Positions 1 through 64,000 of a DNA stretch of 64,000 nucleotides are shown piece by piece. The DNA comes from Rhodanobacter denitrificans. Lineage in GTDB: Bacteria > Pseudomonadota > Gammaproteobacteria > Xanthomonadales > Rhodanobacteraceae. A program made the position numbers and the translations under genes. How positions within the stretch are numbered: the first letter of the stretch is position 1; the number at the start of each line of letters is the position of its first letter. The notes below the pieces were generated by a model, which ran no database searches, was not told the DNA's origin, and was given only the letters and a program-made list of their open reading frames with translations. The stretch is from contig JAFIHF010000008.1 of NCBI GenBank assembly GCA_017848855.1, positions 1 through 64,000 on the forward strand. Reading direction: 5' to 3'.

Positions 1-1
1 C

Positions 2-190
<189 letters not shown>

Positions 191-197
191 GCCCCGT

Positions 198-225
198 GCA
201 ACGGGCCGGCATGCCGGCCCGTTGC
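198..225 (+). terminator. Hairpin after tuf
   Basis: A perfect 28-base palindrome (14-bp arms, GC rich) starts 8 bases after the tuf stop. It lacks a clear T-run, so it may be a weak or Rho-assisted terminator, or a 3'-end stabiliser. The position suits the end of the tuf transcript. Confidence 0.6.
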
Positions 226-264
226 CTGTCCAGGCGGGGAGTTCCGGCGCATCGCGCGGAGCTC

Positions 265-293
265 TTCACTTGGCGAAGATTTGCCGCTATACT
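265..293 (+). promoter_or_regulatory. Candidate sigma-70 promoter of the S10 operon
   Basis: TTCACT (265-270) and TATACT (288-293) are separated by 17 bases, a good fit to the sigma-70 -35/-10 pattern. It lies in the tuf-rpsJ gap and would give a leader of about 295 bases before rpsJ. Pattern match only; no start site is known. Confidence 0.55.
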
Positions 294-448
294 TTGCAGC
301 TCACTTGCCGGGCAGACGTGATTTCTGACCGGCTCACCGCGAAATGAGGCGCAGGACGTGCTTCGAGTTCGCCGGCCGTGGACGGCCATCGCATTCGGCG
401 TGGTTCCGGGTTCGTCCCGTTGCAACGCCAACTGCGCAGCAGGATTTG

Positions 449-485
449 CGCCAGGCGAGCCGATTCGTGCTCGCTTGGCGTTTTT
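449..485 (+). terminator. Terminator-like hairpin in the rpsJ leader (possible attenuator)
   Basis: CGCCAGGCGAGC (449-460) pairs with GCTCGCTTGGCG (469-480), a 12-bp stem with one G-U, an 8-base loop and then TTTTT (481-485). This has the form of an intrinsic terminator, yet lies between the candidate promoter and rpsJ. Attenuation of the S10 leader by L4 is known in E. coli, and this could serve a similar role. The rest of 191-596 holds the tuf hairpin and the promoter and no gene. Confidence 0.55.
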
Positions 486-596
486 CAGGTTGGGGTTGTG
501 CCTTGGCATGGTCCCGATGGTTCCAGAGAGCAGTGCGATGCGGTGAGAAGCCGCCTCGTTGTGCATTCAAGTTCTTTTGATAACAGGACACGGTTT

Positions 597-908
597 ATGG
601 CGAACCAGAAGATTCGCATCCGGCTCAAGGCGTTCGATCATCGCCTGATCGACCGTTCGGCCAGCGAGATCGTCGAGACGGCCAAGCGCACCGGCGCCAC
701 GGTGCTGGGCCCGATCCCGCTCCCGACCAAGATCGAGCGCTACACCATTCTGGTGTCGCCGCACGTCGACAAAGATGCCCGCGACCAGTACGAGACCCGT
801 ACCCACAAGCGCGTGCTCGACATCGTCGATCCCAACGACAAGACCGTGGACGCGCTCATGAAGCTTGATCTCGCCGCTGGCGTCGATGTTCAGATCAAGC
901 TCGGTTGA
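597..908 (+). CDS. rpsJ: 30S ribosomal protein S10
   Basis: 103 residues, the usual S10 length, starting [16 protein letters not shown]10 sits in the 30S head, and the same protein binds NusB in transcription antitermination (nusB is at 36352). The ATG is chosen because AGGA (585-588) is 8 bases upstream; longer readings run into the leader and show no S10 similarity. First gene of the S10 operon; rplC follows after 20 bases. Confidence 0.98.
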
Positions 909-928
909 GCGACAGACAGGATACGAAC

Positions 929-1570
929 ATGAGTATCGGACTGGTAGGCCGCAAGTGCGGCATGAGCCGGCTCTTCACTGAAGACGGACGCTCGATTCCG
1001 GTGACGCTGATTGAAGCGACCCCGAACCGCGTCACCCAGCTGAAGACGGAAGACAACGATGGCTACAGCGCGGTGCAGGTCGCGGCGGGCGTGAAGCGCG
1101 CCAGTCTGCTGACGGCGCCGCTGAAGGGCCACTACGCGAAGGCCAAGGTCGAGCCGGGCCGCGGCCTGTGGGAATTCCGCGTGTCCGCGGACGACCTCGG
1201 CAAGTACAGCGTGGGCGCGGAGATCAAGGCGGACGAGATCTTCTCGGTCGGCCAGATCGTCGACGTCGCCGGCGTCTCGAAGGGCAAGGGCTTCCAGGGC
1301 ACCATCAAGCGCTGGAACTTCAAGATGGGTGATGCGACGCACGGCAACTCGCTGTCGCACCGCGCGCCGGGTTCGATCGGCCAGCGCCAGACGCCGGGTC
1401 GTGTGTTCCCGGGCAAGAAGATGGCCGGCCAGATGGGCAACGTGAACCGTACCCAGCAGGGTCTGGAAGTGGTCAAGGTCGACGCCGAGCGTCATCTGAT
1501 CGCGGTGAAGGGCGCTGTCCCCGGTGCGACCGGCGGCGACGTCGTGATCCGTCCGACCACCAAGGGTTGA
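929..1570 (+). CDS. rplC: 50S ribosomal protein L3
   Basis: 213 residues starting [21 protein letters not shown]3 is an early assembly protein near the peptidyl transferase centre. The loop segment [20 protein letters not shown], with the glutamine methylated by PrmB in E. coli, is present. ACAGG lies 8 bases upstream. An upstream ATG at 905 would add 8 residues not shared by the family and overlaps the rpsJ stop. Confidence 0.98.
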
Positions 1571-1581
1571 GGAGAGACGCC

Positions 1582-2184
1582 ATGGAACTGAATGTCATTG
1601 GCGCCAAGCCGCTCAGCGTGTCGGACGAAGTGTTCGGCGGTGAGTTCAAGCAGGCCCTGATCCACCAGGTGGTGGTTGCGTACCAGGCCGGCGCCCGCGC
1701 CGGCACCAAGGCGCAGCTGTCGCGTGGCGAGCTGTCGGGCACCACCAAGAAGTTCAAGAAGCAGAAGGGCGGCGGCGCCCGTCACGGCGATTACCGCGCC
1801 CCGATCTTCGTGGGCGGCGGCGTGACCTTTGCCGCGAAGCCGCGCAGCTACGAGCAGAAGGTCAACCGCAAGGCCTACCGCGTGGCGATCCGCTCGATCC
1901 TGTCCGAGCTGAACCGCCAGGGCCGTATCAAGGTGGTCGAGAGCTTCGGCGTCGACCAGCCCAAGACCAAGGCGATGGTCGCCAAGCTCAAGGAGCTCGA
2001 GGTGTCCGGCCGCGTGCTGCTGGTTTCCGAGGATGCCAGCGAGGCGCTGTACCTGGCCGCGCGCAACATCCCCTACCTGCACGTGGTGGACGTGATGGCG
2101 TTGAACCCGGTCAGCCTGGTCGGTTCCGACCACATCGTCATGACCGTCGACGCCGTGAAGAAGATCGAGGAGTGGCTGGCATGA
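1582..2184 (+). CDS. rplD: 50S ribosomal protein L4
   Basis: 200 residues, the usual L4 length, beginning [13 protein letters not shown]. The tunnel loop, with [18 protein letters not shown], is intact. L4 lines the exit tunnel and in E. coli represses its own operon through the S10 leader, which makes the leader hairpin at 449-485 relevant. GAGGAGAGA precedes the ATG. The last bases overlap the rplW start as ATGA (2181-2184). Confidence 0.98.
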
Positions 2185-2474
2185 GCAACGAACGCATTCT
2201 CGACACGCTGCGCGCGCCGCACATCTCCGAGAAGTCGGCTCGCGTCGGCGAGCACAACCAGTACGTATTCGTGGTGGCCCCCGAGGCGACCAAGGCCGAT
2301 GTCCGCGCGGCGGTGGAGCAGATGTTCGACGTCAAGGTCGAGCAGGTGAACCTCGTCAACAGCAAGGGCAAGGTCAAGTCCTTCCGTTTCCGCGCTGGCA
2401 GCCGCCAGGGCAAGCGCAAGGCTTATGTGCGCCTCGCCGATGGCCAGACCATCGACGTGTCGGCCAAGGCCTGA
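2181..2474 (+). CDS. rplW: 50S ribosomal protein L23
   Basis: 97 residues starting [20 protein letters not shown]23 lies at the exit tunnel mouth and docks trigger factor and SRP. The ATG overlaps the rplD stop by 4 bases, which suggests translational coupling. An in-frame GTG at 2172 is possible but lies inside rplD and adds nothing conserved. Confidence 0.97.
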
Positions 2475-2491
2475 GCCAGGAGTTCTTCGAG

Positions 2492-3313
2492 ATGGCACTA
2501 ATCACCCACAAGCCGACCTCGCCGGGTCGCCGCGACGCGGTCAGCGTCCGCACGGAAGGCCTGCACAAGGGCGCGCCGCACGCGGCGTTGACCGAGGCGC
2601 AGTCCAAGACCGGCGGTCGCAACCACTTCGGCCGCATCACCACGCGTCATCGCGGCGGCGGTCACAAGCAGCATTACCGCATCATCGACTTCAAGCGCGA
2701 CAAGGAAGGCATCGCCGCCAAGGTCGAGCGCATCGAGTACGACCCGAACCGCACCGCGCACATCGCGCTGCTGTGCTACGCCGACGGCGAGCGCCGCTAC
2801 ATCATCGCGCCGAAGGGCGTGCAGGTGGGTGACCGCCTGCTGTCCGGCCACGACGCGCCGATCAAGGCCGGCAACTGCCTGCAGCTGCGCTCGATCCCGG
2901 TGGGTTCGACGATCCACTGCATCGAGATGAAGCCCGGCAAGGGCGCGCAGATCGCCCGCAGCGCCGGTGCCTCGGTGCAGCTGGTGGCGCGCGAGTCCGG
3001 CTACGCCACCCTGCGCCTGCGCTCCGGCGAAATGCGCCGCGTGCCGGTCGAGTGCCGCGCCACCATCGGCGAAGTCGGCAACGGCGAGCACAGCCTGAAG
3101 AAGCTCGGCAAGGCCGGCGCCAAGCGCTGGCTGGGTATCCGCCCGACCGTGCGCGGCGTGGTGATGAACCCGGTCGACCATCCGCACGGCGGTGGTGAAG
3201 GCCGTACCTCCGGCGGCCGTCATCCGGTCAGCCCGTGGGGCACGCCGACCAAGGGTTACAAGACCCGCAACAACAAGCGCACGCAGCAGTTCATCGTGCG
3301 TCGCCGCAAGTAA
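2492..3313 (+). CDS. rplB: 50S ribosomal protein L2
   Basis: 273 residues, the normal length, starting [18 protein letters not shown]2 is required for subunit joining and peptidyl transfer. The conserved C-terminal [19 protein letters not shown], with the essential histidine, is present, as is the basic tail ending IVRRRK. CAGGAG (2478-2483) precedes the start. Confidence 0.98.
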
Positions 3314-3325
3314 CAGGAACCCGAC

Positions 3326-3598
3326 ATGCCACGCTCTCTGAAGAAAGGTCCGTTCGTCGACCTTCACCTCGCCAAGAAGGTGGAAGCCGCGGTTTCCGCC
3401 AACAACAAGCGTCCGATCAAGACCTGGTCGCGCCGCTCGATGATCCTGCCCGAAATGGTGGGCCTGACCATCGCCATCCACAACGGCCGCCAGCACGTGC
3501 CGGTGCTCGTCAACGAGAACATGGTCGGGCACAAGCTCGGCGAGTTCGCGGTGACCCGCACCTTCAAGGGCCACGTCGGCGACAAGAAGGGCAAGTGA
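3326..3598 (+). CDS. rpsS: 30S ribosomal protein S19
   Basis: 90 residues beginning [16 protein letters not shown]19 is in the 30S head and contacts S13 and the A-site finger. The conserved [14 protein letters not shown] and [15 protein letters not shown] segments are present. The stop overlaps the rplV start (TGATG, 3596-3600), suggesting coupling. Confidence 0.98.
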
Positions 3599-3933
3599 TG
3601 AGCACCGAAGCCAAAGCGATCCTGCGCAGCGCCCGCATCTCGGCGCAGAAGGCACGCCTGGTGGCCGACCTGGTCCGCGGCATGCCCGTGGGCCGGGCCA
3701 GCGACGTGCTCGCCTACACCAACAAGAAGGCCGCGCACCTTGTCCGCAAGGTGCTGCTGTCGGCCGTCGCCAATGCCGAGAACAACCTCGGCGCCGATGT
3801 CGACGAGCTGAAGGTCGCGCGCATCTTCGTGGACGAAGGTCCCGCGATGAAGCGCATGTATGCCCGGGCCAAGGGCCGCGGTTCCCGCATCCTGAAGCGC
3901 ACCAGCCACATCACCGTGGTCGTCGGCGAGTAA
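3598..3933 (+). CDS. rplV: 50S ribosomal protein L22
   Basis: 111 residues starting [22 protein letters not shown]22 has a beta-hairpin reaching into the exit tunnel; the hairpin tip region, with [19 protein letters not shown], is present (macrolide-resistance changes occur here in other species). The ATG shares one base with the rpsS stop. Confidence 0.97.
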
Positions 3934-3946
3934 GAGGAAGAAGACG

Positions 3947-4708
3947 ATGGGTCACAAAGTTCATCCCACCGGCATCCGCCTCGGCATCGCCAAGGACTGG
4001 AACGCCAAGTGGTACGCCAACAAGGGCGACTACGCGAAGTATCTCGTGGCGGACATCAAGGTCCGCGAGATGCTGAAGAAGAAGCTGGCCGCCGCCGGCA
4101 TCTCGAAGATCCAGATCGAGCGTCCGGCCAAGACCGCGCGCGTGACGATCCACACCGCCCGCCCGGGCGTGGTGATCGGCAAGAAGGGTGAGGACATCGA
4201 GAAGCTGCGCAAGGAAGTCTCCGACCTGATGGGCGTGCCCACGCACATCAACGTCAACGAAGTGCGCAAGCCCGAGCTGGACGCCCAGCTGGTGGCCGAG
4301 TCGATCGCACAGCAGCTGGAGCGCCGCATCATGTTCCGCCGCGCGATGAAGCGCTCGGTGGGCAACGCGATGCGCCTGGGCGCGCTGGGCATCAAGATCA
4401 ACGTGTCCGGCCGCCTGAACGGCGCCGAGATCGCCCGTTCCGAGTGGGCCCGCGAAGGCCGCGTGCCGCTGCACACCCTGCGTGCGGACATCGACTACGG
4501 CTTCGCCGAGGCGAGCACCACCTACGGCATCATCGGCATCAAGGTGTGGGTCTACAAGGGCGAGATCTTCGACGTGGCCCAGATCGGCCAGGAACCGAAG
4601 GACGAGTCCCCGGCGCCGTCGCGCCGCGAGGGCGGCGAAGGCCGTCGTGACCGCGAATCGCGTCGTGACCGTGACGGCGAAGGCCGTCGCGAGCGCGCGG
4701 CGAAGTAA
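3947..4708 (+). CDS. rpsC: 30S ribosomal protein S3 with charged tail
   Basis: 253 residues; the usual 210-235-residue core ends near VAQIGQEP. The N-terminal [14 protein letters not shown] and the KH domain loop [11 protein letters not shown] are clear. S3 lines the mRNA entry tunnel and takes part in helicase activity. After the core is a roughly 40-residue tail rich in Arg, Glu and Asp, made of near repeats ([19 protein letters not shown]). GAGGAAGAAG precedes the ATG. Confidence 0.97.
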
Positions 4709-4719
4709 GGAGAGTTGCC

Positions 4720-5133
4720 ATGCTGCAACCCAAGCGAACCAAGTACCGCAAGCAGTTCAAAGGCCGCAACGACGGTCTGGCGCAGTGCGCCAACCTCGTC
4801 AGCTTCGGCGAATTCGGCCTGAAGGCGACCACCCACGGCGCGCTCACCGCGCGCCAGATCGAGGCCGGCCGCCGTTGCATCACCCGCTTCGTCAAGCGCG
4901 GCGGCAAGCTGTGGATCCGCGTGTTCCCGGACAAGCCGATCACCAAGAAGCCGATCGAAGTGCGTATGGGCGCCGGCAAGGGCGGCGTGGAGTTCTGGGT
5001 CGCCCCGATCCAGCCCGGCCGCATGCTGTATGAAATCGAGGGCATCGACGAGGCTTCGGCGCGCGAGGCGTTCCGCCTGGCGGCGGCCAAGCTCTCGGTG
5101 CAGACCCAGTTCGTGACCCGGGCGGTGATGTGA
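4720..5133 (+). CDS. rplP: 50S ribosomal protein L16
   Basis: 137 residues starting [20 protein letters not shown]16 helps place the A-site tRNA. The segment [19 protein letters not shown] is conserved and includes the arginine hydroxylated by RoxA in E. coli. AAGGAGAG precedes the ATG; rpmC begins one base after the stop. Confidence 0.98.
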
Positions 5134-5134
5134 T

Positions 5135-5320
5135 ATGGCCATCAAAGATCTGACCACCAAGTCGGCCGACGAGCTCAAGCAGCACCTGCTGGATCTGCGC
5201 AAGGAGCAGTTCAACCTGCGCATGCAGAAGGGTGCCGGCCAGCTCAGCCAGCCGCATCAGCTGCGCCGCGTTCGGCGCGACATCGCCCGCACGAAGTTCG
5301 TGCTTGGCGCGAAGAAGTAA
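5135..5320 (+). CDS. rpmC: 50S ribosomal protein L29
   Basis: 61 residues, a normal L29 length, [21 protein letters not shown] small two-helix protein near the exit tunnel that contacts trigger factor and SRP. The conserved [11 protein letters not shown] and [11 protein letters not shown] segments are present. It begins directly after rplP, so translation is likely coupled. Confidence 0.97.
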
Positions 5321-5332
5321 GGGAGCGCCGAG

Positions 5333-5608
5333 ATGAGCGACAACCAGAACACCGCTGCCAAGAGCGGGGCGCGCACCCTCGAGGGCCGCGTCATCAGCAA
5401 CAAGATGGACAAGACGGTCACCGTCCTGATCGAGCGCCAGGTGCAGCACGGCCTGCTGGGCAAGATCGTGCGCCGGTCGACCAAGCTGCACGCGCAGGAC
5501 GACCTCGGCGCGAACGAGGGCGACCTGGTGCGCATTGCCGAGTGCCGTCCGCTGTCCAAGACCAAGCATCACCGCGTGGTCGAAATCGTCACCCGCGCGG
5601 CCGTCTAA
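5333..5608 (+). CDS. rpsQ: 30S ribosomal protein S17
   Basis: 91 residues. After a short variable N-terminus the family core begins with [20 protein letters not shown] and continues to [18 protein letters not shown]17 is a primary 16S rRNA binder with an OB fold. GGGAG lies 8 bases before the ATG. Confidence 0.97.
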
Positions 5609-5623
5609 GAGGAGGGTGCAGAC

Positions 5624-5992
5624 ATGATCCAGATGCAAAGCACGCTCTCCGCGGCGGACAACAGCGGCGCCAAGGAACTGATGTGCATCAAGGTGCTCGG
5701 CGGCTCCAAGCGCCGTTACGCCGCGATCGGTGACGTGATCAAGGTCACCGTGAAGGATGCCATCCCGCGCGGCAAGGTGAAGAAGGGCGAGGTGTACAAT
5801 GCCGTGGTGGTGCGTACCGCCAAGGGCGTGCGCCGTCCCGATGGCTCGCTGATCCGTTTCGACGGCAATGCAGCGGTGCTCCTCAACAACAAGCTCGAGC
5901 CGATCGGCACCCGTATCTTCGGGCCGGTCACCCGCGAGCTGCGCAGCGAGAAGTTCATGAAGATCGTCTCGCTCGCGCCCGAAGTGCTCTGA
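5624..5992 (+). CDS. rplN: 50S ribosomal protein L14
   Basis: 122 residues, the standard length, [22 protein letters not shown]14 forms an intersubunit bridge and is the docking site of the silencing factor RsfS. Conserved [20 protein letters not shown] and [13 protein letters not shown] are present. GAGGAGGG precedes the start, opening the spc part of the cluster. Confidence 0.98.
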
Positions 5993-6006
5993 GCGGAGTC
6001 CTGAAC

Positions 6007-6321
6007 ATGAACCGTATCCGCAAGGGTGATCAGGTCCTCGTGATCACCGGCAAGAACAAGGGTCAGCGCGGCGATGTGCTGCGCGTCGATGGCGACCGTG
6101 TGTACGTCTCCAACGTGAACCTGGTCAAGCGCCACACCAAGCCGAACCCGCAGGCCAACCAGGCCGGCGGCATCGTCGAGCGTGAGGCCTCGATCCATCT
6201 CTCCAATGTGCAGCTGTTCAACCCCGCCACGAACAAGGGTGAACGCGTGGGCACCAAGACGCTCGCTGATGGGCGCAAGGTCCGCGTGTTCCGTTCGACT
6301 GGCGAGGTCGTGGACGCGTAA
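6007..6321 (+). CDS. rplX: 50S ribosomal protein L24
   Basis: 104 residues, [20 protein letters not shown], with the KOW motif at residues 5-35. L24 starts 50S assembly. The typical [11 protein letters not shown] and [18 protein letters not shown] segments follow. Fourteen bases after rplN, in the usual order. Confidence 0.98.
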
Positions 6322-6332
6322 GGATTAATGAC

Positions 6333-6872
6333 ATGACGCGCCTTGAGACGTTTTACAAAGAGCAGGTAGTGCCGAAGCTCACCGAGAAGTTCGGCTACCA
6401 GAACGTGATGCAGGTTCCCCGCATCACCAAGATCACGCTGAACATGGGCGTGGGCGAAGCCGCGGGCAACAAGAAGATCCTCGAGAACGCCGTGGCCGAC
6501 ATGGCGAAGATCTCGGGCCAGAAGCCGATCACGACCAAGGCGCGCGTTTCCGTGGCCTCGTTCAAGATCCGCGACGGCTGGCCGATCGGCTGCAAGGTCA
6601 CCCTGCGCCGCGCCCAGATGTTCGAGTTCCTGGACCGCCTGATCAACATCTCGCTGCCCCGCGTCCGCGACTTCCGCGGCGTGTCGGGTCGCGCCTTCGA
6701 TGGCCGTGGCAACTTCAACTTCGGCATCAAGGAACAGATCATCTTCCCGGAAATCGACTTCGACGCGATCGACGCGATGCGCGGCATGGACATCGCCATC
6801 ACCACGACCGCGAAGACCGACGCCGAGGCCAAGGCGCTGCTGGAAGCGTTCAACTTCCCGTTCCGCAACTAA
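6333..6872 (+). CDS. rplE: 50S ribosomal protein L5
   Basis: 179 residues starting [21 protein letters not shown]5 binds 5S rRNA and the P-site tRNA. The conserved [17 protein letters not shown] and the C-terminal [16 protein letters not shown] are present. A 71-base spacer with small hairpins separates it from rpsN. Confidence 0.98.
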
Positions 6873-6895
6873 ACCAAGCGATCATCCGTGATCGG

Positions 6896-6926
6896 GAAAA
6901 ACCGGCCATCCGTGGCCGGACTTTTC
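6896..6926 (+). repeat. GGCCATCCGTGGCC hairpin in the rplE-rpsN spacer
   Basis: CCGGCCA, TCCG and TGGCCGG form a short strong hairpin, flanked by an A-run upstream and a TTTT downstream. It follows a smaller GATCATCCGTGATC hairpin. The pattern matches the spacers before rplR and rplQ. It could be a partial terminator or an RNA-processing site; it is not a strong terminator. Confidence 0.45.
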
Positions 6927-6943
6927 AAAGAGAGCATTTACAC

Positions 6944-7249
6944 ATGGCAAAGACCTCGATGGTCAACCGCGACATCAAGCGGACCAAGCTCGTCAAGAAG
7001 TACGCCGCCAAGCGCGCCGAACTGAAGGCGATCGTGCTGAGCGCCACCGCCTCCTACGAGGAGAAGATGGAAGCGCAGGGCAAGCTGCAGAAGCTGCCGC
7101 GCGACGCCAGCCCGACCCGCCAGCGCACCCGCTGCGCGCTGACCGGCCGTCCGCGCGCCGTGTACGCCAAGTTCAACCTCGGCCGCAACAAGCTGCGCGA
7201 AGCCACCATGCGCGGCGACGTGCCGGGCCTGCGCAAGGCCAGCTGGTAA
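6944..7249 (+). CDS. rpsN: 30S ribosomal protein S14 (zinc-free type)
   Basis: 101 residues, [20 protein letters not shown]. The length and lack of the CxxC pairs of the zinc form identify the long cysteine-poor S14 type. [20 protein letters not shown] is the conserved core. S14 is a 30S head protein. Its start follows AGAGAG about 10 bases upstream. Confidence 0.97.
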
Positions 7250-7257
7250 CGATCCAC

Positions 7258-7283
7258 CACCCGCCCCGCTGCCGGGGCGGGTG
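7258..7283 (+). terminator. GC-rich hairpin after rpsN
   Basis: A perfect 11-bp stem (7258-7268 with 7273-7283) and a CTGC loop lie 9 bases after the rpsN stop, with no T-run. It may slow or partly end transcription before the internal promoter candidate at 7331-7360. Confidence 0.4.
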
Positions 7284-7330
7284 ATCCGGCGGCGCCGCGG
7301 CGCCGTCAACGCTGCGATTTCGCAACGGTA

Positions 7331-7360
7331 TTCGCCAAACACCGGCAAAGCTGATACAAT
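7331..7360 (+). promoter_or_regulatory. Candidate internal promoter before rpsH
   Basis: A good -10 (TACAAT, 7355-7360) preceded by TGA has a weak -35 (TTCGCC, 7331-7336) at 18 bases. It lies in a 208-base spacer that begins with a hairpin, so rpsH onward may have its own promoter. Pattern only. Confidence 0.4.
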
Positions 7361-7457
7361 TGTCGGTCTGCGCAAGGCAGGCCGGCGCCGTGTCGGCATC
7401 ACAATCTAGAAGATTTCCGGTCTTATCGGATATCGGTGCACTCTGAAGGATGTTTTC

Positions 7458-7853
7458 ATGAGCATGACTGATCCCATCGCCGACATGTTCACGCGTGTCC
7501 GCAATGCCCAGCTGATGGGCAAGCCGACGGTTCGCATGCCGTCGTCCAAGCTGAAGGTGGCGATCGCCAACCTTCTCAAGAACGAAGGCTACATTCTCGA
7601 CGCGCAGTCCTCCCAGGTGGAGGGCAAGCCGGTGCTCGAGCTGCGGCTGAAGTATTTCGAGGGCCGTCCGGCCATCGAGTCCATTTCCCGCGTCAGCCGT
7701 TCCGGCCTGCGCATCTACCGCGGCAAGGACGAACTGCCGAAGGTGCTCGGCGGTCTGGGCATCTCGATCATCTCGACGTCCGCCGGTCTGCTGACCGACG
7801 CGCAGGCCCGTGCCAAGGGCCTGGGCGGCGAAGTCATCGGCCAGGTTGCCTAA
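7458..7853 (+). CDS. rpsH: 30S ribosomal protein S8
   Basis: 131 residues, [18 protein letters not shown], close to the E. coli start. S8 is a primary binder of the 16S central domain and in E. coli is the translational repressor of the spc operon. The C-terminal [21 protein letters not shown] is conserved. The stop lies 10 bases before rplF. Confidence 0.98.
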
Positions 7854-7863
7854 GGAGCCGACG

Positions 7864-8391
7864 ATGTCACGTGTTGCCAAGAAGACGATCAACCTGCCCA
7901 AGGGCGTGGAGCTGAAGGCCGCGGCCGACGGCATTTCCGTGAAGGGCCCGAAGGGCACGCTGGCCACCCACGCGCTGCCCGGCGTGTCGGTGGCGGTGGA
8001 CGGCGATGCCGTCAACATCCAGCTCGCCGAGGGCGCCGACCACAAGTTCGGCGGCACCGCCCGTGCGCTGCTGGCGAACATGGTCAAGGGCGTGTCCGAG
8101 GGTTACGAGCGCAAGCTGGAGCTGGTCGGCGTGGGTTACCGCGCGTCGATGGCCGGCAAGGCGCTGAACCTGAGCCTTGGCTTCTCGCACCCGGTGGTGT
8201 TCGAGGCTCCGGCCGGCATCACCCTGGAGACCCCGTCGCAGACGGAGATCCTGATCAAGGGTGCCGACAAGCAGAGCGTGGGCCAGGTGGCCGCCAAGAT
8301 CCGCGGCTTCCGTCCGCCGGAGCCCTACAAGGGCAAGGGCGTGCGCTATGCCGGCGAGAAGATCACCCTGAAGGAAGCCAAGAAGGCCTGA
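7864..8391 (+). CDS. rplF: 50S ribosomal protein L6
   Basis: 175 residues, [19 protein letters not shown]6 lies near the sarcin-ricin loop. Conserved [20 protein letters not shown] and the C-terminal [19 protein letters not shown] are present. AGGAG precedes this ATG; an upstream in-frame start at 7810 would lie inside rpsH and adds nothing conserved. Confidence 0.98.
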
Positions 8392-8406
8392 GTGAGTTGG
8401 TACGCA

Positions 8407-8461
8407 GTCCCTGCGTGTGAAGGCGGCCATCCATGGCCGCACACTTCAGAAGAGCAGGGAC
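8407..8461 (+). repeat. Nested hairpin spacer between rplF and rplR
   Basis: An outer 8-bp stem (GTCCCTGC at 8407, GCAGGGAC ending 8461) encloses the inner palindrome GCGGCCATCCATGGCCGC with flanking GTGTGAA/ACACTTC pairing. The inner part recurs almost unchanged before rplQ. Transcribed, it would be one long stem, perhaps an RNA-processing or stability element. Confidence 0.6.
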
Positions 8462-8503
8462 GGACAACTGACTATTGCCGATCCGCTTTCGAGGAACAGA
8501 CAG

Positions 8504-8857
8504 ATGAACAAGAACGAATCCCGCCTGCGTCGCGCCAAGTCCACGCGTTCGCACATCCGCAAGCTGGGCGTGGCGCGCCTGTCGGTGCATCGCACCGGCC
8601 AGCACATCTACGCCCAGGTGTTCGCCGCCGACGGCCAGAACGTGGTGGCGGCTGCCTCCACCGTGCAGAAGTCGGTGGCCGAGGGCCTGAAGGGCACCAA
8701 GAACCTGACCGCCGCCGCCGCGGTGGGCAAGGCCGTGGCCGAGCGCGCGCTGGCCGCCGGCGTGGAGTCGGTGGCGTTCGATCGCTCCGGCTTCCGCTAC
8801 CACGGTCGCATCAAGGCGCTGGCCGATGCGGCGCGCGAGGCCGGCCTGAAGTTCTGA
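8504..8857 (+). CDS. rplR: 50S ribosomal protein L18
   Basis: 117 residues, [20 protein letters not shown], the usual length. L18 binds 5S rRNA. The conserved [13 protein letters not shown] and [20 protein letters not shown] segments are clear. GAGGAACAGACAG precedes the ATG; upstream in-frame starts fall in the hairpin spacer. Confidence 0.98.
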
Positions 8858-8863
8858 GGGGCC

Positions 8864-8915
8864 GGGATTCGCGGAAGCGAGCTCTTTCGAATCCCGAATC
8901 CCCAATCCCGAATCC
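8864..8915 (+). repeat. GAATCCC-type repeat before rpsE
   Basis: GGGATTCG (8864-8871) is inverted at CGAATCCC (8888-8895), followed by further copies of the AATCCC unit (AATCCCC, AATCCCG). This looks like an invading intergenic repeat of the kind common in xanthomonads. It sits between two ribosomal protein genes without breaking either. Confidence 0.5.
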
Positions 8916-8990
8916 TAGTAGCACAAACAACTACAAGCGGCCCAGCCGCAAGCAAAAGTCCCGGATGGTCCGGGCACACGGAATCGAGAA

Positions 8991-9500
8991 ATGTCTTCGA
9001 ACGATCGCGAAAATTCCGACGGCCTGCTGGAAAAGCTGATTGCCGTCAACCGCGTGGCCAAGACCGTCAAAGGTGGCCGCCAGATGAGCTTCACCGCGCT
9101 GACCGTGGTCGGCGACGGCGAGGGCAAGGTCGGCTTCGGCTATGGCAAGGCGCGTGAAGTGCCGGTGGCCATCTCCAAGGCGATGGAGCGTGCCCGCCGC
9201 CAGATGGTGAGCGTCGACCTGAACAACGGCACCCTGTGGTACGCCATCAAGGCGAACCACGGCGCGGCCCGCGTCTACATGCAGCCGGCCTCCGAAGGTA
9301 CCGGCGTGATCGCCGGCGGCGCCATGCGCGCGGTGCTGGAAGTGGTGGGCGTGAAGAACGTGCTGGCCAAGGCCGTTGGTTCGCGCAACCCGATCAACCT
9401 GGTGCGCGCCACCATCAAGGGCCTGCAGGCGGTGGCTTCGCCGAAGCAGATCGCCGCCAAGCGCGGCAAGACCGTGGAAGAGGTGCTGGGCAATGGCTAA
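8991..9500 (+). CDS. rpsE: 30S ribosomal protein S5
   Basis: 169 residues with the S5 N-terminal double-stranded RNA-binding fold (residues 12-80, [21 protein letters not shown]) and C-terminal domain ([16 protein letters not shown]). S5 helps decoding fidelity. The Shine-Dalgarno is weak (a GAGA just upstream), but the start matches the family length. The stop overlaps the rpmD start. Confidence 0.97.
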
Positions 9501-9690
9501 GCAGAACGAAACCGCCGGCACCGTGCGCGTGCGCCTGGTGAAGGGCCTGCGCGGCGTGCAGGCGCGGCATCGTCTCAGCGTGAAGGCGCTGGGCCTGAAC
9601 AAGACCAACGACGTGCGCGAGCTGAAGGACAGCCCGCAGGTGCGTGGCCTGATCAACACGGTCTACTACCTGGTGCAGGTCGAGGAGTAA
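9493..9690 (+). CDS. rpmD: 50S ribosomal protein L30
   Basis: 65 residues, [20 protein letters not shown], with the L30 signature [20 protein letters not shown]. The ATG overlaps the end of rpsE by 8 bases, so translation is probably coupled. Longer in-frame readings lie within rpsE. Confidence 0.97.
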
Positions 9691-9694
9691 AACC

Positions 9695-10126
9695 ATGCGT
9701 TTGAACAACATCAAGCCTGCCGCGGGTTCGCGCAAGAGCAAGCTGCGCGTCGGTCGCGGCATCGGTTCGGGCCTCGGCAAGACCGCGGGCCGCGGCCACA
9801 AGGGTCAGCACGCCCGCGCCGGCGGCACCCACAAGTACGGCTTCGAAGGCGGCCAGATGCCGCTGCAGCGCCGCCTGCCCAAGGTCGGCTTCCGCTCCAA
9901 GCTGAAGGCCGAGAGCCAGCAGGTGTTCCTGTACCAGCTGGCCAACCTCAAGGCCGACGTGATCGACGTGGTCGAGCTGCACAAGGCTGGCCTGATCGAC
10001 AGCCGCGCCAAGAAGGTCAAGGTGGTGCTGAAGGGCGAGATCGGTCGCGCGGTGAAGCTGTCGGGTCTGCTGGCCACGGCTGGCGCCAAGGCGGCCATCG
10101 AGGCGGCCGGCGGCAGCGTGGAGTAA
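9695..10126 (+). CDS. rplO: 50S ribosomal protein L15
   Basis: 143 residues, [20 protein letters not shown], with the glycine-rich [18 protein letters not shown] segment and the C-terminal [18 protein letters not shown] late-assembly 50S protein. It begins 4 bases after rpmD and is followed 4 bases later by secY. Confidence 0.98.
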
Positions 10127-10130
10127 TCGC

Positions 10131-11453
10131 GTGGCCAAGGCCAACGGCAATGCACTGGGCAAGCTCGGCAAACTGACCGAGCTGCGTCAGCGCATCTTCT
10201 TCGTGATCGGTGCGCTGGTGGTGTTCCGCCTCGGCTCGTTCATCCCGGTGCCGGGCGTGAATCCCGACGCGATGAGCAACCTGGTCAACGGCAACGGCCT
10301 GATGGACATGTTCAACATGTTCTCGGGCGGTGCGCTGGCGCGCTTCTCGGTGTTCGCGCTGGGCGTGATCCCGTACATCTCGGCGTCGATCGTGATCCAG
10401 ATGATGGGTTCGGTGATCCCGAGCCTGCAGGCGCTGCGCAAGGAAGGCGAGTCCGGCAAGCGCAAGATGACGATGTACACCCGCATCGGTACCGTGGGCC
10501 TGGCGCTGTTCCAGTCCTTCGGCATCGCGGTGGCGCTGCAGAAGCAGGTCGCCGCGGGCGGCGCGCCGGTGGTGTACACGCCGGGCTTCGGCTTCGTGCT
10601 GGCCTCGGTGGTGGGCTTGACCGCCGGCACCATGTTCCTGATGTGGCTGGGCGAACAGATGACCGAGCGCGGCATCGGCAACGGCATCTCGCTGCTGATC
10701 TTCGCCGGCATCGTGGCCGGCCTGCCGGGCGCGGTGGTGCACACCCTGGGCATGTCCAGCAACGGCGAGCTGTCGGTGCTGATGCTGCTGGTGGTGTTCG
10801 CGATCGTGCTGGGCGTCACCGCGTTCTGCGTGTTCATGGAGCGCGCGCAGCGGCGGATCACGGTGAACTACGCGCGGCGTTCCGGCGGCCAGCGGGCCTA
10901 CCAGAACCAGAGCTCGAACCTGCCGCTGAAGATCAACATGTCGGGCGTGATCCCGCCGATCTTCGCGTCCTCGCTGCTGATGTTCCCGGCCACCGCGGTG
11001 AGCTGGTTCGGCACCGGCCACCAGGCGCGCTGGCTGCAGGACCTGACCCAGGCGCTGAACCCGGGCGAGCCGCTGTACGACATCGTGTATTCGGTGCTGG
11101 TGATCGGCTTCGCGTTCTTCTACACCGCGATCGTGTTCAACGCGGAAGAGACCGCCGACAACCTCAAGCGCTCGGGCGCGCTGATCCCGGGCATCCGTCC
11201 GGGCCGCGCCACGGCCAGCTACATCGACGGCGTGATGACCCGGCTCACCGGCGTCGGCGCGCTGTACCTGGTGCTGGTCTGCCTGGTGCCGTCGTTCATG
11301 CAGAAGTTCTGGCACGTGCCGTTCTATTTCGGCGGTACCTCGCTGCTGATCGTGGTGGTCGTGGTGATGGATTTCACGGCGCAGGTGCAGGCGCACCTGG
11401 TCAGCCACCAGTACGAAAGTTTGCTCAAGAAGGCCAATCTCCGCCGCAACTAG
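10131..11453 (+). CDS. secY: Protein translocase subunit SecY
   Basis: 440 residues, starting at GTG four bases after rplO. Ten membrane segments are expected; the N-terminal [20 protein letters not shown] is the first. The plug and pore regions and the cytoplasmic loop [20 protein letters not shown], which contacts SecA and the ribosome, are present. SecY forms the inner-membrane protein channel with SecE and SecG. No rpmJ follows it, unlike E. coli. Confidence 0.98.
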
Positions 11454-11588
11454 TGGCTGCTGGTGCGGTGGAGGCGGGTCGAACAACCGGAGGCGGGCGG
11501 CGTTGAGCGCCGCAGGGCTTTCCTGTCAAGGTAATTCAGGTTAACATTGCGCGTTTACCGCGCACGAAAGCATCGGAGAAAGCACATC

Positions 11589-11945
11589 ATGGCGCGCATC
11601 GCGGGTGTCAATTTGCCGGTCCAGAAGCACGTCTGGGTCGGCCTGCAGAGCATTTACGGCATCGGCCGCAGCCGGGCCAAGAAGGTCTGCGCGGACGCTG
11701 GCGTGGTTCCCACCACCCAGATCAAGTCGCTGAGTGAAGGCGAAGTGGAAAAGCTTCGCGCGGAAATCGCCAAGTACGTCGTGGAAGGCGACCTGCGCCG
11801 CGAAGTGGGCATGTCGATCAAGCGCCTGATGGACCTGGGCTGCTACCGCGGCCTGCGCCATCGTCGCGGCCTGCCGGTGCGCGGTCAGCGCACGCGTACC
11901 AATGCACGCACCCGCAAGGGCCCGCGTCGCGCCATCAAGAAGTAA
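11589..11945 (+). CDS. rpsM: 30S ribosomal protein S13
   Basis: 118 residues, [20 protein letters not shown], with the helix-two-turn-helix core ([14 protein letters not shown]) and the basic tail ([19 protein letters not shown]). S13 lies in the 30S head and bridges to L5. A GGAG lies upstream; the ATG at 11547 would add 14 unconserved residues. It starts the alpha segment after a 135-base gap that holds no rpmJ. Confidence 0.98.
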
Positions 11946-11957
11946 CGGATCGAGCAT

Positions 11958-12344
11958 ATGGCCAAGCCAGTCAAGACCAAGAAGAAGATCAAGCGCGTCG
12001 TCACGGATGCCGTGGCCCACGTGCAGGCCTCCTTCAACAACACCATCGTCACCATCACCGATCGCCAGGGCAACGCCCTGTCGTGGGCGACTGCCGGCGG
12101 CGCGGGTTTCCGCGGTTCGCGCAAGTCGACCCCGTTCGCCGCCCAGGTCGCCGCCGAGAAGGCCGGCCGTGCCGCCGGCGACTACGGCGTGAAGACCGTG
12201 GAAGTGCGCATCAAGGGCCCGGGCCCGGGCCGCGAGTCGGCCGTGCGTTCGCTGAACGCCTTGGGCTACAAGGTGCTCAACATCATCGACGTCACGCCGA
12301 TCCCGCACAACGGCTGCCGTCCCCCCAAGAAGCGTCGAGTCTGA
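11958..12344 (+). CDS. rpsK: 30S ribosomal protein S11
   Basis: 128 residues, [15 protein letters not shown]. Conserved [20 protein letters not shown] and [19 protein letters not shown] are present; the asparagine in the latter is isomerised in E. coli S11. S11 forms part of the mRNA exit site. Thirteen bases after rpsM. Confidence 0.98.
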
Positions 12345-12356
12345 AGGAGCACAACC

Positions 12357-12983
12357 ATGGCCCGTTATCGTGGAGCTACCTGCAAGCTCGCCCGCCGCGA
12401 AGGCGCTGACCTCAGCCTGAAGAGCCCGGCCCGCGCGATCGACTCCAAGTGCAAGCTGGAGAACAAGCCCGGCCAGCATGGCGCCAACAAGCGCATGCGC
12501 ATGTCCGACTACGCCGTCCAGCTGCGCGAGAAGCAGAAGGTCAAGCGCATCTACGGCGTGCTCGAGCGCCAGTTCAGCAACTACTACGCGAAGGCGTCGA
12601 CCCTCAAGGGCAACACCGGCGAGAACCTGCTGCGCCTGCTCGAGAGCCGCCTGGACAACGTCGTCTACCGCATGGGCTTCGCGGTCACCCGCGCCCAGGC
12701 CCGCCAGCTGGTCGCCCACAAGGCGGTGCTGGTCAACGGCAAGAAGGTCAACATCCCCTCGTACCAGGTCAAGCCGGGCGACGCGGTGGCGCTGACCGAG
12801 CGCGCCCGCAGCCAGCTGCGCGTGCAGGAAGCGGCGACCGTGTTCGACACCATGGACCTGCGTCCGGGTTGGGTCGAGGTCGACAGCAAGAAATTCGAAG
12901 GCACGTTCAAGGCGGTGCCGGATCGCGGCGACCTGCCGTCCGACATCAACGAGGCGTTGATCGTCGAGCTTTACTCGAAGTAA
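12357..12983 (+). CDS. rpsD: 30S ribosomal protein S4
   Basis: 208 residues, [20 protein letters not shown]. The S4 RNA-binding domain (about residues 95-160) with [20 protein letters not shown] is clear. S4 starts 16S assembly and in E. coli represses the alpha operon. AAGGAG precedes the ATG. Confidence 0.98.
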
Positions 12984-12998
12984 TCACCGGAGCTCTGC

Positions 12999-13997
12999 AT
13001 GGCAGTTTCGTCAACTAGCGTGCTGCGGCCACGCGGCCTCAGCGTCGAACAGCTCGGAGCCAATCGCGCCAAGGTGGTGGTCGAGCCGCTCGAGCGCGGC
13101 TTCGGCCACACCCTCGGCAACGCGCTGCGCCGCGTGCTGCTTTCCTCGATCCCCGGCAGCGCCATCGTCGAGGTCGAGATCGACGGCGTGCTGCACGAAT
13201 ACACCACGCTCGAGGGCCTGCAGGAGGACGTGATCGAAGTCCTGCTGAACCTCAAGGACGTGGCGATCCGCCAGCACACCGGCGACGAGGTCACCCTCAC
13301 CCTGTCCAAGAAGGGCAAGGGCGTGGTCACGGCCGGCGACATCGTCGTCGACCACTCGGTGGAGATCATCAACCCCGAGCACGTGATCTGCCACCTGACC
13401 AAGGACATCGCGCTCAACATGCGCCTCAAGGTGCGTCGCGGCGTGGGTTACCAGCCGGCCAGCGCGCGCGTCCACCCGGACGACGAGGCACGCCCGATCG
13501 GCCGCCTGCAGCTCGACGCGTCGTTCGCGCCGGTGCTGCGCGTGGCCTACGAAGTGGACGCCGCTCGCGTGGAGCAGCGCACCAACCTCGACAAGCTGGT
13601 GCTCGACATCGAGACCAACGGCACCATCGGCGCCGAGGACGCGGTGCGCAAGGCGGCCGAGATCATCAACGACCAGCTGTCGGTGTTCGGCGATTTCTCG
13701 CGCCGCGAGAGCGCCACCGACAAGGCCGAGAAGAGCGGTTTCGACCCGCTGCTGCTGCGCCCGATCGACGATCTGGAGCTCACCGTGCGTTCGGCGAACT
13801 GCCTGAAGGCCGAGAGCATCTACTACATCGGCGACCTGGTGCAGAAGACCGAGGTCGAGCTGCTGAAGACGCCGAACCTGGGCAAGAAGTCGCTCACCGA
13901 GATCAAGGACGTGCTTGGCTCGCGCGGCCTGGCCCTGGGCATGAAGCTGGAGAACTGGCCGCCGGCCGGGATCTCCCACGGCATGCAACTTGGTTAA
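12999..13997 (+). CDS. rpoA: RNA polymerase alpha subunit
   Basis: 332 residues. The N-terminal dimerisation domain ([20 protein letters not shown]) and the C-terminal helix-hairpin-helix domain ([20 protein letters not shown] to [16 protein letters not shown]) are complete. The latter contacts UP elements and activators. CCGGAG precedes the ATG 16 bases after rpsD. Confidence 0.98.
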
Positions 13998-14041
13998 TGA
14001 GTTACTAGTGCGATCGTCCTTGATCGCCGTGTAGCAGGACA

Positions 14042-14072
14042 TCGGCCAAGGCGTGTATAGCGCCTTGGCCGA
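14042..14072 (+). repeat. Strong hairpin in the rpoA-rplQ spacer
   Basis: TCGGCCAAGGCG (14042-14053) pairs perfectly with CGCCTTGGCCGA (14061-14072) over a 7-base loop. There is no T-run. It may be a processing or stability element within the 245-base gap between rpoA and rplQ. Confidence 0.5.
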
Positions 14073-14081
14073 ACACCAAAG

Positions 14082-14099
14082 GCGGCCATCCATGGCCGC
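14082..14099 (+). repeat. GCGGCCATCCATGGCCGC hairpin before rplQ
   Basis: Same palindrome and similar flanks (AAGGC before, CAC and AGAGC after) as at 8421-8441 before rplR, so these belong to one repeat family. After it, two near-direct copies of an AGAGC-CT-TGCT-CGATG pattern occur before rplQ. Confidence 0.5.
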
Positions 14100-14242
14100 A
14101 CTCCTCACAAGAGCTCTTGCTCCGATGGGGATTCTCTAAAAAGAGCCTCTGCTTCGATGAGGCCACAAAAGCGGGCAACCGCGGAAGGTCGGACACAAGC
14201 GCCGGCTTTTCATAACAACAGACCTGACAGAGAGTATTCGCC

Positions 14243-14629
14243 ATGCGCCACATGAAATCCGGCCGCAAGTTCAACCGCACCAGCGCCCACCGCGAAGCGA
14301 TGTTCAAGAACATGGCTTCGTCGCTGTTCAAGCACGAGCTGATCCGCACCACCCTGCCGAAGGCGAAAGAACTGCGCCGCGTCGCCGAGCCGCTGATCAC
14401 GCTGGCCAAGACCGATGGCGTCGCCAACCGCCGCCTCGCCTTCGCGCGCCTGCGCGACAAGGAAGCGGTGGGCAAGCTGTTCGTCGAGCTGGGGCCGCGC
14501 TACCGCGAGCGTCCCGGCGGCTACCTGCGCATCCTGAAGTGCGGTTTCCGCGAGGGCGACAACGCGCCGATGGCCTATGTCGAGCTGGTCGGCCGTCCGC
14601 AGGCTGCCGAGGCCGCCGACGCCGAGTAA
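14243..14629 (+). CDS. rplQ: 50S ribosomal protein L17
   Basis: 128 residues, [20 protein letters not shown], with [22 protein letters not shown]17 lies near the exit tunnel. The start follows AGAGAG. The last gene of the ribosomal cluster; a terminator follows. Confidence 0.98.
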
Positions 14630-14660
14630 GCGGCGCCGCGATCGGACATCCAGACGTCCA

Positions 14661-14700
14661 AACGAAACCCCCGGCCGGGCAACCTGCCGGGGTTTTCGTT
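14661..14700 (+). terminator. Terminator after rplQ
   Basis: AACGAAACCCCCGGC (14661-14675) pairs with GCCGGGGTTTTCGTT (14686-14700), with one mismatch; the 3' arm includes TTTT. It is 31 bases after the rplQ stop and ends the alpha operon. Confidence 0.7.
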
Positions 14701-14775
14701 GTCCGTGCGCATGCCTTGCTGACAGTGCGCCGGCAAGCGGGTAATGTCGTGGCTTCGCTCCCTGCCGTGTTGCCC

Positions 14776-15297
14776 ATGAATCCCTTGCGTTGGTCGTTTC
14801 GCGTCAGTCTGCTCGCCGGCTTCCTCGTCTGCGCCGGCCTGATCGGTTTCGCGCTGTACGCGCAGTACGCGCTGCAGATGGACCCGTGCCCGCTGTGCAT
14901 CCTGCAGCGGGTGGTGTTCATCGCGCTGGGCGTGGTGTTCCTGGTTGGCGGCCTGCACGCGCCGCGCGGCGGCGGGCGCTGGGCCTACGTGGGGCTGCTG
15001 GTGCTGGTCGCGCTGGTCGGCATCGGCATCGCCGCGCGCCACCTGTGGATCCAGTCGTTGCCGCCCGACCAGATCCCGAGCTGCGGCGCGCCGCTGGGTT
15101 ACCTGCTGGAAACCCGCGCCAGCAACGGCGGGCTGGTCCGCGTGCTGCTGAAGGTACTTACCGGCTCGGGCGAATGCGCCGCGGTGCAGACTATCCTGGG
15201 CCTGTCGATGCCGTGGTGGTCGCTGATCTGGTTCGTGCTGCTGGGCGCCTGGGCAGTGCTGGCCGGTGCGCGCCGACCGACGGGAGCGCGGCGATGA
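14776..15297 (+). CDS. dsbB: Disulfide bond formation protein DsbB
   Basis: 173 residues with four hydrophobic segments. CPLC (C38, C41) is the periplasmic redox pair that passes electrons to quinone, and C103 and C134 match the second pair that reoxidises DsbA. DsbB is an inner-membrane protein. The ATG was chosen because the first membrane helix starts just after it; longer readings enter the rplQ terminator. The stop overlaps the next start as ATGA. Confidence 0.93.
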   Translation: MNPLRWSFRVSLLAGFLVCAGLIGFALYAQYALQMDPCPLCILQRVVFIALGVVFLVGGLHAPRGGGRWAYVGLLVLVALVGIGIAARHLWIQSLPPDQIPSCGAPLGYLLETRASNGGLVRVLLKVLTGSGECAAVQTILGLSMPWWSLIWFVLLGAWAVLAGARRPTGARR

Positions 15298-16664
15298 GCA
15301 AGCTGAAGCAGAACGTGACTGCCGCGGACTGGGCGCCGTCGTCCTGGCAGCGGCACGAGGCCTTGCAGCAGCCGCAGTACGACGACGCGGCCGAGCTGGC
15401 CGCGGCCACCGCGGAACTGGCCAGGCTGCCGCCGCTGGTGACCTCGTGGGAAGTGCTGGCGCTGAAGCAGGCGCTGGACGAGGCGCAGGAAGGCAAGCGC
15501 TTCCTGCTGCAGGGCGGCGACTGCGCCGAGAGCTTCGCCGACTGCAGCAGCCCGATCATCTCGAACCGGCTCAAGGTGCTGCTGCAGATGAGCCTGGTGC
15601 TGGTGCACGGGCTGAAGCAGCCGGTGCTGCGCGTGGGGCGCTTCGCCGGCCAGTACGCCAAGCCGCGCTCTACCGACAGCGAGACGCGCGACGGCGTGAC
15701 GCTGCCGAGCTTCCGCGGCGACGTGGTCAACGGCCCCGAGTTCACCGCCGCGGCGCGGCGCGCCGACCCGCAGCGGCTGATCCGCGCCCATGCGCATTCC
15801 GCGCTGACGATGAACTTCGTGCGCGCGCTGATCGACGGCGGCTTCGCCGACCTGCACCACCCCGAATACTGGGACCTGGCCTGGGTGGAGCATTCGCCGC
15901 TGGCCGCCGAGTACCGCCGCATGGTGGCCGGCATCGGCGACTCGCTGCGCTTCATGGAAACCCTGGCCGGGCCGATCGCCGGCTTCACCAAGGTGGATTT
16001 CTTCACCTCGCACGAGGCGCTGCTGCTGCACTACGAGCAGGCGTTCACGCGCCAGGTGCCGCGCCATCCGGGCTGGTTCAACCTGTCCACCCACTTCCCG
16101 TGGATCGGCATGCGCACCGCCGCGCTGGACGGCGCGCACGTGGAGTACTTCCGCGGCATACGCAACCCGATCGCGGTGAAGGTCGGCCCCTCGGTGACGC
16201 CGGAGCGGCTGCTGCCGCTGATCGACGCGCTGAACCCGCAGGACGAACCGGGCCGGCTCACCCTGATCCACCGCATGGGCCATGCGCAGATCGCGCAAGC
16301 GTTGCCGCCGCTGCTGCAGGCGGTGCGGCGCGAGGGCCGCCGCGTGCTGTGGGTGGCCGATCCCATGCACGGCAACACCGAAGGCACCGCGAGCGGCTAC
16401 AAGACACGACGCTTCGCCAACATCCGCAGCGAGCTGGAGCAGGCGTTCGACATCCATGCCGCCGCCGGCACGCGGCTCGGCGGCGTGCATCTGGAGCTCA
16501 CCGGCGAGGACGTCACCGAATGCGTGGGCGGCGCGCGCGGCCTCACCGAAGCCGACCTCGCGCGCGCCTACAAGTCGATGGTCGATCCGCGGCTCAACTA
16601 CGAGCAGTCGCTGGAACTGGCGATGCTGATCGTGCGCAAGTCGGCGGGCGCCGCCGCCGCGTGA
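15294..16664 (+). CDS. 3-deoxy-7-phosphoheptulonate synthase, class II
   Basis: 456 residues, the length of plant-type (class II) DAHP synthases. Diagnostic segments include LLQGGDCAESFADC near residue 75, RAHAHSALTMNFVR, VLWVADPMHGNT and GVHLELTGEDVTEC. It condenses phosphoenolpyruvate and erythrose 4-phosphate as the first step of the shikimate pathway. The ATG overlaps the dsbB stop by 4 bases, an unexpected coupling of unrelated functions. Confidence 0.93.
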   Translation: MSKLKQNVTAADWAPSSWQRHEALQQPQYDDAAELAAATAELARLPPLVTSWEVLALKQALDEAQEGKRFLLQGGDCAESFADCSSPIISNRLKVLLQMSLVLVHGLKQPVLRVGRFAGQYAKPRSTDSETRDGVTLPSFRGDVVNGPEFTAAARRADPQRLIRAHAHSALTMNFVRALIDGGFADLHHPEYWDLAWVEHSPLAAEYRRMVAGIGDSLRFMETLAGPIAGFTKVDFFTSHEALLLHYEQAFTRQVPRHPGWFNLSTHFPWIGMRTAALDGAHVEYFRGIRNPIAVKVGPSVTPERLLPLIDALNPQDEPGRLTLIHRMGHAQIAQALPPLLQAVRREGRRVLWVADPMHGNTEGTASGYKTRRFANIRSELEQAFDIHAAAGTRLGGVHLELTGEDVTECVGGARGLTEADLARAYKSMVDPRLNYEQSLELAMLIVRKSAGAAAA

Positions 16665-16752
16665 CAGCCGTCATGCGGCCGGCCTGACGTATCGTCGTTG
16701 TGCGCCGGCGCGCGAGCGCGCAGGATGAACGTGTCCGCAGCCGGGAGCCGCC

Positions 16753-17559
16753 ATGGCCACGCACGTTGCCGCGCCGTCGATCGATCGCTGGACCCTGATC
16801 GGCCTGAGCCTGCTGCTGTTGCCGCTGCTGACCATGGCGCACGAGCTGGGCGGCCATGCGCTGACCTGCGTGGCGCTGGATCAGCGGCCCACCGAACTTG
16901 GCGCGTATTACATCGACTGTCCCGGCGCCACCGGTTGGGCCGGGCGCGTGGTGGCGATGGCCGGCACCGGCATGGACGTGCTGCTGTCGGCGCTGGCCTA
17001 CCTCGCCTGGCGCCGCGCCAAGCGGCCGCTGCCGCGCCTCGCGCTGTGGATCGTGTTCGTGGTGAAGGGCATGGTGGCGGCCGGCTACTGGCTGTTCTCC
17101 GGCGTCAGCGGCTTCGGCGACTGGGGCCCGGGCGCGGGCGGCGGCATCGGCCCGCTGCCGCAACCGTGGCTGTGGCGGATCGGGCTCGCGGCGGTGGGGC
17201 TGGTCGCCTACATCGGAGTGGTGAAGCTGGCGATCCGCACGCTGGACGCGATGCTGGGCGGCGGCGCGCAGGCCGCACGCACGCGCCGGCAGGTGGCGAT
17301 GACGGTGTACCTCGTGGGCGGTGCCAGCGCGCTGCTGGTGGGCCTGATGAATCCGCACGGCTTCGCGATCGTGCTGCTGTCCGCGGTGGCTTCCACGTTC
17401 GGCGGTACGGCGGGCTTGTTCAACGTGGCGTATCGGCCGGTGGGGGCTGGCGAGCCTGCCGGGTTCCGCATCGGTCGGCATCCGGCTTTGCTGATTGCCG
17501 GTGCGATCGTGACGCTGGCGTTTGCCGTGGTGCTAGGGCCCACTTTGTATTTGCGCTGA
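16753..17559 (+). CDS. Integral membrane protein with HExxxH motif, unknown
   Basis: 268 residues with about six or seven hydrophobic segments. The first helix carries HELGGH (H30, E31, H35), like the zinc motif of membrane metalloproteases (M50, HExxH) but with one extra residue between. Conserved glycine-rich stretches follow (FGDWGPGAGGG). I do not recognise a named family. A stand-alone gene between the DAHP synthase and the convergent amidase. Confidence 0.7.
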   Translation: MATHVAAPSIDRWTLIGLSLLLLPLLTMAHELGGHALTCVALDQRPTELGAYYIDCPGATGWAGRVVAMAGTGMDVLLSALAYLAWRRAKRPLPRLALWIVFVVKGMVAAGYWLFSGVSGFGDWGPGAGGGIGPLPQPWLWRIGLAAVGLVAYIGVVKLAIRTLDAMLGGGAQAARTRRQVAMTVYLVGGASALLVGLMNPHGFAIVLLSAVASTFGGTAGLFNVAYRPVGAGEPAGFRIGRHPALLIAGAIVTLAFAVVLGPTLYLR

Positions 17560-17569
17560 GCGAGGGCGC

Positions 17570-19147
17570 TCAGCGCACGGTATCGAGGAACATCGGCTGC
17601 TGCCATGCGTGGCTGTGCTGCTCGTAGCCGTAGGCGATCGAGATCAGCGTGGGTTCGCTCCACTTCGCGCCGAACAGCACGATGCCCACCGGCAGGCCGT
17701 GCGCCCAGCCGGCGGGCACGGTGATCGAGGGATAGCCCGCCACCGCGGCGGGTTGCGAGGCGCCGCCGATGGTGGGGTCGCCGCTGACGATGTGGTCGCC
17801 GAGCACCGGATCGGTCATGAAGGCCGGGCCCCACGACGGCGCGAGCAACGCATCGAGATGCTGCGCTTTGAGCGCCGCGTCGATGCCTTCGGGGCCGGCC
17901 AGTTGCTTCGCCTTGGCCAGCGCGTCGAGGTAAGCCTTGTCGGTGAGCGGGCCCTTCGTCTCGGCCTGCTCGAACAGCTCCTGCCCGAACCACGCCATCT
18001 CCTGCGCGGTGTGCGCGGTGTCGAACGCGATCAGGTCGGCCAGCGTGTGCACCGCGAGGCCGGTGCGGGTGGCGAGGTAGGCGTTGATGTCGTGCTTGAA
18101 GTCGTACAGCAGCACGGTCATTTCCGGGTCGCCGAGCTCCTTCAGGTGCGGCAGCGTCACCGGGTCGACGACGATCGCGCCCTGCGCCTTCATCGTGGCG
18201 ATGGCCGCATCGAGCACGCGGTCGGCGTTCGGCTCGTTGCCGGCCAGCGCGCGCACCACGCCGATGCGCTTGCCCTTGAGGCCGTTCGGGTCGAGGAACT
18301 TCGTGTAGTCGGTGGCGTGCTTGTCGGCGTCGATGGTGGCCGGGTCGCGCGGGTCGCTGCCGGCGATGACCGTGAGCAGGGCGGCGGCGTCGGCCACGTC
18401 GCGCGCCATCGGGCCGGCGGTGTCCTGGTTGTGGCTGATCGGCACGATGCCGGCGCGGCTCACCAGGCCCACGCTGGGCTTGATGCCGACGATGCCGTTC
18501 ATCGAGGCGGGGCAGATGATCGAGCCGTCGGTCTCGGTGCCGAGTGCCACCGTGGCGAGGCCGGCCGCCACCGCGGTGCCGGAGCCGGCGCTGGAGCCGC
18601 AGGGGTTGCGGTCCAGCGCATACGGATTCCGCGTCTGCCCGCCCACGCCGCTCCAGCCGCTGCTGGCGTGGTTGGAGCGGAAGTCGGCCCATTCGCTGAG
18701 GTTGGTCTTGCCCAGGATCACCGCGCCGGCCGCGCGCAGCCTGGCGACCACGGTGGCGTCCTGCGGCGCCGGCGCGCCGGCCAGTGCGAGCGAACCGGCG
18801 GTGGTCTGCTCGCGGTCGCCGGTGTCGATGTTGTCCTTCAGCAGCACCGGGATGCCGTACAGCGGGCCGTGCTGCTTCGTGCGCTTCGCGTCGAGCGCGG
18901 CGGCGATCATCAGGGCGTCGGGGTTGGTCTGCAGCACCGCGTGCAGGCCGGCTTCGCCCTGGTCGATGCGGCGGATGCGGTCGAGGAAATCCTGCGTCAG
19001 CGTCTTGCTGCTGAGCGAGCCGGCGTCCATGCGCTGCTGCAGCTGTGCGATGGAGGCGTATTCGCCGCCGCCCTGCTGCGCGGCCAGTGGCGCGCTGGCG
19101 AGCAGGGCGGCGGCAAACAGCGAGCGTGCGTACAGGCGATGCGACAT
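17570..19147 (-). CDS. Amidase (amidase-signature family), exported
   Basis: 525 residues. A signal peptide (MSHRLYARSLFAAALLASAP) suggests export. The amidase-signature triad is visible: Lys in LLKDNIDTGD, the cis-Ser in PCGSSAGSG and the nucleophilic Ser in TETDGSIICP. Family members hydrolyse amide bonds of varied substrates, not predictable here. A longer reading upstream to 19372 crosses the cytochrome gene and is not used. It is convergent with the upstream membrane protein and divergent from the cytochrome. Confidence 0.88.
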   Translation of the reverse strand: MSHRLYARSLFAAALLASAPLAAQQGGGEYASIAQLQQRMDAGSLSSKTLTQDFLDRIRRIDQGEAGLHAVLQTNPDALMIAAALDAKRTKQHGPLYGIPVLLKDNIDTGDREQTTAGSLALAGAPAPQDATVVARLRAAGAVILGKTNLSEWADFRSNHASSGWSGVGGQTRNPYALDRNPCGSSAGSGTAVAAGLATVALGTETDGSIICPASMNGIVGIKPSVGLVSRAGIVPISHNQDTAGPMARDVADAAALLTVIAGSDPRDPATIDADKHATDYTKFLDPNGLKGKRIGVVRALAGNEPNADRVLDAAIATMKAQGAIVVDPVTLPHLKELGDPEMTVLLYDFKHDINAYLATRTGLAVHTLADLIAFDTAHTAQEMAWFGQELFEQAETKGPLTDKAYLDALAKAKQLAGPEGIDAALKAQHLDALLAPSWGPAFMTDPVLGDHIVSGDPTIGGASQPAAVAGYPSITVPAGWAHGLPVGIVLFGAKWSEPTLISIAYGYEQHSHAWQQPMFLDTVR

Positions 19148-19225
19148 GGTCTTGCCCCCGGCAGGCGCGACGCGCGGGTCGCGGTTGCCAGAGCATAGCC
19201 GCGCCGGCGCGGCGGCGAATCTGCC

Positions 19226-19231
19226 TATACT
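19226..19231 (+). promoter_or_regulatory. -10 element very close to the cytochrome c start
   Basis: TATACT (19226-19231) ends 6 bases before the ATG at 19238. If used, the transcript would begin at or next to the start codon, making a leaderless mRNA. There is no clear -35. No Shine-Dalgarno lies before this ATG, which agrees with leaderless translation. Confidence 0.4.
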
Positions 19232-19237
19232 CCGGGC

Positions 19238-19978
19238 ATGACCCGACGACTGCCGGCCTTCGCGCTTCTGCTGCTGCTCACCCCCGCCTTTGCCGCCACG
19301 CCGACGCTGCCCTCCGCGCCGCCGGTGCCCGACACCCTGCAGCAGCGCATCGCCGCCTGCACCAGCTGCCATGGCGCGCAGGGCCAGGGTTCGCCCGGCA
19401 GCGGCTTCTTCCCGCGCCTAGCCGGCAAGCCGGCCGGCTACCTCGCGCGCCAGCTCGACGATTTCCAGCGCGGCCTGCGCAAGTACGCGCCGATGGAATA
19501 CGCGGTGCGCGGACTCGATCCGACCTATCTGCGCCGGATCGCCGACTACTTCGCCGCGCAGCAGGTGCCGTATGCGCGCTCGCCGGTGCCGGCCTTGCCC
19601 GCCGCCGCCCTGCAGCGCGGCGAACAGCTCACCCGCGAGGGCGATCCCGCGCGCGGCATACCCGCCTGCGCGCGCTGCCACGGCAGCCAGCTCACCGGCG
19701 TGGAGCCGGACATCCCCGGCCTCGTCGGCCTGCCCTACGACTACCTCAGCGCCCAGCTCGGCGCGTGGCGCACGCACACCCGCGCCAGCGCGGCGCCGGA
19801 TTGCATGGCCGAGATCGCCGGCCGCCTCGGCGAAGCCGACATCACCGCCGTCGCCGCCTGGCTTGCCAGCCGCGAACTGCCCGCCGACCTGCACGCGCAA
19901 CCGGCCGGCAGCGTGCAGCCGCCGCTGCGTTGCGGTGTGCTGGCGGGCGATGGTGTGGATGCCAGGGCGGTGCGGTAG
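19238..19978 (+). CDS. Diheme cytochrome c (c4-like)
   Basis: 246 residues. A signal peptide (residues 1-19, ending AFA) is followed by two heme c sites, CTSCH (41-45) and CARCH (144-148), in two similar domains. The spacing and the PRLAGKPAGYLARQLDDF segment fit cytochrome c4-type periplasmic electron carriers. No oxidase genes are next to it. Confidence 0.9.
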   Translation: MTRRLPAFALLLLLTPAFAATPTLPSAPPVPDTLQQRIAACTSCHGAQGQGSPGSGFFPRLAGKPAGYLARQLDDFQRGLRKYAPMEYAVRGLDPTYLRRIADYFAAQQVPYARSPVPALPAAALQRGEQLTREGDPARGIPACARCHGSQLTGVEPDIPGLVGLPYDYLSAQLGAWRTHTRASAAPDCMAEIAGRLGEADITAVAAWLASRELPADLHAQPAGSVQPPLRCGVLAGDGVDARAVR

Positions 19979-20015
19979 TGCGCGTGGCGTTGCCAAGGGG
20001 AGCACCCCACCCCGG

Positions 20016-20039
20016 CCCTCCCCTGCGCGCAGGGGAGGG
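20016..20039. repeat. CCCTCCCCTGCG palindrome
   Basis: A perfect 24-base palindrome (two 12-base arms, no loop), in the context CACCCC ahead of it. The identical palindrome is at 23039-23062. It lies between the convergent cytochrome and mug-like genes and might act as a two-way terminator, but looks like a dispersed repeat. Confidence 0.6.
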
Positions 20040-20065
20040 GGTGGCGTTGTCGTAAGTGCCGATCC

Positions 20066-20578
20066 TCACCTTGGCGGGGAGCAGATCGCGGCCAGCTCGC
20101 GCCACGGCGCGAGATCCCAATGCCCACGCGCCTGCCCCGAGGGCGAAGGCAGCACGAATACGCGCGTGCTGCCGATGCATTCATCCTGCGGGCCGTAGTC
20201 GACGGCGTGCCCCAGCGCGGCGCGCGCCGCGTTCTTGCTGGTGAAGGCGAGCAGGCGCGGCGCATGGCGCACGATCTTCGCGCGCAGCGCGGGGGCGTCG
20301 AAGGCATCGTGCGGCAGTTCGTCGTCGTTGCCGCTGTGGCGCTTGGCGAGGTCGGTGAGGCCGATGCCGAACTGCGGCAGCAGCGGAAACTCCTGCGGTG
20401 CGAGCAGGCGCGGGGTGAAGCCGGCCTCGAACAGCGCGTGCCAGAACAGGTTGCCGGGGTGGGCGTAGTAGGCGCGTTCGGCGGCGGAGCGCTTGCCGGC
20501 GGCGGTGCCGCAGAACACCAGCGCGAGGCCGGGTTGCAGCACGTCGGGCAGCACATGGCGATCAACCTTGCGCGGCAT
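20066..20578 (-). CDS. Mismatch-specific uracil/thymine DNA glycosylase, Mug-like
   Basis: 170 residues of the uracil-DNA glycosylase superfamily. The segment LVFCGTAAGKRSA fits the active-site loop of the Mug/TDG branch, followed by GNLFWHALFEAGF and IGLTDLAKR. Such enzymes remove U or T mispaired with G, or other damaged bases; the exact specificity is not visible. It overlaps the upstream gene by 17 bases and is the last gene of this minus-strand run. Confidence 0.75.
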   Translation of the reverse strand: MPRKVDRHVLPDVLQPGLALVFCGTAAGKRSAAERAYYAHPGNLFWHALFEAGFTPRLLAPQEFPLLPQFGIGLTDLAKRHSGNDDELPHDAFDAPALRAKIVRHAPRLLAFTSKNAARAALGHAVDYGPQDECIGSTRVFVLPSPSGQARGHWDLAPWRELAAICSPPR

Positions 20579-21260
20579 CGTCGAGCATGAAATCGGTGAA
20601 CTGGAAACGGTTGTCGCGCAGCACCGATTCGCCGCGCCTGAGCTTGAGCGTGTGCTTGAACAGCGGGCCGCCGAAGCTCAGCGTGTGGAACTCGCCGCGC
20701 TCGCCGCAGGGGTCGACGCCGGCGGGCAGGGCGTCGAGCAGGGCGGCGTCGTAGGCGCGGCCGCACCAGCTCGCGTCGAGCTGCTGCGTGTCCACGCAGC
20801 ACAGCAGGGCGCGATGGCCTTCGGCCACGAAGCGGCGCGACAGCGCGGCGGTGTCCTCGCCCCACAGCGGGAACACCGCGCGCCAGTGCTCGCGCGCCAG
20901 CTGGCGCACGCGGTAGTCGCGCACGTCTTCGAGGAACAGGTCGCCGAATGCGCAGTGGCGGATGCCGGGCCAGCGCATGCGCGCATCGGCCAGCGCCTGC
21001 GCGTGCGCGGCCTCGTAGGCCTCGTTGCTGCCGGGCCAGTCCAGCGGCACCTCGACCAGCGGCAGGCCGAGCGCATCCACCTGGGCCTTGAGCACATCCG
21101 CGCGCACGCCGTGCATGGCGATGCGCGCATAGCTGCGGTTGATCGTGGTGAGCAGGCCGACGACCTGCCAGTGCGGATCGGCGCGCAGGCGCTGCAGCGC
21201 CATCAGGCAGTCCTTGCCGCCGCTCCAGGCGAGCAGGATGGGGGTGGGTGCGTCGCTCAT
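20562..21260 (-). CDS. ATP-pyrophosphatase of the diphthine-ammonia ligase family
   Basis: 232 residues. The PP-loop SGGKDC (about residues 14-19) and the later GDLFLEDVRDYR segment identify the diphthamide-synthase-like adenine nucleotide alpha-hydrolase family (PF01902). Bacteria do not make diphthamide, so the substrate is unknown; members bind ATP to activate a carboxyl or amide. The start overlaps the kinase stop by 4 bases and the end overlaps the glycosylase start. Confidence 0.8.
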   Translation of the reverse strand: MSDAPTPILLAWSGGKDCLMALQRLRADPHWQVVGLLTTINRSYARIAMHGVRADVLKAQVDALGLPLVEVPLDWPGSNEAYEAAHAQALADARMRWPGIRHCAFGDLFLEDVRDYRVRQLAREHWRAVFPLWGEDTAALSRRFVAEGHRALLCCVDTQQLDASWCGRAYDAALLDALPAGVDPCGERGEFHTLSFGGPLFKHTLKLRRGESVLRDNRFQFTDFMLDDAAQG

Positions 21261-22648
21261 GGCGTGGCTCGTTCCCGGGTGATCGCGTTGCGCCAATCCA
21301 GCGTGGCATGCAGACGCTGCTGCGGATCGAGCCGGAAGTCCAGCGCGAGGCCGAGCGCCTGCGCGGCGGCGACGGTGAGCGCGAGGCCCAGCCCGGCGTG
21401 GCTGGCGTGCGGCAGCTGCTTGCGCCAGAAGCGCTGGCCGAAGCTGGCGAGATCGGCTTCGGCGAGGTCGGGCGCGACGTTGTCGATGGCGAGGCTGCGT
21501 GCGTCCACGCGCAGGTGCACGGTGTCGCCCGCGGGCGCGTAGGCGCAGGCGTTGCCGAGCAGGTTGCCCACGATCACTTCCAGCAGCGCGGGATCGGTGT
21601 GCAAGCCTTCCGGTGGGCTGCCTTCGCTCACCAACGCAAGGCCGCGCGCTGCAGCGGTGGCCTGTTGGCGCTGCAGCTGGCGTTCCAGCCACGGCGCCAG
21701 CGCCAGCGTCTGCCACTGCGGCTGCTCCAGCCCGGATTGCAGGCGGGTGAGCAGCAGCAGGGCGGTGACGGTGGCTTCCAGTTCCGCGCCGATGCTGCCG
21801 ATCTCGGCGAGCAGCTCGGTCATGCTGCGGCCGCTGGGATAGCGCGCTTCCACTTCGGCCAGCGCGCGCAGCTCGGCGAGCCGGGTGCGCGTCTCGTGGG
21901 CGAGGCCGCTGGCGAACTGGCGCTCGCGCGCGAGGCCGTCGTCCATGCGCGCCAGCACATCGTTGAAGCGCGCCACCAGCGGATCGAGCTCCTTCAGGCC
22001 GATCGCCGCGAGCCGCTGGCCGGGCGCGTTCGGACCGATGCCGTGCATGCGTTCCACCAGCGCGCCGATCGGGCGCAGGCCGCGCCGCACCACCAGCGGC
22101 ACCGCGATCAGCGCGATCGCGGCGGCGAGCAGCGGACCCAGCGCGAGGATCCAGTCGATCGCCAGCAGCAGCTGGTCGAGCGTGTGGCGATCCTGCACGA
22201 ACAACAGCCGGCACGTGGCGGGCGCCGCGGCGCGGGCGCCGTCGTCCTCGCCGACGGGGCGGGCGAAGCTCAGTCGCACCGAGTCCAGGTGATGCTCGTG
22301 CTGGCCGAGCCGGGCGAAGCGCGGCCGCGGGCCCACGTCGTCAGGCCAACCCTTCGGCACGGCGGGCGGCGGCGGATCGCTGCGCTGCACCGGCGCACCG
22401 TCGCAGCGCAACTCGTACCAACTGTCGCCGGCCGGCAGGCCATCGGCGAGATGGCCGGCGGGCACGTCCTGCTCCAGCGCAACCATGTTGCCGAGCGCGT
22501 GGGCCTGGCTGAGCAGGTCCTGGCGATAGCGGCTGGCCATCTCGTGGTCGATCCGCCAGTCCATCAGTTTCGCGCCGCCGCCGAGCACGAGCAGGCAGAC
22601 GATGGCGAGCAGGACGGTGACGCGGGCGGAGAGGGAGGTGGGCCTCAT
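21257..22648 (-). CDS. Sensor histidine kinase
   Basis: 463 residues. Two membrane helices (about 10-25 and 164-187) bracket a periplasmic sensor region of about 135 residues. A HAMP-like linker and the phosphoacceptor box GLAHETRTRL (H251) follow, then the N box (VIVGNLLGNACAYAP) and a G2-like HAGLGLALTV. The G1 box is not standard: IDNVAPDL stands where DxGxG is expected. The ATG at 22648 is preferred to an in-frame GTG at 22657. Partner of the regulator at 23526-24191. Confidence 0.88.
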   Translation of the reverse strand: MRPTSLSARVTVLLAIVCLLVLGGGAKLMDWRIDHEMASRYRQDLLSQAHALGNMVALEQDVPAGHLADGLPAGDSWYELRCDGAPVQRSDPPPPAVPKGWPDDVGPRPRFARLGQHEHHLDSVRLSFARPVGEDDGARAAAPATCRLLFVQDRHTLDQLLLAIDWILALGPLLAAAIALIAVPLVVRRGLRPIGALVERMHGIGPNAPGQRLAAIGLKELDPLVARFNDVLARMDDGLARERQFASGLAHETRTRLAELRALAEVEARYPSGRSMTELLAEIGSIGAELEATVTALLLLTRLQSGLEQPQWQTLALAPWLERQLQRQQATAAARGLALVSEGSPPEGLHTDPALLEVIVGNLLGNACAYAPAGDTVHLRVDARSLAIDNVAPDLAEADLASFGQRFWRKQLPHASHAGLGLALTVAAAQALGLALDFRLDPQQRLHATLDWRNAITRERATP

Positions 22649-22705
22649 GGGGCACACTTTTCTTCCCTCTCCCGCTGGCGGGAGAGGGGTAGGGGAGAGG
22701 GGCTC

Positions 22706-23395
22706 TTGCTGTTTCTCTCGCGAGATTCAAAGCGGTTTCGGCCGCCTGCCGGCGCCCGAGCTACTTTCTCTTTGCGTGCCCAAAGAGAAAGTAGCCAAAG
22801 AGAAAGGGCACCCCGCGGCGTCGCTTGCCGGGCGTCCTGCCCGGCAAGTCCGTGAGTCGGGGCCGGGCTTTTCGAGCGGGCTCCTGCCCGCGCGAAAAGG
22901 CGAGCCCATCCATGGGCTCGCCCGCTGCGCGGCCTTGTCGCCCCCGCCTCACCGCCGCCGAGGGGCCCCGGAGAAGCAGGCGCGCATCGTGCGCGCCAGA
23001 AGCAAGAGCGAAGCGTCGCAAGCTTGCAGGCTGTTGCTCCCTCCCCTGCGCGCAGGGGAGGGTTGGGGTGGGGTGCTCTTGATCTTGCTGTTGCTTCTGC
23101 GCGCTTGGAGCGCGCTGCTCTACCCGGGGCCCCTATGGCGCGGCGGGCGGGTGGAGGAAAGTCCGACAGGATGGCCCGCATGGATGCGGGCCAGTTTTTC
23201 GCCGGCACACGGAGGTGCCGTCGAAAAACCCCGTAACCCGCACGCGCACCCGCAGGGCAGGATGCCCGGAGGGCGCGCCATCGGGGTGTCGTTTCCTCTT
23301 GGTTACTTCTCCTTTGGACAAGCAAAGGAGAAGTAACTCGGGCCGCGGCAGCGGCACGAAACCGCTTTGTTCCTTGCGAGAGCACAGAAGCAGAA
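22706..23395. repeat. Large inverted repeat between kinase and regulator
   Basis: Two copies of one element of about 310 bases face each other. The left arm is roughly 22706-23018 and the right arm roughly 23079-23395. Matching landmarks include AAAGCGGTTTCG with CGAAACCGCTTT, the AAGAGAAAGTAGC and AGGAGAAGTAAC hairpins, the CATCCATG hairpins, and GGGGCCCC. A CCCTCCCCTGCG palindrome (23039-23062) is at the centre. Open frames here are repeat-derived, not convincing genes. It fills most of the 877-base gap; the rest holds GC-rich GGGGGAGAGGG hairpins (22670-22705, 23405-23460). Confidence 0.8.
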
Positions 23396-23525
23396 GCCCC
23401 CCTCACCCCAACCCTCTCCCCCAACGATGAAGCTGTTGGGGGAGAGGGGGAACGGCACGCGGGCGAGGAGAGGCCAGGCACGTGCGACGGCTCTGAATCA
23501 CGCGACAGCGGAAGAGAAGGCACCC

Positions 23526-24191
23526 TCATGGGATCAAATACCCCGCCCCCCGCCGCGTCTCGATCAGCCCGGGCACGCCCGCCGCATCCAGCTTGCGCCG
23601 CAGACCGAACACCAATACCTCCACGCTGCGGTCGGAGGCTTCGCTGTCGCTGCCGGCGGTGCGGTCGAGGATTTCCTGGCGGCTGAAGGCGCGGCCGCGG
23701 TGGCGTAGCAGCAGGCCGAGTACGGCGAATTCGCGGGGGGTCAGCGCCAGTGGCTGGCCGTCCACGCTGACGCTGTGCGAGCGCGGGTCCCAGGACAGCG
23801 CGCCGTGGTTCAGCACGGTGGGCTGGGCCTGCTGCGGGCGGCGCGCCAGCGCATGCAGGCGGGCGACCAGTTCGTCGAAGGAGAACGGCTTGACCAGGTA
23901 ATCGTCGGCGCCGGCGTTCAGCGCCTCGATGCGGTCGGGCACCTGGTCGCGGGCGGACAGCACCAGCACGCGCGGCCGGCGCCCGCCGGCGGGCAGGCTG
24001 CGCAGCACGCCGATGCCGTCCAGCCGCGGCAGCATCAGGTCCAGCACCACCAGTTCGTAGTCGTAGCTGGACAGGAAACCGCAGGCCTCCACGCCGTCGC
24101 CGGCCGCGTCCACGGTGAAGCCGGCGCCCTGCAGGCCGTGGCGCAGGGTCTGGCGCAGGCGTTCGGAGTCTTCCACCAGCAGCAGTTTCAT
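23526..24191 (-). CDS. Response regulator, OmpR/PhoB family
   Basis: 221 residues. Receiver domain (1-115) with D51 in VLDLMLPRLDG and the conserved Lys in DDYLVKPFSF. The winged-helix domain (130-221) includes LTPREFAVLGLLLRHRGRAF and RSVEVLVFGLRRKLD. A DNA-binding regulator, probably paired with the kinase at 21257-22648. Upstream in-frame residues before this ATG are not conserved. Confidence 0.93.
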   Translation of the reverse strand: MKLLLVEDSERLRQTLRHGLQGAGFTVDAAGDGVEACGFLSSYDYELVVLDLMLPRLDGIGVLRSLPAGGRRPRVLVLSARDQVPDRIEALNAGADDYLVKPFSFDELVARLHALARRPQQAQPTVLNHGALSWDPRSHSVSVDGQPLALTPREFAVLGLLLRHRGRAFSRQEILDRTAGSDSEASDRSVEVLVFGLRRKLDAAGVPGLIETRRGAGYLIP

Positions 24192-24284
24192 GCCGGATCC
24201 ATTGTCGAAGCCGGGGGCAGGGAACCCCATTGTCGCCGTTCGGGCTTAGCAAAACATTCGGTTGCCCGCACCGTGCGCCGCGCA

Positions 24285-24314
24285 TCGACAGTCGGCGCGG
24301 GCTGCCGCTATAAA
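24285..24314 (+). promoter_or_regulatory. Candidate promoter of rng
   Basis: TCGACA (24285-24290) and TATAAA (24309-24314) lie 18 bases apart, 25 bases before the GTG start of rng. A fair match to sigma-70 elements. The response regulator is divergent, so its own promoter would be in the same 147-base gap. Confidence 0.5.
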
Positions 24315-24338
24315 GGCTGCCTATCCGGGGAGTGGACC

Positions 24339-25817
24339 GTGAGTGAAGAAATCCTGATCAACGTGACCCCGCGCGAGACGCGGGTGGGCGTGGTCGAGAA
24401 CGGCATGTTGCAGGAAGTGCATGTCGAGCGCGCGTCGAGGCGCGGCTACGTGGGCAACATCTACAAGGGCCGGGTGCAGCGGGTGATGCCGGGCATGCAG
24501 GCCGCGTTCGTGGAGATCGGGCTGGACCGCGCGGCCTTCCTGCACGCTTCGGACATCGTGCGCCCGCCGGTTGCCGAAGGCGCCGAGGGCAACGGCCACG
24601 GCAACGGCCACACGCCGCCGATCAGCGAGTTGGTGCACGAGGGCCAGGAGATCGTGGTGCAGGTGGTGAAGGACCCGATCGGCAGCAAGGGCGCGCGGTT
24701 GTCGGCGCACCTGTCGATCCCCTCGCGCTACCTGGTGCTGCTGCCGCACGCGCACACCCTGGGCATCTCCGCGCGCATCGAGGACGAAGCCGAGCGCGCG
24801 CGCCTGCGCGAGGTGATGGGCGCGCTGGTCGGCGAGCAGTCGCTGGGCTACATCGTGCGCACCAACGCGGAGGGGCAGAGCGCCGAGTCGCTGGCCTTCG
24901 ACGTGACCTACCTCGGCAAGGTCTGGCGCGTGGTGCAGGAGAACATCGCGAAGACGCGCGTGGGCGAGCGCGTGTACGAGGAGCTCTCGCTGCCGCTGCG
25001 CAGCCTGCGCGACATGCTCACCGACGACATCGAGAAGGTGCGCGTGGATTCGCGCGAGACCTTCGAGAAGGTGGTGAAGTTCGTGCACAAGTTCATGCCC
25101 AGCCTGGACGACCGGGTGGAGCACTACGACGGCGAGCGGCCGATCTTCGACCTGTACAGCGTGGAGGACGAGATCCAGCACGCGCTGAAGAAGGAGGTGC
25201 CGCTGAAGTCGGGCGGCTACCTGGTGGTCGACCAGACCGAGGCGATGACCACGATCGACGTCAACACCGGCGCCTACCTCGGCACGCGCAATCTCGAAGA
25301 GACGGTCTACCGCACCAACCTGGAGGCGGCGCAGGCGGCGGCACGCCAGCTGCGGCTGCGCAACCTCGGCGGCATCATCATCATCGACTTCATCGACATG
25401 GTGGACGAGGAGCACAAGCGCCAGGTGTTGCGCATGCTGGGCAAGGGGCTGGCGCGCGACCACGCCAAGACCACGGTGTACCCGATGTCCTCGCTCGGCC
25501 TGGTCGAGATGACCCGCAAGCGCACCACCGAGAGCCTGGAGCGCCAGCTGTGCGAACCCTGCCCGGCCTGCGGCGGGCGCGGCACGCTGAAGACCGCCGA
25601 GACGGTGACCTACGAGATCTTCCGCGAGATCACCCGCGCGGTGCGCCAGTTCAACGCCGAGAAACTGCTGGTGATGGCCAGCCCGGCGGTGGTGAACCGC
25701 ATCCTGGAGGAGGAGTCCGCCGCGGTGGCCGAACTGGAGGAGTTCATCTCCAAGAGCATACGCTTCCAGGCCGAGGAACATTATTCGCAGGAACAGTTTG
25801 ATGTGGTGTTGCTGTAA
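24339..25817 (+). CDS. rng: Ribonuclease G
   Basis: 492 residues, near the 489 of E. coli RNase G, from a GTG start (VSEEILINVTPRETRVGVVE). S1-like RNA-binding domain (about 38-125) is followed by the DNase I-like catalytic domain, with acids in TIDVNTG and IIIDFIDM. The zinc-link cysteines are in CEPCPACGG. It trims the 5' end of 16S rRNA and cuts some mRNAs. Short length and lack of a C-terminal scaffold separate it from RNase E. Confidence 0.95.
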   Translation: MSEEILINVTPRETRVGVVENGMLQEVHVERASRRGYVGNIYKGRVQRVMPGMQAAFVEIGLDRAAFLHASDIVRPPVAEGAEGNGHGNGHTPPISELVHEGQEIVVQVVKDPIGSKGARLSAHLSIPSRYLVLLPHAHTLGISARIEDEAERARLREVMGALVGEQSLGYIVRTNAEGQSAESLAFDVTYLGKVWRVVQENIAKTRVGERVYEELSLPLRSLRDMLTDDIEKVRVDSRETFEKVVKFVHKFMPSLDDRVEHYDGERPIFDLYSVEDEIQHALKKEVPLKSGGYLVVDQTEAMTTIDVNTGAYLGTRNLEETVYRTNLEAAQAAARQLRLRNLGGIIIIDFIDMVDEEHKRQVLRMLGKGLARDHAKTTVYPMSSLGLVEMTRKRTTESLERQLCEPCPACGGRGTLKTAETVTYEIFREITRAVRQFNAEKLLVMASPAVVNRILEEESAAVAELEEFISKSIRFQAEEHYSQEQFDVVLL

Positions 25818-25844
25818 ATCGGCCGGCGTCGCGGTCGCATATCG

Positions 25845-28800
25845 ATGAACGCATCGTGGCAGCGTCGGCTGCACCTCGGCGCGCGCGCGCTGGGCTGGGT
25901 CGCCGGCATCGGCGTGATCGCGCTGGCGGTGCTGCTGGCGCTGGCGCAGCTGCTGTTGCCGCTGCTGGGGCGGCATCCGGAATGGGTGGCGCAGGAGCTG
26001 TCCGCCAAGCTGCACCGCCCGGTGAACTTCGCCTCGCTGCAGGGCCGCTGGACCGGCTCCGGCCCGCTGTTCGTGCTGCGCGACGTCACCGTGGGCGTGC
26101 CGCCGGGCGGCCACGGCGCGCCGATCGAGATCCCCGAATCCGAGCTGCGGCTGGACTTGGCCGGCTGGCTGCCCTCGCGGCACCTGCTCAACCTGCGCGT
26201 GAGCGGCCTGCAGCTGGACCTCAGCCGCGACGCGGACGGCCGCTGGCACGTCAACGGCTTCGGCACCGGCGAGGGCGCGGAGCAGCAGGCCGGCTTCAGC
26301 CAGCTCTCGGTGGCGCTGTGGCTGGACAACCTGCGCCTGAACATCGCCAGCGCGGCCAGCGGCCGGCGCTACGCGCTGATTGCCGACCACTTGCGCCTGA
26401 GCCGGCAGGGCAGCCACATCCGCGTGGGCGCGCTGCTGCATCGCGAGGGCGCGCCGGGCGTGCTGCGCGGCGCGGGCCGCTTCAGCGACGACGGCAGCAG
26501 CGGGCGGCTGTGGCTGTCGGGGCAGAAGCTCGACCTCGCCGCGCTGTTCGCCGGCATCGACCTGGGCGGCTACGCGGTGCAGGGCGGCCACGGCGACGTG
26601 GCCGCGTGGCTGGACTGGAAGCAGGGCAAGGTGGTGCGCAACTTCAGCCGCCTCGACTTGGACGGCCTGCGCATTGCCGACGCGAACGGCCAGGTCGAAG
26701 TGCCCGCGCTGCGCGGCGAGGCGGAACTCGGCCAGACCGCCGACGGCTACGAACTGCGCTGGGCCGGCAATGACCAGGGCGCGCTGGCGGTGTGGCTGCA
26801 CCATCCCGGCACGCCGCAACTGGCGGTGCAGGCGGCCGCGCGCGACCTGCAGCTGGCGCCGCTGCTGCCGTGGCTGGGCCTCGTGCCGAAGCTGTCGCCG
26901 GCGCTGGCGGCGTGGCTGGGCGAGGGGCATCCGCACGGCAAGCTGGACAATGTGGCGCTGGCCTGGACGCAGGCCGGCGGATTGGAGCGCCTGACCGCCG
27001 ATTTCAGCGGCCTCGGCATCGACCCGGCCGGCGCGCTGCCGGGCGTGGACCATCTCTCCGGCCAGCTGCGCGGCGACAGCGAGGCGGTGTCGCTGGAACT
27101 GCCCGCGCAGGCCGCCACGGTGCGCATGCCGCATGTTTTCCGCCAGCCGTTCGTGCTGGCGAAGCTGGGCGGCACGCTGGCGGCCTGGCACGCGGACGGC
27201 GATTGGCACCTGGGCCTGGCGCCGCTCGACTTCGAGGGCCAGGGCTACGGCGGCCAGCTGCGCGGCGAGCTGGCGCTGCACGACGCCGGCGGCCCGCCCT
27301 TCCTCGACCTGTACGCCGCGCTGGGCCACGGCGAGGTTCCCGCCGCCAAGCTGTTCTGGCCGGTCAACGTGATGCCCAAACCCACGGTGGAATGGCTGGA
27401 CCGCGCGCTGGTGGGCGGCAGCATCGATCACGCCGAGGTGGCGGTGCGCGGCGACCTCAAGGACTGGCCGTTCCACCAGCACGAGGGGCGCTTCGAGGCG
27501 CGCGCCGAGATCAGCGACCTCACGTTCCGCTATGCGCCGGACTGGCCCGAGGCCACCGGCGTGCACGCGATCGCCAGCTTCGTCGACAGCGGCATGCTCG
27601 TGCAGGCCGACGGCGGCTCGTCGCTGGGCGTGAAGGCCGACAAGGTGGTGGCGCTGATTCCCGAATTCGCCGACGGCACGCTCGACCTCAACGTCGACGG
27701 CAGCGGCAGCGGCGCCAGCCTGCTCGGCTTCGTGCTGAAGAGCCCGATCGCCAGCAGGCAGGCCGACGTGCTGTCCAAACTCAAGCTGGGCGGCAGCGGC
27801 AGCTTCGGCTTCCACCTCTCGCTGCCGCTGGGCGCCGCGGAAAACTTCACCCTCGCCGGCAACGCGCAGCTCAAGGGCGTGGACGCGAGCGAGCCGGACT
27901 GGAACCTCAAACTGGACCAGCTCAGCGGCCCGGCCACGTTCGACGGCCACGGCTTCCACGCCGGCCCGCTCAGCGGCCTCGCCCATGGCCAGCCGTCCAC
28001 GCTGGACCTGGCGATCGCCGGCGCCACCGGCGAGCCGAACACCGTGCTGGCGGCGAAACTCAGCGGCAACTACAGCTTCGCCGACCTCACCGAGGGCCTG
28101 CCCTCGCTCGACTGGCTGAATCCGCTGGGCGACGGGCGCAGCGCGTTCGACATCGGCTTCAAACTCACCGAGCCGGCGAACGGCGGCGCGCTGGCGCAGA
28201 CGCTGACGATGGATTCCAGCCTCGCCGGCATCGCGCTGAACGTGCCGGTGCCGCTGAAGAAGCCCGCCGCCGCGAGCCTGCCGCTGCACCTGACGCTGGC
28301 CCTGCCGCTGCAAGGCGCCGACCTCAAGCTGGCGCTGGGCGAGGCGGCACGCGGCCACCTGCGCCTGGCCGACGGCAGCAAGCCGCTGGCCGGCACGCTG
28401 GCGTTCGGCAGCCAGATGCCGGACGCATTGCCCGCGCAGGGGCTGCGCATCCGTGGCCATGCGGCCACGCTGGACGTCACAGGCTGGGTGCAGCAGGCGA
28501 TCGCGCTGACCGCGGGCGGCAACGGCACCGCGGGCAACACGGGCAATACGAACAACACGGGCGGCGGCCCCACGCTGGAAAGCGTGGACGTGGGCACCGA
28601 CCACGCCGAATGGTTCGGCCGCCCGCTGGGCGCGATGACGCTGCGGGCCACGCCGGGCGCCGACAACCTGCAGGTGGACGTGAACGGCCCGGCGATGGCC
28701 GGGCGCTTCAGCGTGCCCAACCGCGAGCTGGACAAGCGCGGCATCACCGCGCGCCTCGACCGCCTGTACTGGCCGGGCAATCCGCCCGCGCCCGCCGGCA

Positions 28801-29774
28801 AGGCCGTCGCCAATCAGCCGGAGGAGAACCCCGCCAACACCGGCATCAACCCCGCCGCGCTGCCGCCGTTCCACCTGTGGGTGGGCGCGCTGAGCTTCGG
28901 CGACGCCAAGCTGGGCGAGGCGCGATTGGAGACTTGGCCCACCGCGCAGGGCATGCACATCGACCAGCTGCGCGCGTTGTCGCCCAGCGTGCAGATCACC
29001 GGCAGCGGCGACTGGAACGGTACGCCCAGCGACAGCCACACGCGCATGCGCATCGGCTTCGCCGCCGCCGACCTCGGCCGCATGCTCACCGCGTTCGGCT
29101 ACACCGGCCTGGTCAACGGCGGCAAGACCCAGGACCAGCTCGACGCCAGCTGGCCCGGCGCGCCGTCGGCCTTCAGCCTCGCCAACGCCACCGGCACGCT
29201 GGCCATCCACGTCAGCGACGGCCGCATCCCCGAGGTGGGGCCGGGCGTGGGCAGGCTGTTCGGCCTGGTTTCGCTGGCCGAGCTGCCGCGCCGCCTGACG
29301 CTGGATTTCGGCGACGTGTTCGGCAAGGGCCTGGGCTTCGATTCGATCAAGGGCGACTTCCGCCTCGCCGACGGCAACGCCAGCACCGACAACCTCGTCA
29401 TCAAGGGGCCGGCGGCGCAGATCGGCATCAGCGGCCGCACCGGCCTGCGCGCCAAGGATTACGACCAGCAGGTAGTGGTGGTGCCGCACATCGGCAACAG
29501 CCTGCCGGTGATCGGCGCGGTGGTGGGCGGCCCGGTGGGCGCCGCCGCCGGCCTCGCCGTGCAGGGCCTCTTGGGCAAGGGCCTGAACCAGACCGCCAGC
29601 GCCCGCTACCACGTCACCGGCAGCTGGGACAAACCGGTGATGACCCTGGTCGAGAAACACGAACTGCCGGCCGCCCCCACGCCGCCGCTGGCGCCGATCA
29701 GCGTGCCGAGCCCGGCGACCACGGTGCCGCTGCGCGAGCCCGCGCCGGCCGCCGCCAGCTCCGCGCAACACTGA
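25845..29774 (+). CDS. yhdP: YhdP family AsmA-like phospholipid transport protein
   Basis: 1309 residues, MNASWQRRLHLGARALGWV, with one N-terminal membrane helix (about 15-38) and a long periplasmic part of the YhdP/DUF3971 type ending in an AsmA-like domain. In E. coli, YhdP with TamB and YdbH moves phospholipid to the outer membrane. A low-complexity Gly/Asn/Thr linker (GGNGTAGNTGNTNNTGGG) lies near residues 887-905. It follows rng by 27 bases, as in other gammaproteobacteria. Confidence 0.9.
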   Translation: MNASWQRRLHLGARALGWVAGIGVIALAVLLALAQLLLPLLGRHPEWVAQELSAKLHRPVNFASLQGRWTGSGPLFVLRDVTVGVPPGGHGAPIEIPESELRLDLAGWLPSRHLLNLRVSGLQLDLSRDADGRWHVNGFGTGEGAEQQAGFSQLSVALWLDNLRLNIASAASGRRYALIADHLRLSRQGSHIRVGALLHREGAPGVLRGAGRFSDDGSSGRLWLSGQKLDLAALFAGIDLGGYAVQGGHGDVAAWLDWKQGKVVRNFSRLDLDGLRIADANGQVEVPALRGEAELGQTADGYELRWAGNDQGALAVWLHHPGTPQLAVQAAARDLQLAPLLPWLGLVPKLSPALAAWLGEGHPHGKLDNVALAWTQAGGLERLTADFSGLGIDPAGALPGVDHLSGQLRGDSEAVSLELPAQAATVRMPHVFRQPFVLAKLGGTLAAWHADGDWHLGLAPLDFEGQGYGGQLRGELALHDAGGPPFLDLYAALGHGEVPAAKLFWPVNVMPKPTVEWLDRALVGGSIDHAEVAVRGDLKDWPFHQHEGRFEARAEISDLTFRYAPDWPEATGVHAIASFVDSGMLVQADGGSSLGVKADKVVALIPEFADGTLDLNVDGSGSGASLLGFVLKSPIASRQADVLSKLKLGGSGSFGFHLSLPLGAAENFTLAGNAQLKGVDASEPDWNLKLDQLSGPATFDGHGFHAGPLSGLAHGQPSTLDLAIAGATGEPNTVLAAKLSGNYSFADLTEGLPSLDWLNPLGDGRSAFDIGFKLTEPANGGALAQTLTMDSSLAGIALNVPVPLKKPAAASLPLHLTLALPLQGADLKLALGEAARGHLRLADGSKPLAGTLAFGSQMPDALPAQGLRIRGHAATLDVTGWVQQAIALTAGGNGTAGNTGNTNNTGGGPTLESVDVGTDHAEWFGRPLGAMTLRATPGADNLQVDVNGPAMAGRFSVPNRELDKRGITARLDRLYWPGNPPAPAGKAVANQPEENPANTGINPAALPPFHLWVGALSFGDAKLGEARLETWPTAQGMHIDQLRALSPSVQITGSGDWNGTPSDSHTRMRIGFAAADLGRMLTAFGYTGLVNGGKTQDQLDASWPGAPSAFSLANATGTLAIHVSDGRIPEVGPGVGRLFGLVSLAELPRRLTLDFGDVFGKGLGFDSIKGDFRLADGNASTDNLVIKGPAAQIGISGRTGLRAKDYDQQVVVVPHIGNSLPVIGAVVGGPVGAAAGLAVQGLLGKGLNQTASARYHVTGSWDKPVMTLVEKHELPAAPTPPLAPISVPSPATTVPLREPAPAAASSAQH

Positions 29775-29830
29775 ATCTGGAGGCCAGGTCCGGCGGTAAC
29801 TGCCACCGGACCAGCCTCGCGGCCATGCGG

Positions 29831-30481
29831 TCAGTACACGCGAAAGCCGTAACTCGCGGGTTCGGGCAGGTAGCTGCTGGAACCGACCCGGCGGACGTGG
29901 GCGCGCAAGCCGGCTTCGGCGCAGCGGACCTGCTCCCAGTCCTTGCGGCTGAAGCTGAATTCGCCGACCGCGCAGCCGCGCAGTTCGGCCTCGATCGCGC
30001 GCAGGCGGCAGTAGTCCAGGTAGCTGTCCACCTCGCCGGCCAGTTGCGGCCAGGCGGCGTCGACCAGGATGGCGTCGTCGAGCCGGTCGACCGGCGCGGG
30101 CTGGTGCGGGATCAGCACATGCTCACCGTGCACGTAGTCCACCACCACGCGGGCCGGCGCCGCCGCCTGGCTGGCCGGTTGCCAGTCCGGGTCGGCGATC
30201 ATCCGCTCGACCGCGCCGGCCAGTTGCAGGCGCTGGCGGATGCCTTCCAGCGCGCCGCCCTGCGGCTGGCCGACCAGTTCGCGCGAGGCGGTGGCCAACT
30301 GGTCGCGGTCCAGCGGGAAATGCTGCAGGCGCGCCAGCAACCGGTTGAAGCGGGCCAGCGCCTCGGCCCGGATCGGGAAACGGCCGATGCTGCGGCGGCG
30401 GGCGGGGTGGCGCGGGCCGGCCCATGCGGGCGACTGCAGGGCGGCGGGCAGGGGGTTCAGGGTGGCGATCGTGGCGTTCAT
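29831..30481 (-). CDS. DUF1232 (YkvA-like) family protein
   Basis: 216 residues, no signal peptide. The central HGEHVLIPHQPAPVDRLDDA and following acidic helix resemble the DUF1232/YkvA pattern, whose function is unknown. The ATG is preceded by GAGGAG. It is convergent with yhdP and divergent from the CadC-like gene, and part of a block inserted between yhdP and tldD. Confidence 0.6.
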   Translation of the reverse strand: MNATIATLNPLPAALQSPAWAGPRHPARRRSIGRFPIRAEALARFNRLLARLQHFPLDRDQLATASRELVGQPQGGALEGIRQRLQLAGAVERMIADPDWQPASQAAAPARVVVDYVHGEHVLIPHQPAPVDRLDDAILVDAAWPQLAGEVDSYLDYCRLRAIEAELRGCAVGEFSFSRKDWEQVRCAEAGLRAHVRRVGSSSYLPEPASYGFRVY

Positions 30482-30622
30482 GGCGTGTCTCCTCAGGGGT
30501 GATGCGCCGCGGCTTGCGGCGCAGGGGCAGATTCCCCCTCGGGGCCGATTTGAGTCATGATGGATCCCGCAGGTTTGTACGAGCGAAGGCTGAAGTTTGT
30601 GTGAGCGCCTGAGGGTTTCCCG

Positions 30623-32869
30623 ATGGACTGGACGGAACCGGGGGCGCGCAGCAGGGGAGCTGCGCCTTATCGCTTCGCCGATGTCGTGGTCGACCCGGCC
30701 GCGCATGTCCTGCTGCGGGCCGGCGTTCCCCGGCCCTTGGAGCCCAAGACCTACGCCGTGCTGCTGGTGCTGCTGCAGCACCCCGGCGAGCTGATCGGCC
30801 GCGACGACCTGCTCGACCAGGTCTGGGGCCACCGCCACGTCACCCCCGGCGTGCTGACCCGCGCCATCGCGCAGCTGCGCCACGCGCTGGGCGAGGATCC
30901 CCATCAGCCGCATTACATCCAGACCCGGCATGCGCTGGGCTACAGCTTCATCGGGCAACTGGAGGAGCCGCCGCACGCCGCGGCGGAACCGGAGCCGGAG
31001 GCCGCTGCGCCGGCCGTCGCCGATCCGGTCCCGGCGACGGAGCCGGTCGCGAAGGAACCCCCGCCGCAGCCGGCGGACGCCGCCGTGCTGCCCGTTTGGG
31101 GCGCGGCCGAGCCGATGGCCGCCGGGCACGAGCAAGCCCGGCGCTGGCTGGCCTTGGCCGCCGCCTTGCTGCTGGCGGCGCTGGCGGCCGGGTTCGCGGT
31201 CGAACGGCTGGTGGCGCCGTCGAAGCGCGTGGCGGCCTCGGTCGCGGTGCTGCCGTTCGCCAACCTCAGCGGCAACCCCGGCGACGACTACTTCGCCGAA
31301 GGCCTGGCCGAGGAAATGCGCGACGCGCTGGCTGGCGTGAAGGGCCTGAAGGTGGTCGCCTCGGTGCCGCCCGCCGCGAAAGGCCAGGCGGTCGACATCA
31401 AGCAGCTGGGCGATCGGCTGGGCGTGGCCGCGGTGCTCGGCGCCAGCGTGCGGCGCGAGGGCCAGCGTGTGCGCATCACCGCCCGGCTCACCGACACGGC
31501 CACCGGCTACACGCTGTGGAGCCACACCTACGACCACGCGCTCGCGGGCATCTTCGACACCCAGGGCGACATCGCCGAGGAGGTGGTGCACGCGCTGCTG
31601 GGCTCGATTCCCGACGACGGCAAGGTGCTGACAAGGCGCCTGACCCCCACCCGCAACGAGGCGGCGTTCGACACCTATCTGCGGGGACTGCAGCTGCTGC
31701 ACCGTGCCTTCCAGCCGGCGGCCGCCGATCAGGCGATTGCGCGCTTCGACCAGGCGCTCAAGCAGGACAGCCAGTTCGCGCGGGCCCAGGCGGGTATCTG
31801 CCGCGCCGAGATCTGGCGCTTCCAGAGCCAGCACAGCCCGGCCGCATTCGACAACGCCAAGGCGGCCTGCCAACGCGCCGAGCAGATGGACCCGACGCTG
31901 GCGGAGACGGATCTGGCGCTGGGCGACCTGTACCGCGCCGCCGGCGACCTCGAACGCGCGCTGCAGCACTATCGCAGAAGCGCGCAGACGCCGAGCCAGG
32001 CGGTGAACGCACATCTGGGCATGGCCAGGGTCTACGCAGCGCAGGGGCGCAGCGATCTCGCGCTGGCAGAGTTCCAGCAGGCGCTGCAGCTGGATCCCGG
32101 CAGCGCCAGCGTGCATGCCGAGCTGGGCTATCAACAGTATCTCGACGGCAAGCTGCCGCAGGCCGTGGCCTCCTATCGCCGCGCAGTGGAGTTGCAGCCG
32201 GACAGCGCGAAGCTGTGGGGCACGCTGGGTGCACTCTACATGGAGGCCGGCAACGATGCCTCCGCGGAGGCGGCGCTGGAGCACGCGATCGGCATCGCAC
32301 CTGCCGTCGATACCTTGACCGATCTCGGCTTGCTCAAGTACCAGCACGGCGACTACGCCACGGCAGTGGTGCTGCAGCGCCAGGCGGTGGCGCTGGACGA
32401 CGAGGACTTCATGGTCTGGGGCAACCTGGGCGAGACCCTGAGTGCCGATCCGGCATCGAGTGCCGCGGAGGCACGCAAGGCCTTCGCGGAGGCTGCGACG
32501 CGTGCGGAGAGCTACCTCAAACTCAAGCCCGACGATGCCCGTGCCGTCGCCGCGCTGGGCCTGTACCGGGCGGTGTTGGGCGACCCGGCAGCAGCACGGC
32601 AACTGGTCGCCCGCGCCGAGGCATTGCACGGCCAACCCGGCGAAGTGGCCCTGTTGAACGCCGAGACGCTCGCGTTGCTGGGCGATCTCGGCGCGGCCCG
32701 TGAACGCCTCGTGGCCGCGCGCGCCGCCGGCATGGCCGAGACGCTGATCGCCGGCAACCATGTCTTCCGTCGCCTGGGCCTGCTGCCGCCGCTGTCCGCG
32801 GCAGACAAGCCCGGAGGCACGGAGCCACCCGCCCCGCACGCGAGTGCGGGGCTATCAACCGGAGGATGA
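30623..32869 (+). CDS. CadC/ToxR-like transmembrane regulator with TPR repeats
   Basis: 748 residues. N-terminal winged-helix DNA-binding domain (about 15-110: LEPKTYAVLLVLLQHPGELI, RHALGYSFIG), a Pro/Ala/Glu linker (115-165), one membrane helix (175-193), a TolB-like domain (205-320: VAVLPFANLSGNPGDDYFAE), then a long run of tetratricopeptide repeats (340-720). The layout implies a sensor binding DNA from the membrane. Signal and targets are unknown. The divergent DUF1232-like gene is a likely target. Confidence 0.85.
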   Translation: MDWTEPGARSRGAAPYRFADVVVDPAAHVLLRAGVPRPLEPKTYAVLLVLLQHPGELIGRDDLLDQVWGHRHVTPGVLTRAIAQLRHALGEDPHQPHYIQTRHALGYSFIGQLEEPPHAAAEPEPEAAAPAVADPVPATEPVAKEPPPQPADAAVLPVWGAAEPMAAGHEQARRWLALAAALLLAALAAGFAVERLVAPSKRVAASVAVLPFANLSGNPGDDYFAEGLAEEMRDALAGVKGLKVVASVPPAAKGQAVDIKQLGDRLGVAAVLGASVRREGQRVRITARLTDTATGYTLWSHTYDHALAGIFDTQGDIAEEVVHALLGSIPDDGKVLTRRLTPTRNEAAFDTYLRGLQLLHRAFQPAAADQAIARFDQALKQDSQFARAQAGICRAEIWRFQSQHSPAAFDNAKAACQRAEQMDPTLAETDLALGDLYRAAGDLERALQHYRRSAQTPSQAVNAHLGMARVYAAQGRSDLALAEFQQALQLDPGSASVHAELGYQQYLDGKLPQAVASYRRAVELQPDSAKLWGTLGALYMEAGNDASAEAALEHAIGIAPAVDTLTDLGLLKYQHGDYATAVVLQRQAVALDDEDFMVWGNLGETLSADPASSAAEARKAFAEAATRAESYLKLKPDDARAVAALGLYRAVLGDPAAARQLVARAEALHGQPGEVALLNAETLALLGDLGAARERLVAARAAGMAETLIAGNHVFRRLGLLPPLSAADKPGGTEPPAPHASAGLSTGG

Positions 32870-32871
32870 TC

Positions 32872-33135
32872 ATGGGTACCAGGCTCAAGCGTGACCAGTT
32901 GCGTGTCGAAAATGCACCTGCCATCGGTGCTCAAGCCGCTGCCTCGCGGCAGCGCGGAGGCGGCGAGGCCAGGCGGAAAGTCCCGCCGCCGGTGCGCGAA
33001 CTCGCGACCTACAGTTTCGATCTCGCCGACATCAGGAGCATCAGTATTCGCCTGATATCCAAGGGTGTGGTGATCAATCCACCGCCGCCTCATTTCGAGA
33101 TCGAATTGACTGTCGAGCAGGCACGCAGGGCCTGA
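32872..33135 (+). CDS. Small hypothetical protein
   Basis: 87 residues, MGTRLKRDQLRVENAPAIGA, with a basic N-terminus and a C-terminal SIRLISKGVVINPPPPHFEI. I do not recognise it. It starts 2 bases after the regulator's stop; GGAGG (32861-32865) is well spaced for this ATG rather than one 6 bases earlier. Coupling suggests it works with the CadC-like protein. Confidence 0.6.
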   Translation: MGTRLKRDQLRVENAPAIGAQAAASRQRGGGEARRKVPPPVRELATYSFDLADIRSISIRLISKGVVINPPPPHFEIELTVEQARRA

Positions 33136-33285
33136 AATCCCGGTGCGGGCAAGGGGGATTCAGGCGCGTGCGGCTGCATGTACCAAGCCCGGCCAAGTGC
33201 CGGGCTTCTTCTTTTCGCCCGCACGTGCGTTGAATCGGCGCCGCATGCCACCATTGTCGTTTCCACCGTATCGAATGGCCCATCC

Positions 33286-34725
33286 ATGGACTCCCTCATC
33301 ACGCAGGCGCAAAGCCGGCTGCTCACCCCCGGCGGCCTCGCCACCGGCGACCTGGAGCGCGTGTTCGCGCAGCTGATGGGGCCGTCCATCGACGCTGCCG
33401 ACCTGTATTTCCAGCATTCGCGCAGCGAGTCGTGGACGCTGGAGGAGGGCATCGTCAAGGACGGCAGCCATTCCATCGAGCAGGGCGTGGGCGTGCGCGC
33501 GATCTCGGGCGAGAAGACTGGCTTCGCCTACTCCGACGAGATCGTGCTGCCGCAGTTGCTGGAGGCCTCGAAGGCCGCACGGGCGATCGCGCAGGACGGC
33601 CGCGGCGCGGGCAAGCCGCTGGCGCTGGGCAACACGCGCGCCTTGTATCCCGCCATCGACCCAGTGGAGAGCCTGCCGAACCCCGACAAGATCGCCCTGC
33701 TGCGCGAGGTGGATGCGTATGCGCGTTCGCGCGACCCGCGCATCACCCAGGTGATCGTGAGCCTTGCCGCCACTATCGACACCGTGCTGATCGCCGCCTC
33801 CGACGGCACGCTCGCCGCCGACGTGCGCCCGCTGGTGCGCATCAACGTGCAGGTGATCGCCGAGGCGAACGGCCGCCGTGAGCAGGGCTACGCCGGCGGC
33901 GGCGGCCGCTACGGCTACCGTGAGCTGATCGAGAACGGCCGTGCGTTGGCCTTCGCCGACGAGGCCGTGCGCCAGGCACTGGTGAACCTCGATGCGGTCG
34001 ATGCTCCCGCCGGCCAGATGACCGTGGTGCTCGGTCCCGGCTGGCCCGGCGTGCTGCTGCACGAGGCGATCGGCCACGGCCTGGAAGGCGACTTCAACCG
34101 CAAGGGCAGCTCCGCCTTCGCCGGCCGCCTCGGCCAGCGCGTGGCCGCGCCCGGCGTCACCGTGGTGGACGACGGCACGCTGCCCGGCCGCCGCGGCTCG
34201 CTCAGCATCGACGACGAAGGCACGCCGACGAACTGCACCGTGCTGATCGAGGACGGCATCCTCAAGGGCTACATGCAGGACAAGCTCAACGCGCGCCTGA
34301 TGGGCATGGCGCCCACCGGCAACGGCCGCCGCGAGTCCTTCACCGCGCTGCCGATGCCGCGCATGACCAACACCTACATGCGCAGCGGCGACGCCGATCC
34401 GGAGGAAATCGTCCGCTCGGTGAAGAAGGGCCTCTATGCGCCGAACTTCGGCGGCGGCCAGGTCGACATCACCAACGGCAAGTTCGTGTTCTCCGCCAGC
34501 GAGGCCTACCTGATCGAGGACGGCAAAATCACCGTCCCGGTGAAGGGCGCCACGCTGATTGGTTCGGGCCCCGACGTGCTCACCCGCATCTCCATGATCG
34601 GCAACGACATGAAGCTCGACGAAGGCGTGGGCGTGTGCGGCAAGGACGGCCAGAGCGTGCCGGTAGGCGTGGGGCAGCCCACGCTGAAGATCGACGCGAT
34701 GACGGTGGGCGGCACGGCGGCGTAG
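33286..34725 (+). CDS. tldD: Metalloprotease TldD
   Basis: 479 residues. The zinc motif HEAIGH (H259, E260, H264) of the TldD/PmbA family lies in [15 protein letters not shown]. TldD-TldE degrades unfolded peptides, processes microcin B17 and helps remove the antitoxin CcdA in E. coli. The start gives the family N-terminus ([20 protein letters not shown]); longer readings lie in a spacer. tldD follows yhdP at a distance because of the inserted block. Confidence 0.95.
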
Positions 34726-34735
34726 CTCGTGCCTT

Positions 34736-34785
34736 CGCCTCTCCCGCTTGCGGGAGAGGCTGCCCGCAGGGCTGAAGAGGGGCTT
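34736..34785. repeat. CCTCTCCCGC hairpin after tldD
   Basis: CCTCTCCCGC and GCGGGAGAGG form a hairpin 10 bases after tldD, followed by GCCCGCAGGGC. It is the same GGGAGAGG repeat type that fills the permease-array spacers. Confidence 0.45.
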
Positions 34786-34845
34786 TTGAGCCGTAGCGCC
34801 GCGTGCCGGCCGGGCATCCATGCGGCCGATACGCCGGACTTGCTG

Positions 34846-34868
34846 TATATTGCGCAAAGAGCAATATA
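34846..34868 (+). promoter_or_regulatory. Inverted repeat, likely operator of the toxin-antitoxin pair
   Basis: TATATTGC (34846-34853) is inverted at GCAATATA (34861-34868) with a 7-base spacer, an AT-rich patch in GC-rich DNA, 18 bases before the toxin start. The downstream antitoxin has a winged helix-turn-helix, so autoregulation is likely. Confidence 0.6.
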
Positions 34869-34886
34869 TGGTGCAGGATGCAACGC

Positions 34887-35171
34887 ATGGCCGATGCGGT
34901 GCTCATCATCCACTCCAAGGCGCTACACGGCCGCTGGATCGTCCAGCGCAAGGTGTGGGTACTCCCGGAAGCCAGCGCCGAGCGCCCGCACGGACTGAAG
35001 TACAGCCTGTTCTGCGGCGATGCCGCGCATTGCCTGGTGCGCTACGACAACGAGGCGGGCAAGGGCGACCACCGCCACTACGGCGAGCATGAAGAACCGT
35101 ATGCATTCACCACGCTGGAAGCCTTGCTCGAGGATTTCCAGGCCGACGTGATCCGACTGACGCAGGAGTGA
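34887..35171 (+). CDS. DUF6516-type (TumE-like) putative toxin
   Basis: 94 residues, MADAVLIIHSKALHGRWIVQ. The sequence pattern (KYSLFCGDAAHCLVRYDNE, KGDHRHYGEHEEPYAF) fits the DUF6516 family, described as the toxin half of pairs with a helix-turn-helix antitoxin. AGGA (34875-34878) supports this ATG over one 9 bases earlier. The antitoxin starts 3 bases after the stop. Confidence 0.65.
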   Translation: MADAVLIIHSKALHGRWIVQRKVWVLPEASAERPHGLKYSLFCGDAAHCLVRYDNEAGKGDHRHYGEHEEPYAFTTLEALLEDFQADVIRLTQE

Positions 35172-35174
35172 GCC

Positions 35175-35534
35175 ATGAAAGCCATCATCGAGATCGCCAG
35201 CAATGCCGACATGCATCGTCGCGCCGTCGATGCGGCCCGCGCGCTCGCTGCCGGCAAGGCGAAAGCCACCGACTTCCGCATCGGCTTCGAGAATGCCGCG
35301 CAGGTGTTCGCCGAACTCAGCGCCGAACGGCTGCGCACGCTGGAAACCCTGCGACGCGAAGGCGCGCAGAGCATCTACGCACTGGCCAAGGCGCTGGGCC
35401 GCAACTACAGCAACGTGCATCAGGACGTGCAGCGCCTGATGGCGCTGGGCCTGGTCGAGCGCGACGACGAGGGCGTGCGGGTGCCGTTCGACGAGCTGGA
35501 GATCCACGTGCCGCTGGGTGCGAAGGCGGCATGA
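35175..35534 (+). CDS. Winged-helix putative antitoxin
   Basis: 119 residues, MKAIIEIASNADMHRRAVDA. The second half is a winged helix-turn-helix (LETLRREGAQSIYALAKALG, NYSNVHQDVQRLMALGLVER). This is the usual partner of DUF6516 toxins. It would bind the inverted repeat at 34846-34868. AGGAG lies 4-8 bases upstream. Confidence 0.7.
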   Translation: MKAIIEIASNADMHRRAVDAARALAAGKAKATDFRIGFENAAQVFAELSAERLRTLETLRREGAQSIYALAKALGRNYSNVHQDVQRLMALGLVERDDEGVRVPFDELEIHVPLGAKAA

Positions 35535-35624
35535 CCCGAGCGGCGGCGCCAAGCGCCTCCGCTTCCAAACCCGTAAAATACCCGCCTCGCGCGGCCGCCC
35601 GGTCCGTCCAGGAACACATCGAGC

Positions 35625-36086
35625 ATGAACATCATCGAAGGCGATTTCGCCACGCCCAAGGGTCGTTTCGCCATCGTGGCGGGCCGTTTCAACGGTTTCG
35701 TCGTGGAGCCGCTGGTGGCCGGGGCGCGCGACGCGCTGCTGCGCCACGGCGTGGCGGACGACGCCATCGACCTGGTGCGCGTGCCCGGCGCGTGGGAGAT
35801 CGCGCTGGCGGCGCACAGGCTGGCGACGTCCGGCAAGTACGCGGCGGTGATCGCGCTGGGCGCGGTGATCCGCGGCGCCACGCCGCACTTCGACTACGTG
35901 GCCGGCGAATGCGCCAAGGGCCTGGCCAAGGCGGCGCTGGACGCCGGCGTGCCGGTGGCGTTCGGCGTGCTCACCACCGACTCCATCGAGCAGGCGATCG
36001 AGCGTGCCGGCACCAAGGCCGGCAACAAGGGCGCCGACGCGGCCATCGCCGCGCTGGAGATGGTCAACCTGTACGGTCGGTTGTGA
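35625..36086 (+). CDS. ribH: 6,7-dimethyl-8-ribityllumazine synthase
   Basis: 153 residues, [20 protein letters not shown]. Conserved [39 protein letters not shown] and [16 protein letters not shown] are all present; the catalytic histidine is in TPHFDYV. It makes the riboflavin precursor lumazine. It starts the ribH-nusB-thiL-pgpA cluster. Confidence 0.97.
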
Positions 36087-36098
36087 TGCACGCGCAGG

Positions 36099-36366
36099 AG
36101 AGCCTGTCTTCATATGCCAAGTGCCTCGCGTTGCACCTGGGCGACCGCCAGGTGGTAGTGCGTGGCGCAGCGCCTGACTGGCCGTCAGGTCAAGCCGCGC
36201 GCTGCCGCATGGCGGTCGCCCAGGTACAACCCGAAGGGCCGGGTCTGTTTGCCCGCAGGGCTGCGTCATCACTCAGTCGTGTATCGACATACACTCCTTC
36301 GTTCTTCCTTGCCCTGCGGGCAAACAGCTCCCGGCGCGAGGTACTTGGCATATGAAGACAGGCTCT
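36099..36366. repeat. Nested foldback element between ribH and nusB
   Basis: Outer arms of 32 bases (36099-36130 and 36335-36366) match at 31 positions. Inside are a second pair (36133-36150 with 36210-36227, 17 of 18) and a third (36247-36260 with 36312-36325, perfect). The right outer arm includes the nusB start codon and its first five codons. It looks like a MITE-like insertion that supplied the nusB start. Confidence 0.75.
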
Positions 36367-36798
36367 GAAGGTATTGATCTCGCCGCGCGCTCGCGCGCCC
36401 GCCGCCGCGCGCTGCAGGCGCTGTACGCGTGGCAGCTTTCCGGCAGCCACATGAACGCGGTGATCGAGCAGTTCCGCCACGAGCAGGACATGGAAGTGGC
36501 CGACCTCGACTACTTCGAGGATCTGCTGCACGGCGTGGAGAAGAACGTCGACGCGCTGGACGCCACGCTGCGCCCCTACCTCGACCGCGAGGTGGCCGAG
36601 GTCGATCCGATCGAGCGCGCCGCGCTGCGCCTGGCCGCCTACGAGCTGAAATTCCGCCCCGACGTGCCGTACCGCGTGGTGATCAACGAGGCGATCGAAG
36701 TCACCAAGCGCTTCGGCGCCGACCACGGCCACAGCTACGTCAACGGCGTGCTGGACAAGGTGGCCGGCGCGCTGCGCAGCGCGGAGAAGCGCGGCTGA
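36352..36798 (+). CDS. nusB: Transcription antitermination factor NusB
   Basis: 148 residues. The core starts at RSRARRRALQALYAWQLSGS and ends with VNGVLDKVAGALRSAEKRG, typical of NusB. It binds boxA RNA with S10. The first residues (MKTGSEG) are encoded by the inverted-repeat arm. No good Shine-Dalgarno lies before this ATG, since the region is the repeat. The stop overlaps the next gene start. Confidence 0.95.
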   Translation: MKTGSEGIDLAARSRARRRALQALYAWQLSGSHMNAVIEQFRHEQDMEVADLDYFEDLLHGVEKNVDALDATLRPYLDREVAEVDPIERAALRLAAYELKFRPDVPYRVVINEAIEVTKRFGADHGHSYVNGVLDKVAGALRSAEKRG

Positions 36799-37337
36799 TG
36801 GATGCCGGCGCCCGCGCGGAAGAACGCGTGCCGGTGCTGGAAACCGCGCGGCTGCGCCTGCGCGGCCACCGCGCGGACGATTACGCGGCATCCGCCGCGC
36901 TCTGGGCCGATCCCGAGGTGGTGCGCTACATCGGCGGCAAGCCGTCCACGCCGCAGGCGAGCTGGCTGCGCCTGCTCACCTATCCCGGCCTGTGGTGCCT
37001 GCTCGGCTATGGCTACTGGGCGATCGAGGAAAAGGCCAACGGCCGCCTGATCGGCGATATCGGCTATGCCGATTTCAAGCGCGGCATCGATGGCGCGTTG
37101 GATGGCATGCCCGAGCTGGGCTGGGCGCTGGCCACCGCGGCACAGGGCAAGGGCTACGCCAGCGAGGCGCTGGCCGCCGTGCTGGCCTGGGGGCAGGCGC
37201 ATTTCGGAGAGTGTCGCGTCGCCTGCATCATCGCGGCGGAGAACGCCGCCTCGATCCGCCTGGCGACCAAGGCCGGTTTTCGCCTGGAGCGGGAAATCGC
37301 GTACCAGGGATCGCCGCATCTGCTGTTCCTCCGCTGA
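36798..37337 (+). CDS. GNAT family N-acetyltransferase
   Basis: 179 residues of the RimJ/RimL-like type: VLETARLRLRGHRADDYAAS at the start, then IGDIGYADFKRG, an acetyl-CoA loop in AAQGKGYASEALAAVLAWG and ENAASIRLATKAGFRLERE. Substrate unknown. The ATG overlaps the nusB stop by one base. It is inserted between nusB and thiL, which are usually adjacent. Confidence 0.88.
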   Translation: MDAGARAEERVPVLETARLRLRGHRADDYAASAALWADPEVVRYIGGKPSTPQASWLRLLTYPGLWCLLGYGYWAIEEKANGRLIGDIGYADFKRGIDGALDGMPELGWALATAAQGKGYASEALAAVLAWGQAHFGECRVACIIAAENAASIRLATKAGFRLEREIAYQGSPHLLFLR

Positions 37338-37352
37338 TACGGCGCGCGCCTC

Positions 37353-38324
37353 GTGGAATTCCGCCTGATCGACCGCATCCGCGAACGCACCGCCCAGCCG
37401 CGCGACGACGTGCGTCTGGGCATCGGCGACGATGCCGCGCTGCTGGCGGTGCCGGCCGGCATGGAGCTGGCGGTGGCGGTGGACACCATGGTCGAGGGCG
37501 TGCATTTCCTGCCCGGCCAGGCGGCGTTCGACCTTGGCTGGAAATCGCTGGCGGTGAACCTCTCCGACCTCGCCGCCATGGGCGCGGAGCCGGCGTGGGC
37601 GCTGCTGGCGCTGACCCTGCCGACCGCGCAAAGCGCGCAGGCGCGTGCCGACTTCGTCGATGGTTTTGCCGACGGCTTTGCCGCGCTGGCGCGCGAACAT
37701 CGCGTGGCGCTGGTGGGGGGCGACACCACGGGCGGGCCGCTGGCGATGAGCGTGACCGTGCACGGTTTCGTGCCGCCGGGGCGGGCGCTGACGCGCGCCG
37801 GCGCCAGGCCGGGCGATGCGGTGCTGGTCACCGGCACGCTGGGCGATGCGGTGGCCGCGCTGCATCTGCTGCGCACGGAAACGGCGAGCGGGAGCGACGC
37901 GCCGCTGCTTGCGCGCATGCATCGGCCCACGCCGCGCGTGGCGGCAGGCCTTGCGCTGCGCGGTCGCGCGCATGCCTGCCAGGATATTTCCGATGGCCTC
38001 GTGGCCGACCTTGGCCACATCTGCGCCGCCAGTGGCGTGGCGGCCGAGATCGACGCGGATGCGCTGCCGCGTTCGCCGGCGCTGGTCGCCCGCTTCGGTG
38101 CGGCTGCCGCGCGCGATTTCGCGCTGGACTGCGGCGACGATTACGAGCTGGTGTTCACTGCGCCGGAAGCCGACGTGGCCGGCATCGTCGACGCGTTGGC
38201 GCGGCTGGGCTGCGGCGCCACGCGCATCGGCCGCATCGTGGCGGGCGAGGGCGTGCGCGTGCGCGATGCGGATGGCCACTGGCTGGAGCCGGCGCATCGA
38301 GGCTGGGATCATTTCCCAACGTAG
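37353..38324 (+). CDS. thiL: Thiamine-monophosphate kinase
   Basis: 323 residues from a GTG start (VEFRLIDRIRERTAQPRDDV). Conserved GIGDDAALL, AVDTMVEGVHF, VNLSDLAAMGAEP, VGGDTTGGPLAMSVT and CQDISDGLVADLGH identify ThiL, which makes thiamine diphosphate with ATP and Mg2+. Fifteen bases after the acetyltransferase gene. Confidence 0.95.
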   Translation: MEFRLIDRIRERTAQPRDDVRLGIGDDAALLAVPAGMELAVAVDTMVEGVHFLPGQAAFDLGWKSLAVNLSDLAAMGAEPAWALLALTLPTAQSAQARADFVDGFADGFAALAREHRVALVGGDTTGGPLAMSVTVHGFVPPGRALTRAGARPGDAVLVTGTLGDAVAALHLLRTETASGSDAPLLARMHRPTPRVAAGLALRGRAHACQDISDGLVADLGHICAASGVAAEIDADALPRSPALVARFGAAAARDFALDCGDDYELVFTAPEADVAGIVDALARLGCGATRIGRIVAGEGVRVRDADGHWLEPAHRGWDHFPT

Positions 38325-38340
38325 CGTGGATCGGATGTAG

Positions 38341-38386
38341 GTCGGGCTTCAGCCCGACATCCCGCCAAGTCGGGCTGAAGCCCGAC
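38341..38386. repeat. GTCGGGCTTCAGCCCGAC repeat pair
   Basis: Two 18-base units (38341-38358 and 38369-38386) are exact inverted copies of each other, and each is nearly self-complementary. A dispersed intergenic repeat of a type often seen in these bacteria. It lies between thiL and pgpA and may end part of the transcripts. Confidence 0.65.
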
Positions 38387-38421
38387 CCACGCTCGGTTCA
38401 CATGCACGTTTTGGACGCCTC

Positions 38422-38931
38422 ATGACCGCTTCCGCCGAACGCAAGACGCTGACCCCCGCACAACGCCGCGCGCTGCTCGCCACGCCCGCGGGCTGGATCG
38501 CCTGCGGCTTGGGTTCGGGACTCGCGCCGGTGGCGCAGGGCACGTTCGGCTCGCTGGCGGCGATCCTGCCGTGGTTGCTGTTGCGCGAGCTGTCGCTGCC
38601 CGCGAACCTGGCAGTCATCGTGCTGGGCTTCCTGCTCGGCGTGTGGGCTTGCGACGCGGCCAGCCGCGCGCTGGGCGTGGACGACCACCGTGCGCTGGTG
38701 TGGGACGAATTCGTCGGCCAGTGGATCGCGCTGCTGCCCGCGCTGCTCGCGCCGTGGTGGGCCGCCGCCCTCGGCTTCGCGCTGTTCCGCCTGTTCGACG
38801 TGTGGAAGCCGTGGCCGATCCGCGTGTTCGACCGCCGCCTGCACGGCGGCTTGGGCGTGATGGTGGACGACGCGATCGCCGGCGTGTTCGCCGCGGTGGT
38901 GCTGGGCGCCGCGCTGCATTTCCTGCGCTGA
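38422..38931 (+). CDS. pgpA: Phosphatidylglycerophosphatase A
   Basis: 169 residues with four hydrophobic segments. GLGSGLAPVAQGTFGSLAAI and DDHRALVWDEFVGQWIAL are PgpA hallmarks, with FRLFDVWKPWPIRVFDRR. It dephosphorylates phosphatidylglycerophosphate in the inner membrane. Last gene of the ribH-nusB-thiL-pgpA cluster. Confidence 0.94.
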   Translation: MTASAERKTLTPAQRRALLATPAGWIACGLGSGLAPVAQGTFGSLAAILPWLLLRELSLPANLAVIVLGFLLGVWACDAASRALGVDDHRALVWDEFVGQWIALLPALLAPWWAAALGFALFRLFDVWKPWPIRVFDRRLHGGLGVMVDDAIAGVFAAVVLGAALHFLR

Positions 38932-39012
38932 TTGGCGCAGGGCGGCTTGCATTCGCCGCCATCGCAGCGACAGCATGGCGGATCGTTTTCGCGCCTTGCG
39001 CAGGAGCCTGCC

Positions 39013-39981
39013 ATGCAATACCGCCGCCTCGGCCGTTCCGGCCTGCAACTTTCCGCGCTGTCCTTCGGCGCCTGGGCCACGTTCGGCAAGAGCGTGGATC
39101 GTTCGCTGGCGCGCGAGCTGCTGGCGCTGGCCTGGGATCGCGGCGTCAACTACTTCGACAACGCCGAAACCTACGGCGAGGGCGCGGCCGAGTCGCTGAT
39201 GGGCGACGTGCTGGCCGACCTGCGCCTGCCGCGCGACAGCTGGTGCGTGTCGAGCAAGGTGTACTTCGGCGCGTACGACAAACCCCGGCCCACCCAGCGC
39301 GGCCTCTCGCGCAAGCACGTGGTCGAGGCCTGCCACCAGGCCATGCAGCGCCTGCGCGTGGATTACCTCGACCTCTATTTCTGCCACCGGCCCGATCCGG
39401 AGACGCCGATCGCGGAAACCGTGGCGGCGATGGACATGCTGGTGCGCCAGGGCAAGGTGCTGTACTGGGGCACCAGCGAGTGGCCGGCGGAGGCGATCGT
39501 CGAGGCGCAGCGCGTGGCGGCGGAAAACCACCTGACCGCGCCGGCGATGGAGCAGCCGCAGTACAACCTGCTGCACCGCGAGCGGGTCGAGGTGGAGTAC
39601 GCGCCGCTGTACGCGGCCTACGGCATGGGCACCACGATCTGGTCGCCGCTGGCCTCGGGCCTGCTCAGCGGCAAGTACGACGACGGCGTGCCGGCCGGCT
39701 CGCGGCTGGCGCATCCCGATTACGCCTGGTTGCGCGAAAGCGTGTTGGGCGAACACGGCGAGCGCGTGGCGAAGGCGCGCCAGCTGAAACCCATCGCCGA
39801 AGAGCTGGGCTGCAGCAGCGCGCAACTGGCGATCGCCTGGTGCCTCGCCAACCCGCATGTCTCCACGGTGATGCTGGGCGCGAGCCGGCTCGCGCAACTG
39901 GAGCAGAACCTCGGCGCGCTCGACGTGCTGCCGAAGCTGGACGCGGCGGTGCTGCAGCGGATCGGGCAGGCCGTGGCCTGA
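39013..39981 (+). CDS. Aldo/keto reductase, Kv-beta-like
   Basis: 322 residues, MQYRRLGRSGLQLSALSFGA. The catalytic tyrosine is in NAETYGEGAAESLMG, lysine in CVSSKVYFG and histidine in LYFCHRPDP. The later WSPLASGLLSGKYD and VMLGASRLAQLEQNLG bind NADPH. Closest in pattern to the voltage-gated potassium channel beta-subunit branch; substrate unknown. AGGAG lies 7 bases upstream. Confidence 0.9.
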   Translation: MQYRRLGRSGLQLSALSFGAWATFGKSVDRSLARELLALAWDRGVNYFDNAETYGEGAAESLMGDVLADLRLPRDSWCVSSKVYFGAYDKPRPTQRGLSRKHVVEACHQAMQRLRVDYLDLYFCHRPDPETPIAETVAAMDMLVRQGKVLYWGTSEWPAEAIVEAQRVAAENHLTAPAMEQPQYNLLHRERVEVEYAPLYAAYGMGTTIWSPLASGLLSGKYDDGVPAGSRLAHPDYAWLRESVLGEHGERVAKARQLKPIAEELGCSSAQLAIAWCLANPHVSTVMLGASRLAQLEQNLGALDVLPKLDAAVLQRIGQAVA

Positions 39982-39994
39982 GCCAGGGCGCGAC

Positions 39995-40014
39995 GGCGGC
40001 CATCGCTGGCCGCC
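39995..40014 (+). terminator. Hairpin after the aldo/keto reductase gene
   Basis: GGCGGCCA (39995-40002) pairs with TGGCCGCC (40007-40014) around a 4-base loop, 13 bases after the stop, with flanking GCGC pairing. It has no T-run. It separates the reductase from the sigma-54 region. Confidence 0.45.
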
Positions 40015-40049
40015 TGCGCGCAGCGATCGGCTGATCCGCCGCCGCGTCC

Positions 40050-40079
40050 GCTGTCCGCACACTGTCCGCGGACACTGTT
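40050..40079 (+). promoter_or_regulatory. Candidate activator site upstream of the sigma-54 promoter
   Basis: A perfect 12-base palindrome, TGTCCGCGGACA (40063-40074), is preceded by another CTGTCCGC half-site (about 40050-40058). A further ACTGTCCGCGG lies after the promoter near 40176. The sites are about 70-100 bases upstream of the -24/-12 element, the normal range for an NtrC-type activator. Confidence 0.55.
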
Positions 40080-40140
40080 CTCCCACGGCGGCGTGAGCGC
40101 AAGTCACGGATATCGCGCGTGTTTTTTCGGCACGCCCAGC

Positions 40141-40156
40141 TGGCACGCAGCTTGCT
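40141..40156 (+). promoter_or_regulatory. Sigma-54 promoter of the transporter array
   Basis: TGGCACGCAGCTTGCT matches the sigma-54 (RpoN) consensus TGGCACG-N4-TTGCW, with the GG and GC doublets 10 bases apart. A start near 40167 would give a leader of about 35 bases to the adaptor gene. Sigma-54 promoters need an AAA+ activator; a response regulator gene begins at 63585. Confidence 0.8.
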
Positions 40157-40200
40157 GAGCTAAGTGCAAAGCCGCACTGTCCGCGGCCGGGGAATGCACG

Positions 40201-41472
40201 ATGATCCGCGACACGTCCGCACAAGACCGCCTGGTCGAGGTGAAGCCCAACCGCAAGCGCCGCCTGCTGTTCATTGGCGGCGGCGTGGCGCTGCTGGTGG
40301 CGCTGGCGATCGCCATGCCCGGCATCCTGCGCCTGTTCTCCGCCGACGCTTCGGTGAGCGCGTCGCGGCTGGCCTTCGCCACCGTCGAGCGCGGGCCGTT
40401 CGTGCGCGACATCGCCGCCGAGGGCAAGGTGGTGGCGGCGAACAGCCCCACGCTCTACGCCACCTACGGTGGCGCGGTGGTGCTCAAGGTGCACGCCGGC
40501 GACGCGGTGAAGAAGGGCCAGGTGCTGGCGGTGGTCGACAGCCCCGAGCTGCGCAACAAGCTGGCGCAGGAACAGAGCAACGCCGACGGCATGAAGGTGG
40601 CCTGGGAGCGCGCGCAGATCGACGCGCGCAAGCAGGGCGCGCAGTTGCAGGAGGCGTACGAGAACGCGCACATCGACGAGCAGACCGCCGCGCGCAACCT
40701 CGACCGCTACCAGACCGCGTTCGCCAAGGGCGCGGTGTCCAGCATGGACGTGGACAAGGCCAAGGACGCGCTGGAAAAGGCGCAGATCGCCAGCCGCCAG
40801 GCCAAGTCCAACCTCGGCCTGGACAAGGACAGCTCGAACTTCGACATCCAGGCGAAGAAGCTCGCCTACGAGCGCCAGCAACTGCTGGTGCAGGATCTGC
40901 AGCGCCAGGTGGACGACTTGAACGTCAAGTCGCCGGTGGACGGCCAGGTCGGCCAGCTGTTCGTCGCGCCGGTGGCCACGGTGGCGAAGGACGCGCAACT
41001 GCTCAGCGTGGTCGACCTCACCGCGCTGGAAGTGGAAGTGAAGGTGCCGGAGAGCTTCGCCCGCGACCTCGCGATCGGCATGACCGGCGAGATCAGCGGC
41101 AACGGCAACACCTGGAAGGGCCTGGTCAGCGCGATCTCGCCCGAAGTGGTGAACGGCGAAGTGGCCGCCCGCGTGCGCTTCGAGGGCGAAACGCCCAAGC
41201 AGTTGCGCCAGAACCAGCGTCTGTCCGTGCGCATCCTGCTCGACAAGCGCGACAACGTGCTCACCGTGCAGCGCGGCTCCTTCGTCGACGAATCCGGCGG
41301 CGCGTACGCCTACGTGGTCCGGGACGGCATCGCCACCAAGACCCCGATCCGCGTGGGCGTCTCCAGCATCGACAAGGTGGAGATCCTGCAGGGCCTGAAG
41401 GAAGGCGACCGCATCGTGATCTCCGGCACCGACAGCTTCAAGGGCGCGCAGACGGTAGCTATCGCGCGTTGA
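40201..41472 (+). CDS. Periplasmic adaptor (HlyD/MacA-like membrane fusion protein)
   Basis: 423 residues. Membrane anchor (about 22-45), then a lipoyl-like half (VHAGDAVKKGQVLAVVDSPE), a long alpha-helical hairpin (about 115-235, rich in Gln, Ala and Lys), the second lipoyl half (VKSPVDGQVGQLFVAPVATV) and a beta-barrel. It would link an inner-membrane ABC transporter to an outer-membrane channel; no TolC-like gene is in the window. First gene after the sigma-54 promoter. Confidence 0.92.
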   Translation: MIRDTSAQDRLVEVKPNRKRRLLFIGGGVALLVALAIAMPGILRLFSADASVSASRLAFATVERGPFVRDIAAEGKVVAANSPTLYATYGGAVVLKVHAGDAVKKGQVLAVVDSPELRNKLAQEQSNADGMKVAWERAQIDARKQGAQLQEAYENAHIDEQTAARNLDRYQTAFAKGAVSSMDVDKAKDALEKAQIASRQAKSNLGLDKDSSNFDIQAKKLAYERQQLLVQDLQRQVDDLNVKSPVDGQVGQLFVAPVATVAKDAQLLSVVDLTALEVEVKVPESFARDLAIGMTGEISGNGNTWKGLVSAISPEVVNGEVAARVRFEGETPKQLRQNQRLSVRILLDKRDNVLTVQRGSFVDESGGAYAYVVRDGIATKTPIRVGVSSIDKVEILQGLKEGDRIVISGTDSFKGAQTVAIAR

Positions 41473-41700
41473 CAGATTTCCCTTCCCCCTCCGGGGGAAG
41501 GTGCCCACCTGCAGGCGCAGGAAGCGCCTGCGGAACAGCGAAGCTGGCCCCGCAGGGGTGAGCGACAGGGATGGAGCGAATACAGGGCGGATGGGGGTAC
41601 GGGCGGAGCGAAACATTCGCCTTGGCCGAACACTCACCCCAACCCCTCTCCCGGCGGGAGAGGGGCTCCAAGAACCACCACCACCGAAGGACGCACAACC
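41473..41700 (+). repeat. Hairpin-rich spacer between adaptor and ATPase genes
   Basis: 228 bases without a gene. It contains CTTCCCCCTCCGGGGGAAG at the start, GCAGGCGCAGGAAGCGCCTGC in the middle and CCTCTCCCGGCGGGAGAGG near the end. The last resembles the spacers within the permease array. These could tune expression of genes after the adaptor. Confidence 0.55.
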
Positions 41701-42420
41701 ATGCTGAAGATGACCCACCTGTCCAAGGTCTACCGCACCGAAGTGGTGGAGACCTACGCGCTGCGCGATTTCAACATCGACGTGAAGGAGGGCGAGTTCG
41801 TCGCCGTCACCGGGCCGTCCGGTTCGGGCAAGACCACCTTCCTCACCATCGCCGGCCTGCTCGAAACCTTCACCGGCGGCGAGTACCACCTCGACGGCAT
41901 CGAGGTGAGCAACTTGAACGACAACGCACGCTCGAAGATCCGCAACGAGAAGATCGGCTTCATCTTCCAGGCGTTCAACCTGATCCCCGACCTCAACGTG
42001 TTCGACAACGTGGAAGTGCCGCTGCGCTACCGCGGCATGAAGGCGCCCGAGCGCAAGCAGCGCATCATGGACGCGCTGGAGCGCGTGGGCCTGGCCTCGC
42101 GCTACAAGCACTACCCGGCCGAACTCTCCGGCGGCCAGCAGCAGCGCGTGGCGATCGCCCGCGCGCTGGCCGGCAGCCCGCGCCTGCTGCTCGCCGACGA
42201 ACCCACCGGCAACCTGGACACGCAGATGGCCCGCGGCGTGCTGGAGCTGCTGGAGGAGATCCACCGCGACGGCGCCACCATCGTGATGGTGACCCACGAC
42301 CCCGAGCTCGCCGCGCGCGCGCAGCGCAACGTGCACATCATCGACGGCCAGGTGGTGGATCTCTCGGTGGACCCGCGCTTCCACGCCGCGCACCACGCCG
42401 CCAGCGAGGCGCACGGTTGA
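41701..42420 (+). CDS. ABC transporter ATPase (LolD/MacB type)
   Basis: 239 residues. Walker A GPSGSGKT (about 37-44), Q-loop IFQAFNLIPDLNV, signature LSGGQQQRVAIARA, Walker B RLLLADEPTGNLD and H-loop VMVTHDPELA. The TGNLD sequence is typical of the LolD/MacB/FtsE group, which powers mechanotransmission rather than simple transport. It is the only ATPase gene here for fourteen permeases. Confidence 0.95.
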   Translation: MLKMTHLSKVYRTEVVETYALRDFNIDVKEGEFVAVTGPSGSGKTTFLTIAGLLETFTGGEYHLDGIEVSNLNDNARSKIRNEKIGFIFQAFNLIPDLNVFDNVEVPLRYRGMKAPERKQRIMDALERVGLASRYKHYPAELSGGQQQRVAIARALAGSPRLLLADEPTGNLDTQMARGVLELLEEIHRDGATIVMVTHDPELAARAQRNVHIIDGQVVDLSVDPRFHAAHHAASEAHG

Positions 42421-42563
42421 GGCCTGAAAGCCCTCTCCCCCGGCTGTGCCGGGGGAGAGGGCTGGGTGAGGGGGCTGTTCGCGCGCAAAAAACACTCCCT
42501 CACCCCAACCCTCTCCCCCAATGCTGTTGGGGGAGAGGGCGCCAACCACCACCCGAGATCACG
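42421..42563 (+). repeat. Double hairpin spacer before permease A1
   Basis: Two strong hairpins: CCCTCTCCCCCGGC with GCCGGGGGAGAGGG near the start, and CCCTCTCCCCCAA with TTGGGGGAGAGGG near the end. The same two-hairpin layout recurs at 47955-48108. Confidence 0.6.
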
Positions 42564-43874
42564 ATGCTCGCCTACTACTTCCACCTCGGCCTGCGCAGCC
42601 TGCGCCGCAACCCCGCCCTCACCACGCTGATGGTGATGGCGGTCGGTTTCGGCGTGGCCGCGTCGATGATCACGTACTCCGTGTTCCGCGCGGTGTCGGG
42701 CAATCCGATCCCGGACAAGTCGGCGCAGCTGTTCATCCCGCAGATCGACGGCTGGGGCCCGCAGCAGAACCAGAAGGGCGAGCCGGCGGAAGCGCTGACT
42801 TACAACGACGCGATGGCGCTGCTGCGCGCGCACGAGGCGAAGCGCCAGACCATGCTGTATCCGGTGCAACTCGCGGTGTTGCCGGACGGCAAGCGCGACC
42901 TGCCGCTGAACGCGAGCGGCTACGCCGTGGGTAGCGATTTCTTCGCCATGTTCGAGGTGCCGTTCCGCTACGGCGGCGGCTGGAGCCTGCAGGACGACGA
43001 CGCGCGCGCCGCCGACGTGGTCATCAGCGGCGAGCTCAACCAGAAGCTGTTCGGCGGGGCCAACAGCGTGGGGCGCACGATCGACCTCGGTGGCCACGAC
43101 TACCGCGTGGTGGGCGTCGCCAGCCACTGGAACCCGCGCCCGCGTTTCTACGACCTGTTCAGTACCAGCGGTTTCGCCGACGAGCCGGACTTCTACCTGC
43201 CGTTCGCCCGCGCGCTGGATCTGCACATGTACACCGGCGGCCGCAACAGCTGCCGCGGCGAGCTGAGCTTCACCAACTGGACGGACTACACGCAGAGCAA
43301 CTGCGTGTGGATCACGCCGTGGGTGGAACTGGACACCCCCGCCGAAGTCGCGAGCTACCGCAGCTTCCTCACCCACTACGCCGCCGAGCAGCAGCGCGCC
43401 GGCCGCTTCAACTGGGCGCCGAACGTGCGCCTGCGCGACGTGGCGCAGTGGCTGGACCACGAGCGCGTGGTGCCGCCCGAAAGCCGCATCTCGCTGGCGG
43501 TGGCGCTGGGCTTCTTCCTGATCTGCCTGGTCAACACCATCGGCCTCTTGCTGGCGAAGTTCCTGCGCCGCAGCGGCGAAATCGGCGTGCGCCGCGCGCT
43601 GGGCGCCACGCGCCGGGAGATCTACACGCAATACCTGATCGAGGCGGGCACGGTGGGCCTGGCCGGCGGCGTGCTGGGCCTGCTGCTCACCGCGCTGGGC
43701 GTGGGCGGCGTGGGCGTGCTGTTCCCGCCGCAGATCGCGAAGCTGGCGCAGCTCGACGCCTCGCTGGTGGGGCTCACGCTGGCGGTGGCCATCGTCGCCA
43801 CCGTGCTGGCGGCGTTCTATCCGGCCTGGCGCGCGGCGCACGTGCAGCCGGCCTGGCAATTGAAGTCGAGCTGA
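42564..43874 (+). CDS. FtsX/MacB-type permease A1
   Basis: 436 residues, MLAYYFHLGLRSLRRNPALT. One membrane helix (20-40), a periplasmic MacB-type domain of about 270 residues, then three helices near the C-terminus. The domain holds the two-Cys loop (NSCRGE and SNCVW), NQKLFGGANSVG and HWNPRPRFYDL. The cytoplasmic segment SGEIGVRRALGATRREIY would contact the ATPase. Ends PAWQLKSS. Ten bases before its partner B1. Confidence 0.92.
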   Translation: MLAYYFHLGLRSLRRNPALTTLMVMAVGFGVAASMITYSVFRAVSGNPIPDKSAQLFIPQIDGWGPQQNQKGEPAEALTYNDAMALLRAHEAKRQTMLYPVQLAVLPDGKRDLPLNASGYAVGSDFFAMFEVPFRYGGGWSLQDDDARAADVVISGELNQKLFGGANSVGRTIDLGGHDYRVVGVASHWNPRPRFYDLFSTSGFADEPDFYLPFARALDLHMYTGGRNSCRGELSFTNWTDYTQSNCVWITPWVELDTPAEVASYRSFLTHYAAEQQRAGRFNWAPNVRLRDVAQWLDHERVVPPESRISLAVALGFFLICLVNTIGLLLAKFLRRSGEIGVRRALGATRREIYTQYLIEAGTVGLAGGVLGLLLTALGVGGVGVLFPPQIAKLAQLDASLVGLTLAVAIVATVLAAFYPAWRAAHVQPAWQLKSS

Positions 43875-43884
43875 GGAGAGGACG

Positions 43885-45123
43885 ATGAACCTGCCCATCC
43901 GCCCCATCCTCGTCGCGCTGCGCCGGCACAAGGCGGGCACCGTGCTGATCGCGCTGCAGATCGCGCTGACCCTGGCCATCGTGTGCAACGCGCTGTTCAT
44001 CATCCACGCGCGGCTGGCCAACCTGTCCGAAGCCAGCGGCGTGGACGAGCCCAACGTGTTCGTCATCAAGAACCAGTGGGCGGCCGAGCGGCCCACGGCG
44101 CAGGTGGATGCGCAGGTGCAGGCCGACCTGCTCGCGCTGCGGCAATTGCCCGCCGTGCGCGACGCCGCACCGGCCAGCGGCTACCCGCTGCAGGGCGGCG
44201 GCTGGGACAACCTGGTCACGCTGACGCCCGACCAGACCCATCCGATCACCGATTCGGCGGTGTACACCAGCGACGAGCATTTCATCGACACGCTCGGCGC
44301 GCGGCTGGTCGCGGGGCGCAACTTCCGCCCCGACGAAGTGATGGTGATGGGTACGCAGCAGTCGATCACCCCGCCCACGGTGATCGTGACCCGCGCGCTG
44401 GCCGACAAGCTGTTCCCCGGCGGCCACGCGTTGGGCAAGAGCTTCTACGCGATGGGCACCACGCCCAGCACCATCGTCGGCATCGTCGACCCGCTGCACC
44501 GGCAGGGCGTGAGCCAGTGGAACAAGGCCTATGCCGGGCAGGCGCTGATCTGGCCGCTGCGTGCGGACGATGCGCGCGGCATCTTCTACATCGTGCGCGC
44601 CAAGCCCGGCCAGCTCGCCGCCGCGATGCGCGAGGCGCCCAAGGCGCTGTATGCGCAGAGCCGCATGCGCATCATCGATCCGAAGGACGGCGTGCAGGAC
44701 TACGCCGCCATCCGCCACAAGGTCTACGACAGCGACCGCGGCATGGCGATCCTGATGGGCATCATCTGCGCCGTGCTGCTGGCGATCACCGCCGCGGGCA
44801 TCGTCGGCCTCACCAGCTTCTGGGTCGGCCAGCGGCGCAAGCAGATCGGCGTGCGCCGCGCGCTGGGCGCGCGCCAGCGCGACATCCTCGCCTACTTCCT
44901 CACCGAGAACTTCCTGATCAGCGCGGCGGGCGTGCTGCTCGGCGTCGTGCTGGCGGTCGCCTTCAACCTGTGGACGGTGACCCGCTTCGAGCTGGATCGC
45001 ATGTCGCTGGCCTATGTGGGCGTCGGCGTGCTCGTGCTGTTGCTGCTGGGGCAGGGCGCGACGTTCGCGCCGGCGCTGCGCGCCTCGCGCGTGTCGCCGG
45101 TGGAGGCGACGCGCAGCGTGTGA
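43885..45123 (+). CDS. FtsX/MacB-type permease B1
   Basis: 412 residues. Four helices around a periplasmic domain (about 45-285). TM1 has LTLAIVCNALFII; the coupling segment is KQIGVRRALGARQRDILAYF with a following TENFLI; it ends SRVSPVEATRSV, a slight variant of the usual PPVVATRSV tail. Follows A1 by 10 bases with GAGGAGAGG upstream. Confidence 0.92.
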   Translation: MNLPIRPILVALRRHKAGTVLIALQIALTLAIVCNALFIIHARLANLSEASGVDEPNVFVIKNQWAAERPTAQVDAQVQADLLALRQLPAVRDAAPASGYPLQGGGWDNLVTLTPDQTHPITDSAVYTSDEHFIDTLGARLVAGRNFRPDEVMVMGTQQSITPPTVIVTRALADKLFPGGHALGKSFYAMGTTPSTIVGIVDPLHRQGVSQWNKAYAGQALIWPLRADDARGIFYIVRAKPGQLAAAMREAPKALYAQSRMRIIDPKDGVQDYAAIRHKVYDSDRGMAILMGIICAVLLAITAAGIVGLTSFWVGQRRKQIGVRRALGARQRDILAYFLTENFLISAAGVLLGVVLAVAFNLWTVTRFELDRMSLAYVGVGVLVLLLLGQGATFAPALRASRVSPVEATRSV

Positions 45124-45181
45124 CTGCTTTGCTCCCCTCTCCCGCAAGCGGGCGAGGGGAGACCAATCACGGAGGCTTTGA
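45124..45181 (+). repeat. Hairpin spacer between pairs 1 and 2
   Basis: CCCCTCTCCCGC and GCGGGCGAGGGG pair around AA, just before the A2 start. The shortest of the inter-pair spacers (58 bases). Confidence 0.55.
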
Positions 45182-46498
45182 ATGTTTGCCTACTACATGG
45201 AACTGGCCCTGCGCAGCCTGAAGCGCAGCCCCGGCCTCACCACGCTGATGGTGCTGGCGATCGGCTTCGGCGTGGCCGCCTCGATGACTTCGTGGTCGGT
45301 GTTCCGCGCGGTGTCGGGCGACCCGATCCCGTGGAAGTCCGCGAAGCTGTTCGTGCCGCAGATCGACAACTGGGGATCGAACGGCCGCAGCAGCGACGGC
45401 GAGCCGCCGAACGCGATGGACTACGCCGATGCCATGGCGCTGATGCGCCAGCACCGCGCCAAGCTGCAGTCGGCGATGTACCAGATCTCGCCTTCGATCG
45501 TGCCCGCGGAAGCCTCCCGGCATCCGGTCAACGTCGGCGGGCATGCGGTGTACGGCGAGTTCTTCCCGATGCTGGACGTGCCGTTCAAGTACGGCAGCGG
45601 CTGGAGCGCCAGCGACGATGCCAACCGGGCGCAGGTGGTGGTGATCGGCAGCAAGCTCAACCAGAAGCTGTTCGGCGGCGCGAACAGCGTGGGCCGGAGT
45701 GTCAACATCGAGGGCCACGACTACCGCGTGGTGGGCGTGCTGGACCACTGGAACCCGCAGCCGCGCTACTACGACGTGGTCAACTCCGGCGGCTTCAACA
45801 GCCAGTCCGACGACGTGTTCCTGCCGTTCCAGACCGCCATCCAGGCGAACATCCAGAACGACGGCAACACCAACTGCTACGCGGTGCCCAAGGAACCCGG
45901 CTTCGTCGGCCTGCAGCACTCCGAGTGCGTGTGGATCGCTTTCATGGTGGAGCTGGACGACGCCGCGGCGGTGAGCGCGTACCGCAGCTACCTCGATGGC
46001 TACGCGAAGGAACAGCAGCAGGCCGGTCGCTTCGGCTGGGCGCCGAACAACCGCCTGCGCGACCTGCCGGCCTGGCTGGACAACCAGCACGTGGTGCCCA
46101 GCGACACCAAGGTGTCGCTGCTGGTGGCGCTGGGCCTCTTGCTGGTGTGCCTGGTCAACACCATCGGCCTCTTGCTGGCGAAGTTCCTGCGCCGCAGCGG
46201 CGAGATCGGCGTGCGCCGCGCGCTGGGCGCGCCGCGCCGCGCGATCTACCTGCAATTCCTCACCGAGGCCGGCATGGTCGGCGCGGCCGGCGGCGTGCTC
46301 GGCCTGCTGCTTACCTGCGCCGGCGTGGCCAGCGTGGGCTGGGTGATGCCCAAGGACATCGCCAGCCTCGCGCGGCTCGACGTCTCGCTGCTGGTGCTGA
46401 CCCTGCTGGTGGCGGTGCTCGCCACCATGCTGGCCGGCCTGTACCCCACCTGGCGCGCCTCGCGGGTGCAGCCGGCGTGGCAGCTCAAATCGAATTGA
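45182..46498 (+). CDS. FtsX/MacB-type permease A2
   Basis: 438 residues, MFAYYMELALRSLKRSPGLT. Very like A1 over the whole length, with NQKLFGGANSVGRS, DHWNPQPRYYDV, the Cys pair in NTNCYAV and SECVWI, and SGEIGVRRALGAPRRAIYLQ. Ends PAWQLKSN. A1 and A2 share more with each other than with later A-type members, suggesting a recent copy. Confidence 0.92.
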   Translation: MFAYYMELALRSLKRSPGLTTLMVLAIGFGVAASMTSWSVFRAVSGDPIPWKSAKLFVPQIDNWGSNGRSSDGEPPNAMDYADAMALMRQHRAKLQSAMYQISPSIVPAEASRHPVNVGGHAVYGEFFPMLDVPFKYGSGWSASDDANRAQVVVIGSKLNQKLFGGANSVGRSVNIEGHDYRVVGVLDHWNPQPRYYDVVNSGGFNSQSDDVFLPFQTAIQANIQNDGNTNCYAVPKEPGFVGLQHSECVWIAFMVELDDAAAVSAYRSYLDGYAKEQQQAGRFGWAPNNRLRDLPAWLDNQHVVPSDTKVSLLVALGLLLVCLVNTIGLLLAKFLRRSGEIGVRRALGAPRRAIYLQFLTEAGMVGAAGGVLGLLLTCAGVASVGWVMPKDIASLARLDVSLLVLTLLVAVLATMLAGLYPTWRASRVQPAWQLKSN

Positions 46499-46552
46499 GG
46501 CGAGCCATGTCGCATGTCGCTTTCCCGATTCGTCCTGTGCCATCGCCTTCCA

Positions 46553-46659
46553 CCGTTCGCCCTGAGCGTAGGCGCGTAGCGCCGAAGTCGAAGGGCATCA
46601 CCCATCAGCCTGTGGTTCCGTGCCCTTCGACTCCGCTTCGCTACGCTCAGGGCGAACGG
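46553..46659. repeat. Inverted repeat between A2 and B2
   Basis: CCGTTCGCCCTGAGCGTA (from 46553) and GTCGAAGGGCA (to 46597) are inverted at TGCCCTTCGAC (46621) and CTACGCTCAGGGCGAACGG (to 46659). This is a dispersed intergenic repeat known in many proteobacteria. It widens the A2-B2 gap to 196 bases, while other partners are only 4-24 bases apart or overlap. Confidence 0.7.
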
Positions 46660-46694
46660 GTGCGCGTTGGCCATGCCTCACCGAGGAGCACCCC

Positions 46695-47954
46695 ATGAAA
46701 CTCCACCCCATGATTGCGGCATTGCGCAAGCACAAGGCGGGCGTGGTGCTGATCGCGCTGCAGATCGCGCTGACCCTGGCCATCGTCTGCAACGCGATCT
46801 TCATCATCGGCCAGCGCATCAGCCGGGTGAACCGCCCCACCGGGCTGGACGAGAGCAACCTGTTCCTGGTCAGCCAGCAATGGGTGGGCGCGCCCAGCGC
46901 CGATTCCGCCGATGGCGTGGCCAAGCTCGACGCGATGCAGAAGGAGGATCTCGTCGCCTTGCGCAACCTGCCCAGCGTGGCGTCGGTGGCGCCGATCAAT
47001 TCGCTGCCGCTGCTGAATTCTTCTTGGATCGGTTCGGTGTCGCTCAAACCCGATGCCAAGTTCAGCGACAAGGCAGGCAACGCGCGCACCGCGTACTACT
47101 TCACCGACGAGCAGGCAATGTCGACACTGGGCGTGAAACTGGTGGCTGGCCGCTGGTTCAATGCCGGCGACGTGCAGCATCAGGGTTTCCGCGACAATCC
47201 CCCGCATCCTGTCGTCATCGTCACCAAAGCGATGGCGGACAAGCTGTTCCCAGCGGGCGATGCGGTGGGCAAGGCGGTCTACGCCGACGGCAGCAGCTCG
47301 CCCAGCACCATCGTCGGCGTGGTCGCGCGCCTGCAGGTGCCCGCCACCGGCAGCTGGGTCAACGACTTCGCGTGGAACGCCACCCTGATCCCCACCCGGT
47401 TGAACAGCAATGGATCGCGCTACGCGGTGCGCGCCAAGCCGGGCCAGCTGGAGGCAGCGATGAAGGCCGTGGCGCCCACGCTGTACCGGGTGAACCCGCT
47501 GCGCGTGCTCGACGACGACAGCGTCAAGTCGTTCGCCGACATCCGCGCCAAGGCCTACCGCGCCGACGTGGGCATGGCGATCCTGATGGGTGTGATCTGC
47601 CTCGTGCTGCTCAGCGTCACCGCCGCCGGTATCGTGGGCCTTACCAGCTTCTGGGTGGGCCAGCGCCACCGCCAGATCGGCGTGCGCCGCGCGCTGGGCG
47701 CGCGCAAGGTCGACATCCTGCACTACTTCCAGCTGGAGAACCTGCTGATCGCGGGCAGCGGCGCGCTGATCGGCATCGGCCTGGCGCTCGCCCTCAACCT
47801 GTGGCTGATGCGCCACTACGAGATGGACCGCCTGCCGCTGCCCTACACGTTGATCGGCGTGCTGGCCGTGCTGGTGCTCGGCCAGTGCGCGGTGTTCGTG
47901 CCCGCGCGGCGCGCCTCCAACGTGCCGCCGGTGACCGCCACGCGCGCGGTGTGA
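46695..47954 (+). CDS. FtsX/MacB-type permease B2
   Basis: 419 residues, MKLHPMIAALRKHKAGVVLI. TM1 segment LTLAIVCNAIFII matches B1. The coupling segment is RQIGVRRALGARKVDILHYF, with QLENLLI, and the tail is PPVTATRAV. GAGGAG lies 8 bases before the ATG. Closest in pattern to B1, in line with pairs 1 and 2 being a recent duplication. Confidence 0.92.
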   Translation: MKLHPMIAALRKHKAGVVLIALQIALTLAIVCNAIFIIGQRISRVNRPTGLDESNLFLVSQQWVGAPSADSADGVAKLDAMQKEDLVALRNLPSVASVAPINSLPLLNSSWIGSVSLKPDAKFSDKAGNARTAYYFTDEQAMSTLGVKLVAGRWFNAGDVQHQGFRDNPPHPVVIVTKAMADKLFPAGDAVGKAVYADGSSSPSTIVGVVARLQVPATGSWVNDFAWNATLIPTRLNSNGSRYAVRAKPGQLEAAMKAVAPTLYRVNPLRVLDDDSVKSFADIRAKAYRADVGMAILMGVICLVLLSVTAAGIVGLTSFWVGQRHRQIGVRRALGARKVDILHYFQLENLLIAGSGALIGIGLALALNLWLMRHYEMDRLPLPYTLIGVLAVLVLGQCAVFVPARRASNVPPVTATRAV

Positions 47955-48108
47955 CTGCTTGAACCCTCTCCCCCGGCTGCGCCGGGGGAGAGGGCAGGGT
48001 GAGGGGGGCTTCTGCACTGCTCGCGTGGCGAAGAGCGCCCCCTCACCCCGACCCTCTCCCCCAACGAAGTTGGGGGAGAGGGAGTCTGAAAACTGAGGAA
48101 AGTCTGGA
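47955..48108 (+). repeat. Double hairpin spacer between pairs 2 and 3
   Basis: CCCTCTCCCCCGGC with GCCGGGGGAGAGGG, then CCCTCTCCCCCAA with TTGGGGGAGAGGG, the same two-hairpin arrangement as at 42421-42563 before A1. Confidence 0.6.
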
Positions 48109-49434
48109 ATGTTTGCTTACTACCTCGACCTCGCCCTGCGCAGCCTGAAGCGCAACCGCGTGCTCACCGCGCTGATGGTGCTGGCGATCGCCGTGGGCAT
48201 CGGTGCCAGCATGACCACGCTGACGGTGATGCACATCCTGTCCGGCGATCCCATGCCGGGCAAAAGCGCGCGGCTGTATTTCCCGCAGCTCGATCCCGCC
48301 CCGGCCGACTGGAAAACGCCGTTGCATCCGCGACCGATGATGGACTACCGCTCGGCGATGGATCTTTGGAGCGCGCATCGTGCCGATCGGCAGGCGCTGG
48401 TAGTGCAAAGCCCGGTGAAGGTCCTTGCACCGGGTACGGGGCGCCCGCCATTGATGCTGATGATGATGTCGACGACGACGGATTTCTTCCCGATGTTCGA
48501 CGTGCCGTTTGCGTACGGTGGCGCGTGGACGCCCGCGGACGAGGCCGGTCGTGCGCATGTGGCGGTGATATCGAGCGACCTCAACGACAGACTGTTCGGC
48601 GGTGGCAACAGCGTAGGCAGGACCTTGCATCTCAGGGACGCCGACGTGCGCATCGTCGGCGTGTTGAAACCGTGGCGTCCGACGCCCCTGTTCTACGATC
48701 CCGTGGGTGGCATCACCGGCAGCATGACGCCTACGGGCTTTTATGGCAGGCCCGAGGACGTCTTCATGCCGTTCCTCGCCGGCCTCGACGTCAACGACGG
48801 CAACTTCTTCCAGTACACCTGCTGGGGCAGCGGGCCGGCGAAACCCGGGCATTTGCAGGACGCGCCATGCCTCTGGCTCGCCTTGTGGGTGGAGCTGGAC
48901 AGCCCCGCCAAGGCAGCCGCGTATCGCTCGTTCCTCGACGGTTACGTGCGGCAGCAGAAGGCACTGGGGCGTTTCGCGCACATCGACACGGACATGCCGG
49001 ACCTGATGCAGCAGCTGGACCGGGCGCACGCAATACCGGCGAACGTCCGGCTGCAGACCTGGCTGGCGCTCTCCTTCCTGGCGATCTGCCTGTTCAACAT
49101 GGTGGGTCTGTTGCTGGCCAAGTTCCTTCAGCGCAGCGGCGAGATCGGCGTGCGCCGCGCCTTGGGCGCGTCGCGGCCTGCGGTGTTCGCGCAATGCCTG
49201 GCCGAGGCCGGATTGATCGGTCTGATCGGTGGCGTGGGTGGATGGTTGTTGACGCTCGCCGGGCTGTGGCTGGTGCGCCGCCAGCAGTTGCCGTACTCCG
49301 ACCTCGTGCATATGGACATGCCGATGTTCGCGAGCACGTTCGTGCTGGCGGTCGCGGCCAGCTTGATCGCAGGGTTGTTGCCGGCATTGCGTGCGAGCAG
49401 GGTTGCGCCAGCGCTGCAGTTGAAGACCTTGTGA
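48109..49434 (+). CDS. FtsX/MacB-type permease A3
   Basis: 441 residues, MFAYYLDLALRSLKRNRVLT. The periplasmic domain is more divergent (PWRPTPLFYDPV), but the Cys pair is kept (FQYTCWGS and APCLWL). Coupling segment SGEIGVRRALGASRPAVFAQ; tail PALQLKTL. Base use in the periplasmic part looks less GC-biased than in A1 and A2. B3 starts 8 bases after the stop. Confidence 0.92.
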   Translation: MFAYYLDLALRSLKRNRVLTALMVLAIAVGIGASMTTLTVMHILSGDPMPGKSARLYFPQLDPAPADWKTPLHPRPMMDYRSAMDLWSAHRADRQALVVQSPVKVLAPGTGRPPLMLMMMSTTTDFFPMFDVPFAYGGAWTPADEAGRAHVAVISSDLNDRLFGGGNSVGRTLHLRDADVRIVGVLKPWRPTPLFYDPVGGITGSMTPTGFYGRPEDVFMPFLAGLDVNDGNFFQYTCWGSGPAKPGHLQDAPCLWLALWVELDSPAKAAAYRSFLDGYVRQQKALGRFAHIDTDMPDLMQQLDRAHAIPANVRLQTWLALSFLAICLFNMVGLLLAKFLQRSGEIGVRRALGASRPAVFAQCLAEAGLIGLIGGVGGWLLTLAGLWLVRRQQLPYSDLVHMDMPMFASTFVLAVAASLIAGLLPALRASRVAPALQLKTL

Positions 49435-49442
49435 GGACAATC

Positions 49443-50663
49443 ATGCAGATCAAGCCCATCTTATCGGCTCTGAAAAAGCACAGGCTCGCGACCTTCTTGA
49501 TCGCTATGGAAATCGCGCTTGCCTGCGCGGTGCTGTGCAACGCGGTGTTCATGATCGCCAATCGCCTGACGGCGATGAACCTCGACAGCGGCGTGGACGA
49601 GTCTTCGCTGGGTGCGATCACGGTGACTGGATTCGACCCCGCGCAAGCTACCGATTTGAACGCGCGGATGGTGGCGGGCCTGCGCGCGGTGCCCGGCGTC
49701 GAGTCCGCGCAGGTCATCTCCTCCGTGCCGTTCGGCGCGCAGTCGCTCGTGGCCGGCATCAGCCTCGACCCGTCCGGCAAGAAAACACCGGCCGTGGTCC
49801 AGTTCTACCAAGGTGCCCCCGGAACCATCGACGCGCTGGGCTTGAAACTGGAGGCAGGGCGGCTGCCCGCGACGAGCGACTACCAGCCCTTGTCGGGGCA
49901 GGAGTATTTCCCAGCCGTGTCGCCGGTGCTGGTCACCCGCGCGCTGGCCGAGCATCTGTGGCCTGGCCAGAATCCGCTGGGCCGCGAGTTCTGGATGGCC
50001 AAATGGCAATTCCGCGTCATCGGAGTGCTATCCCACCTTTCGGTGTCCCAGTACACCGAGTACGCCGAACAGGGCGCGGAGTGGACCGTGTTCGTGCCAA
50101 CCCTGCCGGGTGGCCAGTTGGCGGGCACCTACCTGATCCGCGCAAAGCCGCAGGACATCGAGAGCGTCATGACGACGGCGCGTGCCGCAGTGGCGAAGAT
50201 CGCACCGGAAGTGGTGCTGGATCACGAGAACAGCCATTCGGTTTCCTTCCTGCGCGAGCGTTTCTTTCGGACCGATCGCGCCATGGCCGGCATGCTGGTG
50301 GGCGTGATCGTGGCGCTGCTCGGCGTCACCGCACTGGGCATCGTGGGCCTGGCCAGCTTCTGGGTGGCGCAGCGGCGCAAGCAGATCGGCATCCGCCGCG
50401 CGATCGGCGCCACGCGCGGCGACATCCTGCGCTACTTCCAGACCGAGAACTTCCTGATCGTCACGTTCGGCATCGCGCTCGGCATGGCGCTGGCCTTCGT
50501 GCTCAACGCGGTGCTGATGAAGTTCTACGAACTGCCGCACCTGCCGCTGTACTACCTGCCGGTCGGCGCACTGGCGCTGTGGGCGCTGGGCCAACTCGCC
50601 GTACTCGGCCCCGCCCTGCGCGCCGCGAACGTGCCGCCGGTAGTGGCAACCCGCAGCGTGTGA
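49443..50663 (+). CDS. FtsX/MacB-type permease B3
   Basis: 406 residues, MQIKPILSALKKHRLATFLI. TM1 contains CAVLCNAVFMI. Coupling segment KQIGIRRAIGATRGDILRYF with QTENFLI; tail PPVVATRSV. The last 31 codons and the following spacer are identical in DNA to those of B4. Confidence 0.92.
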   Translation: MQIKPILSALKKHRLATFLIAMEIALACAVLCNAVFMIANRLTAMNLDSGVDESSLGAITVTGFDPAQATDLNARMVAGLRAVPGVESAQVISSVPFGAQSLVAGISLDPSGKKTPAVVQFYQGAPGTIDALGLKLEAGRLPATSDYQPLSGQEYFPAVSPVLVTRALAEHLWPGQNPLGREFWMAKWQFRVIGVLSHLSVSQYTEYAEQGAEWTVFVPTLPGGQLAGTYLIRAKPQDIESVMTTARAAVAKIAPEVVLDHENSHSVSFLRERFFRTDRAMAGMLVGVIVALLGVTALGIVGLASFWVAQRRKQIGIRRAIGATRGDILRYFQTENFLIVTFGIALGMALAFVLNAVLMKFYELPHLPLYYLPVGALALWALGQLAVLGPALRAANVPPVVATRSV

Positions 50664-50881
50664 CGCTTAAGCCCTCCCCTTCAAGGGGAGGGTTGGGTGG
50701 GGATGGTTGCGAGGGGTGGCGTTGGGTGGGGATGGTTGTTCTGCGGAGTGTTGGGAGGGGATGGTGTGGTGGCATCGCGCACTGGCCGAACCCTCTCCCC
50801 CCCCAACCCCTCTCCCGCAAGCGGGCGAGGGGAGTGATGAAGGGCCTCTCCCGCGGGGGAGTTCAATCAAGGAGGGAATGG
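50664..50881 (+). repeat. Repeat-rich spacer between pairs 3 and 4
   Basis: 218 bases. CCCTCCCCTTCAAGGGGAGGG hairpin, then several GGTTGGGTGGGGATGGTT units, CCCTCTCCCGC-type hairpins and a CCTCTCCCGCGGGGGAG just before A4. It is homologous along its length to the spacer at 53407-53593. Confidence 0.65.
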
Positions 50882-52192
50882 ATGTTTGCTTACTACCTCG
50901 ACCTGGCATGGCGCAGCCTGAAGCGCACGCCTATCCTCGCCGGCCTGATGGTGCTGGCGATTGCGCTGGGCATCGGTGCGTCGATCACCATGCTCACGGT
51001 GCTGCGCAACCTGTCGGGCAACCCGCTGCCGGGGCGCAGCGAGGTGCTTTTCCATCCGCAGGTCGATCCGCGGCCGGCCGATCTGCCGGGCGCCAAGGAG
51101 GAGCCGCCGGACGACCTCACTTATCTCGATGCGGTGAACCTCTACCAGCTCGGCATCGCGCCGCGTCGCGCGGTGATGAGCAGCAACTGGCTGCCGGTGC
51201 GCAAGGACGCGCCGGACAGCCCGCTGGCGATGTTCAGCGACCGCGCCACCACCGCGGATTTCTTCGCGATGTTCGGCGTGCCCTTCGTTTACGGCTCCGC
51301 GTGGTCGGCGCAGGACGACGCGAACCACGCGCAGGTGGTGGTGCTGTCGCGGGCGATGAACCAGAAACTGTTCGGTGGCGAGAACAGCGTGGGCAAGACC
51401 CTGGTGATCGCCACCAAGACCTTCCGCGTGGCAGGCGTGGTCGACGACTGGAACCCGCAGCCGCACTTCTACGATTTGAACGGTGGCGCCTACGGCAAGG
51501 GCGAGCAGATGTATCTGCCGTTCTTCACCTGGCTCGACTTGCCGCAGGACTACGGCTACGGCCCGATGCAGTGCTGGGGCAACGACCCGAACGCGGGCAC
51601 GCACGATCCCAAGGCGAAGCAGTGCACCTGGGCGCAGTTCTGGGTGCAGTTGGACACGCCCGCGCAAGTGGCGGACTACCGCGCGGCGCTCAACCAGTAC
51701 AGCGCGCAGCAGCACCAGCTCGGCCGCTACCAGCGCGCGCCGGACGTGCGCCTGCGCGGCCTGCTCGACTGGCTGGACGCCAAGCACGTGATCCCGGTGA
51801 CGGTGCGCATGCAGACCTGGATCGCCTTCGGCGTGCTCCTGATCTGCCTGGTCAACACCGTGGGCCTGATGGTGGCGAAGTTCCTGCGCAAGTCGGGCGA
51901 GATCGGCGTGCGCCGCGCGCTGGGCGCCTCGCGCCGCGCGGTGTTCACGCAATGCCTGGTGGAGGCCGGCGTGATCGGCGTGGCCGGCGGCCTGCTCGGC
52001 CTGCCGCTGGCGTGGCTGGGCCTGTGGATGGTGCGCCAGCAGCCGGTGAGCTTCGCTGCCTCCGCGCATTTCGAGCCGTCCATGCTGGGCGCGGCGCTGG
52101 CGCTGGCCGTGTTGTCGGCGCTCGCCGCCGGCGTGTGGCCCGCGCTGCGCGCCTCGAGCGTGGCCCCCGCCCTGCAGGTGAAGTCGCTATGA
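50882..52192 (+). CDS. FtsX/MacB-type permease A4
   Basis: 436 residues, MFAYYLDLAWRSLKRTPILA. Cys pair in GPMQCWGN and AKQCTWAQ; DDWNPQPHFYDLN; MNQKLFGGENSVGKT. Coupling segment SGEIGVRRALGASRRAVFTQ; tail PALQVKSL. AAGGAGGG precedes the ATG. Its last 4 bases overlap the B4 start. Confidence 0.92.
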   Translation: MFAYYLDLAWRSLKRTPILAGLMVLAIALGIGASITMLTVLRNLSGNPLPGRSEVLFHPQVDPRPADLPGAKEEPPDDLTYLDAVNLYQLGIAPRRAVMSSNWLPVRKDAPDSPLAMFSDRATTADFFAMFGVPFVYGSAWSAQDDANHAQVVVLSRAMNQKLFGGENSVGKTLVIATKTFRVAGVVDDWNPQPHFYDLNGGAYGKGEQMYLPFFTWLDLPQDYGYGPMQCWGNDPNAGTHDPKAKQCTWAQFWVQLDTPAQVADYRAALNQYSAQQHQLGRYQRAPDVRLRGLLDWLDAKHVIPVTVRMQTWIAFGVLLICLVNTVGLMVAKFLRKSGEIGVRRALGASRRAVFTQCLVEAGVIGVAGGLLGLPLAWLGLWMVRQQPVSFAASAHFEPSMLGAALALAVLSALAAGVWPALRASSVAPALQVKSL

Positions 52193-53406
52193 GAATCCTC
52201 CATCAGATCCGCCCTATCCTCGCCGCGCTGCGCAGCCACAAGACCGCCGTGATGCTGCTGGTGCTGGAGATCGCGCTGACCATGGCGGTGCTCGGCAACC
52301 TGGTGTTTATCGTGTACGACACCATCAACCGCTCGCATGTGTCCACGGGGATTGCTGAGAGCCAGATCGGCTGGCTGCAGAACATTGGCGTGGTCGGCCA
52401 GGACAATCCCGTTACGGGTGCGGAGAATCTCGCTGTGCTGCGTGCCGTACCCGGCGTAGCGGATGCAGCCTATGTCAGCCCGCCACTCGTGTATGCGCAG
52501 CGCAATCCTCTCTTCATCGATCCATCGCGCAAGCAGCCTGTTGCACAGGTATACGAGTTTCAGGGCAGTCAGGGGCTAGTCGATACCTTCGGACTGCACG
52601 TCATCCAGGGACGGGAGCCCACGCTCGATGAACTGCCGGTGGCGGCCACCGTCACGAGTGACGCCGTGTTTCCAGTGTTGGTGACCCAAGCCTTGGCCGC
52701 GCACCTGTTCCCCGACGGTCACGCGTTGGGCAAGCTGATCTACGACGGCGGCGGCAATCCGATGCGCATCGTTGGCATCGTGGATCACTTGCGTGGCGAG
52801 ATTACCGGGCGCGTCGATGACGACTATGCGGTCGTCACCCAGTTGTTGCTGGGCGCTCAGAATGTTGGCGGCGGTTTCACCATACGCGTTCACGAGGCCA
52901 CGCAGTTGCCGCAAGTGTTGCAAGCTGCTGCCATCGCCCTGCAGAAAGCCAACCCGGGCCACGTGCAGAACGCTGCTCTCACCATGGCTGAGGCGCGCGA
53001 AAGCTATTTCCGCAACGCTCTCGCCGCCGGCCGCATGTTGGTGGCGATCATGCTGATCCTGCTGGTGGTCACCGCGCTGGGTGTGAGCGGCTTGGCCAGC
53101 TTCTGGGTGCAGCAGCGGCGAAGGCAGATCGGCATGCGCCGCGCGCTGGGTGCCACCCGTCGCGACATCCTGCATTACTTCCAGATGGAAAATCTGCTCA
53201 TCGTCAGCGGCGGCGTTCTGCTGGGCACGCTGTTCGCGTATGCGCTGAACCTGTTCCTGATGCACCGCTTCGAACTGGCCCACCTGCCGGCGCATTACCT
53301 CGTGGTCGGCGCGCTGGCGCTGTGGGCGCTGGGCCAACTCGCCGTACTCGGCCCCGCCCTGCGCGCCGCGAACGTGCCGCCGGTAGTGGCAACCCGCAGC
53401 GTGTGA
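52189..53406 (+). CDS. FtsX/MacB-type permease B4
   Basis: 405 residues, MRILHQIRPILAALRSHKTA. TM1 has MAVLGNLVFIV, the only B member with Gly in place of Cys before the Asn. The periplasmic part has lower GC than its ends. Coupling segment RQIGMRRALGATRRDILHYF; tail PPVVATRSV. The 3' end is identical to that of B3, which suggests gene conversion. Confidence 0.92.
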   Translation: MRILHQIRPILAALRSHKTAVMLLVLEIALTMAVLGNLVFIVYDTINRSHVSTGIAESQIGWLQNIGVVGQDNPVTGAENLAVLRAVPGVADAAYVSPPLVYAQRNPLFIDPSRKQPVAQVYEFQGSQGLVDTFGLHVIQGREPTLDELPVAATVTSDAVFPVLVTQALAAHLFPDGHALGKLIYDGGGNPMRIVGIVDHLRGEITGRVDDDYAVVTQLLLGAQNVGGGFTIRVHEATQLPQVLQAAAIALQKANPGHVQNAALTMAEARESYFRNALAAGRMLVAIMLILLVVTALGVSGLASFWVQQRRRQIGMRRALGATRRDILHYFQMENLLIVSGGVLLGTLFAYALNLFLMHRFELAHLPAHYLVVGALALWALGQLAVLGPALRAANVPPVVATRSV

Positions 53407-53593
53407 CGCTTAAGCCCTCCCCTTCAAGGGGAGGGTTGGGTGGGGATGGTTGTTCTGCGGAGGGTTGGGTGGGAATGGTGTTGCGGCATGGCGCGCTGGC
53501 CGAACCCTCTTCCCCAACCCCTCTCCCGCAAGCGGGAGAGGGGGGGCGATGAAGGGCCTCTCCCGCGGGGGAGTTCGATCAAGGAGATGTGGA
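53407..53593 (+). repeat. Repeat-rich spacer between pairs 4 and 5
   Basis: 187 bases. The first 46 bases are identical to the start of the pair 3-4 spacer (part of the 139-bp identity). It then has related GGTTGGGTGGGAATGGT units, a CCTCTCCCGCAAGCGGGAGAGG hairpin and the CCTCTCCCGCGGGGGAGTT segment before A5. Confidence 0.65.
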
Positions 53594-54883
53594 ATGTTCG
53601 GCTATTACCTCGACCTGGCGCTGCGCAGCCTCAAGCGCAACAAGGCGCTCACCGCGCTGATGGTACTGGCGATCGCGCTGGGCATCGGCACCAGCATGAC
53701 CACGCTGACCGTGATGCACGTGCTGTCGGGCGATCCGATTCCGCAGAAGAGCGCGCAGCTGTTCCGTGTGCGCATGAACGTGTTTCCGGACGACAGTTTC
53801 CGCCCGGGCGACAAGGTGCCGGACAACCTGACCCGCCGCGATGTCGAGGCGCTGCTGCGCGATGCGCGTGCCGACCGTCAGGCGGCGATGTCGGCCGGCG
53901 CGATGGTGGTGGCCGCGCAGGGCGAGCCGCTGCGCGTGGCGACGCGTTACACCGGCGCGGATTTCTTCCCCATGTTCGACGTGCCGATGCGCTACGGCCG
54001 CGCCTGGAGCCGCGCCGACGATGCGAGCCGTGCACGCGTCGCGGTGATCTCGAGCGTGCTGAACGAGCAGCTCTTCGGCGGCGTGGACAGCGTGGGCAAG
54101 ACGTTGCAGGTGGGCGAGCAGTCCCTGCGCATCGTCGGCGTGCTGGGCGACTGGAACATGAACCCGCGCTTCTACGACCTCAGCAACGGCCAGTTCGGCG
54201 ACAGCGAGCAGGTGTTTCTGCCGCTGTCCACGGCGCTGGACCTGAAGCTGTCCAGCAGCGGCTCCACGAATTGCTGGAGCCGCACAAATGATGCACGCGC
54301 CGCCGATGCGCCCTGCATCTGGCTGCAGTACTGGGCGGAACTGGACACGCCGGCGAAGGCGGCGACCTACCGGCAATACCTGCAGAACTACATCGCCCTG
54401 CAACAACAGGCCGGGCGTTTCAGCCATGCCGGCCAGGCCGAGGCGCTGGACGTGATGCAGTGGCTGGACGCCAAGGGCGTGGTGCCCGCCGACGTGCGCC
54501 TGCAGACCTGGCTGGCGCTGGGCTTCCTCGGCATCTGCCTGCTCAATACCGTGGGCCTGCTGCTGGCGAAGTTCCTGCGCCGCAGCGGCGAAATCGGCGT
54601 GCGCCGCGCGTTGGGCGCTTCACGCCGCGCGATCTTCCTGCAGTGCCTGGTCGAGGCCGGCGTGGTGGGGCTCGCCGGCGGCGTGCTCGGCCTGGCATTG
54701 GCGGCCCTGGGTCTGGTGCTGGTGCGCCACCAGCCGACCGACTACGCCGCCTACATCCACATGGACCTGCGCATGTTGCTGGCCACCTTCGTGCTGGCGC
54801 TGGCGAGCAGCCTGCTGGCCGGCCTGCTGCCGGCGTGGCGGGCCATGCAGGTGGCGCCCGCCGTGGCGCTCAAGTCGAACTAG
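53594..54883 (+). CDS. FtsX/MacB-type permease A5
   Basis: 429 residues, MFGYYLDLALRSLKRNKALT. Periplasmic domain with GDWNMNPRFYDLS and the Cys pair (STNCWSR and APCIWL). Coupling segment SGEIGVRRALGASRRAIFLQ; tail PAVALKSN. Partner B5 begins 24 bases on. Confidence 0.92.
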   Translation: MFGYYLDLALRSLKRNKALTALMVLAIALGIGTSMTTLTVMHVLSGDPIPQKSAQLFRVRMNVFPDDSFRPGDKVPDNLTRRDVEALLRDARADRQAAMSAGAMVVAAQGEPLRVATRYTGADFFPMFDVPMRYGRAWSRADDASRARVAVISSVLNEQLFGGVDSVGKTLQVGEQSLRIVGVLGDWNMNPRFYDLSNGQFGDSEQVFLPLSTALDLKLSSSGSTNCWSRTNDARAADAPCIWLQYWAELDTPAKAATYRQYLQNYIALQQQAGRFSHAGQAEALDVMQWLDAKGVVPADVRLQTWLALGFLGICLLNTVGLLLAKFLRRSGEIGVRRALGASRRAIFLQCLVEAGVVGLAGGVLGLALAALGLVLVRHQPTDYAAYIHMDLRMLLATFVLALASSLLAGLLPAWRAMQVAPAVALKSN

Positions 54884-54907
54884 ACCGTCAGGCGAGAGGA
54901 CTACGCG

Positions 54908-56131
54908 ATGCACTTCCGTCACATCCTGAGCGCGCTGGGCCGCCACCGGATCGCCGTTGGCCTGCTGGTGCTGGAGATCGCCTTTTCCTGCGCGGTGGTC
55001 TGCAACGCGCTGTTCCTCATCGGCAGCCGGCTGGAGCGCATGCAGCGGCCCACCGGCGTGGACGAGGCGCACCTGGTCGAGATGTTCATCGGCAGCGTTA
55101 CGCGCGGCTCGGCGGACGCGGTCATGGCGCAGACGCGCACCGACCTGGCCGCGCTGCGGGCCATTCCCGGTGTCGCCAATGCCTCCGTCGTCAACCAGAC
55201 GCTGTTCGGCAACTCGCTCAATGCCAGCGGCGTCAGCCTCAGTGACGAGGCGAAGGCGCCGAGCATCCCGGTCACGCAGTACATGGGCGATGCGCAACTG
55301 GCCGACACCCTGGGCCTGAAACTGGTGGATGGCCAGTGGTTCAAGCCGGACGAATTCATCACCGAGGAGCAGCTTGAAAGCGGCCACTCCGGCCTGCCCG
55401 TGATCATCACCAAGGCGTTGGCAGACCATTTCTTTCCGGGCCAGTCGGCGGTCGGCAAGACCATCCATGCCTTCGGCACCAACCGCGTGGTGGGGGTGCT
55501 GGATCGGCTGGTGCAGCCGCACGACTCCGGCCCTGCGGAGTATTACGGCTACGCCATGCTGTTTCCGGTGAACCTGCCGTACACGGAAGGCGCCTACGTG
55601 ATCCGGGTGAGGGATGCGGCGCAGCGCGCCGCGGTGCTCCAGGGCGCATTGCGCGCGCTGAAGGCCGACGGCCCGCTGCGGCTGATCTCGCCGAAGTACG
55701 CCTTCACGCTGGAGTCGCAGCGCGACAAGTACTACCGCAACGACCGCGCGATGGCCTGGATGCTGGTGGGCGTGTGCCTGCTGCTGCTGGTCGTCACGGC
55801 GGTGGGCATCGTGGGCCTGACCAGCTTCTGGGTGGCGCAGCGGCGCCGGCAGATCGGCATCCGCCGCGCGATTGGAGCCACGCGCGGCGACATCCTGCGC
55901 TACTTCCAGACCGAGAATTTTCTGATCGCGACGCTTGGCATCGCCCTGGGCATGGTGCTGGCCTTCGGCCTCAACCTGCTGTTGATGCGGCACTACGAAC
56001 TGGGGCGTTTGCCGGGCTACTACTTCCCAGTGGGCGCCATCGTGCTGTGGCTGCTCGGGCAACTCGCCGTACTCGGCCCCGCGCTGCGCGCGGCGGCAGT
56101 GCCGCCGGTGGTGGCGACACGCAGCGTGTGA
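54908..56131 (+). CDS. FtsX/MacB-type permease B5
   Basis: 407 residues, MHFRHILSALGRHRIAVGLL. TM1 has CAVVCNALFLI. Coupling segment RQIGIRRAIGATRGDILRYF with QTENFLI; tail PPVVATRSV. GAGAGGA precedes the ATG. The C-terminal half is close to B3. Confidence 0.92.
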   Translation: MHFRHILSALGRHRIAVGLLVLEIAFSCAVVCNALFLIGSRLERMQRPTGVDEAHLVEMFIGSVTRGSADAVMAQTRTDLAALRAIPGVANASVVNQTLFGNSLNASGVSLSDEAKAPSIPVTQYMGDAQLADTLGLKLVDGQWFKPDEFITEEQLESGHSGLPVIITKALADHFFPGQSAVGKTIHAFGTNRVVGVLDRLVQPHDSGPAEYYGYAMLFPVNLPYTEGAYVIRVRDAAQRAAVLQGALRALKADGPLRLISPKYAFTLESQRDKYYRNDRAMAWMLVGVCLLLLVVTAVGIVGLTSFWVAQRRRQIGIRRAIGATRGDILRYFQTENFLIATLGIALGMVLAFGLNLLLMRHYELGRLPGYYFPVGAIVLWLLGQLAVLGPALRAAAVPPVVATRSV

Positions 56132-56312
56132 CGTACAAGCCCTCCCCTTCAAGGGGAGGGTTGGGTGGGGATGGTTGCGAGGCGTGACGTTGGGTGGGGA
56201 TGGTTGTTCTGCGGATGGCGTTGGGGTGGGGATGGTTGCGGTGGATGGAGTTGGGTGGGGATGGCGTAGCGGCATCGCCGCGCGCCGGTCAGCGAAGGTG
56301 GAGGTCGATTCC
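56132..56312 (+). repeat. GGGTGGGGATGGTT repeats after B5
   Basis: Starts with the CCCTCCCCTTCAAGGGGAGGG hairpin and then holds several GTTGGGTGGGGATGG units. The same unit appears in opposite orientation at 56680-56770 (CCATCCCCACCCCAAC), so the DUF559 remnant is bracketed by inverted copies. Confidence 0.6.
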
Positions 56313-56790
56313 GTGCAAGGACAAACCAACCCGTCGATTCTCCGGCCGAAGCTGCAACGCCGGTTGCGAAATGCCCCGACCGAGGCGGAGCGTGTGCTGT
56401 GGCGGCATTTGCGCGCGCCAGCTGGATGGATGCAAGTTCCGCCGCCAGCATCCGTTCGGCGACTTCATCCTGGACTTCGCATGCCTGGAACGCAGGCTCG
56501 TGATCGAGCTGGACGGCGGCCAGCATGCAGAGCGGGCGCGGGCGGATGCCTTGCGCACGGCTTTTCTGGAGCGCGCCGGATTCCGGGTGCTGCGGTTCTG
56601 GAACAACCAGGTATTCGAGGACATGGAGGGCATGCTCGAGGCGATCCGGCAGGCGTTGATGATGAGCGGCGGCAACCATCCCCACCCCAATCCTCCCCGG
56701 CACCACCATCCCCACCTCGGCGCCACCTATAGCAACCATCCCCACCCCAACCCTCCCCTTGAAGGGGAGGGAGAAGGCAAGGAGGACTGA
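56313..56790 (+). pseudogene. Frameshifted DUF559 (Vsr-like) endonuclease gene
   Basis: The first part (GTG at 56313) reads LQRRLRNAPTEAERVLWRHL in one frame. The rest (QLDGCKFRRQHPFGDFILDF, then LVIELDGGQHAERARADALR) continues in the next frame, with the switch in a GCGCGCGC run near 56413-56420. Together they make a DUF559 restriction-endonuclease-like domain with D, E and H residues in place. The end of the frame runs through repeat DNA and meets the A6 start. It may be a true pseudogene or a sequencing error. Confidence 0.7.
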
Positions 56791-56791
56791 C

Positions 56792-58105
56792 ATGTTCGGC
56801 TACTACCTCGACCTTGCGCTGCGCAGCCTGAAGCGCACGCCCATCCTCACCGGCCTGATGGTGCTCGCCATCGGCCTGGGCATCGGCGCGGCCATGACCA
56901 TGCTGACGGTGCTGCACGTGATGACCGACGATCCGCTGCCGGGACGCAGCGCGCACTTGTACACGCCGCATCTCGATCCCTTGCCGCTCGACTACAAGCA
57001 GGGCGGCGACGGCCCCGACCCCACCGACGACCTCACCTGGCCCGATGCGATGGCGCTGCTCAAGGCGCAGCGCGCCACGCGGCAGGCGGCGATGGCGGGC
57101 GGCTCGTTGTTGCTGCGGCCGGGTCGTGCCGACCTGCGTCCGTTCTATGTGGATGGCCGCTACGCCACGGCGGATTTCTTCGCGCTGTTCGGCGTGCCGT
57201 TCCTGCAAGGCAGCGGCTGGAGCGCCGCGGACGACGCGGCCGGCGCGCAGGTGGTGGTGCTGGTCGACGCGCTGGCGCGCAAGTTGTTCGGCACGGGCAA
57301 CGCGGTGGGCCGGATGGTGCGCCTGGGCGAGCACGATTACCGCGTGATCGGCGTGACGCGCGATTGGCAGCCTGCGCCGATGTTCTACGTCGACGCTTCG
57401 GCCAAGCGTTACAGCGATGGCGACATGTTCTTTCTGCCGCTGGCTACCGCGGTGGATCGGAAGCTCGACGTCAACGGCAACTTCAGCAGTTGGGGCGAGG
57501 ATCGTGCCGAGACGCGCATGGTCAGCCCGACCACGACCTGGTTGCAGTTCTGGGCGCAGTTGGACACACCGGCACAAGCGGCGGCGTATCGCCAATACCT
57601 GGTCGATTACTCCGCGCAGCAGAAGGCGTTGGGCCGTTTCCAGCGTCCGCCGGCGAACGCGAAGCTGTACGGCCTGATGGGTTGGCTGGCGCACGAAAAC
57701 CTGGTGCCCGGCGACGTGCGCCTGCAACTGTGGCTGGCGCTGGGCTTCCTGTTCGTGTGCATGCTCAACATCGTGGCCTTGCTGCTGGCGAAGTTTTTGC
57801 GCCGCAGCGGCGAGATCAGCGTGCGCCGCGCGCTGGGCGCGAAGCGGCGCGACATCTTCGTGCAGCTCGGCATCGAGTCGGCGCTGATCGGCGTGGCCGG
57901 CGGCGCGCTGGGCCTGGCCATCGCGCAGCTCGGCCTGTGGAGCATCCGCCAGCGCCCGGACGACTACGCCAGGCTGGCGCAGATGGATATGCCGATGCTG
58001 CTCGGAACCTTGGCGCTCGCCGTGCTCGCCAGCGTGCTGGCCGGCCTGCTGCCGGCGTGGCGCGCGTGCCGGGTGCCGCCGGCGCTGCAACTCAAGATGC
58101 TTTGA
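56792..58105 (+). CDS. FtsX/MacB-type permease A6 (no cysteine pair)
   Basis: 437 residues, MFGYYLDLALRSLKRTPILT. The region with two cysteines in the other A members reads NFSSWGEDRAET and PTTTWLQFW here, so the pair is lost. RDWQPAPMFYVDA is also divergent. Coupling segment SGEISVRRALGAKRRDIFVQ; tail PALQLKML. AAGGAGGA precedes the ATG. Confidence 0.92.
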   Translation: MFGYYLDLALRSLKRTPILTGLMVLAIGLGIGAAMTMLTVLHVMTDDPLPGRSAHLYTPHLDPLPLDYKQGGDGPDPTDDLTWPDAMALLKAQRATRQAAMAGGSLLLRPGRADLRPFYVDGRYATADFFALFGVPFLQGSGWSAADDAAGAQVVVLVDALARKLFGTGNAVGRMVRLGEHDYRVIGVTRDWQPAPMFYVDASAKRYSDGDMFFLPLATAVDRKLDVNGNFSSWGEDRAETRMVSPTTTWLQFWAQLDTPAQAAAYRQYLVDYSAQQKALGRFQRPPANAKLYGLMGWLAHENLVPGDVRLQLWLALGFLFVCMLNIVALLLAKFLRRSGEISVRRALGAKRRDIFVQLGIESALIGVAGGALGLAIAQLGLWSIRQRPDDYARLAQMDMPMLLGTLALAVLASVLAGLLPAWRACRVPPALQLKML

Positions 58106-58115
58106 CGGAGGCGGC

Positions 58116-59369
58116 ATGGAACTTCGACCGATCCTTTCCACCCTGCGCCACCACAAGCTCACCGCCAGCCTGCTGACGCTGCAGGTGGCCTTCACCTGCG
58201 CCATCGTCTGCAACGTGGTGTTCATGATCGCGAACCGCGTGCACCAGATCAGCCTGCCGAGCGGGCTTGCCGAGAGCGAGTTGTCGATGCTGAAAATCGC
58301 CGGGATCGACCCGGGGGAAAATTCGCAGGCGCGGCATGCCGCGGATCTGGCCGCGCTGCGGGCGATCCCCGGCGTGCAGGCGGCAGTGGCGGTGGACAGC
58401 CTGCCGCTGGGCCGCAACGACTCCAGCTATGGCACCTGCGCCAACCAGCAAGCGTGGAACCGCGCCATGGCGGCGCGTTCGCTCAATGGCGTGCAAGGCT
58501 GCCTGAACCCCAGCGTCTACAGCGGTTCGCCCGGCGAGCTGGAGGCGTTGGGACTGCACCTGGTTGCCGGGCGCGATTTCCAACCGGATGACTATGTGCC
58601 GGCAAAGCCCGGCTACGTCGCGGCCAATGTGCCCAGCGCCATCGTCACCCGCAGCCTGGCAGCGAAGCTGTATCCGGGACGGGACGCGCTGGGGCAGAGC
58701 CTCTACATGGGCGGGCGTCCGCCCATGCGCATCGTCGGCGTGGTGGAAAACCTGCTGCGCCCGCGCCTGCGCGAGCCGGGCGTGAATCAATACAGCGTCT
58801 TGTTGCCCTCGATCCCCGGCGAACCGTCGGTGACCTACGTGCTGCGCAGCGCACCGCAGGATCGGGCCCGCGTGCTCGGGTCGGCGGTTGCCGCGTTGAC
58901 GCGGCTCGACCCCAACCGCCTGATACCGCCGGATGGCGTGCGCACCTACACCCAGATCCGCCACGCCTACTTCCAGCGCGACACCACCATGATCGGCCTG
59001 CTGATCGCCTCGGCGCTGGGCCTCTTGTTCGTCACCGCGCTGGGCATCGCCGGGCTGGCGAATTTCTGGGTGCAGCAGCGCACGCGCAGCATCGGCATAC
59101 GTCGTGCGATTGGAGCGACCCGCGGCGATATCCTGCGCTACTTCCAGGCCGAGAACTTCCTCATCGTCACGGTCGGCATCGTGCTCGGCGTGCTGCTCGC
59201 CATCGTGCTGAACCTGCTGCTGATGACGCATTACGAACTGCCGCGCCTGCCGCTGTGGTACCTGCCCATCGGCGCGGCGGTGCTGTGGGCGCTGGGGCAA
59301 CTCGCGGTGCTCTCGCCGGCGCTGCGCGCCTCGCATGTGCCGCCGGTGGTGGCGACGAGGAGCGTGTGA
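58116..59369 (+). CDS. FtsX/MacB-type permease B6
   Basis: 417 residues, MELRPILSTLRHHKLTASLL. TM1 has CAIVCNVVFMI. The periplasmic domain has its own cysteines (YGTCANQQ and VQGCLNPS). Coupling segment RSIGIRRAIGATRGDILRYF; tail PPVVATRSV. Starts 10 bases after A6. Confidence 0.92.
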   Translation: MELRPILSTLRHHKLTASLLTLQVAFTCAIVCNVVFMIANRVHQISLPSGLAESELSMLKIAGIDPGENSQARHAADLAALRAIPGVQAAVAVDSLPLGRNDSSYGTCANQQAWNRAMAARSLNGVQGCLNPSVYSGSPGELEALGLHLVAGRDFQPDDYVPAKPGYVAANVPSAIVTRSLAAKLYPGRDALGQSLYMGGRPPMRIVGVVENLLRPRLREPGVNQYSVLLPSIPGEPSVTYVLRSAPQDRARVLGSAVAALTRLDPNRLIPPDGVRTYTQIRHAYFQRDTTMIGLLIASALGLLFVTALGIAGLANFWVQQRTRSIGIRRAIGATRGDILRYFQAENFLIVTVGIVLGVLLAIVLNLLLMTHYELPRLPLWYLPIGAAVLWALGQLAVLSPALRASHVPPVVATRSV

Positions 59370-59428
59370 TGGAGCAGGGCGACGAGAGGGGCGGAGCCGG
59401 ATTCGGCAAAGCGACGGAGCAGGTTCCC

Positions 59429-59731
59429 TTACGGGCTTTCGCTGACGCGATGCCGCCAGTATCCCGGTTGGCGGTGGCAGTGCATCACCGCAAGGATCAG
59501 CACATCGTCGGATTCGACGGTGTAAAGCACGGCATAAGGAAAAACGCGCGGGAGCCGGCGACGGATGTCCTGCTCCAGCAGTGCGCCCGCCAGCGGCTGT
59601 TTGACGATTTCGCCGATGGCGCTCTCCATGCAGGCGATGAAACGCGTGGCGAGATTCGGACTGATCGACGCGTAGTGGAGCGCCGCCTCCTCGTACTCCG
59701 CCAAGGCTTCCGGGTGGAACGCAAAGCTCAT
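59429..59731 (-). CDS. RelE/ParE-family toxin
   Basis: 100 residues, MSFAFHPEALAEYEEAALHY, with the RelE/ParE fold pattern (FIACMESAIGEIVKQPLAGA, RRRLPRVFPYAVLYTVESDD, LAVMHCHRQPGYWRHR). Members poison gyrase or cut mRNA; which one is not visible. The start overlaps the antitoxin stop by 4 bases. It runs antisense to the permease array. Confidence 0.82.
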   Translation of the reverse strand: MSFAFHPEALAEYEEAALHYASISPNLATRFIACMESAIGEIVKQPLAGALLEQDIRRRLPRVFPYAVLYTVESDDVLILAVMHCHRQPGYWRHRVSESP

Positions 59732-59961
59732 CGCGCGAGGCGGTCGCGCACGCGCTGCAAGGCCTCGTTGCCGGGGATGGGCTGGATATCGCCGCGGCGC
59801 AGCTCGTCGCGGCGTCGCACGGCTTCGGCCGTCCACGCAATCTGGATTTCGTCGTCCTGCCCGGGGGCGAGGCTTTCCACCAACCGGTCGGCCAGTTGCG
59901 CGCGGGCTTCGCTGGGTAGCGACAGCGCGGCTTGCGTGAGTTGTTCGATGCTGATGGCCAT
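59728..59961 (-). CDS. Addiction-module antitoxin
   Basis: 77 residues, MAISIEQLTQAALSLPSEAR, continuing AQLADRLVESLAPGQDDEIQ and EAVRRRDELRRGDIQPIPG. This is the pattern of the short addiction-module antitoxins (PF09720) paired with RelE/ParE toxins. It is coupled to the toxin by an ATGA overlap and preceded by a small HicB-like gene. Confidence 0.82.
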   Translation of the reverse strand: MAISIEQLTQAALSLPSEARAQLADRLVESLAPGQDDEIQIAWTAEAVRRRDELRRGDIQPIPGNEALQRVRDRLAR

Positions 59962-59970
59962 GGGACAGAC

Positions 59971-60150
59971 CTATGCGGGCAGGTGGTGGAGCTTGACGGC
60001 TTGCGGGCCGACCTCGTTGTCGAAGTGGCAGCGCACGGTGTCGCGCAATTCAACCAGCGATTCGGCATCAGCGAAGAGCGCATGTCCGAATGCTTGGGCC
60101 ATGTACGCGCCCTTCGCGGTTTCCTCGACCTGGAAAACACTCTCGTGCAC
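59971..60150 (-). CDS. Small HicB-like protein
   Basis: 59 residues from GTG with GGAG 6 bases upstream. The sequence (HESVFQVEETAKGAYMAQAF, then HALFADAESLVELRDTVRCH and FDNEVGPQAVKLHHLPA) fits a HicB-like family often labelled 2-oxoisovalerate dehydrogenase E1 in databases. No HicA partner is present. The stop is 9 bases before the antitoxin ATG, so the three minus-strand genes form one unit. Confidence 0.55.
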   Translation of the reverse strand: MHESVFQVEETAKGAYMAQAFGHALFADAESLVELRDTVRCHFDNEVGPQAVKLHHLPA

Positions 60151-60208
60151 GGCGTGCTCCGGTTCGGGAATCCATCTTACTTCAATGCCTTGGGCGAGGG
60201 AGTTCTGA

Positions 60209-61528
60209 ATGTTCGACTACTACCTGCGCCTCGCCCTGCGCCGCTGCCGGCAGAACCTGGCGATGGTGGGCCTCTTGGTGCTGACCATGGCCATCGGCAT
60301 CGCCGCGACGATGACGGCGATGACGATCTTCGGCGCGCTTGCCGGCGATCCGCTGCCGGGCATCAGCCCGCACCTTTACGTGGCGACGATGGATGCGCGC
60401 GAGGCGGTGGACAAGGACAACCCCGACTACAAGCAACCGGACAGCTGGCTCAAGCTCGGCGACGCCAAGGCGCTGGTGGATGCGCACCGCGCGCCGCAGC
60501 AACTGGCGTTGGCGCAGAGCCTGACCACGATGGACAGTCCCGACGGCAAGCACAGCGAACAGGCCTGGGGCTTCATGGCCTACGGCGAACCGCTGGGCAT
60601 GCTGGGTGTGCCATTGCGCTTCGGTCGGCCGTGGACGGCGCAGGAGCTGGCGGCGCGTGCGCCGGTGGTGGTGATCGACAGCGATCTGGCGCAGAAGCTG
60701 TTCGGCACCGCAGACGCGGTGGGCCGCAGCGTGCTGCTGGGTGGCAAGCCGTTTCGCGTGGTTGGCGTCACAGTGCCGTGGAAGCCGCACACGGTGTTCC
60801 TCGACCTGCAGCGCAACCAGGGCAACCCGCAGGGCAGCAACGACGAGTTCTTCGTGCCTGCGGAGGCGGCGCTGGATGCGGGCGTGGGGCCGTTCACCTC
60901 GGGCGAGTGCGGCAAGGGGGCGCCAGTCATCGGCTTCCAGTCGGCGGCGGTACAACATTGCCGCTGGCTGGAAGTGTGGTCGCGGCTGGACACGCCGGCG
61001 CAGGTAGCGGACTGGCGGCAATTCCTCGCCAACTACGCCGATGCGCAGCGCGCGGCGGGCCGTTTCGTCTATCCGCCGCAGCCGAAGCTCTACGGCGCGC
61101 GCGCATGGATGACGCTGAATCACGTGGTGCCCGACGACGTGCGCCTGAACCTGATGCTGGCCGGCGCGTTCCTGCTGCTGTGCATGGTCAACGTGGCGGG
61201 CCTCCTGGCCGCGCGCTTCCTGCGCCGGCAGGCGGACGTGGCGATCCGCCGCGCGCTGGGCGCGTCCAAGCGCACGGTGTTCGCGCAGCACCTGGTGGAG
61301 ACCGGCATCCTCGGCCTCGCCGGCGGCGTGCTGGCCTTGCCGCTGACCTGGCTGGGCCTGTGGATCGTGCGCCTGCAGCCGGTGAGCTATGCGGAGGCGG
61401 CGAAGTTCAGCCCCGGCGTGTTCGGTGCGCTGCTGCTGTTTTCGCTCATCGTGGGCCTGCTGGTGGGCGTGTTGCCCGCATGGCGCGTGTGCCGGCAGCC
61501 GCCGGCCCTGCAGATCAAGGTGGCTTGA
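60209..61528 (+). CDS. FtsX/MacB-type permease A7
   Basis: 439 residues, MFDYYLRLALRRCRQNLAMV. The most divergent A member: the coupling segment is QADVAIRRALGASKRTVFAQ instead of SGEIGVRRALGA, and the domain has VPWKPHTVFLDLQ. The Cys pair is kept (TSGECGKG and VQHCRWL). Tail PALQIKVA. The ATG follows GAGGGAG. Confidence 0.9.
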   Translation: MFDYYLRLALRRCRQNLAMVGLLVLTMAIGIAATMTAMTIFGALAGDPLPGISPHLYVATMDAREAVDKDNPDYKQPDSWLKLGDAKALVDAHRAPQQLALAQSLTTMDSPDGKHSEQAWGFMAYGEPLGMLGVPLRFGRPWTAQELAARAPVVVIDSDLAQKLFGTADAVGRSVLLGGKPFRVVGVTVPWKPHTVFLDLQRNQGNPQGSNDEFFVPAEAALDAGVGPFTSGECGKGAPVIGFQSAAVQHCRWLEVWSRLDTPAQVADWRQFLANYADAQRAAGRFVYPPQPKLYGARAWMTLNHVVPDDVRLNLMLAGAFLLLCMVNVAGLLAARFLRRQADVAIRRALGASKRTVFAQHLVETGILGLAGGVLALPLTWLGLWIVRLQPVSYAEAAKFSPGVFGALLLFSLIVGLLVGVLPAWRVCRQPPALQIKVA

Positions 61529-61532
61529 GGAG

Positions 61533-62774
61533 ATGGCCGTGCGACATATCGTGAATCCCTTGTTGCGCCATCGCCTGATGCCGCTGCTGGTCGTGCTGCA
61601 GGTGGCGCTGGCCTGCGCCATCGCCTGCAACGCACTGTTCCTGCTGCAGCAGAAGCTGGTGCCCATCCTCGCGCCTGATGGTATCGGCACTCCGGACCGG
61701 CTGGTGATGGCCTGGAATATCGCGTCGCGCGGCAAGCCCTGGCCGACCGGCCGTCTGCTGGAAGTGCGCCAGGCGTTGCGGGCATTGCCGGGCGTGAGCG
61801 CAGCCAGCGTGGCCGGTTCGCTGCCGATGGAGACCAATGCGCAGATGAACGGCGAGGCGATTGCGGAGGACACACACGCCAAGGCCGGCGATGCGGCTGT
61901 CTACATCGGTGCCGACCTGGTCGATACGCTGGGCTTGCACCTGGTCGCCGGGCGCGATTTCAGCGCCGAAGAGCAATCCATCCAGTACCACGGCATGGGC
62001 ATCAACGATTCCGGCCCGGCCATCATCACCCGCGCGCTGGCGAACCGCCTGTTTCCCGATGGGCATGCGCTGGGCAAGGTGATACGCATCGGTGCAGCTG
62101 CCGATGCCGGGCGCCGCACCGTGGTCGGTGTGGTCGCGCACCTGATGAGCAACAAGTTCGACGCCGACGGCGGCAATGTGGACTACACCATGCTGTTTCC
62201 CGGCGTGCCGGGCAATTGGCCGATGCCGGTGTTCGCGGTGCGCGTGGCGCCGGGCGCGGACGTGGAACGCGTGCGCAAGGCGGTCGATGCCACCATCCAC
62301 CGCGAACTGGGCAATGAAATGATCCGGGGCTTCGAGCCGAGCATCCAGATGTACGGCGACATGCGTGCGCATGCCCTGGCGAAGTTCAAGGCCGCCGTAT
62401 GGCTGCTCGCCGGCGTCAGCGTGGTGGTGCTGATCGTCACCCTCGCCGGCATCATGGGCCTCACCGGCTACTGGGTGCAGCAGCGCACGCGGCAAATCGG
62501 CATCCGCCGTGCGCTGGGCGCGCGCCGCCGCCACATCCTGCGCGAGCTGCAACTGGAAAACCTGCTGGTGGTCGGCGTCGGCGTGCTGCTCGGGCTGGCC
62601 TGCGCCTACGCGATCAACCTGTGGCTGATGCGGCACTACGAACTCACCCGCCTGCCGTGGATCTACCTGCCCGTCGGCGCGGCGCTGATGCTGCTGCTCG
62701 GCCAGCTCGCCGTGCTGTCGCCCGCGCTGCGCGCCTCGCGCGTGCCGCCGGTGGTGGCGACGCGGAGCGTGTGA
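61533..62774 (+). CDS. FtsX/MacB-type permease B7
   Basis: 413 residues, MAVRHIVNPLLRHRLMPLLV. TM1 has CAIACNALFLL. Coupling segment RQIGIRRALGARRRHILREL with QLENLLV; tail PPVVATRSV. GAGGAG touches this ATG, so a GTG 6 bases downstream is better spaced, but alignment to B6 favours the ATG. Last gene of the array. Confidence 0.9.
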   Translation: MAVRHIVNPLLRHRLMPLLVVLQVALACAIACNALFLLQQKLVPILAPDGIGTPDRLVMAWNIASRGKPWPTGRLLEVRQALRALPGVSAASVAGSLPMETNAQMNGEAIAEDTHAKAGDAAVYIGADLVDTLGLHLVAGRDFSAEEQSIQYHGMGINDSGPAIITRALANRLFPDGHALGKVIRIGAAADAGRRTVVGVVAHLMSNKFDADGGNVDYTMLFPGVPGNWPMPVFAVRVAPGADVERVRKAVDATIHRELGNEMIRGFEPSIQMYGDMRAHALAKFKAAVWLLAGVSVVVLIVTLAGIMGLTGYWVQQRTRQIGIRRALGARRRHILRELQLENLLVVGVGVLLGLACAYAINLWLMRHYELTRLPWIYLPVGAALMLLLGQLAVLSPALRASRVPPVVATRSV

Positions 62775-62861
62775 GCCTTGCAGCCGTCCCTTTCGAGAGC
62801 AAGGGGCAATATGGCCAGTTATGCTAGCCTTGTCGTGGCATATGCAAAGCGGGGTCGGATC

Positions 62862-63128
62862 ATGCAGACGAACGTGCTGGATGCAAAAAATCGGCTTTCC
62901 CAACTCATCAAGTCGGCACAGGCTGGCGAAGAGGTGGTGATTGCCAATCGCGGCGAGCCGGTGGCGAAACTGGTGGCCGTGCATGGCAAGGGCGCGTCGA
63001 ATGCCGAGCCGGGTAGTCCGGAGGCGATTCTTTCGTGGCTGAAAAATCGCCGGCTGCCGGCTTATGCCCGTCGCAGCGCGAAGGAAATCAATGCCGACAT
63101 CAGGGAAGCGAGGGAGTCATGGGACTGA
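62862..63128 (+). CDS. Phd/YefM-family antitoxin
   Basis: 88 residues, MQTNVLDAKNRLSQLIKSAQ. The Phd/YefM pattern (AGEEVVIANRGEPVAKLV) is clear in the N-terminal DNA-binding half; the rest would wrap the toxin. The longer in-frame start upstream is not conserved. It overlaps the toxin gene by 10 bases. Confidence 0.88.
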   Translation: MQTNVLDAKNRLSQLIKSAQAGEEVVIANRGEPVAKLVAVHGKGASNAEPGSPEAILSWLKNRRLPAYARRSAKEINADIREARESWD

Positions 63129-63514
63129 TCTATCTGGACAGCTGCCTGGTGATCTATCTGACCGAAAACCATCCCCAATGGTCGGCTCGGGTAGTGGCTG
63201 CCATTGGCAGGGCGAAAGGCGCGCGGTTCGCCATCTCGCCGCTGGTGAAGATGGAGTGCCTGGTCGGGCCGGCCAAACGTGGCGACCCGGTCTTGCAACG
63301 CGAATACACCGAGTCGTTCGCGGCTTTCGCCGCGCTGACGATGCCGGAGCAGGTGTATTTGCAAGCCGCGCAATTGCGCGCGCGGTTCGGCATGAAGACG
63401 CCCGATGCGTTGCACCTGGCCTGTGCCCAGCACCATCGCTGCGAGGCCTTGTGGACGAACGACAACCGTCTTGCGGCAGCCTCGCACGGCCTGGCGCGGA
63501 AACTCCCCGCGTGA
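63119..63514 (+). CDS. PIN-domain toxin (VapC-like)
   Basis: 131 residues, MGLIYLDSCLVIYLTENHPQ. The PIN acids are visible: D7 in YLDSCLV, E in KMECLVG, D in TPDALHLACA and D in TNDNRL. VapC-type toxins cut RNA, often tRNA. Paired with the Phd-type antitoxin by overlap. Confidence 0.88.
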   Translation: MGLIYLDSCLVIYLTENHPQWSARVVAAIGRAKGARFAISPLVKMECLVGPAKRGDPVLQREYTESFAAFAALTMPEQVYLQAAQLRARFGMKTPDALHLACAQHHRCEALWTNDNRLAAASHGLARKLPA

Positions 63515-63584
63515 GACTCGCGGCCTTGGGCATTGCAACCTTTTTCACTGGAGCCGCATCCATGCGGACATGTGCAGGAACAAG

Positions 63585-64000
63585 ATGCGTACCGTACTGA
63601 TCGTCGACGACAACCCCGCCGTGGGCGAGGCGCTGTCGCTGTTGCTGTCGCTGCACGACATCCGCCCGCTGGTGGCGCTGAACCAGGCCGAGGGGCTGGC
63701 CGCGCTGGCGCGCGAGCGGGTGGACGTGGTGATTCAGGACATGAACTTCACCGCCGACACCACCTCGGGCGAGGAGGGCGTGGAGCTGTTCCGCGCGATC
63801 CGCGAGCGGCATCCCGACCTGCCGGTGATTCTGCTCACCGCATGGACGCACCTGGAGACCGCGGTGGAGCTGGTGAAGGCCGGCGCCGCGGACTATCTCG
63901 CCAAGCCCTGGGACGACCACAAGCTGCTGGCCACGGTGGAGAACCTGTTGGAACTCTCCGAATCCACCCGCGAGGTGAGCCGCGCGCGGCGCGAGCGCCG
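63585..64000 (+). CDS. Response regulator, start (partial), possibly NtrC-type
   Basis: 138 codons before the window ends. MRTVLIVDDNPAVGEALSLL is a receiver domain with D52 in IQDMNFTAD and the Lys in YLAKPWDD. The residues after it (LLELSESTREVSRARRERR) look like a linker to a further domain. AAA+ and Fis domains would be expected if it is a sigma-54 activator, but they lie outside the window. A good candidate to act at 40141-40156. Confidence 0.8.
   Translation, partial: MRTVLIVDDNPAVGEALSLLLSLHDIRPLVALNQAEGLAALARERVDVVIQDMNFTADTTSGEEGVELFRAIRERHPDLPVILLTAWTHLETAVELVKAGAADYLAKPWDDHKLLATVENLLELSESTREVSRARRER

What the first reader, a model, noticed from the sequence alone, without database searches (positions are those of the whole stretch)
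40201..62774. Seven tandem permease pairs behind one adaptor and one ATPase
Fourteen FtsX/MacB-type permease genes lie in strict A-B order, A1/B1 to A7/B7. Each A protein and each B protein keeps its type-specific ends (A: MFxYYLxLALRSLKR start; B: VPPVVATRSV end). Only one HlyD-type adaptor and one LolD/MacB-type ATPase gene precede them. Known relatives (LolCDE, MacAB) use one or two permeases per ATPase. The array could give interchangeable heterodimers that share an ATPase, with the periplasmic domains as the varied part. The pattern and types are seen in sequence; the shared use is inference.
Basis: partly seen in the sequence, partly recalled or inferred. Interest (0 to 1): 0.88.

Follow-up and report, generated by a model that had tools for sequence, protein, structure and literature searches.

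The report
Shared-ATPase array of permease pairs
Some soil bacteria carry a row of up to twelve different membrane-pump gene pairs that probably all plug into one shared motor, adaptor and switch, so that one engine could drive many pumps, perhaps for small peptides.

Summary
The array is real: seven alternating A/B permease pairs follow one HlyD-type adaptor and one LolD-type ATPase. In 51 arrays read from the family (Rhodanobacteraceae) the plan is adaptor-ATPase-(AB)n, closed in 50 by a sigma54 response regulator, with n = 1 to 12. None of 251 intact pairs has its closest relative in its own genome, and A and B trees agree (r 0.90; 0.04 after shuffling partners within genomes). So this is an old, non-redundant repertoire whose unit is the A+B pair; freely interchangeable subunits are not supported. 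ATPase sharing stays inference but gains weight: 11 of 13 AB loci read outside arrays have no adaptor or LolD-type ATPase nearby. A palindrome plus sigma54 signature marks the array head in most arrays. Of 22 further sites with it, 5 precede AB pairs and 14 precede an unnamed 27-73-residue peptide, suggesting small peptides as cargo or partners. Against: 10 of the 12 orphan pairs found by homology lack the signature, and the ATPase shows no extra constraint. Best filed as a new variant of Type VII (MacB-type) ABC exporters.

The parts
40063..40074 (+). TGTCCGCGGACA palindrome, likely enhancer of the NtrC-type regulator
   Evidence: 45 of 51 arrays with at most one mismatch
40141..40155 (+). 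sigma54 -24/-12 promoter-like site 60 bp before hlyD
40201..41472 (+). HlyD-type periplasmic adaptor
   Evidence: HlyD_D23, HlyD_3 and RND_mfp over cut-off
41701..42420 (+). LolD-type ABC ATPase
   Evidence: ABC_tran 110.6 bits; best NCBIfam model DarD, below its cut-off
42564..43874 (+). permease A1
   Evidence: model
43885..45123 (+). permease B1
   Evidence: model
45182..46498 (+). permease A2
46695..47954 (+). permease B2
48109..49434 (+). permease A3
49443..50663 (+). permease B3
50882..52192 (+). permease A4
52189..53406 (+). permease B4 (overlaps the end of A4)
53594..54883 (+). permease A5
54908..56131 (+). permease B5
56792..58105 (+). permease A6
58116..59369 (+). permease B6
60209..61528 (+). 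permease A7
61533..62774 (+). permease B7
63585..64000 (+). NtrC-type sigma54 response regulator, runs on beyond the window (ends at C17:64925); histidine kinase follows at C17:65446-66831
   Evidence: locus L001

Best explanation
A one-head, many-permease exporter of the Type VII (MacB/LolCDE) ABC class. Each A+B pair is a dedicated heterodimer, the equivalent of one duplicated permease split into two genes. Each pair docks on the same LolD-type ATPase (through the conserved cytoplasmic coupling region), the same HlyD-type adaptor and a TolC-type duct, and the pairs differ in which periplasmic cargo they accept. One sigma54 promoter before hlyD, activated by the NtrC-type regulator encoded at the far end acting at the upstream palindrome, switches on the whole operon; the same regulator also drives some AB pairs elsewhere, which borrow the head in trans, and genes for small peptides with a hydrophobic leader. 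The likeliest cargo is small peptides or peptide-like toxins in the periplasm. Shown: architecture, repertoire, pair linkage, promoter signature and the genes behind it. Inferred: physical sharing of the ATPase, one long transcript, regulator binding at the palindrome, cargo.
For: 51 of 51 arrays have one adaptor and one adjacent ATPase gene for 1-12 pairs. A/B tree congruence 0.902 against a mean of 0.042 and maximum of 0.109 in within-genome shuffles. 0 of 251 pairs has its nearest pair in its own genome; type order agrees in 456 of 511 comparisons against 62% shuffled. All compared dN/dS values are below 1. Coupling region conserved while periplasmic parts diverge; orphan pairs keep array-like coupling regions (0.65 A, 0.72 B). 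Gaps: A to B median 10 bp (n=252), B to A 61 bp (n=197). sigma54 site 49-78 bp before hlyD in 50 of 51 arrays; palindrome in 45 of 51. 11 of 13 AB loci read outside arrays lack adaptor and LolD-type ATPase in about 4 kb of flank. Combined signature in 115 of 147 family genomes, reversed-pattern control 0 in each row. Of 22 extra sites read, 5 precede AB pairs and 14 the peptide family. Peptide hits in 29 of 34 genomes with n>=4 against 2 of 10 with n=1. A matches the first and B the second half of the ADOP model.
Against: 10 of the 12 orphan pairs found by homology have neither palindrome nor sigma54 site within 400 bp before A; some sit beside other regulators. The five AB loci with the signature were found by it, and only the downstream side was read for an ATPase. 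The ATPase is no more conserved than that of a sister system (0.959 against 0.952, 28 genome pairs). In the one-contig genome G013 the ATPase gene is split over two frames while nine pairs stay intact: assembly error, or a dispensable or replaceable ATPase. Only L230 is a clearly separate outgroup for the coupling region; L225, which has its own ATPase, scores like the array. No peptide gene was seen in the array, and 5 of 34 genomes with n>=4 have no peptide hit. In the window alone one sigma54 match is unremarkable (26 of 100 shuffles have one); the case rests on conservation. No expression or binding data.
Confidence: 0.56

Rival explanations
1. Only the first pair (or few) uses the array ATPase; the other pairs use other LolD-type ATPases of the cell, or work without one.
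For: Six further LolD-type ATPases exist in this genome, the nearest 57% identical. G013 keeps nine pairs with a split array ATPase. No hub constraint on the ATPase.
Against: The coupling region is conserved across pairs. In this genome the other loci with MacB_PCD permeases have their own ATPase. One ATPase stays linked to the pairs in 51 of 51 arrays.
Confidence: 0.2
2. Interchangeable subunits: any A can combine with any B, so seven A and seven B give many heterodimers.
For: All A and all B share conserved TM and cytoplasmic parts.
Against: A and B trees are congruent; 2 of 251 pairs discordant in nearest type; strict alternation.
Confidence: 0.08
3. The small peptides of the regulon are accessory membrane subunits or regulators of the pumps (as AcrZ is for AcrB, recalled), not cargo; the pumps expel outside toxins such as antimicrobial peptides.
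For: The most conserved part of the peptide is its N-terminal hydrophobic segment; 27- and 28-residue forms almost without a tail occur. Peptidase-type and beta-lactamase-family genes and BlaR1/BlaI-type regulators lie near some sites or orphan pairs.
Against: Most peptides read have a conserved two-cysteine tail, and one site leads to an ATP-grasp peptide-maturase-like gene, which fits produced peptides.
Confidence: 0.4
4. The extra pairs are redundant copies kept for dosage or by chance.
For: Copy number varies from 1 to 12.
Against: No pair has its nearest relative in its own genome; types are shared across genera, and all compared dN/dS values are below 1 (saturated synonymous sites).
Confidence: 0.05

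Closest known systems
MacAB-TolC
   Same: Permeases with FtsX (14 of 14) and MacB_PCD (12 of 14) domains, HlyD/MacA-type adaptor in the operon, and predicted folds whose best PDB match is MacB 5gko.
   Different: MacB has its ATPase fused (recalled) and is a homodimer (PMC5985334, passages seen); here the ATPase is separate, permeases come as A/B pairs, and up to 12 pairs follow one ATPase.
LolCDE
   Same: Separate LolD-type ATPase with two unequal permeases.
   Different: LolCDE works without an adaptor (PMC5985334, passages seen); Lol equivalog scores here are far below cut-off; LolCDE has one permease pair.
DarBCD, darobactin exporter
   Same: Best NCBIfam model of the ATPase is DarD (256 bits); the adaptor also hits DarC (88 bits).
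   Different: Both are below the curated cut-offs (375 and 450). I did not look for darobactin genes; darobactin biology is recalled.
ADOP duplicated permeases (TIGR03434)
   Same: A aligns to positions 5-401 and B to 411-801 of 803; orphan AB pairs lack a nearby ATPase, as ADOPs are described to (recalled).
   Different: Two genes instead of one fused protein; 165-181 bits against a cut-off of 622; the array has a linked ATPase.
YbbAP-TesA
   Same: A duplicated permease with two MacB-like periplasmic domains works with two ATPase copies (PMC12646458, passages seen), as each AB pair would.
   Different: Fused permease and a TesA hydrolase partner; no array.
Shared-ATPase sugar importers (MsmK; MsiK recalled)
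   Same: Precedent for one ATPase serving several ABC transporters (PMC4519317, abstract seen).
   Different: Importers, not MacB-type exporters; no permease array.

Membership tests
Type VII (MacB-like) ABC transporters | Permease with FtsX C-terminal domain and MacB-type periplasmic core | tested here: met
   FtsX 14 of 14, MacB_PCD 12 of 14; folds match MacB, LolC/LolE (A1 and B1 only)
Type VII (MacB-like) ABC transporters | LolD/MacB-type ATPase partner | tested here: met
   ABC_tran 110.6 bits; LolD, FtsE, MacB among best models
MacAB-TolC | ATPase fused to the permease | tested here: not met
   Separate ATPase gene
MacAB-TolC | Periplasmic adaptor in the operon | tested here: met
MacAB-TolC | TolC-type outer membrane partner | tested here: inconclusive
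   TolC-type gene follows the ATPase in 12 of 51 arrays; none in the window array; homolog at C51 (52%)
LolCDE | LolC/LolE/LolD equivalog scores | tested here: not met
   LolC/LolE models at most 34.1 bits against cut-offs of 362 or more; LolD 218.8 against 307.75
LolCDE | Lipoprotein release | not testable with these tools
   no assay
DarBCD | DarC and DarD equivalog scores | tested here: not met
   88.1 against 450 and 256.3 against 375 bits
ADOP (TIGR03434) | Single duplicated permease above cut-off | tested here: not met
   Split into A and B; 164.7-181.1 bits against 622.3 (A1, B1, A7, B7)
ADOP (TIGR03434) | No linked ATPase (recalled) | tested here: not met
   The array has one; 11 of 13 AB loci read outside arrays do not
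NtrC/sigma54-controlled operon | -24/-12 site, upstream activator site and NtrC-type regulator | tested here: met
   Sequence features only; binding not tested
Shared-ATPase ABC systems | One ATPase physically energises several permeases | not testable with these tools
   genomic arguments only

The most novel reading that the evidence does not exclude
A modular export platform: one ATPase-adaptor head, a lineage-wide library of non-redundant AB permease pairs (in the array, plus dispersed pairs that plug into the head in trans) and a family of small secreted peptides, tied together by one NtrC/sigma54 regulator acting at TGTCCGCGGACA. Each pair handles its own peptide or peptide class, so specificity is swapped by exchanging pairs; it would also show how ATPase-less ADOP-like permeases are powered.
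Probability: 0.28. Interest if true: 0.9.

Novelty: new variant of a known kind. Interest (0 to 1): 0.72.

Why it matters
MacB-class exporters are known with one permease type or one permease pair per ATPase. A conserved operon with up to 12 dedicated pairs behind one ATPase, and related pairs elsewhere without one, would make ATPase sharing a design principle in this class and make the question of how ATPase-less permeases are powered directly testable. The promoter signature turns the cargo question into a short list of co-regulated peptides.

Tried and rejected
ATPase as a slowly evolving hub: no difference from the sister (C19-type) ATPase (0.959 against 0.952, 28 genome pairs) and no clear trend with pair number at matched adaptor identity; no support for sharing.

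Horizontal transfer of pairs: an array in another family of the order (G237, L232) has four pairs closest to types found here, but permease identity is too flat against adaptor identity to tell transfer from old descent; left open.

Interchangeable subunits: not supported. Plasmid carriage: B5 against 72,556 plasmid records hit only three Pseudoalteromonas records at 31-32%. Anti-phage models: only a 14.5-bit hit for A1, none for B1; ATPase hits look generic.

dN/dS (NG86) has saturated synonymous sites; only its being below 1 is used. Gene conversion: within-genome DNA identity between types exceeds between-genome identity by 0.018-0.021 at the B 3' end and 0.011 at the A 5' end, against 0.001-0.009 in the other regions (the last 60 residues of B, which include that end, 0.014): suggestive only. 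'Types' rest on a chosen distance cut; the nearest-neighbour and tree results do not.

In other lineages the promoter signature is less regular: by the loose pattern a sigma54 site precedes the adaptor in 3 of 7 loci of the second family and 4 of 12 further loci.

Print: ten searches of open-licence PMC papers (listings only) showed no description of such an array. Seen: passages of PMC5985334, PMC8277102 and PMC12646458; outline and abstract of PMC4519317. Recalled: ADOPs as ATPase-less, darobactin biology, MsiK, AcrZ, MacB's fused ATPase, the names trmL, graspetide and prolyl iminopeptidase.

Full report
What is there. The window is C17:1-64000 of a 3.49 Mb draft genome, on an 81 kb contig. 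Matching contig lengths put it in the genus of Rhodanobacter glycinis and Rhodanobacter sp. PCA2, family Rhodanobacteraceae. From 40201 run an HlyD-type adaptor, a LolD-type ATPase and seven A/B permease pairs to 62774. FtsX matches all 14 permeases and MacB_PCD 12 of 14. The other A proteins are 37-59% identical to A1, the B proteins 18-21%. A1 and A7 match the first half and B1 and B7 the second half of the ADOP duplicated-permease model, far below its cut-off. Modelled alone, A1 (pLDDT 80.0) and B1 (88.4) match MacB best in the PDB, with LolC/LolE and YbbP also found. After B7 come a PIN/Phd pair, an NtrC-type response regulator (GAYTGA read) and a histidine kinase.

A family trait of variable length. 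An adaptor match at E<=1e-100 is in 139 of 147 sampled family genomes. I read 51 arrays: the window's, 10 of 14 same-genus genomes and 40 more family genomes, picked by hand for long contigs and spread over genera. All 51 have adaptor, ATPase and A/B pairs in order; the response regulator follows in 50, the kinase in 48. Pairs per array: 1 (10 genomes), 2 (3), 3 (4), 4 (7), 5 (6), 6 (5), 7 (6), 8 (3), 9 (4), 11 (2), 12 (1), 252 in all. Alternation breaks only in G138, where one B gene is in two pieces. In 80 named-contig loci cut at up to 10 kb of flank (named Rhodanobacter, Dyella, Frateuria, Fulvimonas, Oleiagrimonas and others) four show AAB or ABB calls that I did not resolve, and several are too short to show pairs. 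In another family of the order I read arrays of 5, 4, 2 and 2 pairs, two single pairs and one A-B-B, plus two more single pairs. Ten loci from outside the order have one pair each, with regulator and kinase next to it in six of ten. B-type hits outside the order came one per genome (capped first looks). The single pair therefore looks ancestral and the array a later expansion (inference).

The unit is the pair, and the repertoire is not redundant. Over 251 intact pairs the A and B patristic distances correlate at 0.902; 200 within-genome shuffles of partners give a mean of 0.042 and a maximum of 0.109. For 0 of 251 is the nearest pair in the same genome, and type order agrees in 456 of 511 comparisons against 62% after shuffling. 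Nearest A and nearest B are themselves partners in 133 of 251 and of different type in 2 of 251. This speaks against freely mixed subunits. All compared dN/dS values are below 1, with saturated synonymous sites. Between paralogs of one genome the periplasmic part is 41% (A) and 30% (B) identical, the cytoplasmic coupling region 67% and 73%.

One promoter, one regulator. A -24/-12 site lies 49-78 bp before hlyD in 50 of 51 arrays. In the 51st (G085) the adaptor match starts too early; the site at 400 would precede a normal-length adaptor by about 70 bp (inference). The strict pattern is absent between adaptor and regulator on both strands in the other 50. In the window alone one match is unremarkable (0.27 expected; 26 of 100 shuffles have one). 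TGTCCGCGGACA (at most one mismatch) sits 66-81 bp further upstream in 45 of 51 arrays, with 22 other matches in 1.96 Mb. A to B gaps have a median of 10 bp (n=252), B to A gaps 61 bp (n=197), which fits a long operon.

AB pairs outside arrays. Thirteen such loci from the hits were read. Eleven, with 12 pairs, have no adaptor and no LolD-type ATPase in about 4 kb of flank (one has a weak 63-bit ABC hit 2.6 kb away); two have their own ATPase. Several of the orphans are nearest to one array type in both halves (L227 to B, L226 to C, L222 and L223 to F, L219 to D). Only L226 (palindrome) and L229 (palindrome and sigma54 site) carry the signature; 10 of 12 pairs have neither element within 400 bp. 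L222 lies beside BlaR1/BlaI-type genes and L227 beside a kinase and LytTR regulator. Five further AB loci (six pairs: L266, L267, L269, L274, L277) were found by the signature; no ATPase is in their roughly 5 kb stretches, which cover the downstream side only.

The regulon points to small peptides. Palindrome plus sigma54 site occurs in 115 of 147 family genomes; the reversed-pattern control is 0 in each row. The window genome has two sites, the array and C42:165762. I read 22 extra sites: that one and 21 in 20 stretches picked by hand from a truncated list. Five precede AB pairs, 14 a peptide of 27-73 residues starting 44-59 bp after the promoter, and three other genes. Thirteen peptides passed a filter that asks for a ribosome-binding-like site; the L264 peptide was found by eye and by profile. 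Ten of 14 lie before a SpoU-type methylase gene (named trmL from recall; Pfam run on one), two before beta-lactamase-family genes, one before an NlpC/P60 gene and one before an ATP-grasp peptide-maturase-like gene. The two peptides scanned have no Pfam or NCBIfam match. The peptide profile hits 85 of 147 family genomes: of the 51 array genomes, 29 of 34 with n>=4, 5 of 7 with n=2-3 and 2 of 10 with n=1 (Fisher p=0.00025 for the outer classes, not corrected for kinship). A gene between last B and regulator is DUF885 by Pfam in G085 and looks alike by sequence in several others. A hydrolase with S33 and S9 peptidase-type hits (Pfam run on L067) lies between pairs, or after the last one, in 5 of 51 arrays. 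Peptide cargo is plausible; accessory membrane peptides remain a strong alternative.

What speaks against. The ATPase shows no extra constraint. G013 has a split ATPase with nine intact pairs. Only L230 is a clearly separate outgroup for the coupling region, and L225, with its own ATPase, scores like the array. Most homology-found orphan pairs lack the signature. Transfer of pairs between lineages could not be told from old descent. There are no expression, binding or transport data.

Verdict. Shared use of the ATPase remains inference, better supported than before; exchangeability applies to pairs, not subunits. It works most like MacAB-TolC with LolCDE-like heterodimers; it fails a defining feature of MacAB (fused ATPase) and the curated cut-offs of LolCDE, DarCD and ADOP, so it is filed as a new variant of Type VII ABC exporters. 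Ten literature searches showed no description of it (listed under tried and rejected).

Noticed in passing
56194-56790: DUF559 gene between B5 and A6; another DUF559 gene lies between pairs in G005.
   Followed up: partly
59432-59961: ParE-type toxin and Unstab_antitox partner on the - strand between B6 and A7.
   Followed up: partly
62862-63511: Phd/YefM-type antitoxin and PIN-domain gene between B7 and the response regulator.
   Followed up: partly
50478-50736 and 53221-53479: End of B3 with its spacer and end of B4 with its spacer are 85% identical in DNA; several spacers also share GC-rich palindromic repeats. Suggests local recombination at pair boundaries.
   Followed up: partly
42421-42563: The TolC-type gene that follows the ATPase in all 10 same-genus relatives read is absent here; homolog at G000:C51:31763-33106, 52%.
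   Followed up: yes
L259:1642-1842 (G000:C42): Unnamed 67-residue peptide with hydrophobic leader and two-cysteine tail behind the same palindrome/sigma54 signature.
   Followed up: partly
L264:2907-3998: ATP-grasp ribosomal-peptide-maturase-like gene behind the signature, with a 51-residue family peptide and a 55-residue ORF before it: possible graspetide cluster.
   Followed up: partly
L222:7752-10341: Orphan AB pair beside BlaR1 (M56) and BlaI-type genes.
   Followed up: partly
L002 (G000:C19): Sister system with adaptor, 57%-identical ATPase, permeases, sigma54-type regulator and kinase, not expanded into an array.
   Followed up: partly
G013:C1:1066623-1067323: Array ATPase gene split over two reading frames in a one-contig genome with nine intact pairs.
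   Followed up: no
L235 (G179): Second-family locus with A-B-B: the second B is very divergent (164 bits).
   Followed up: no
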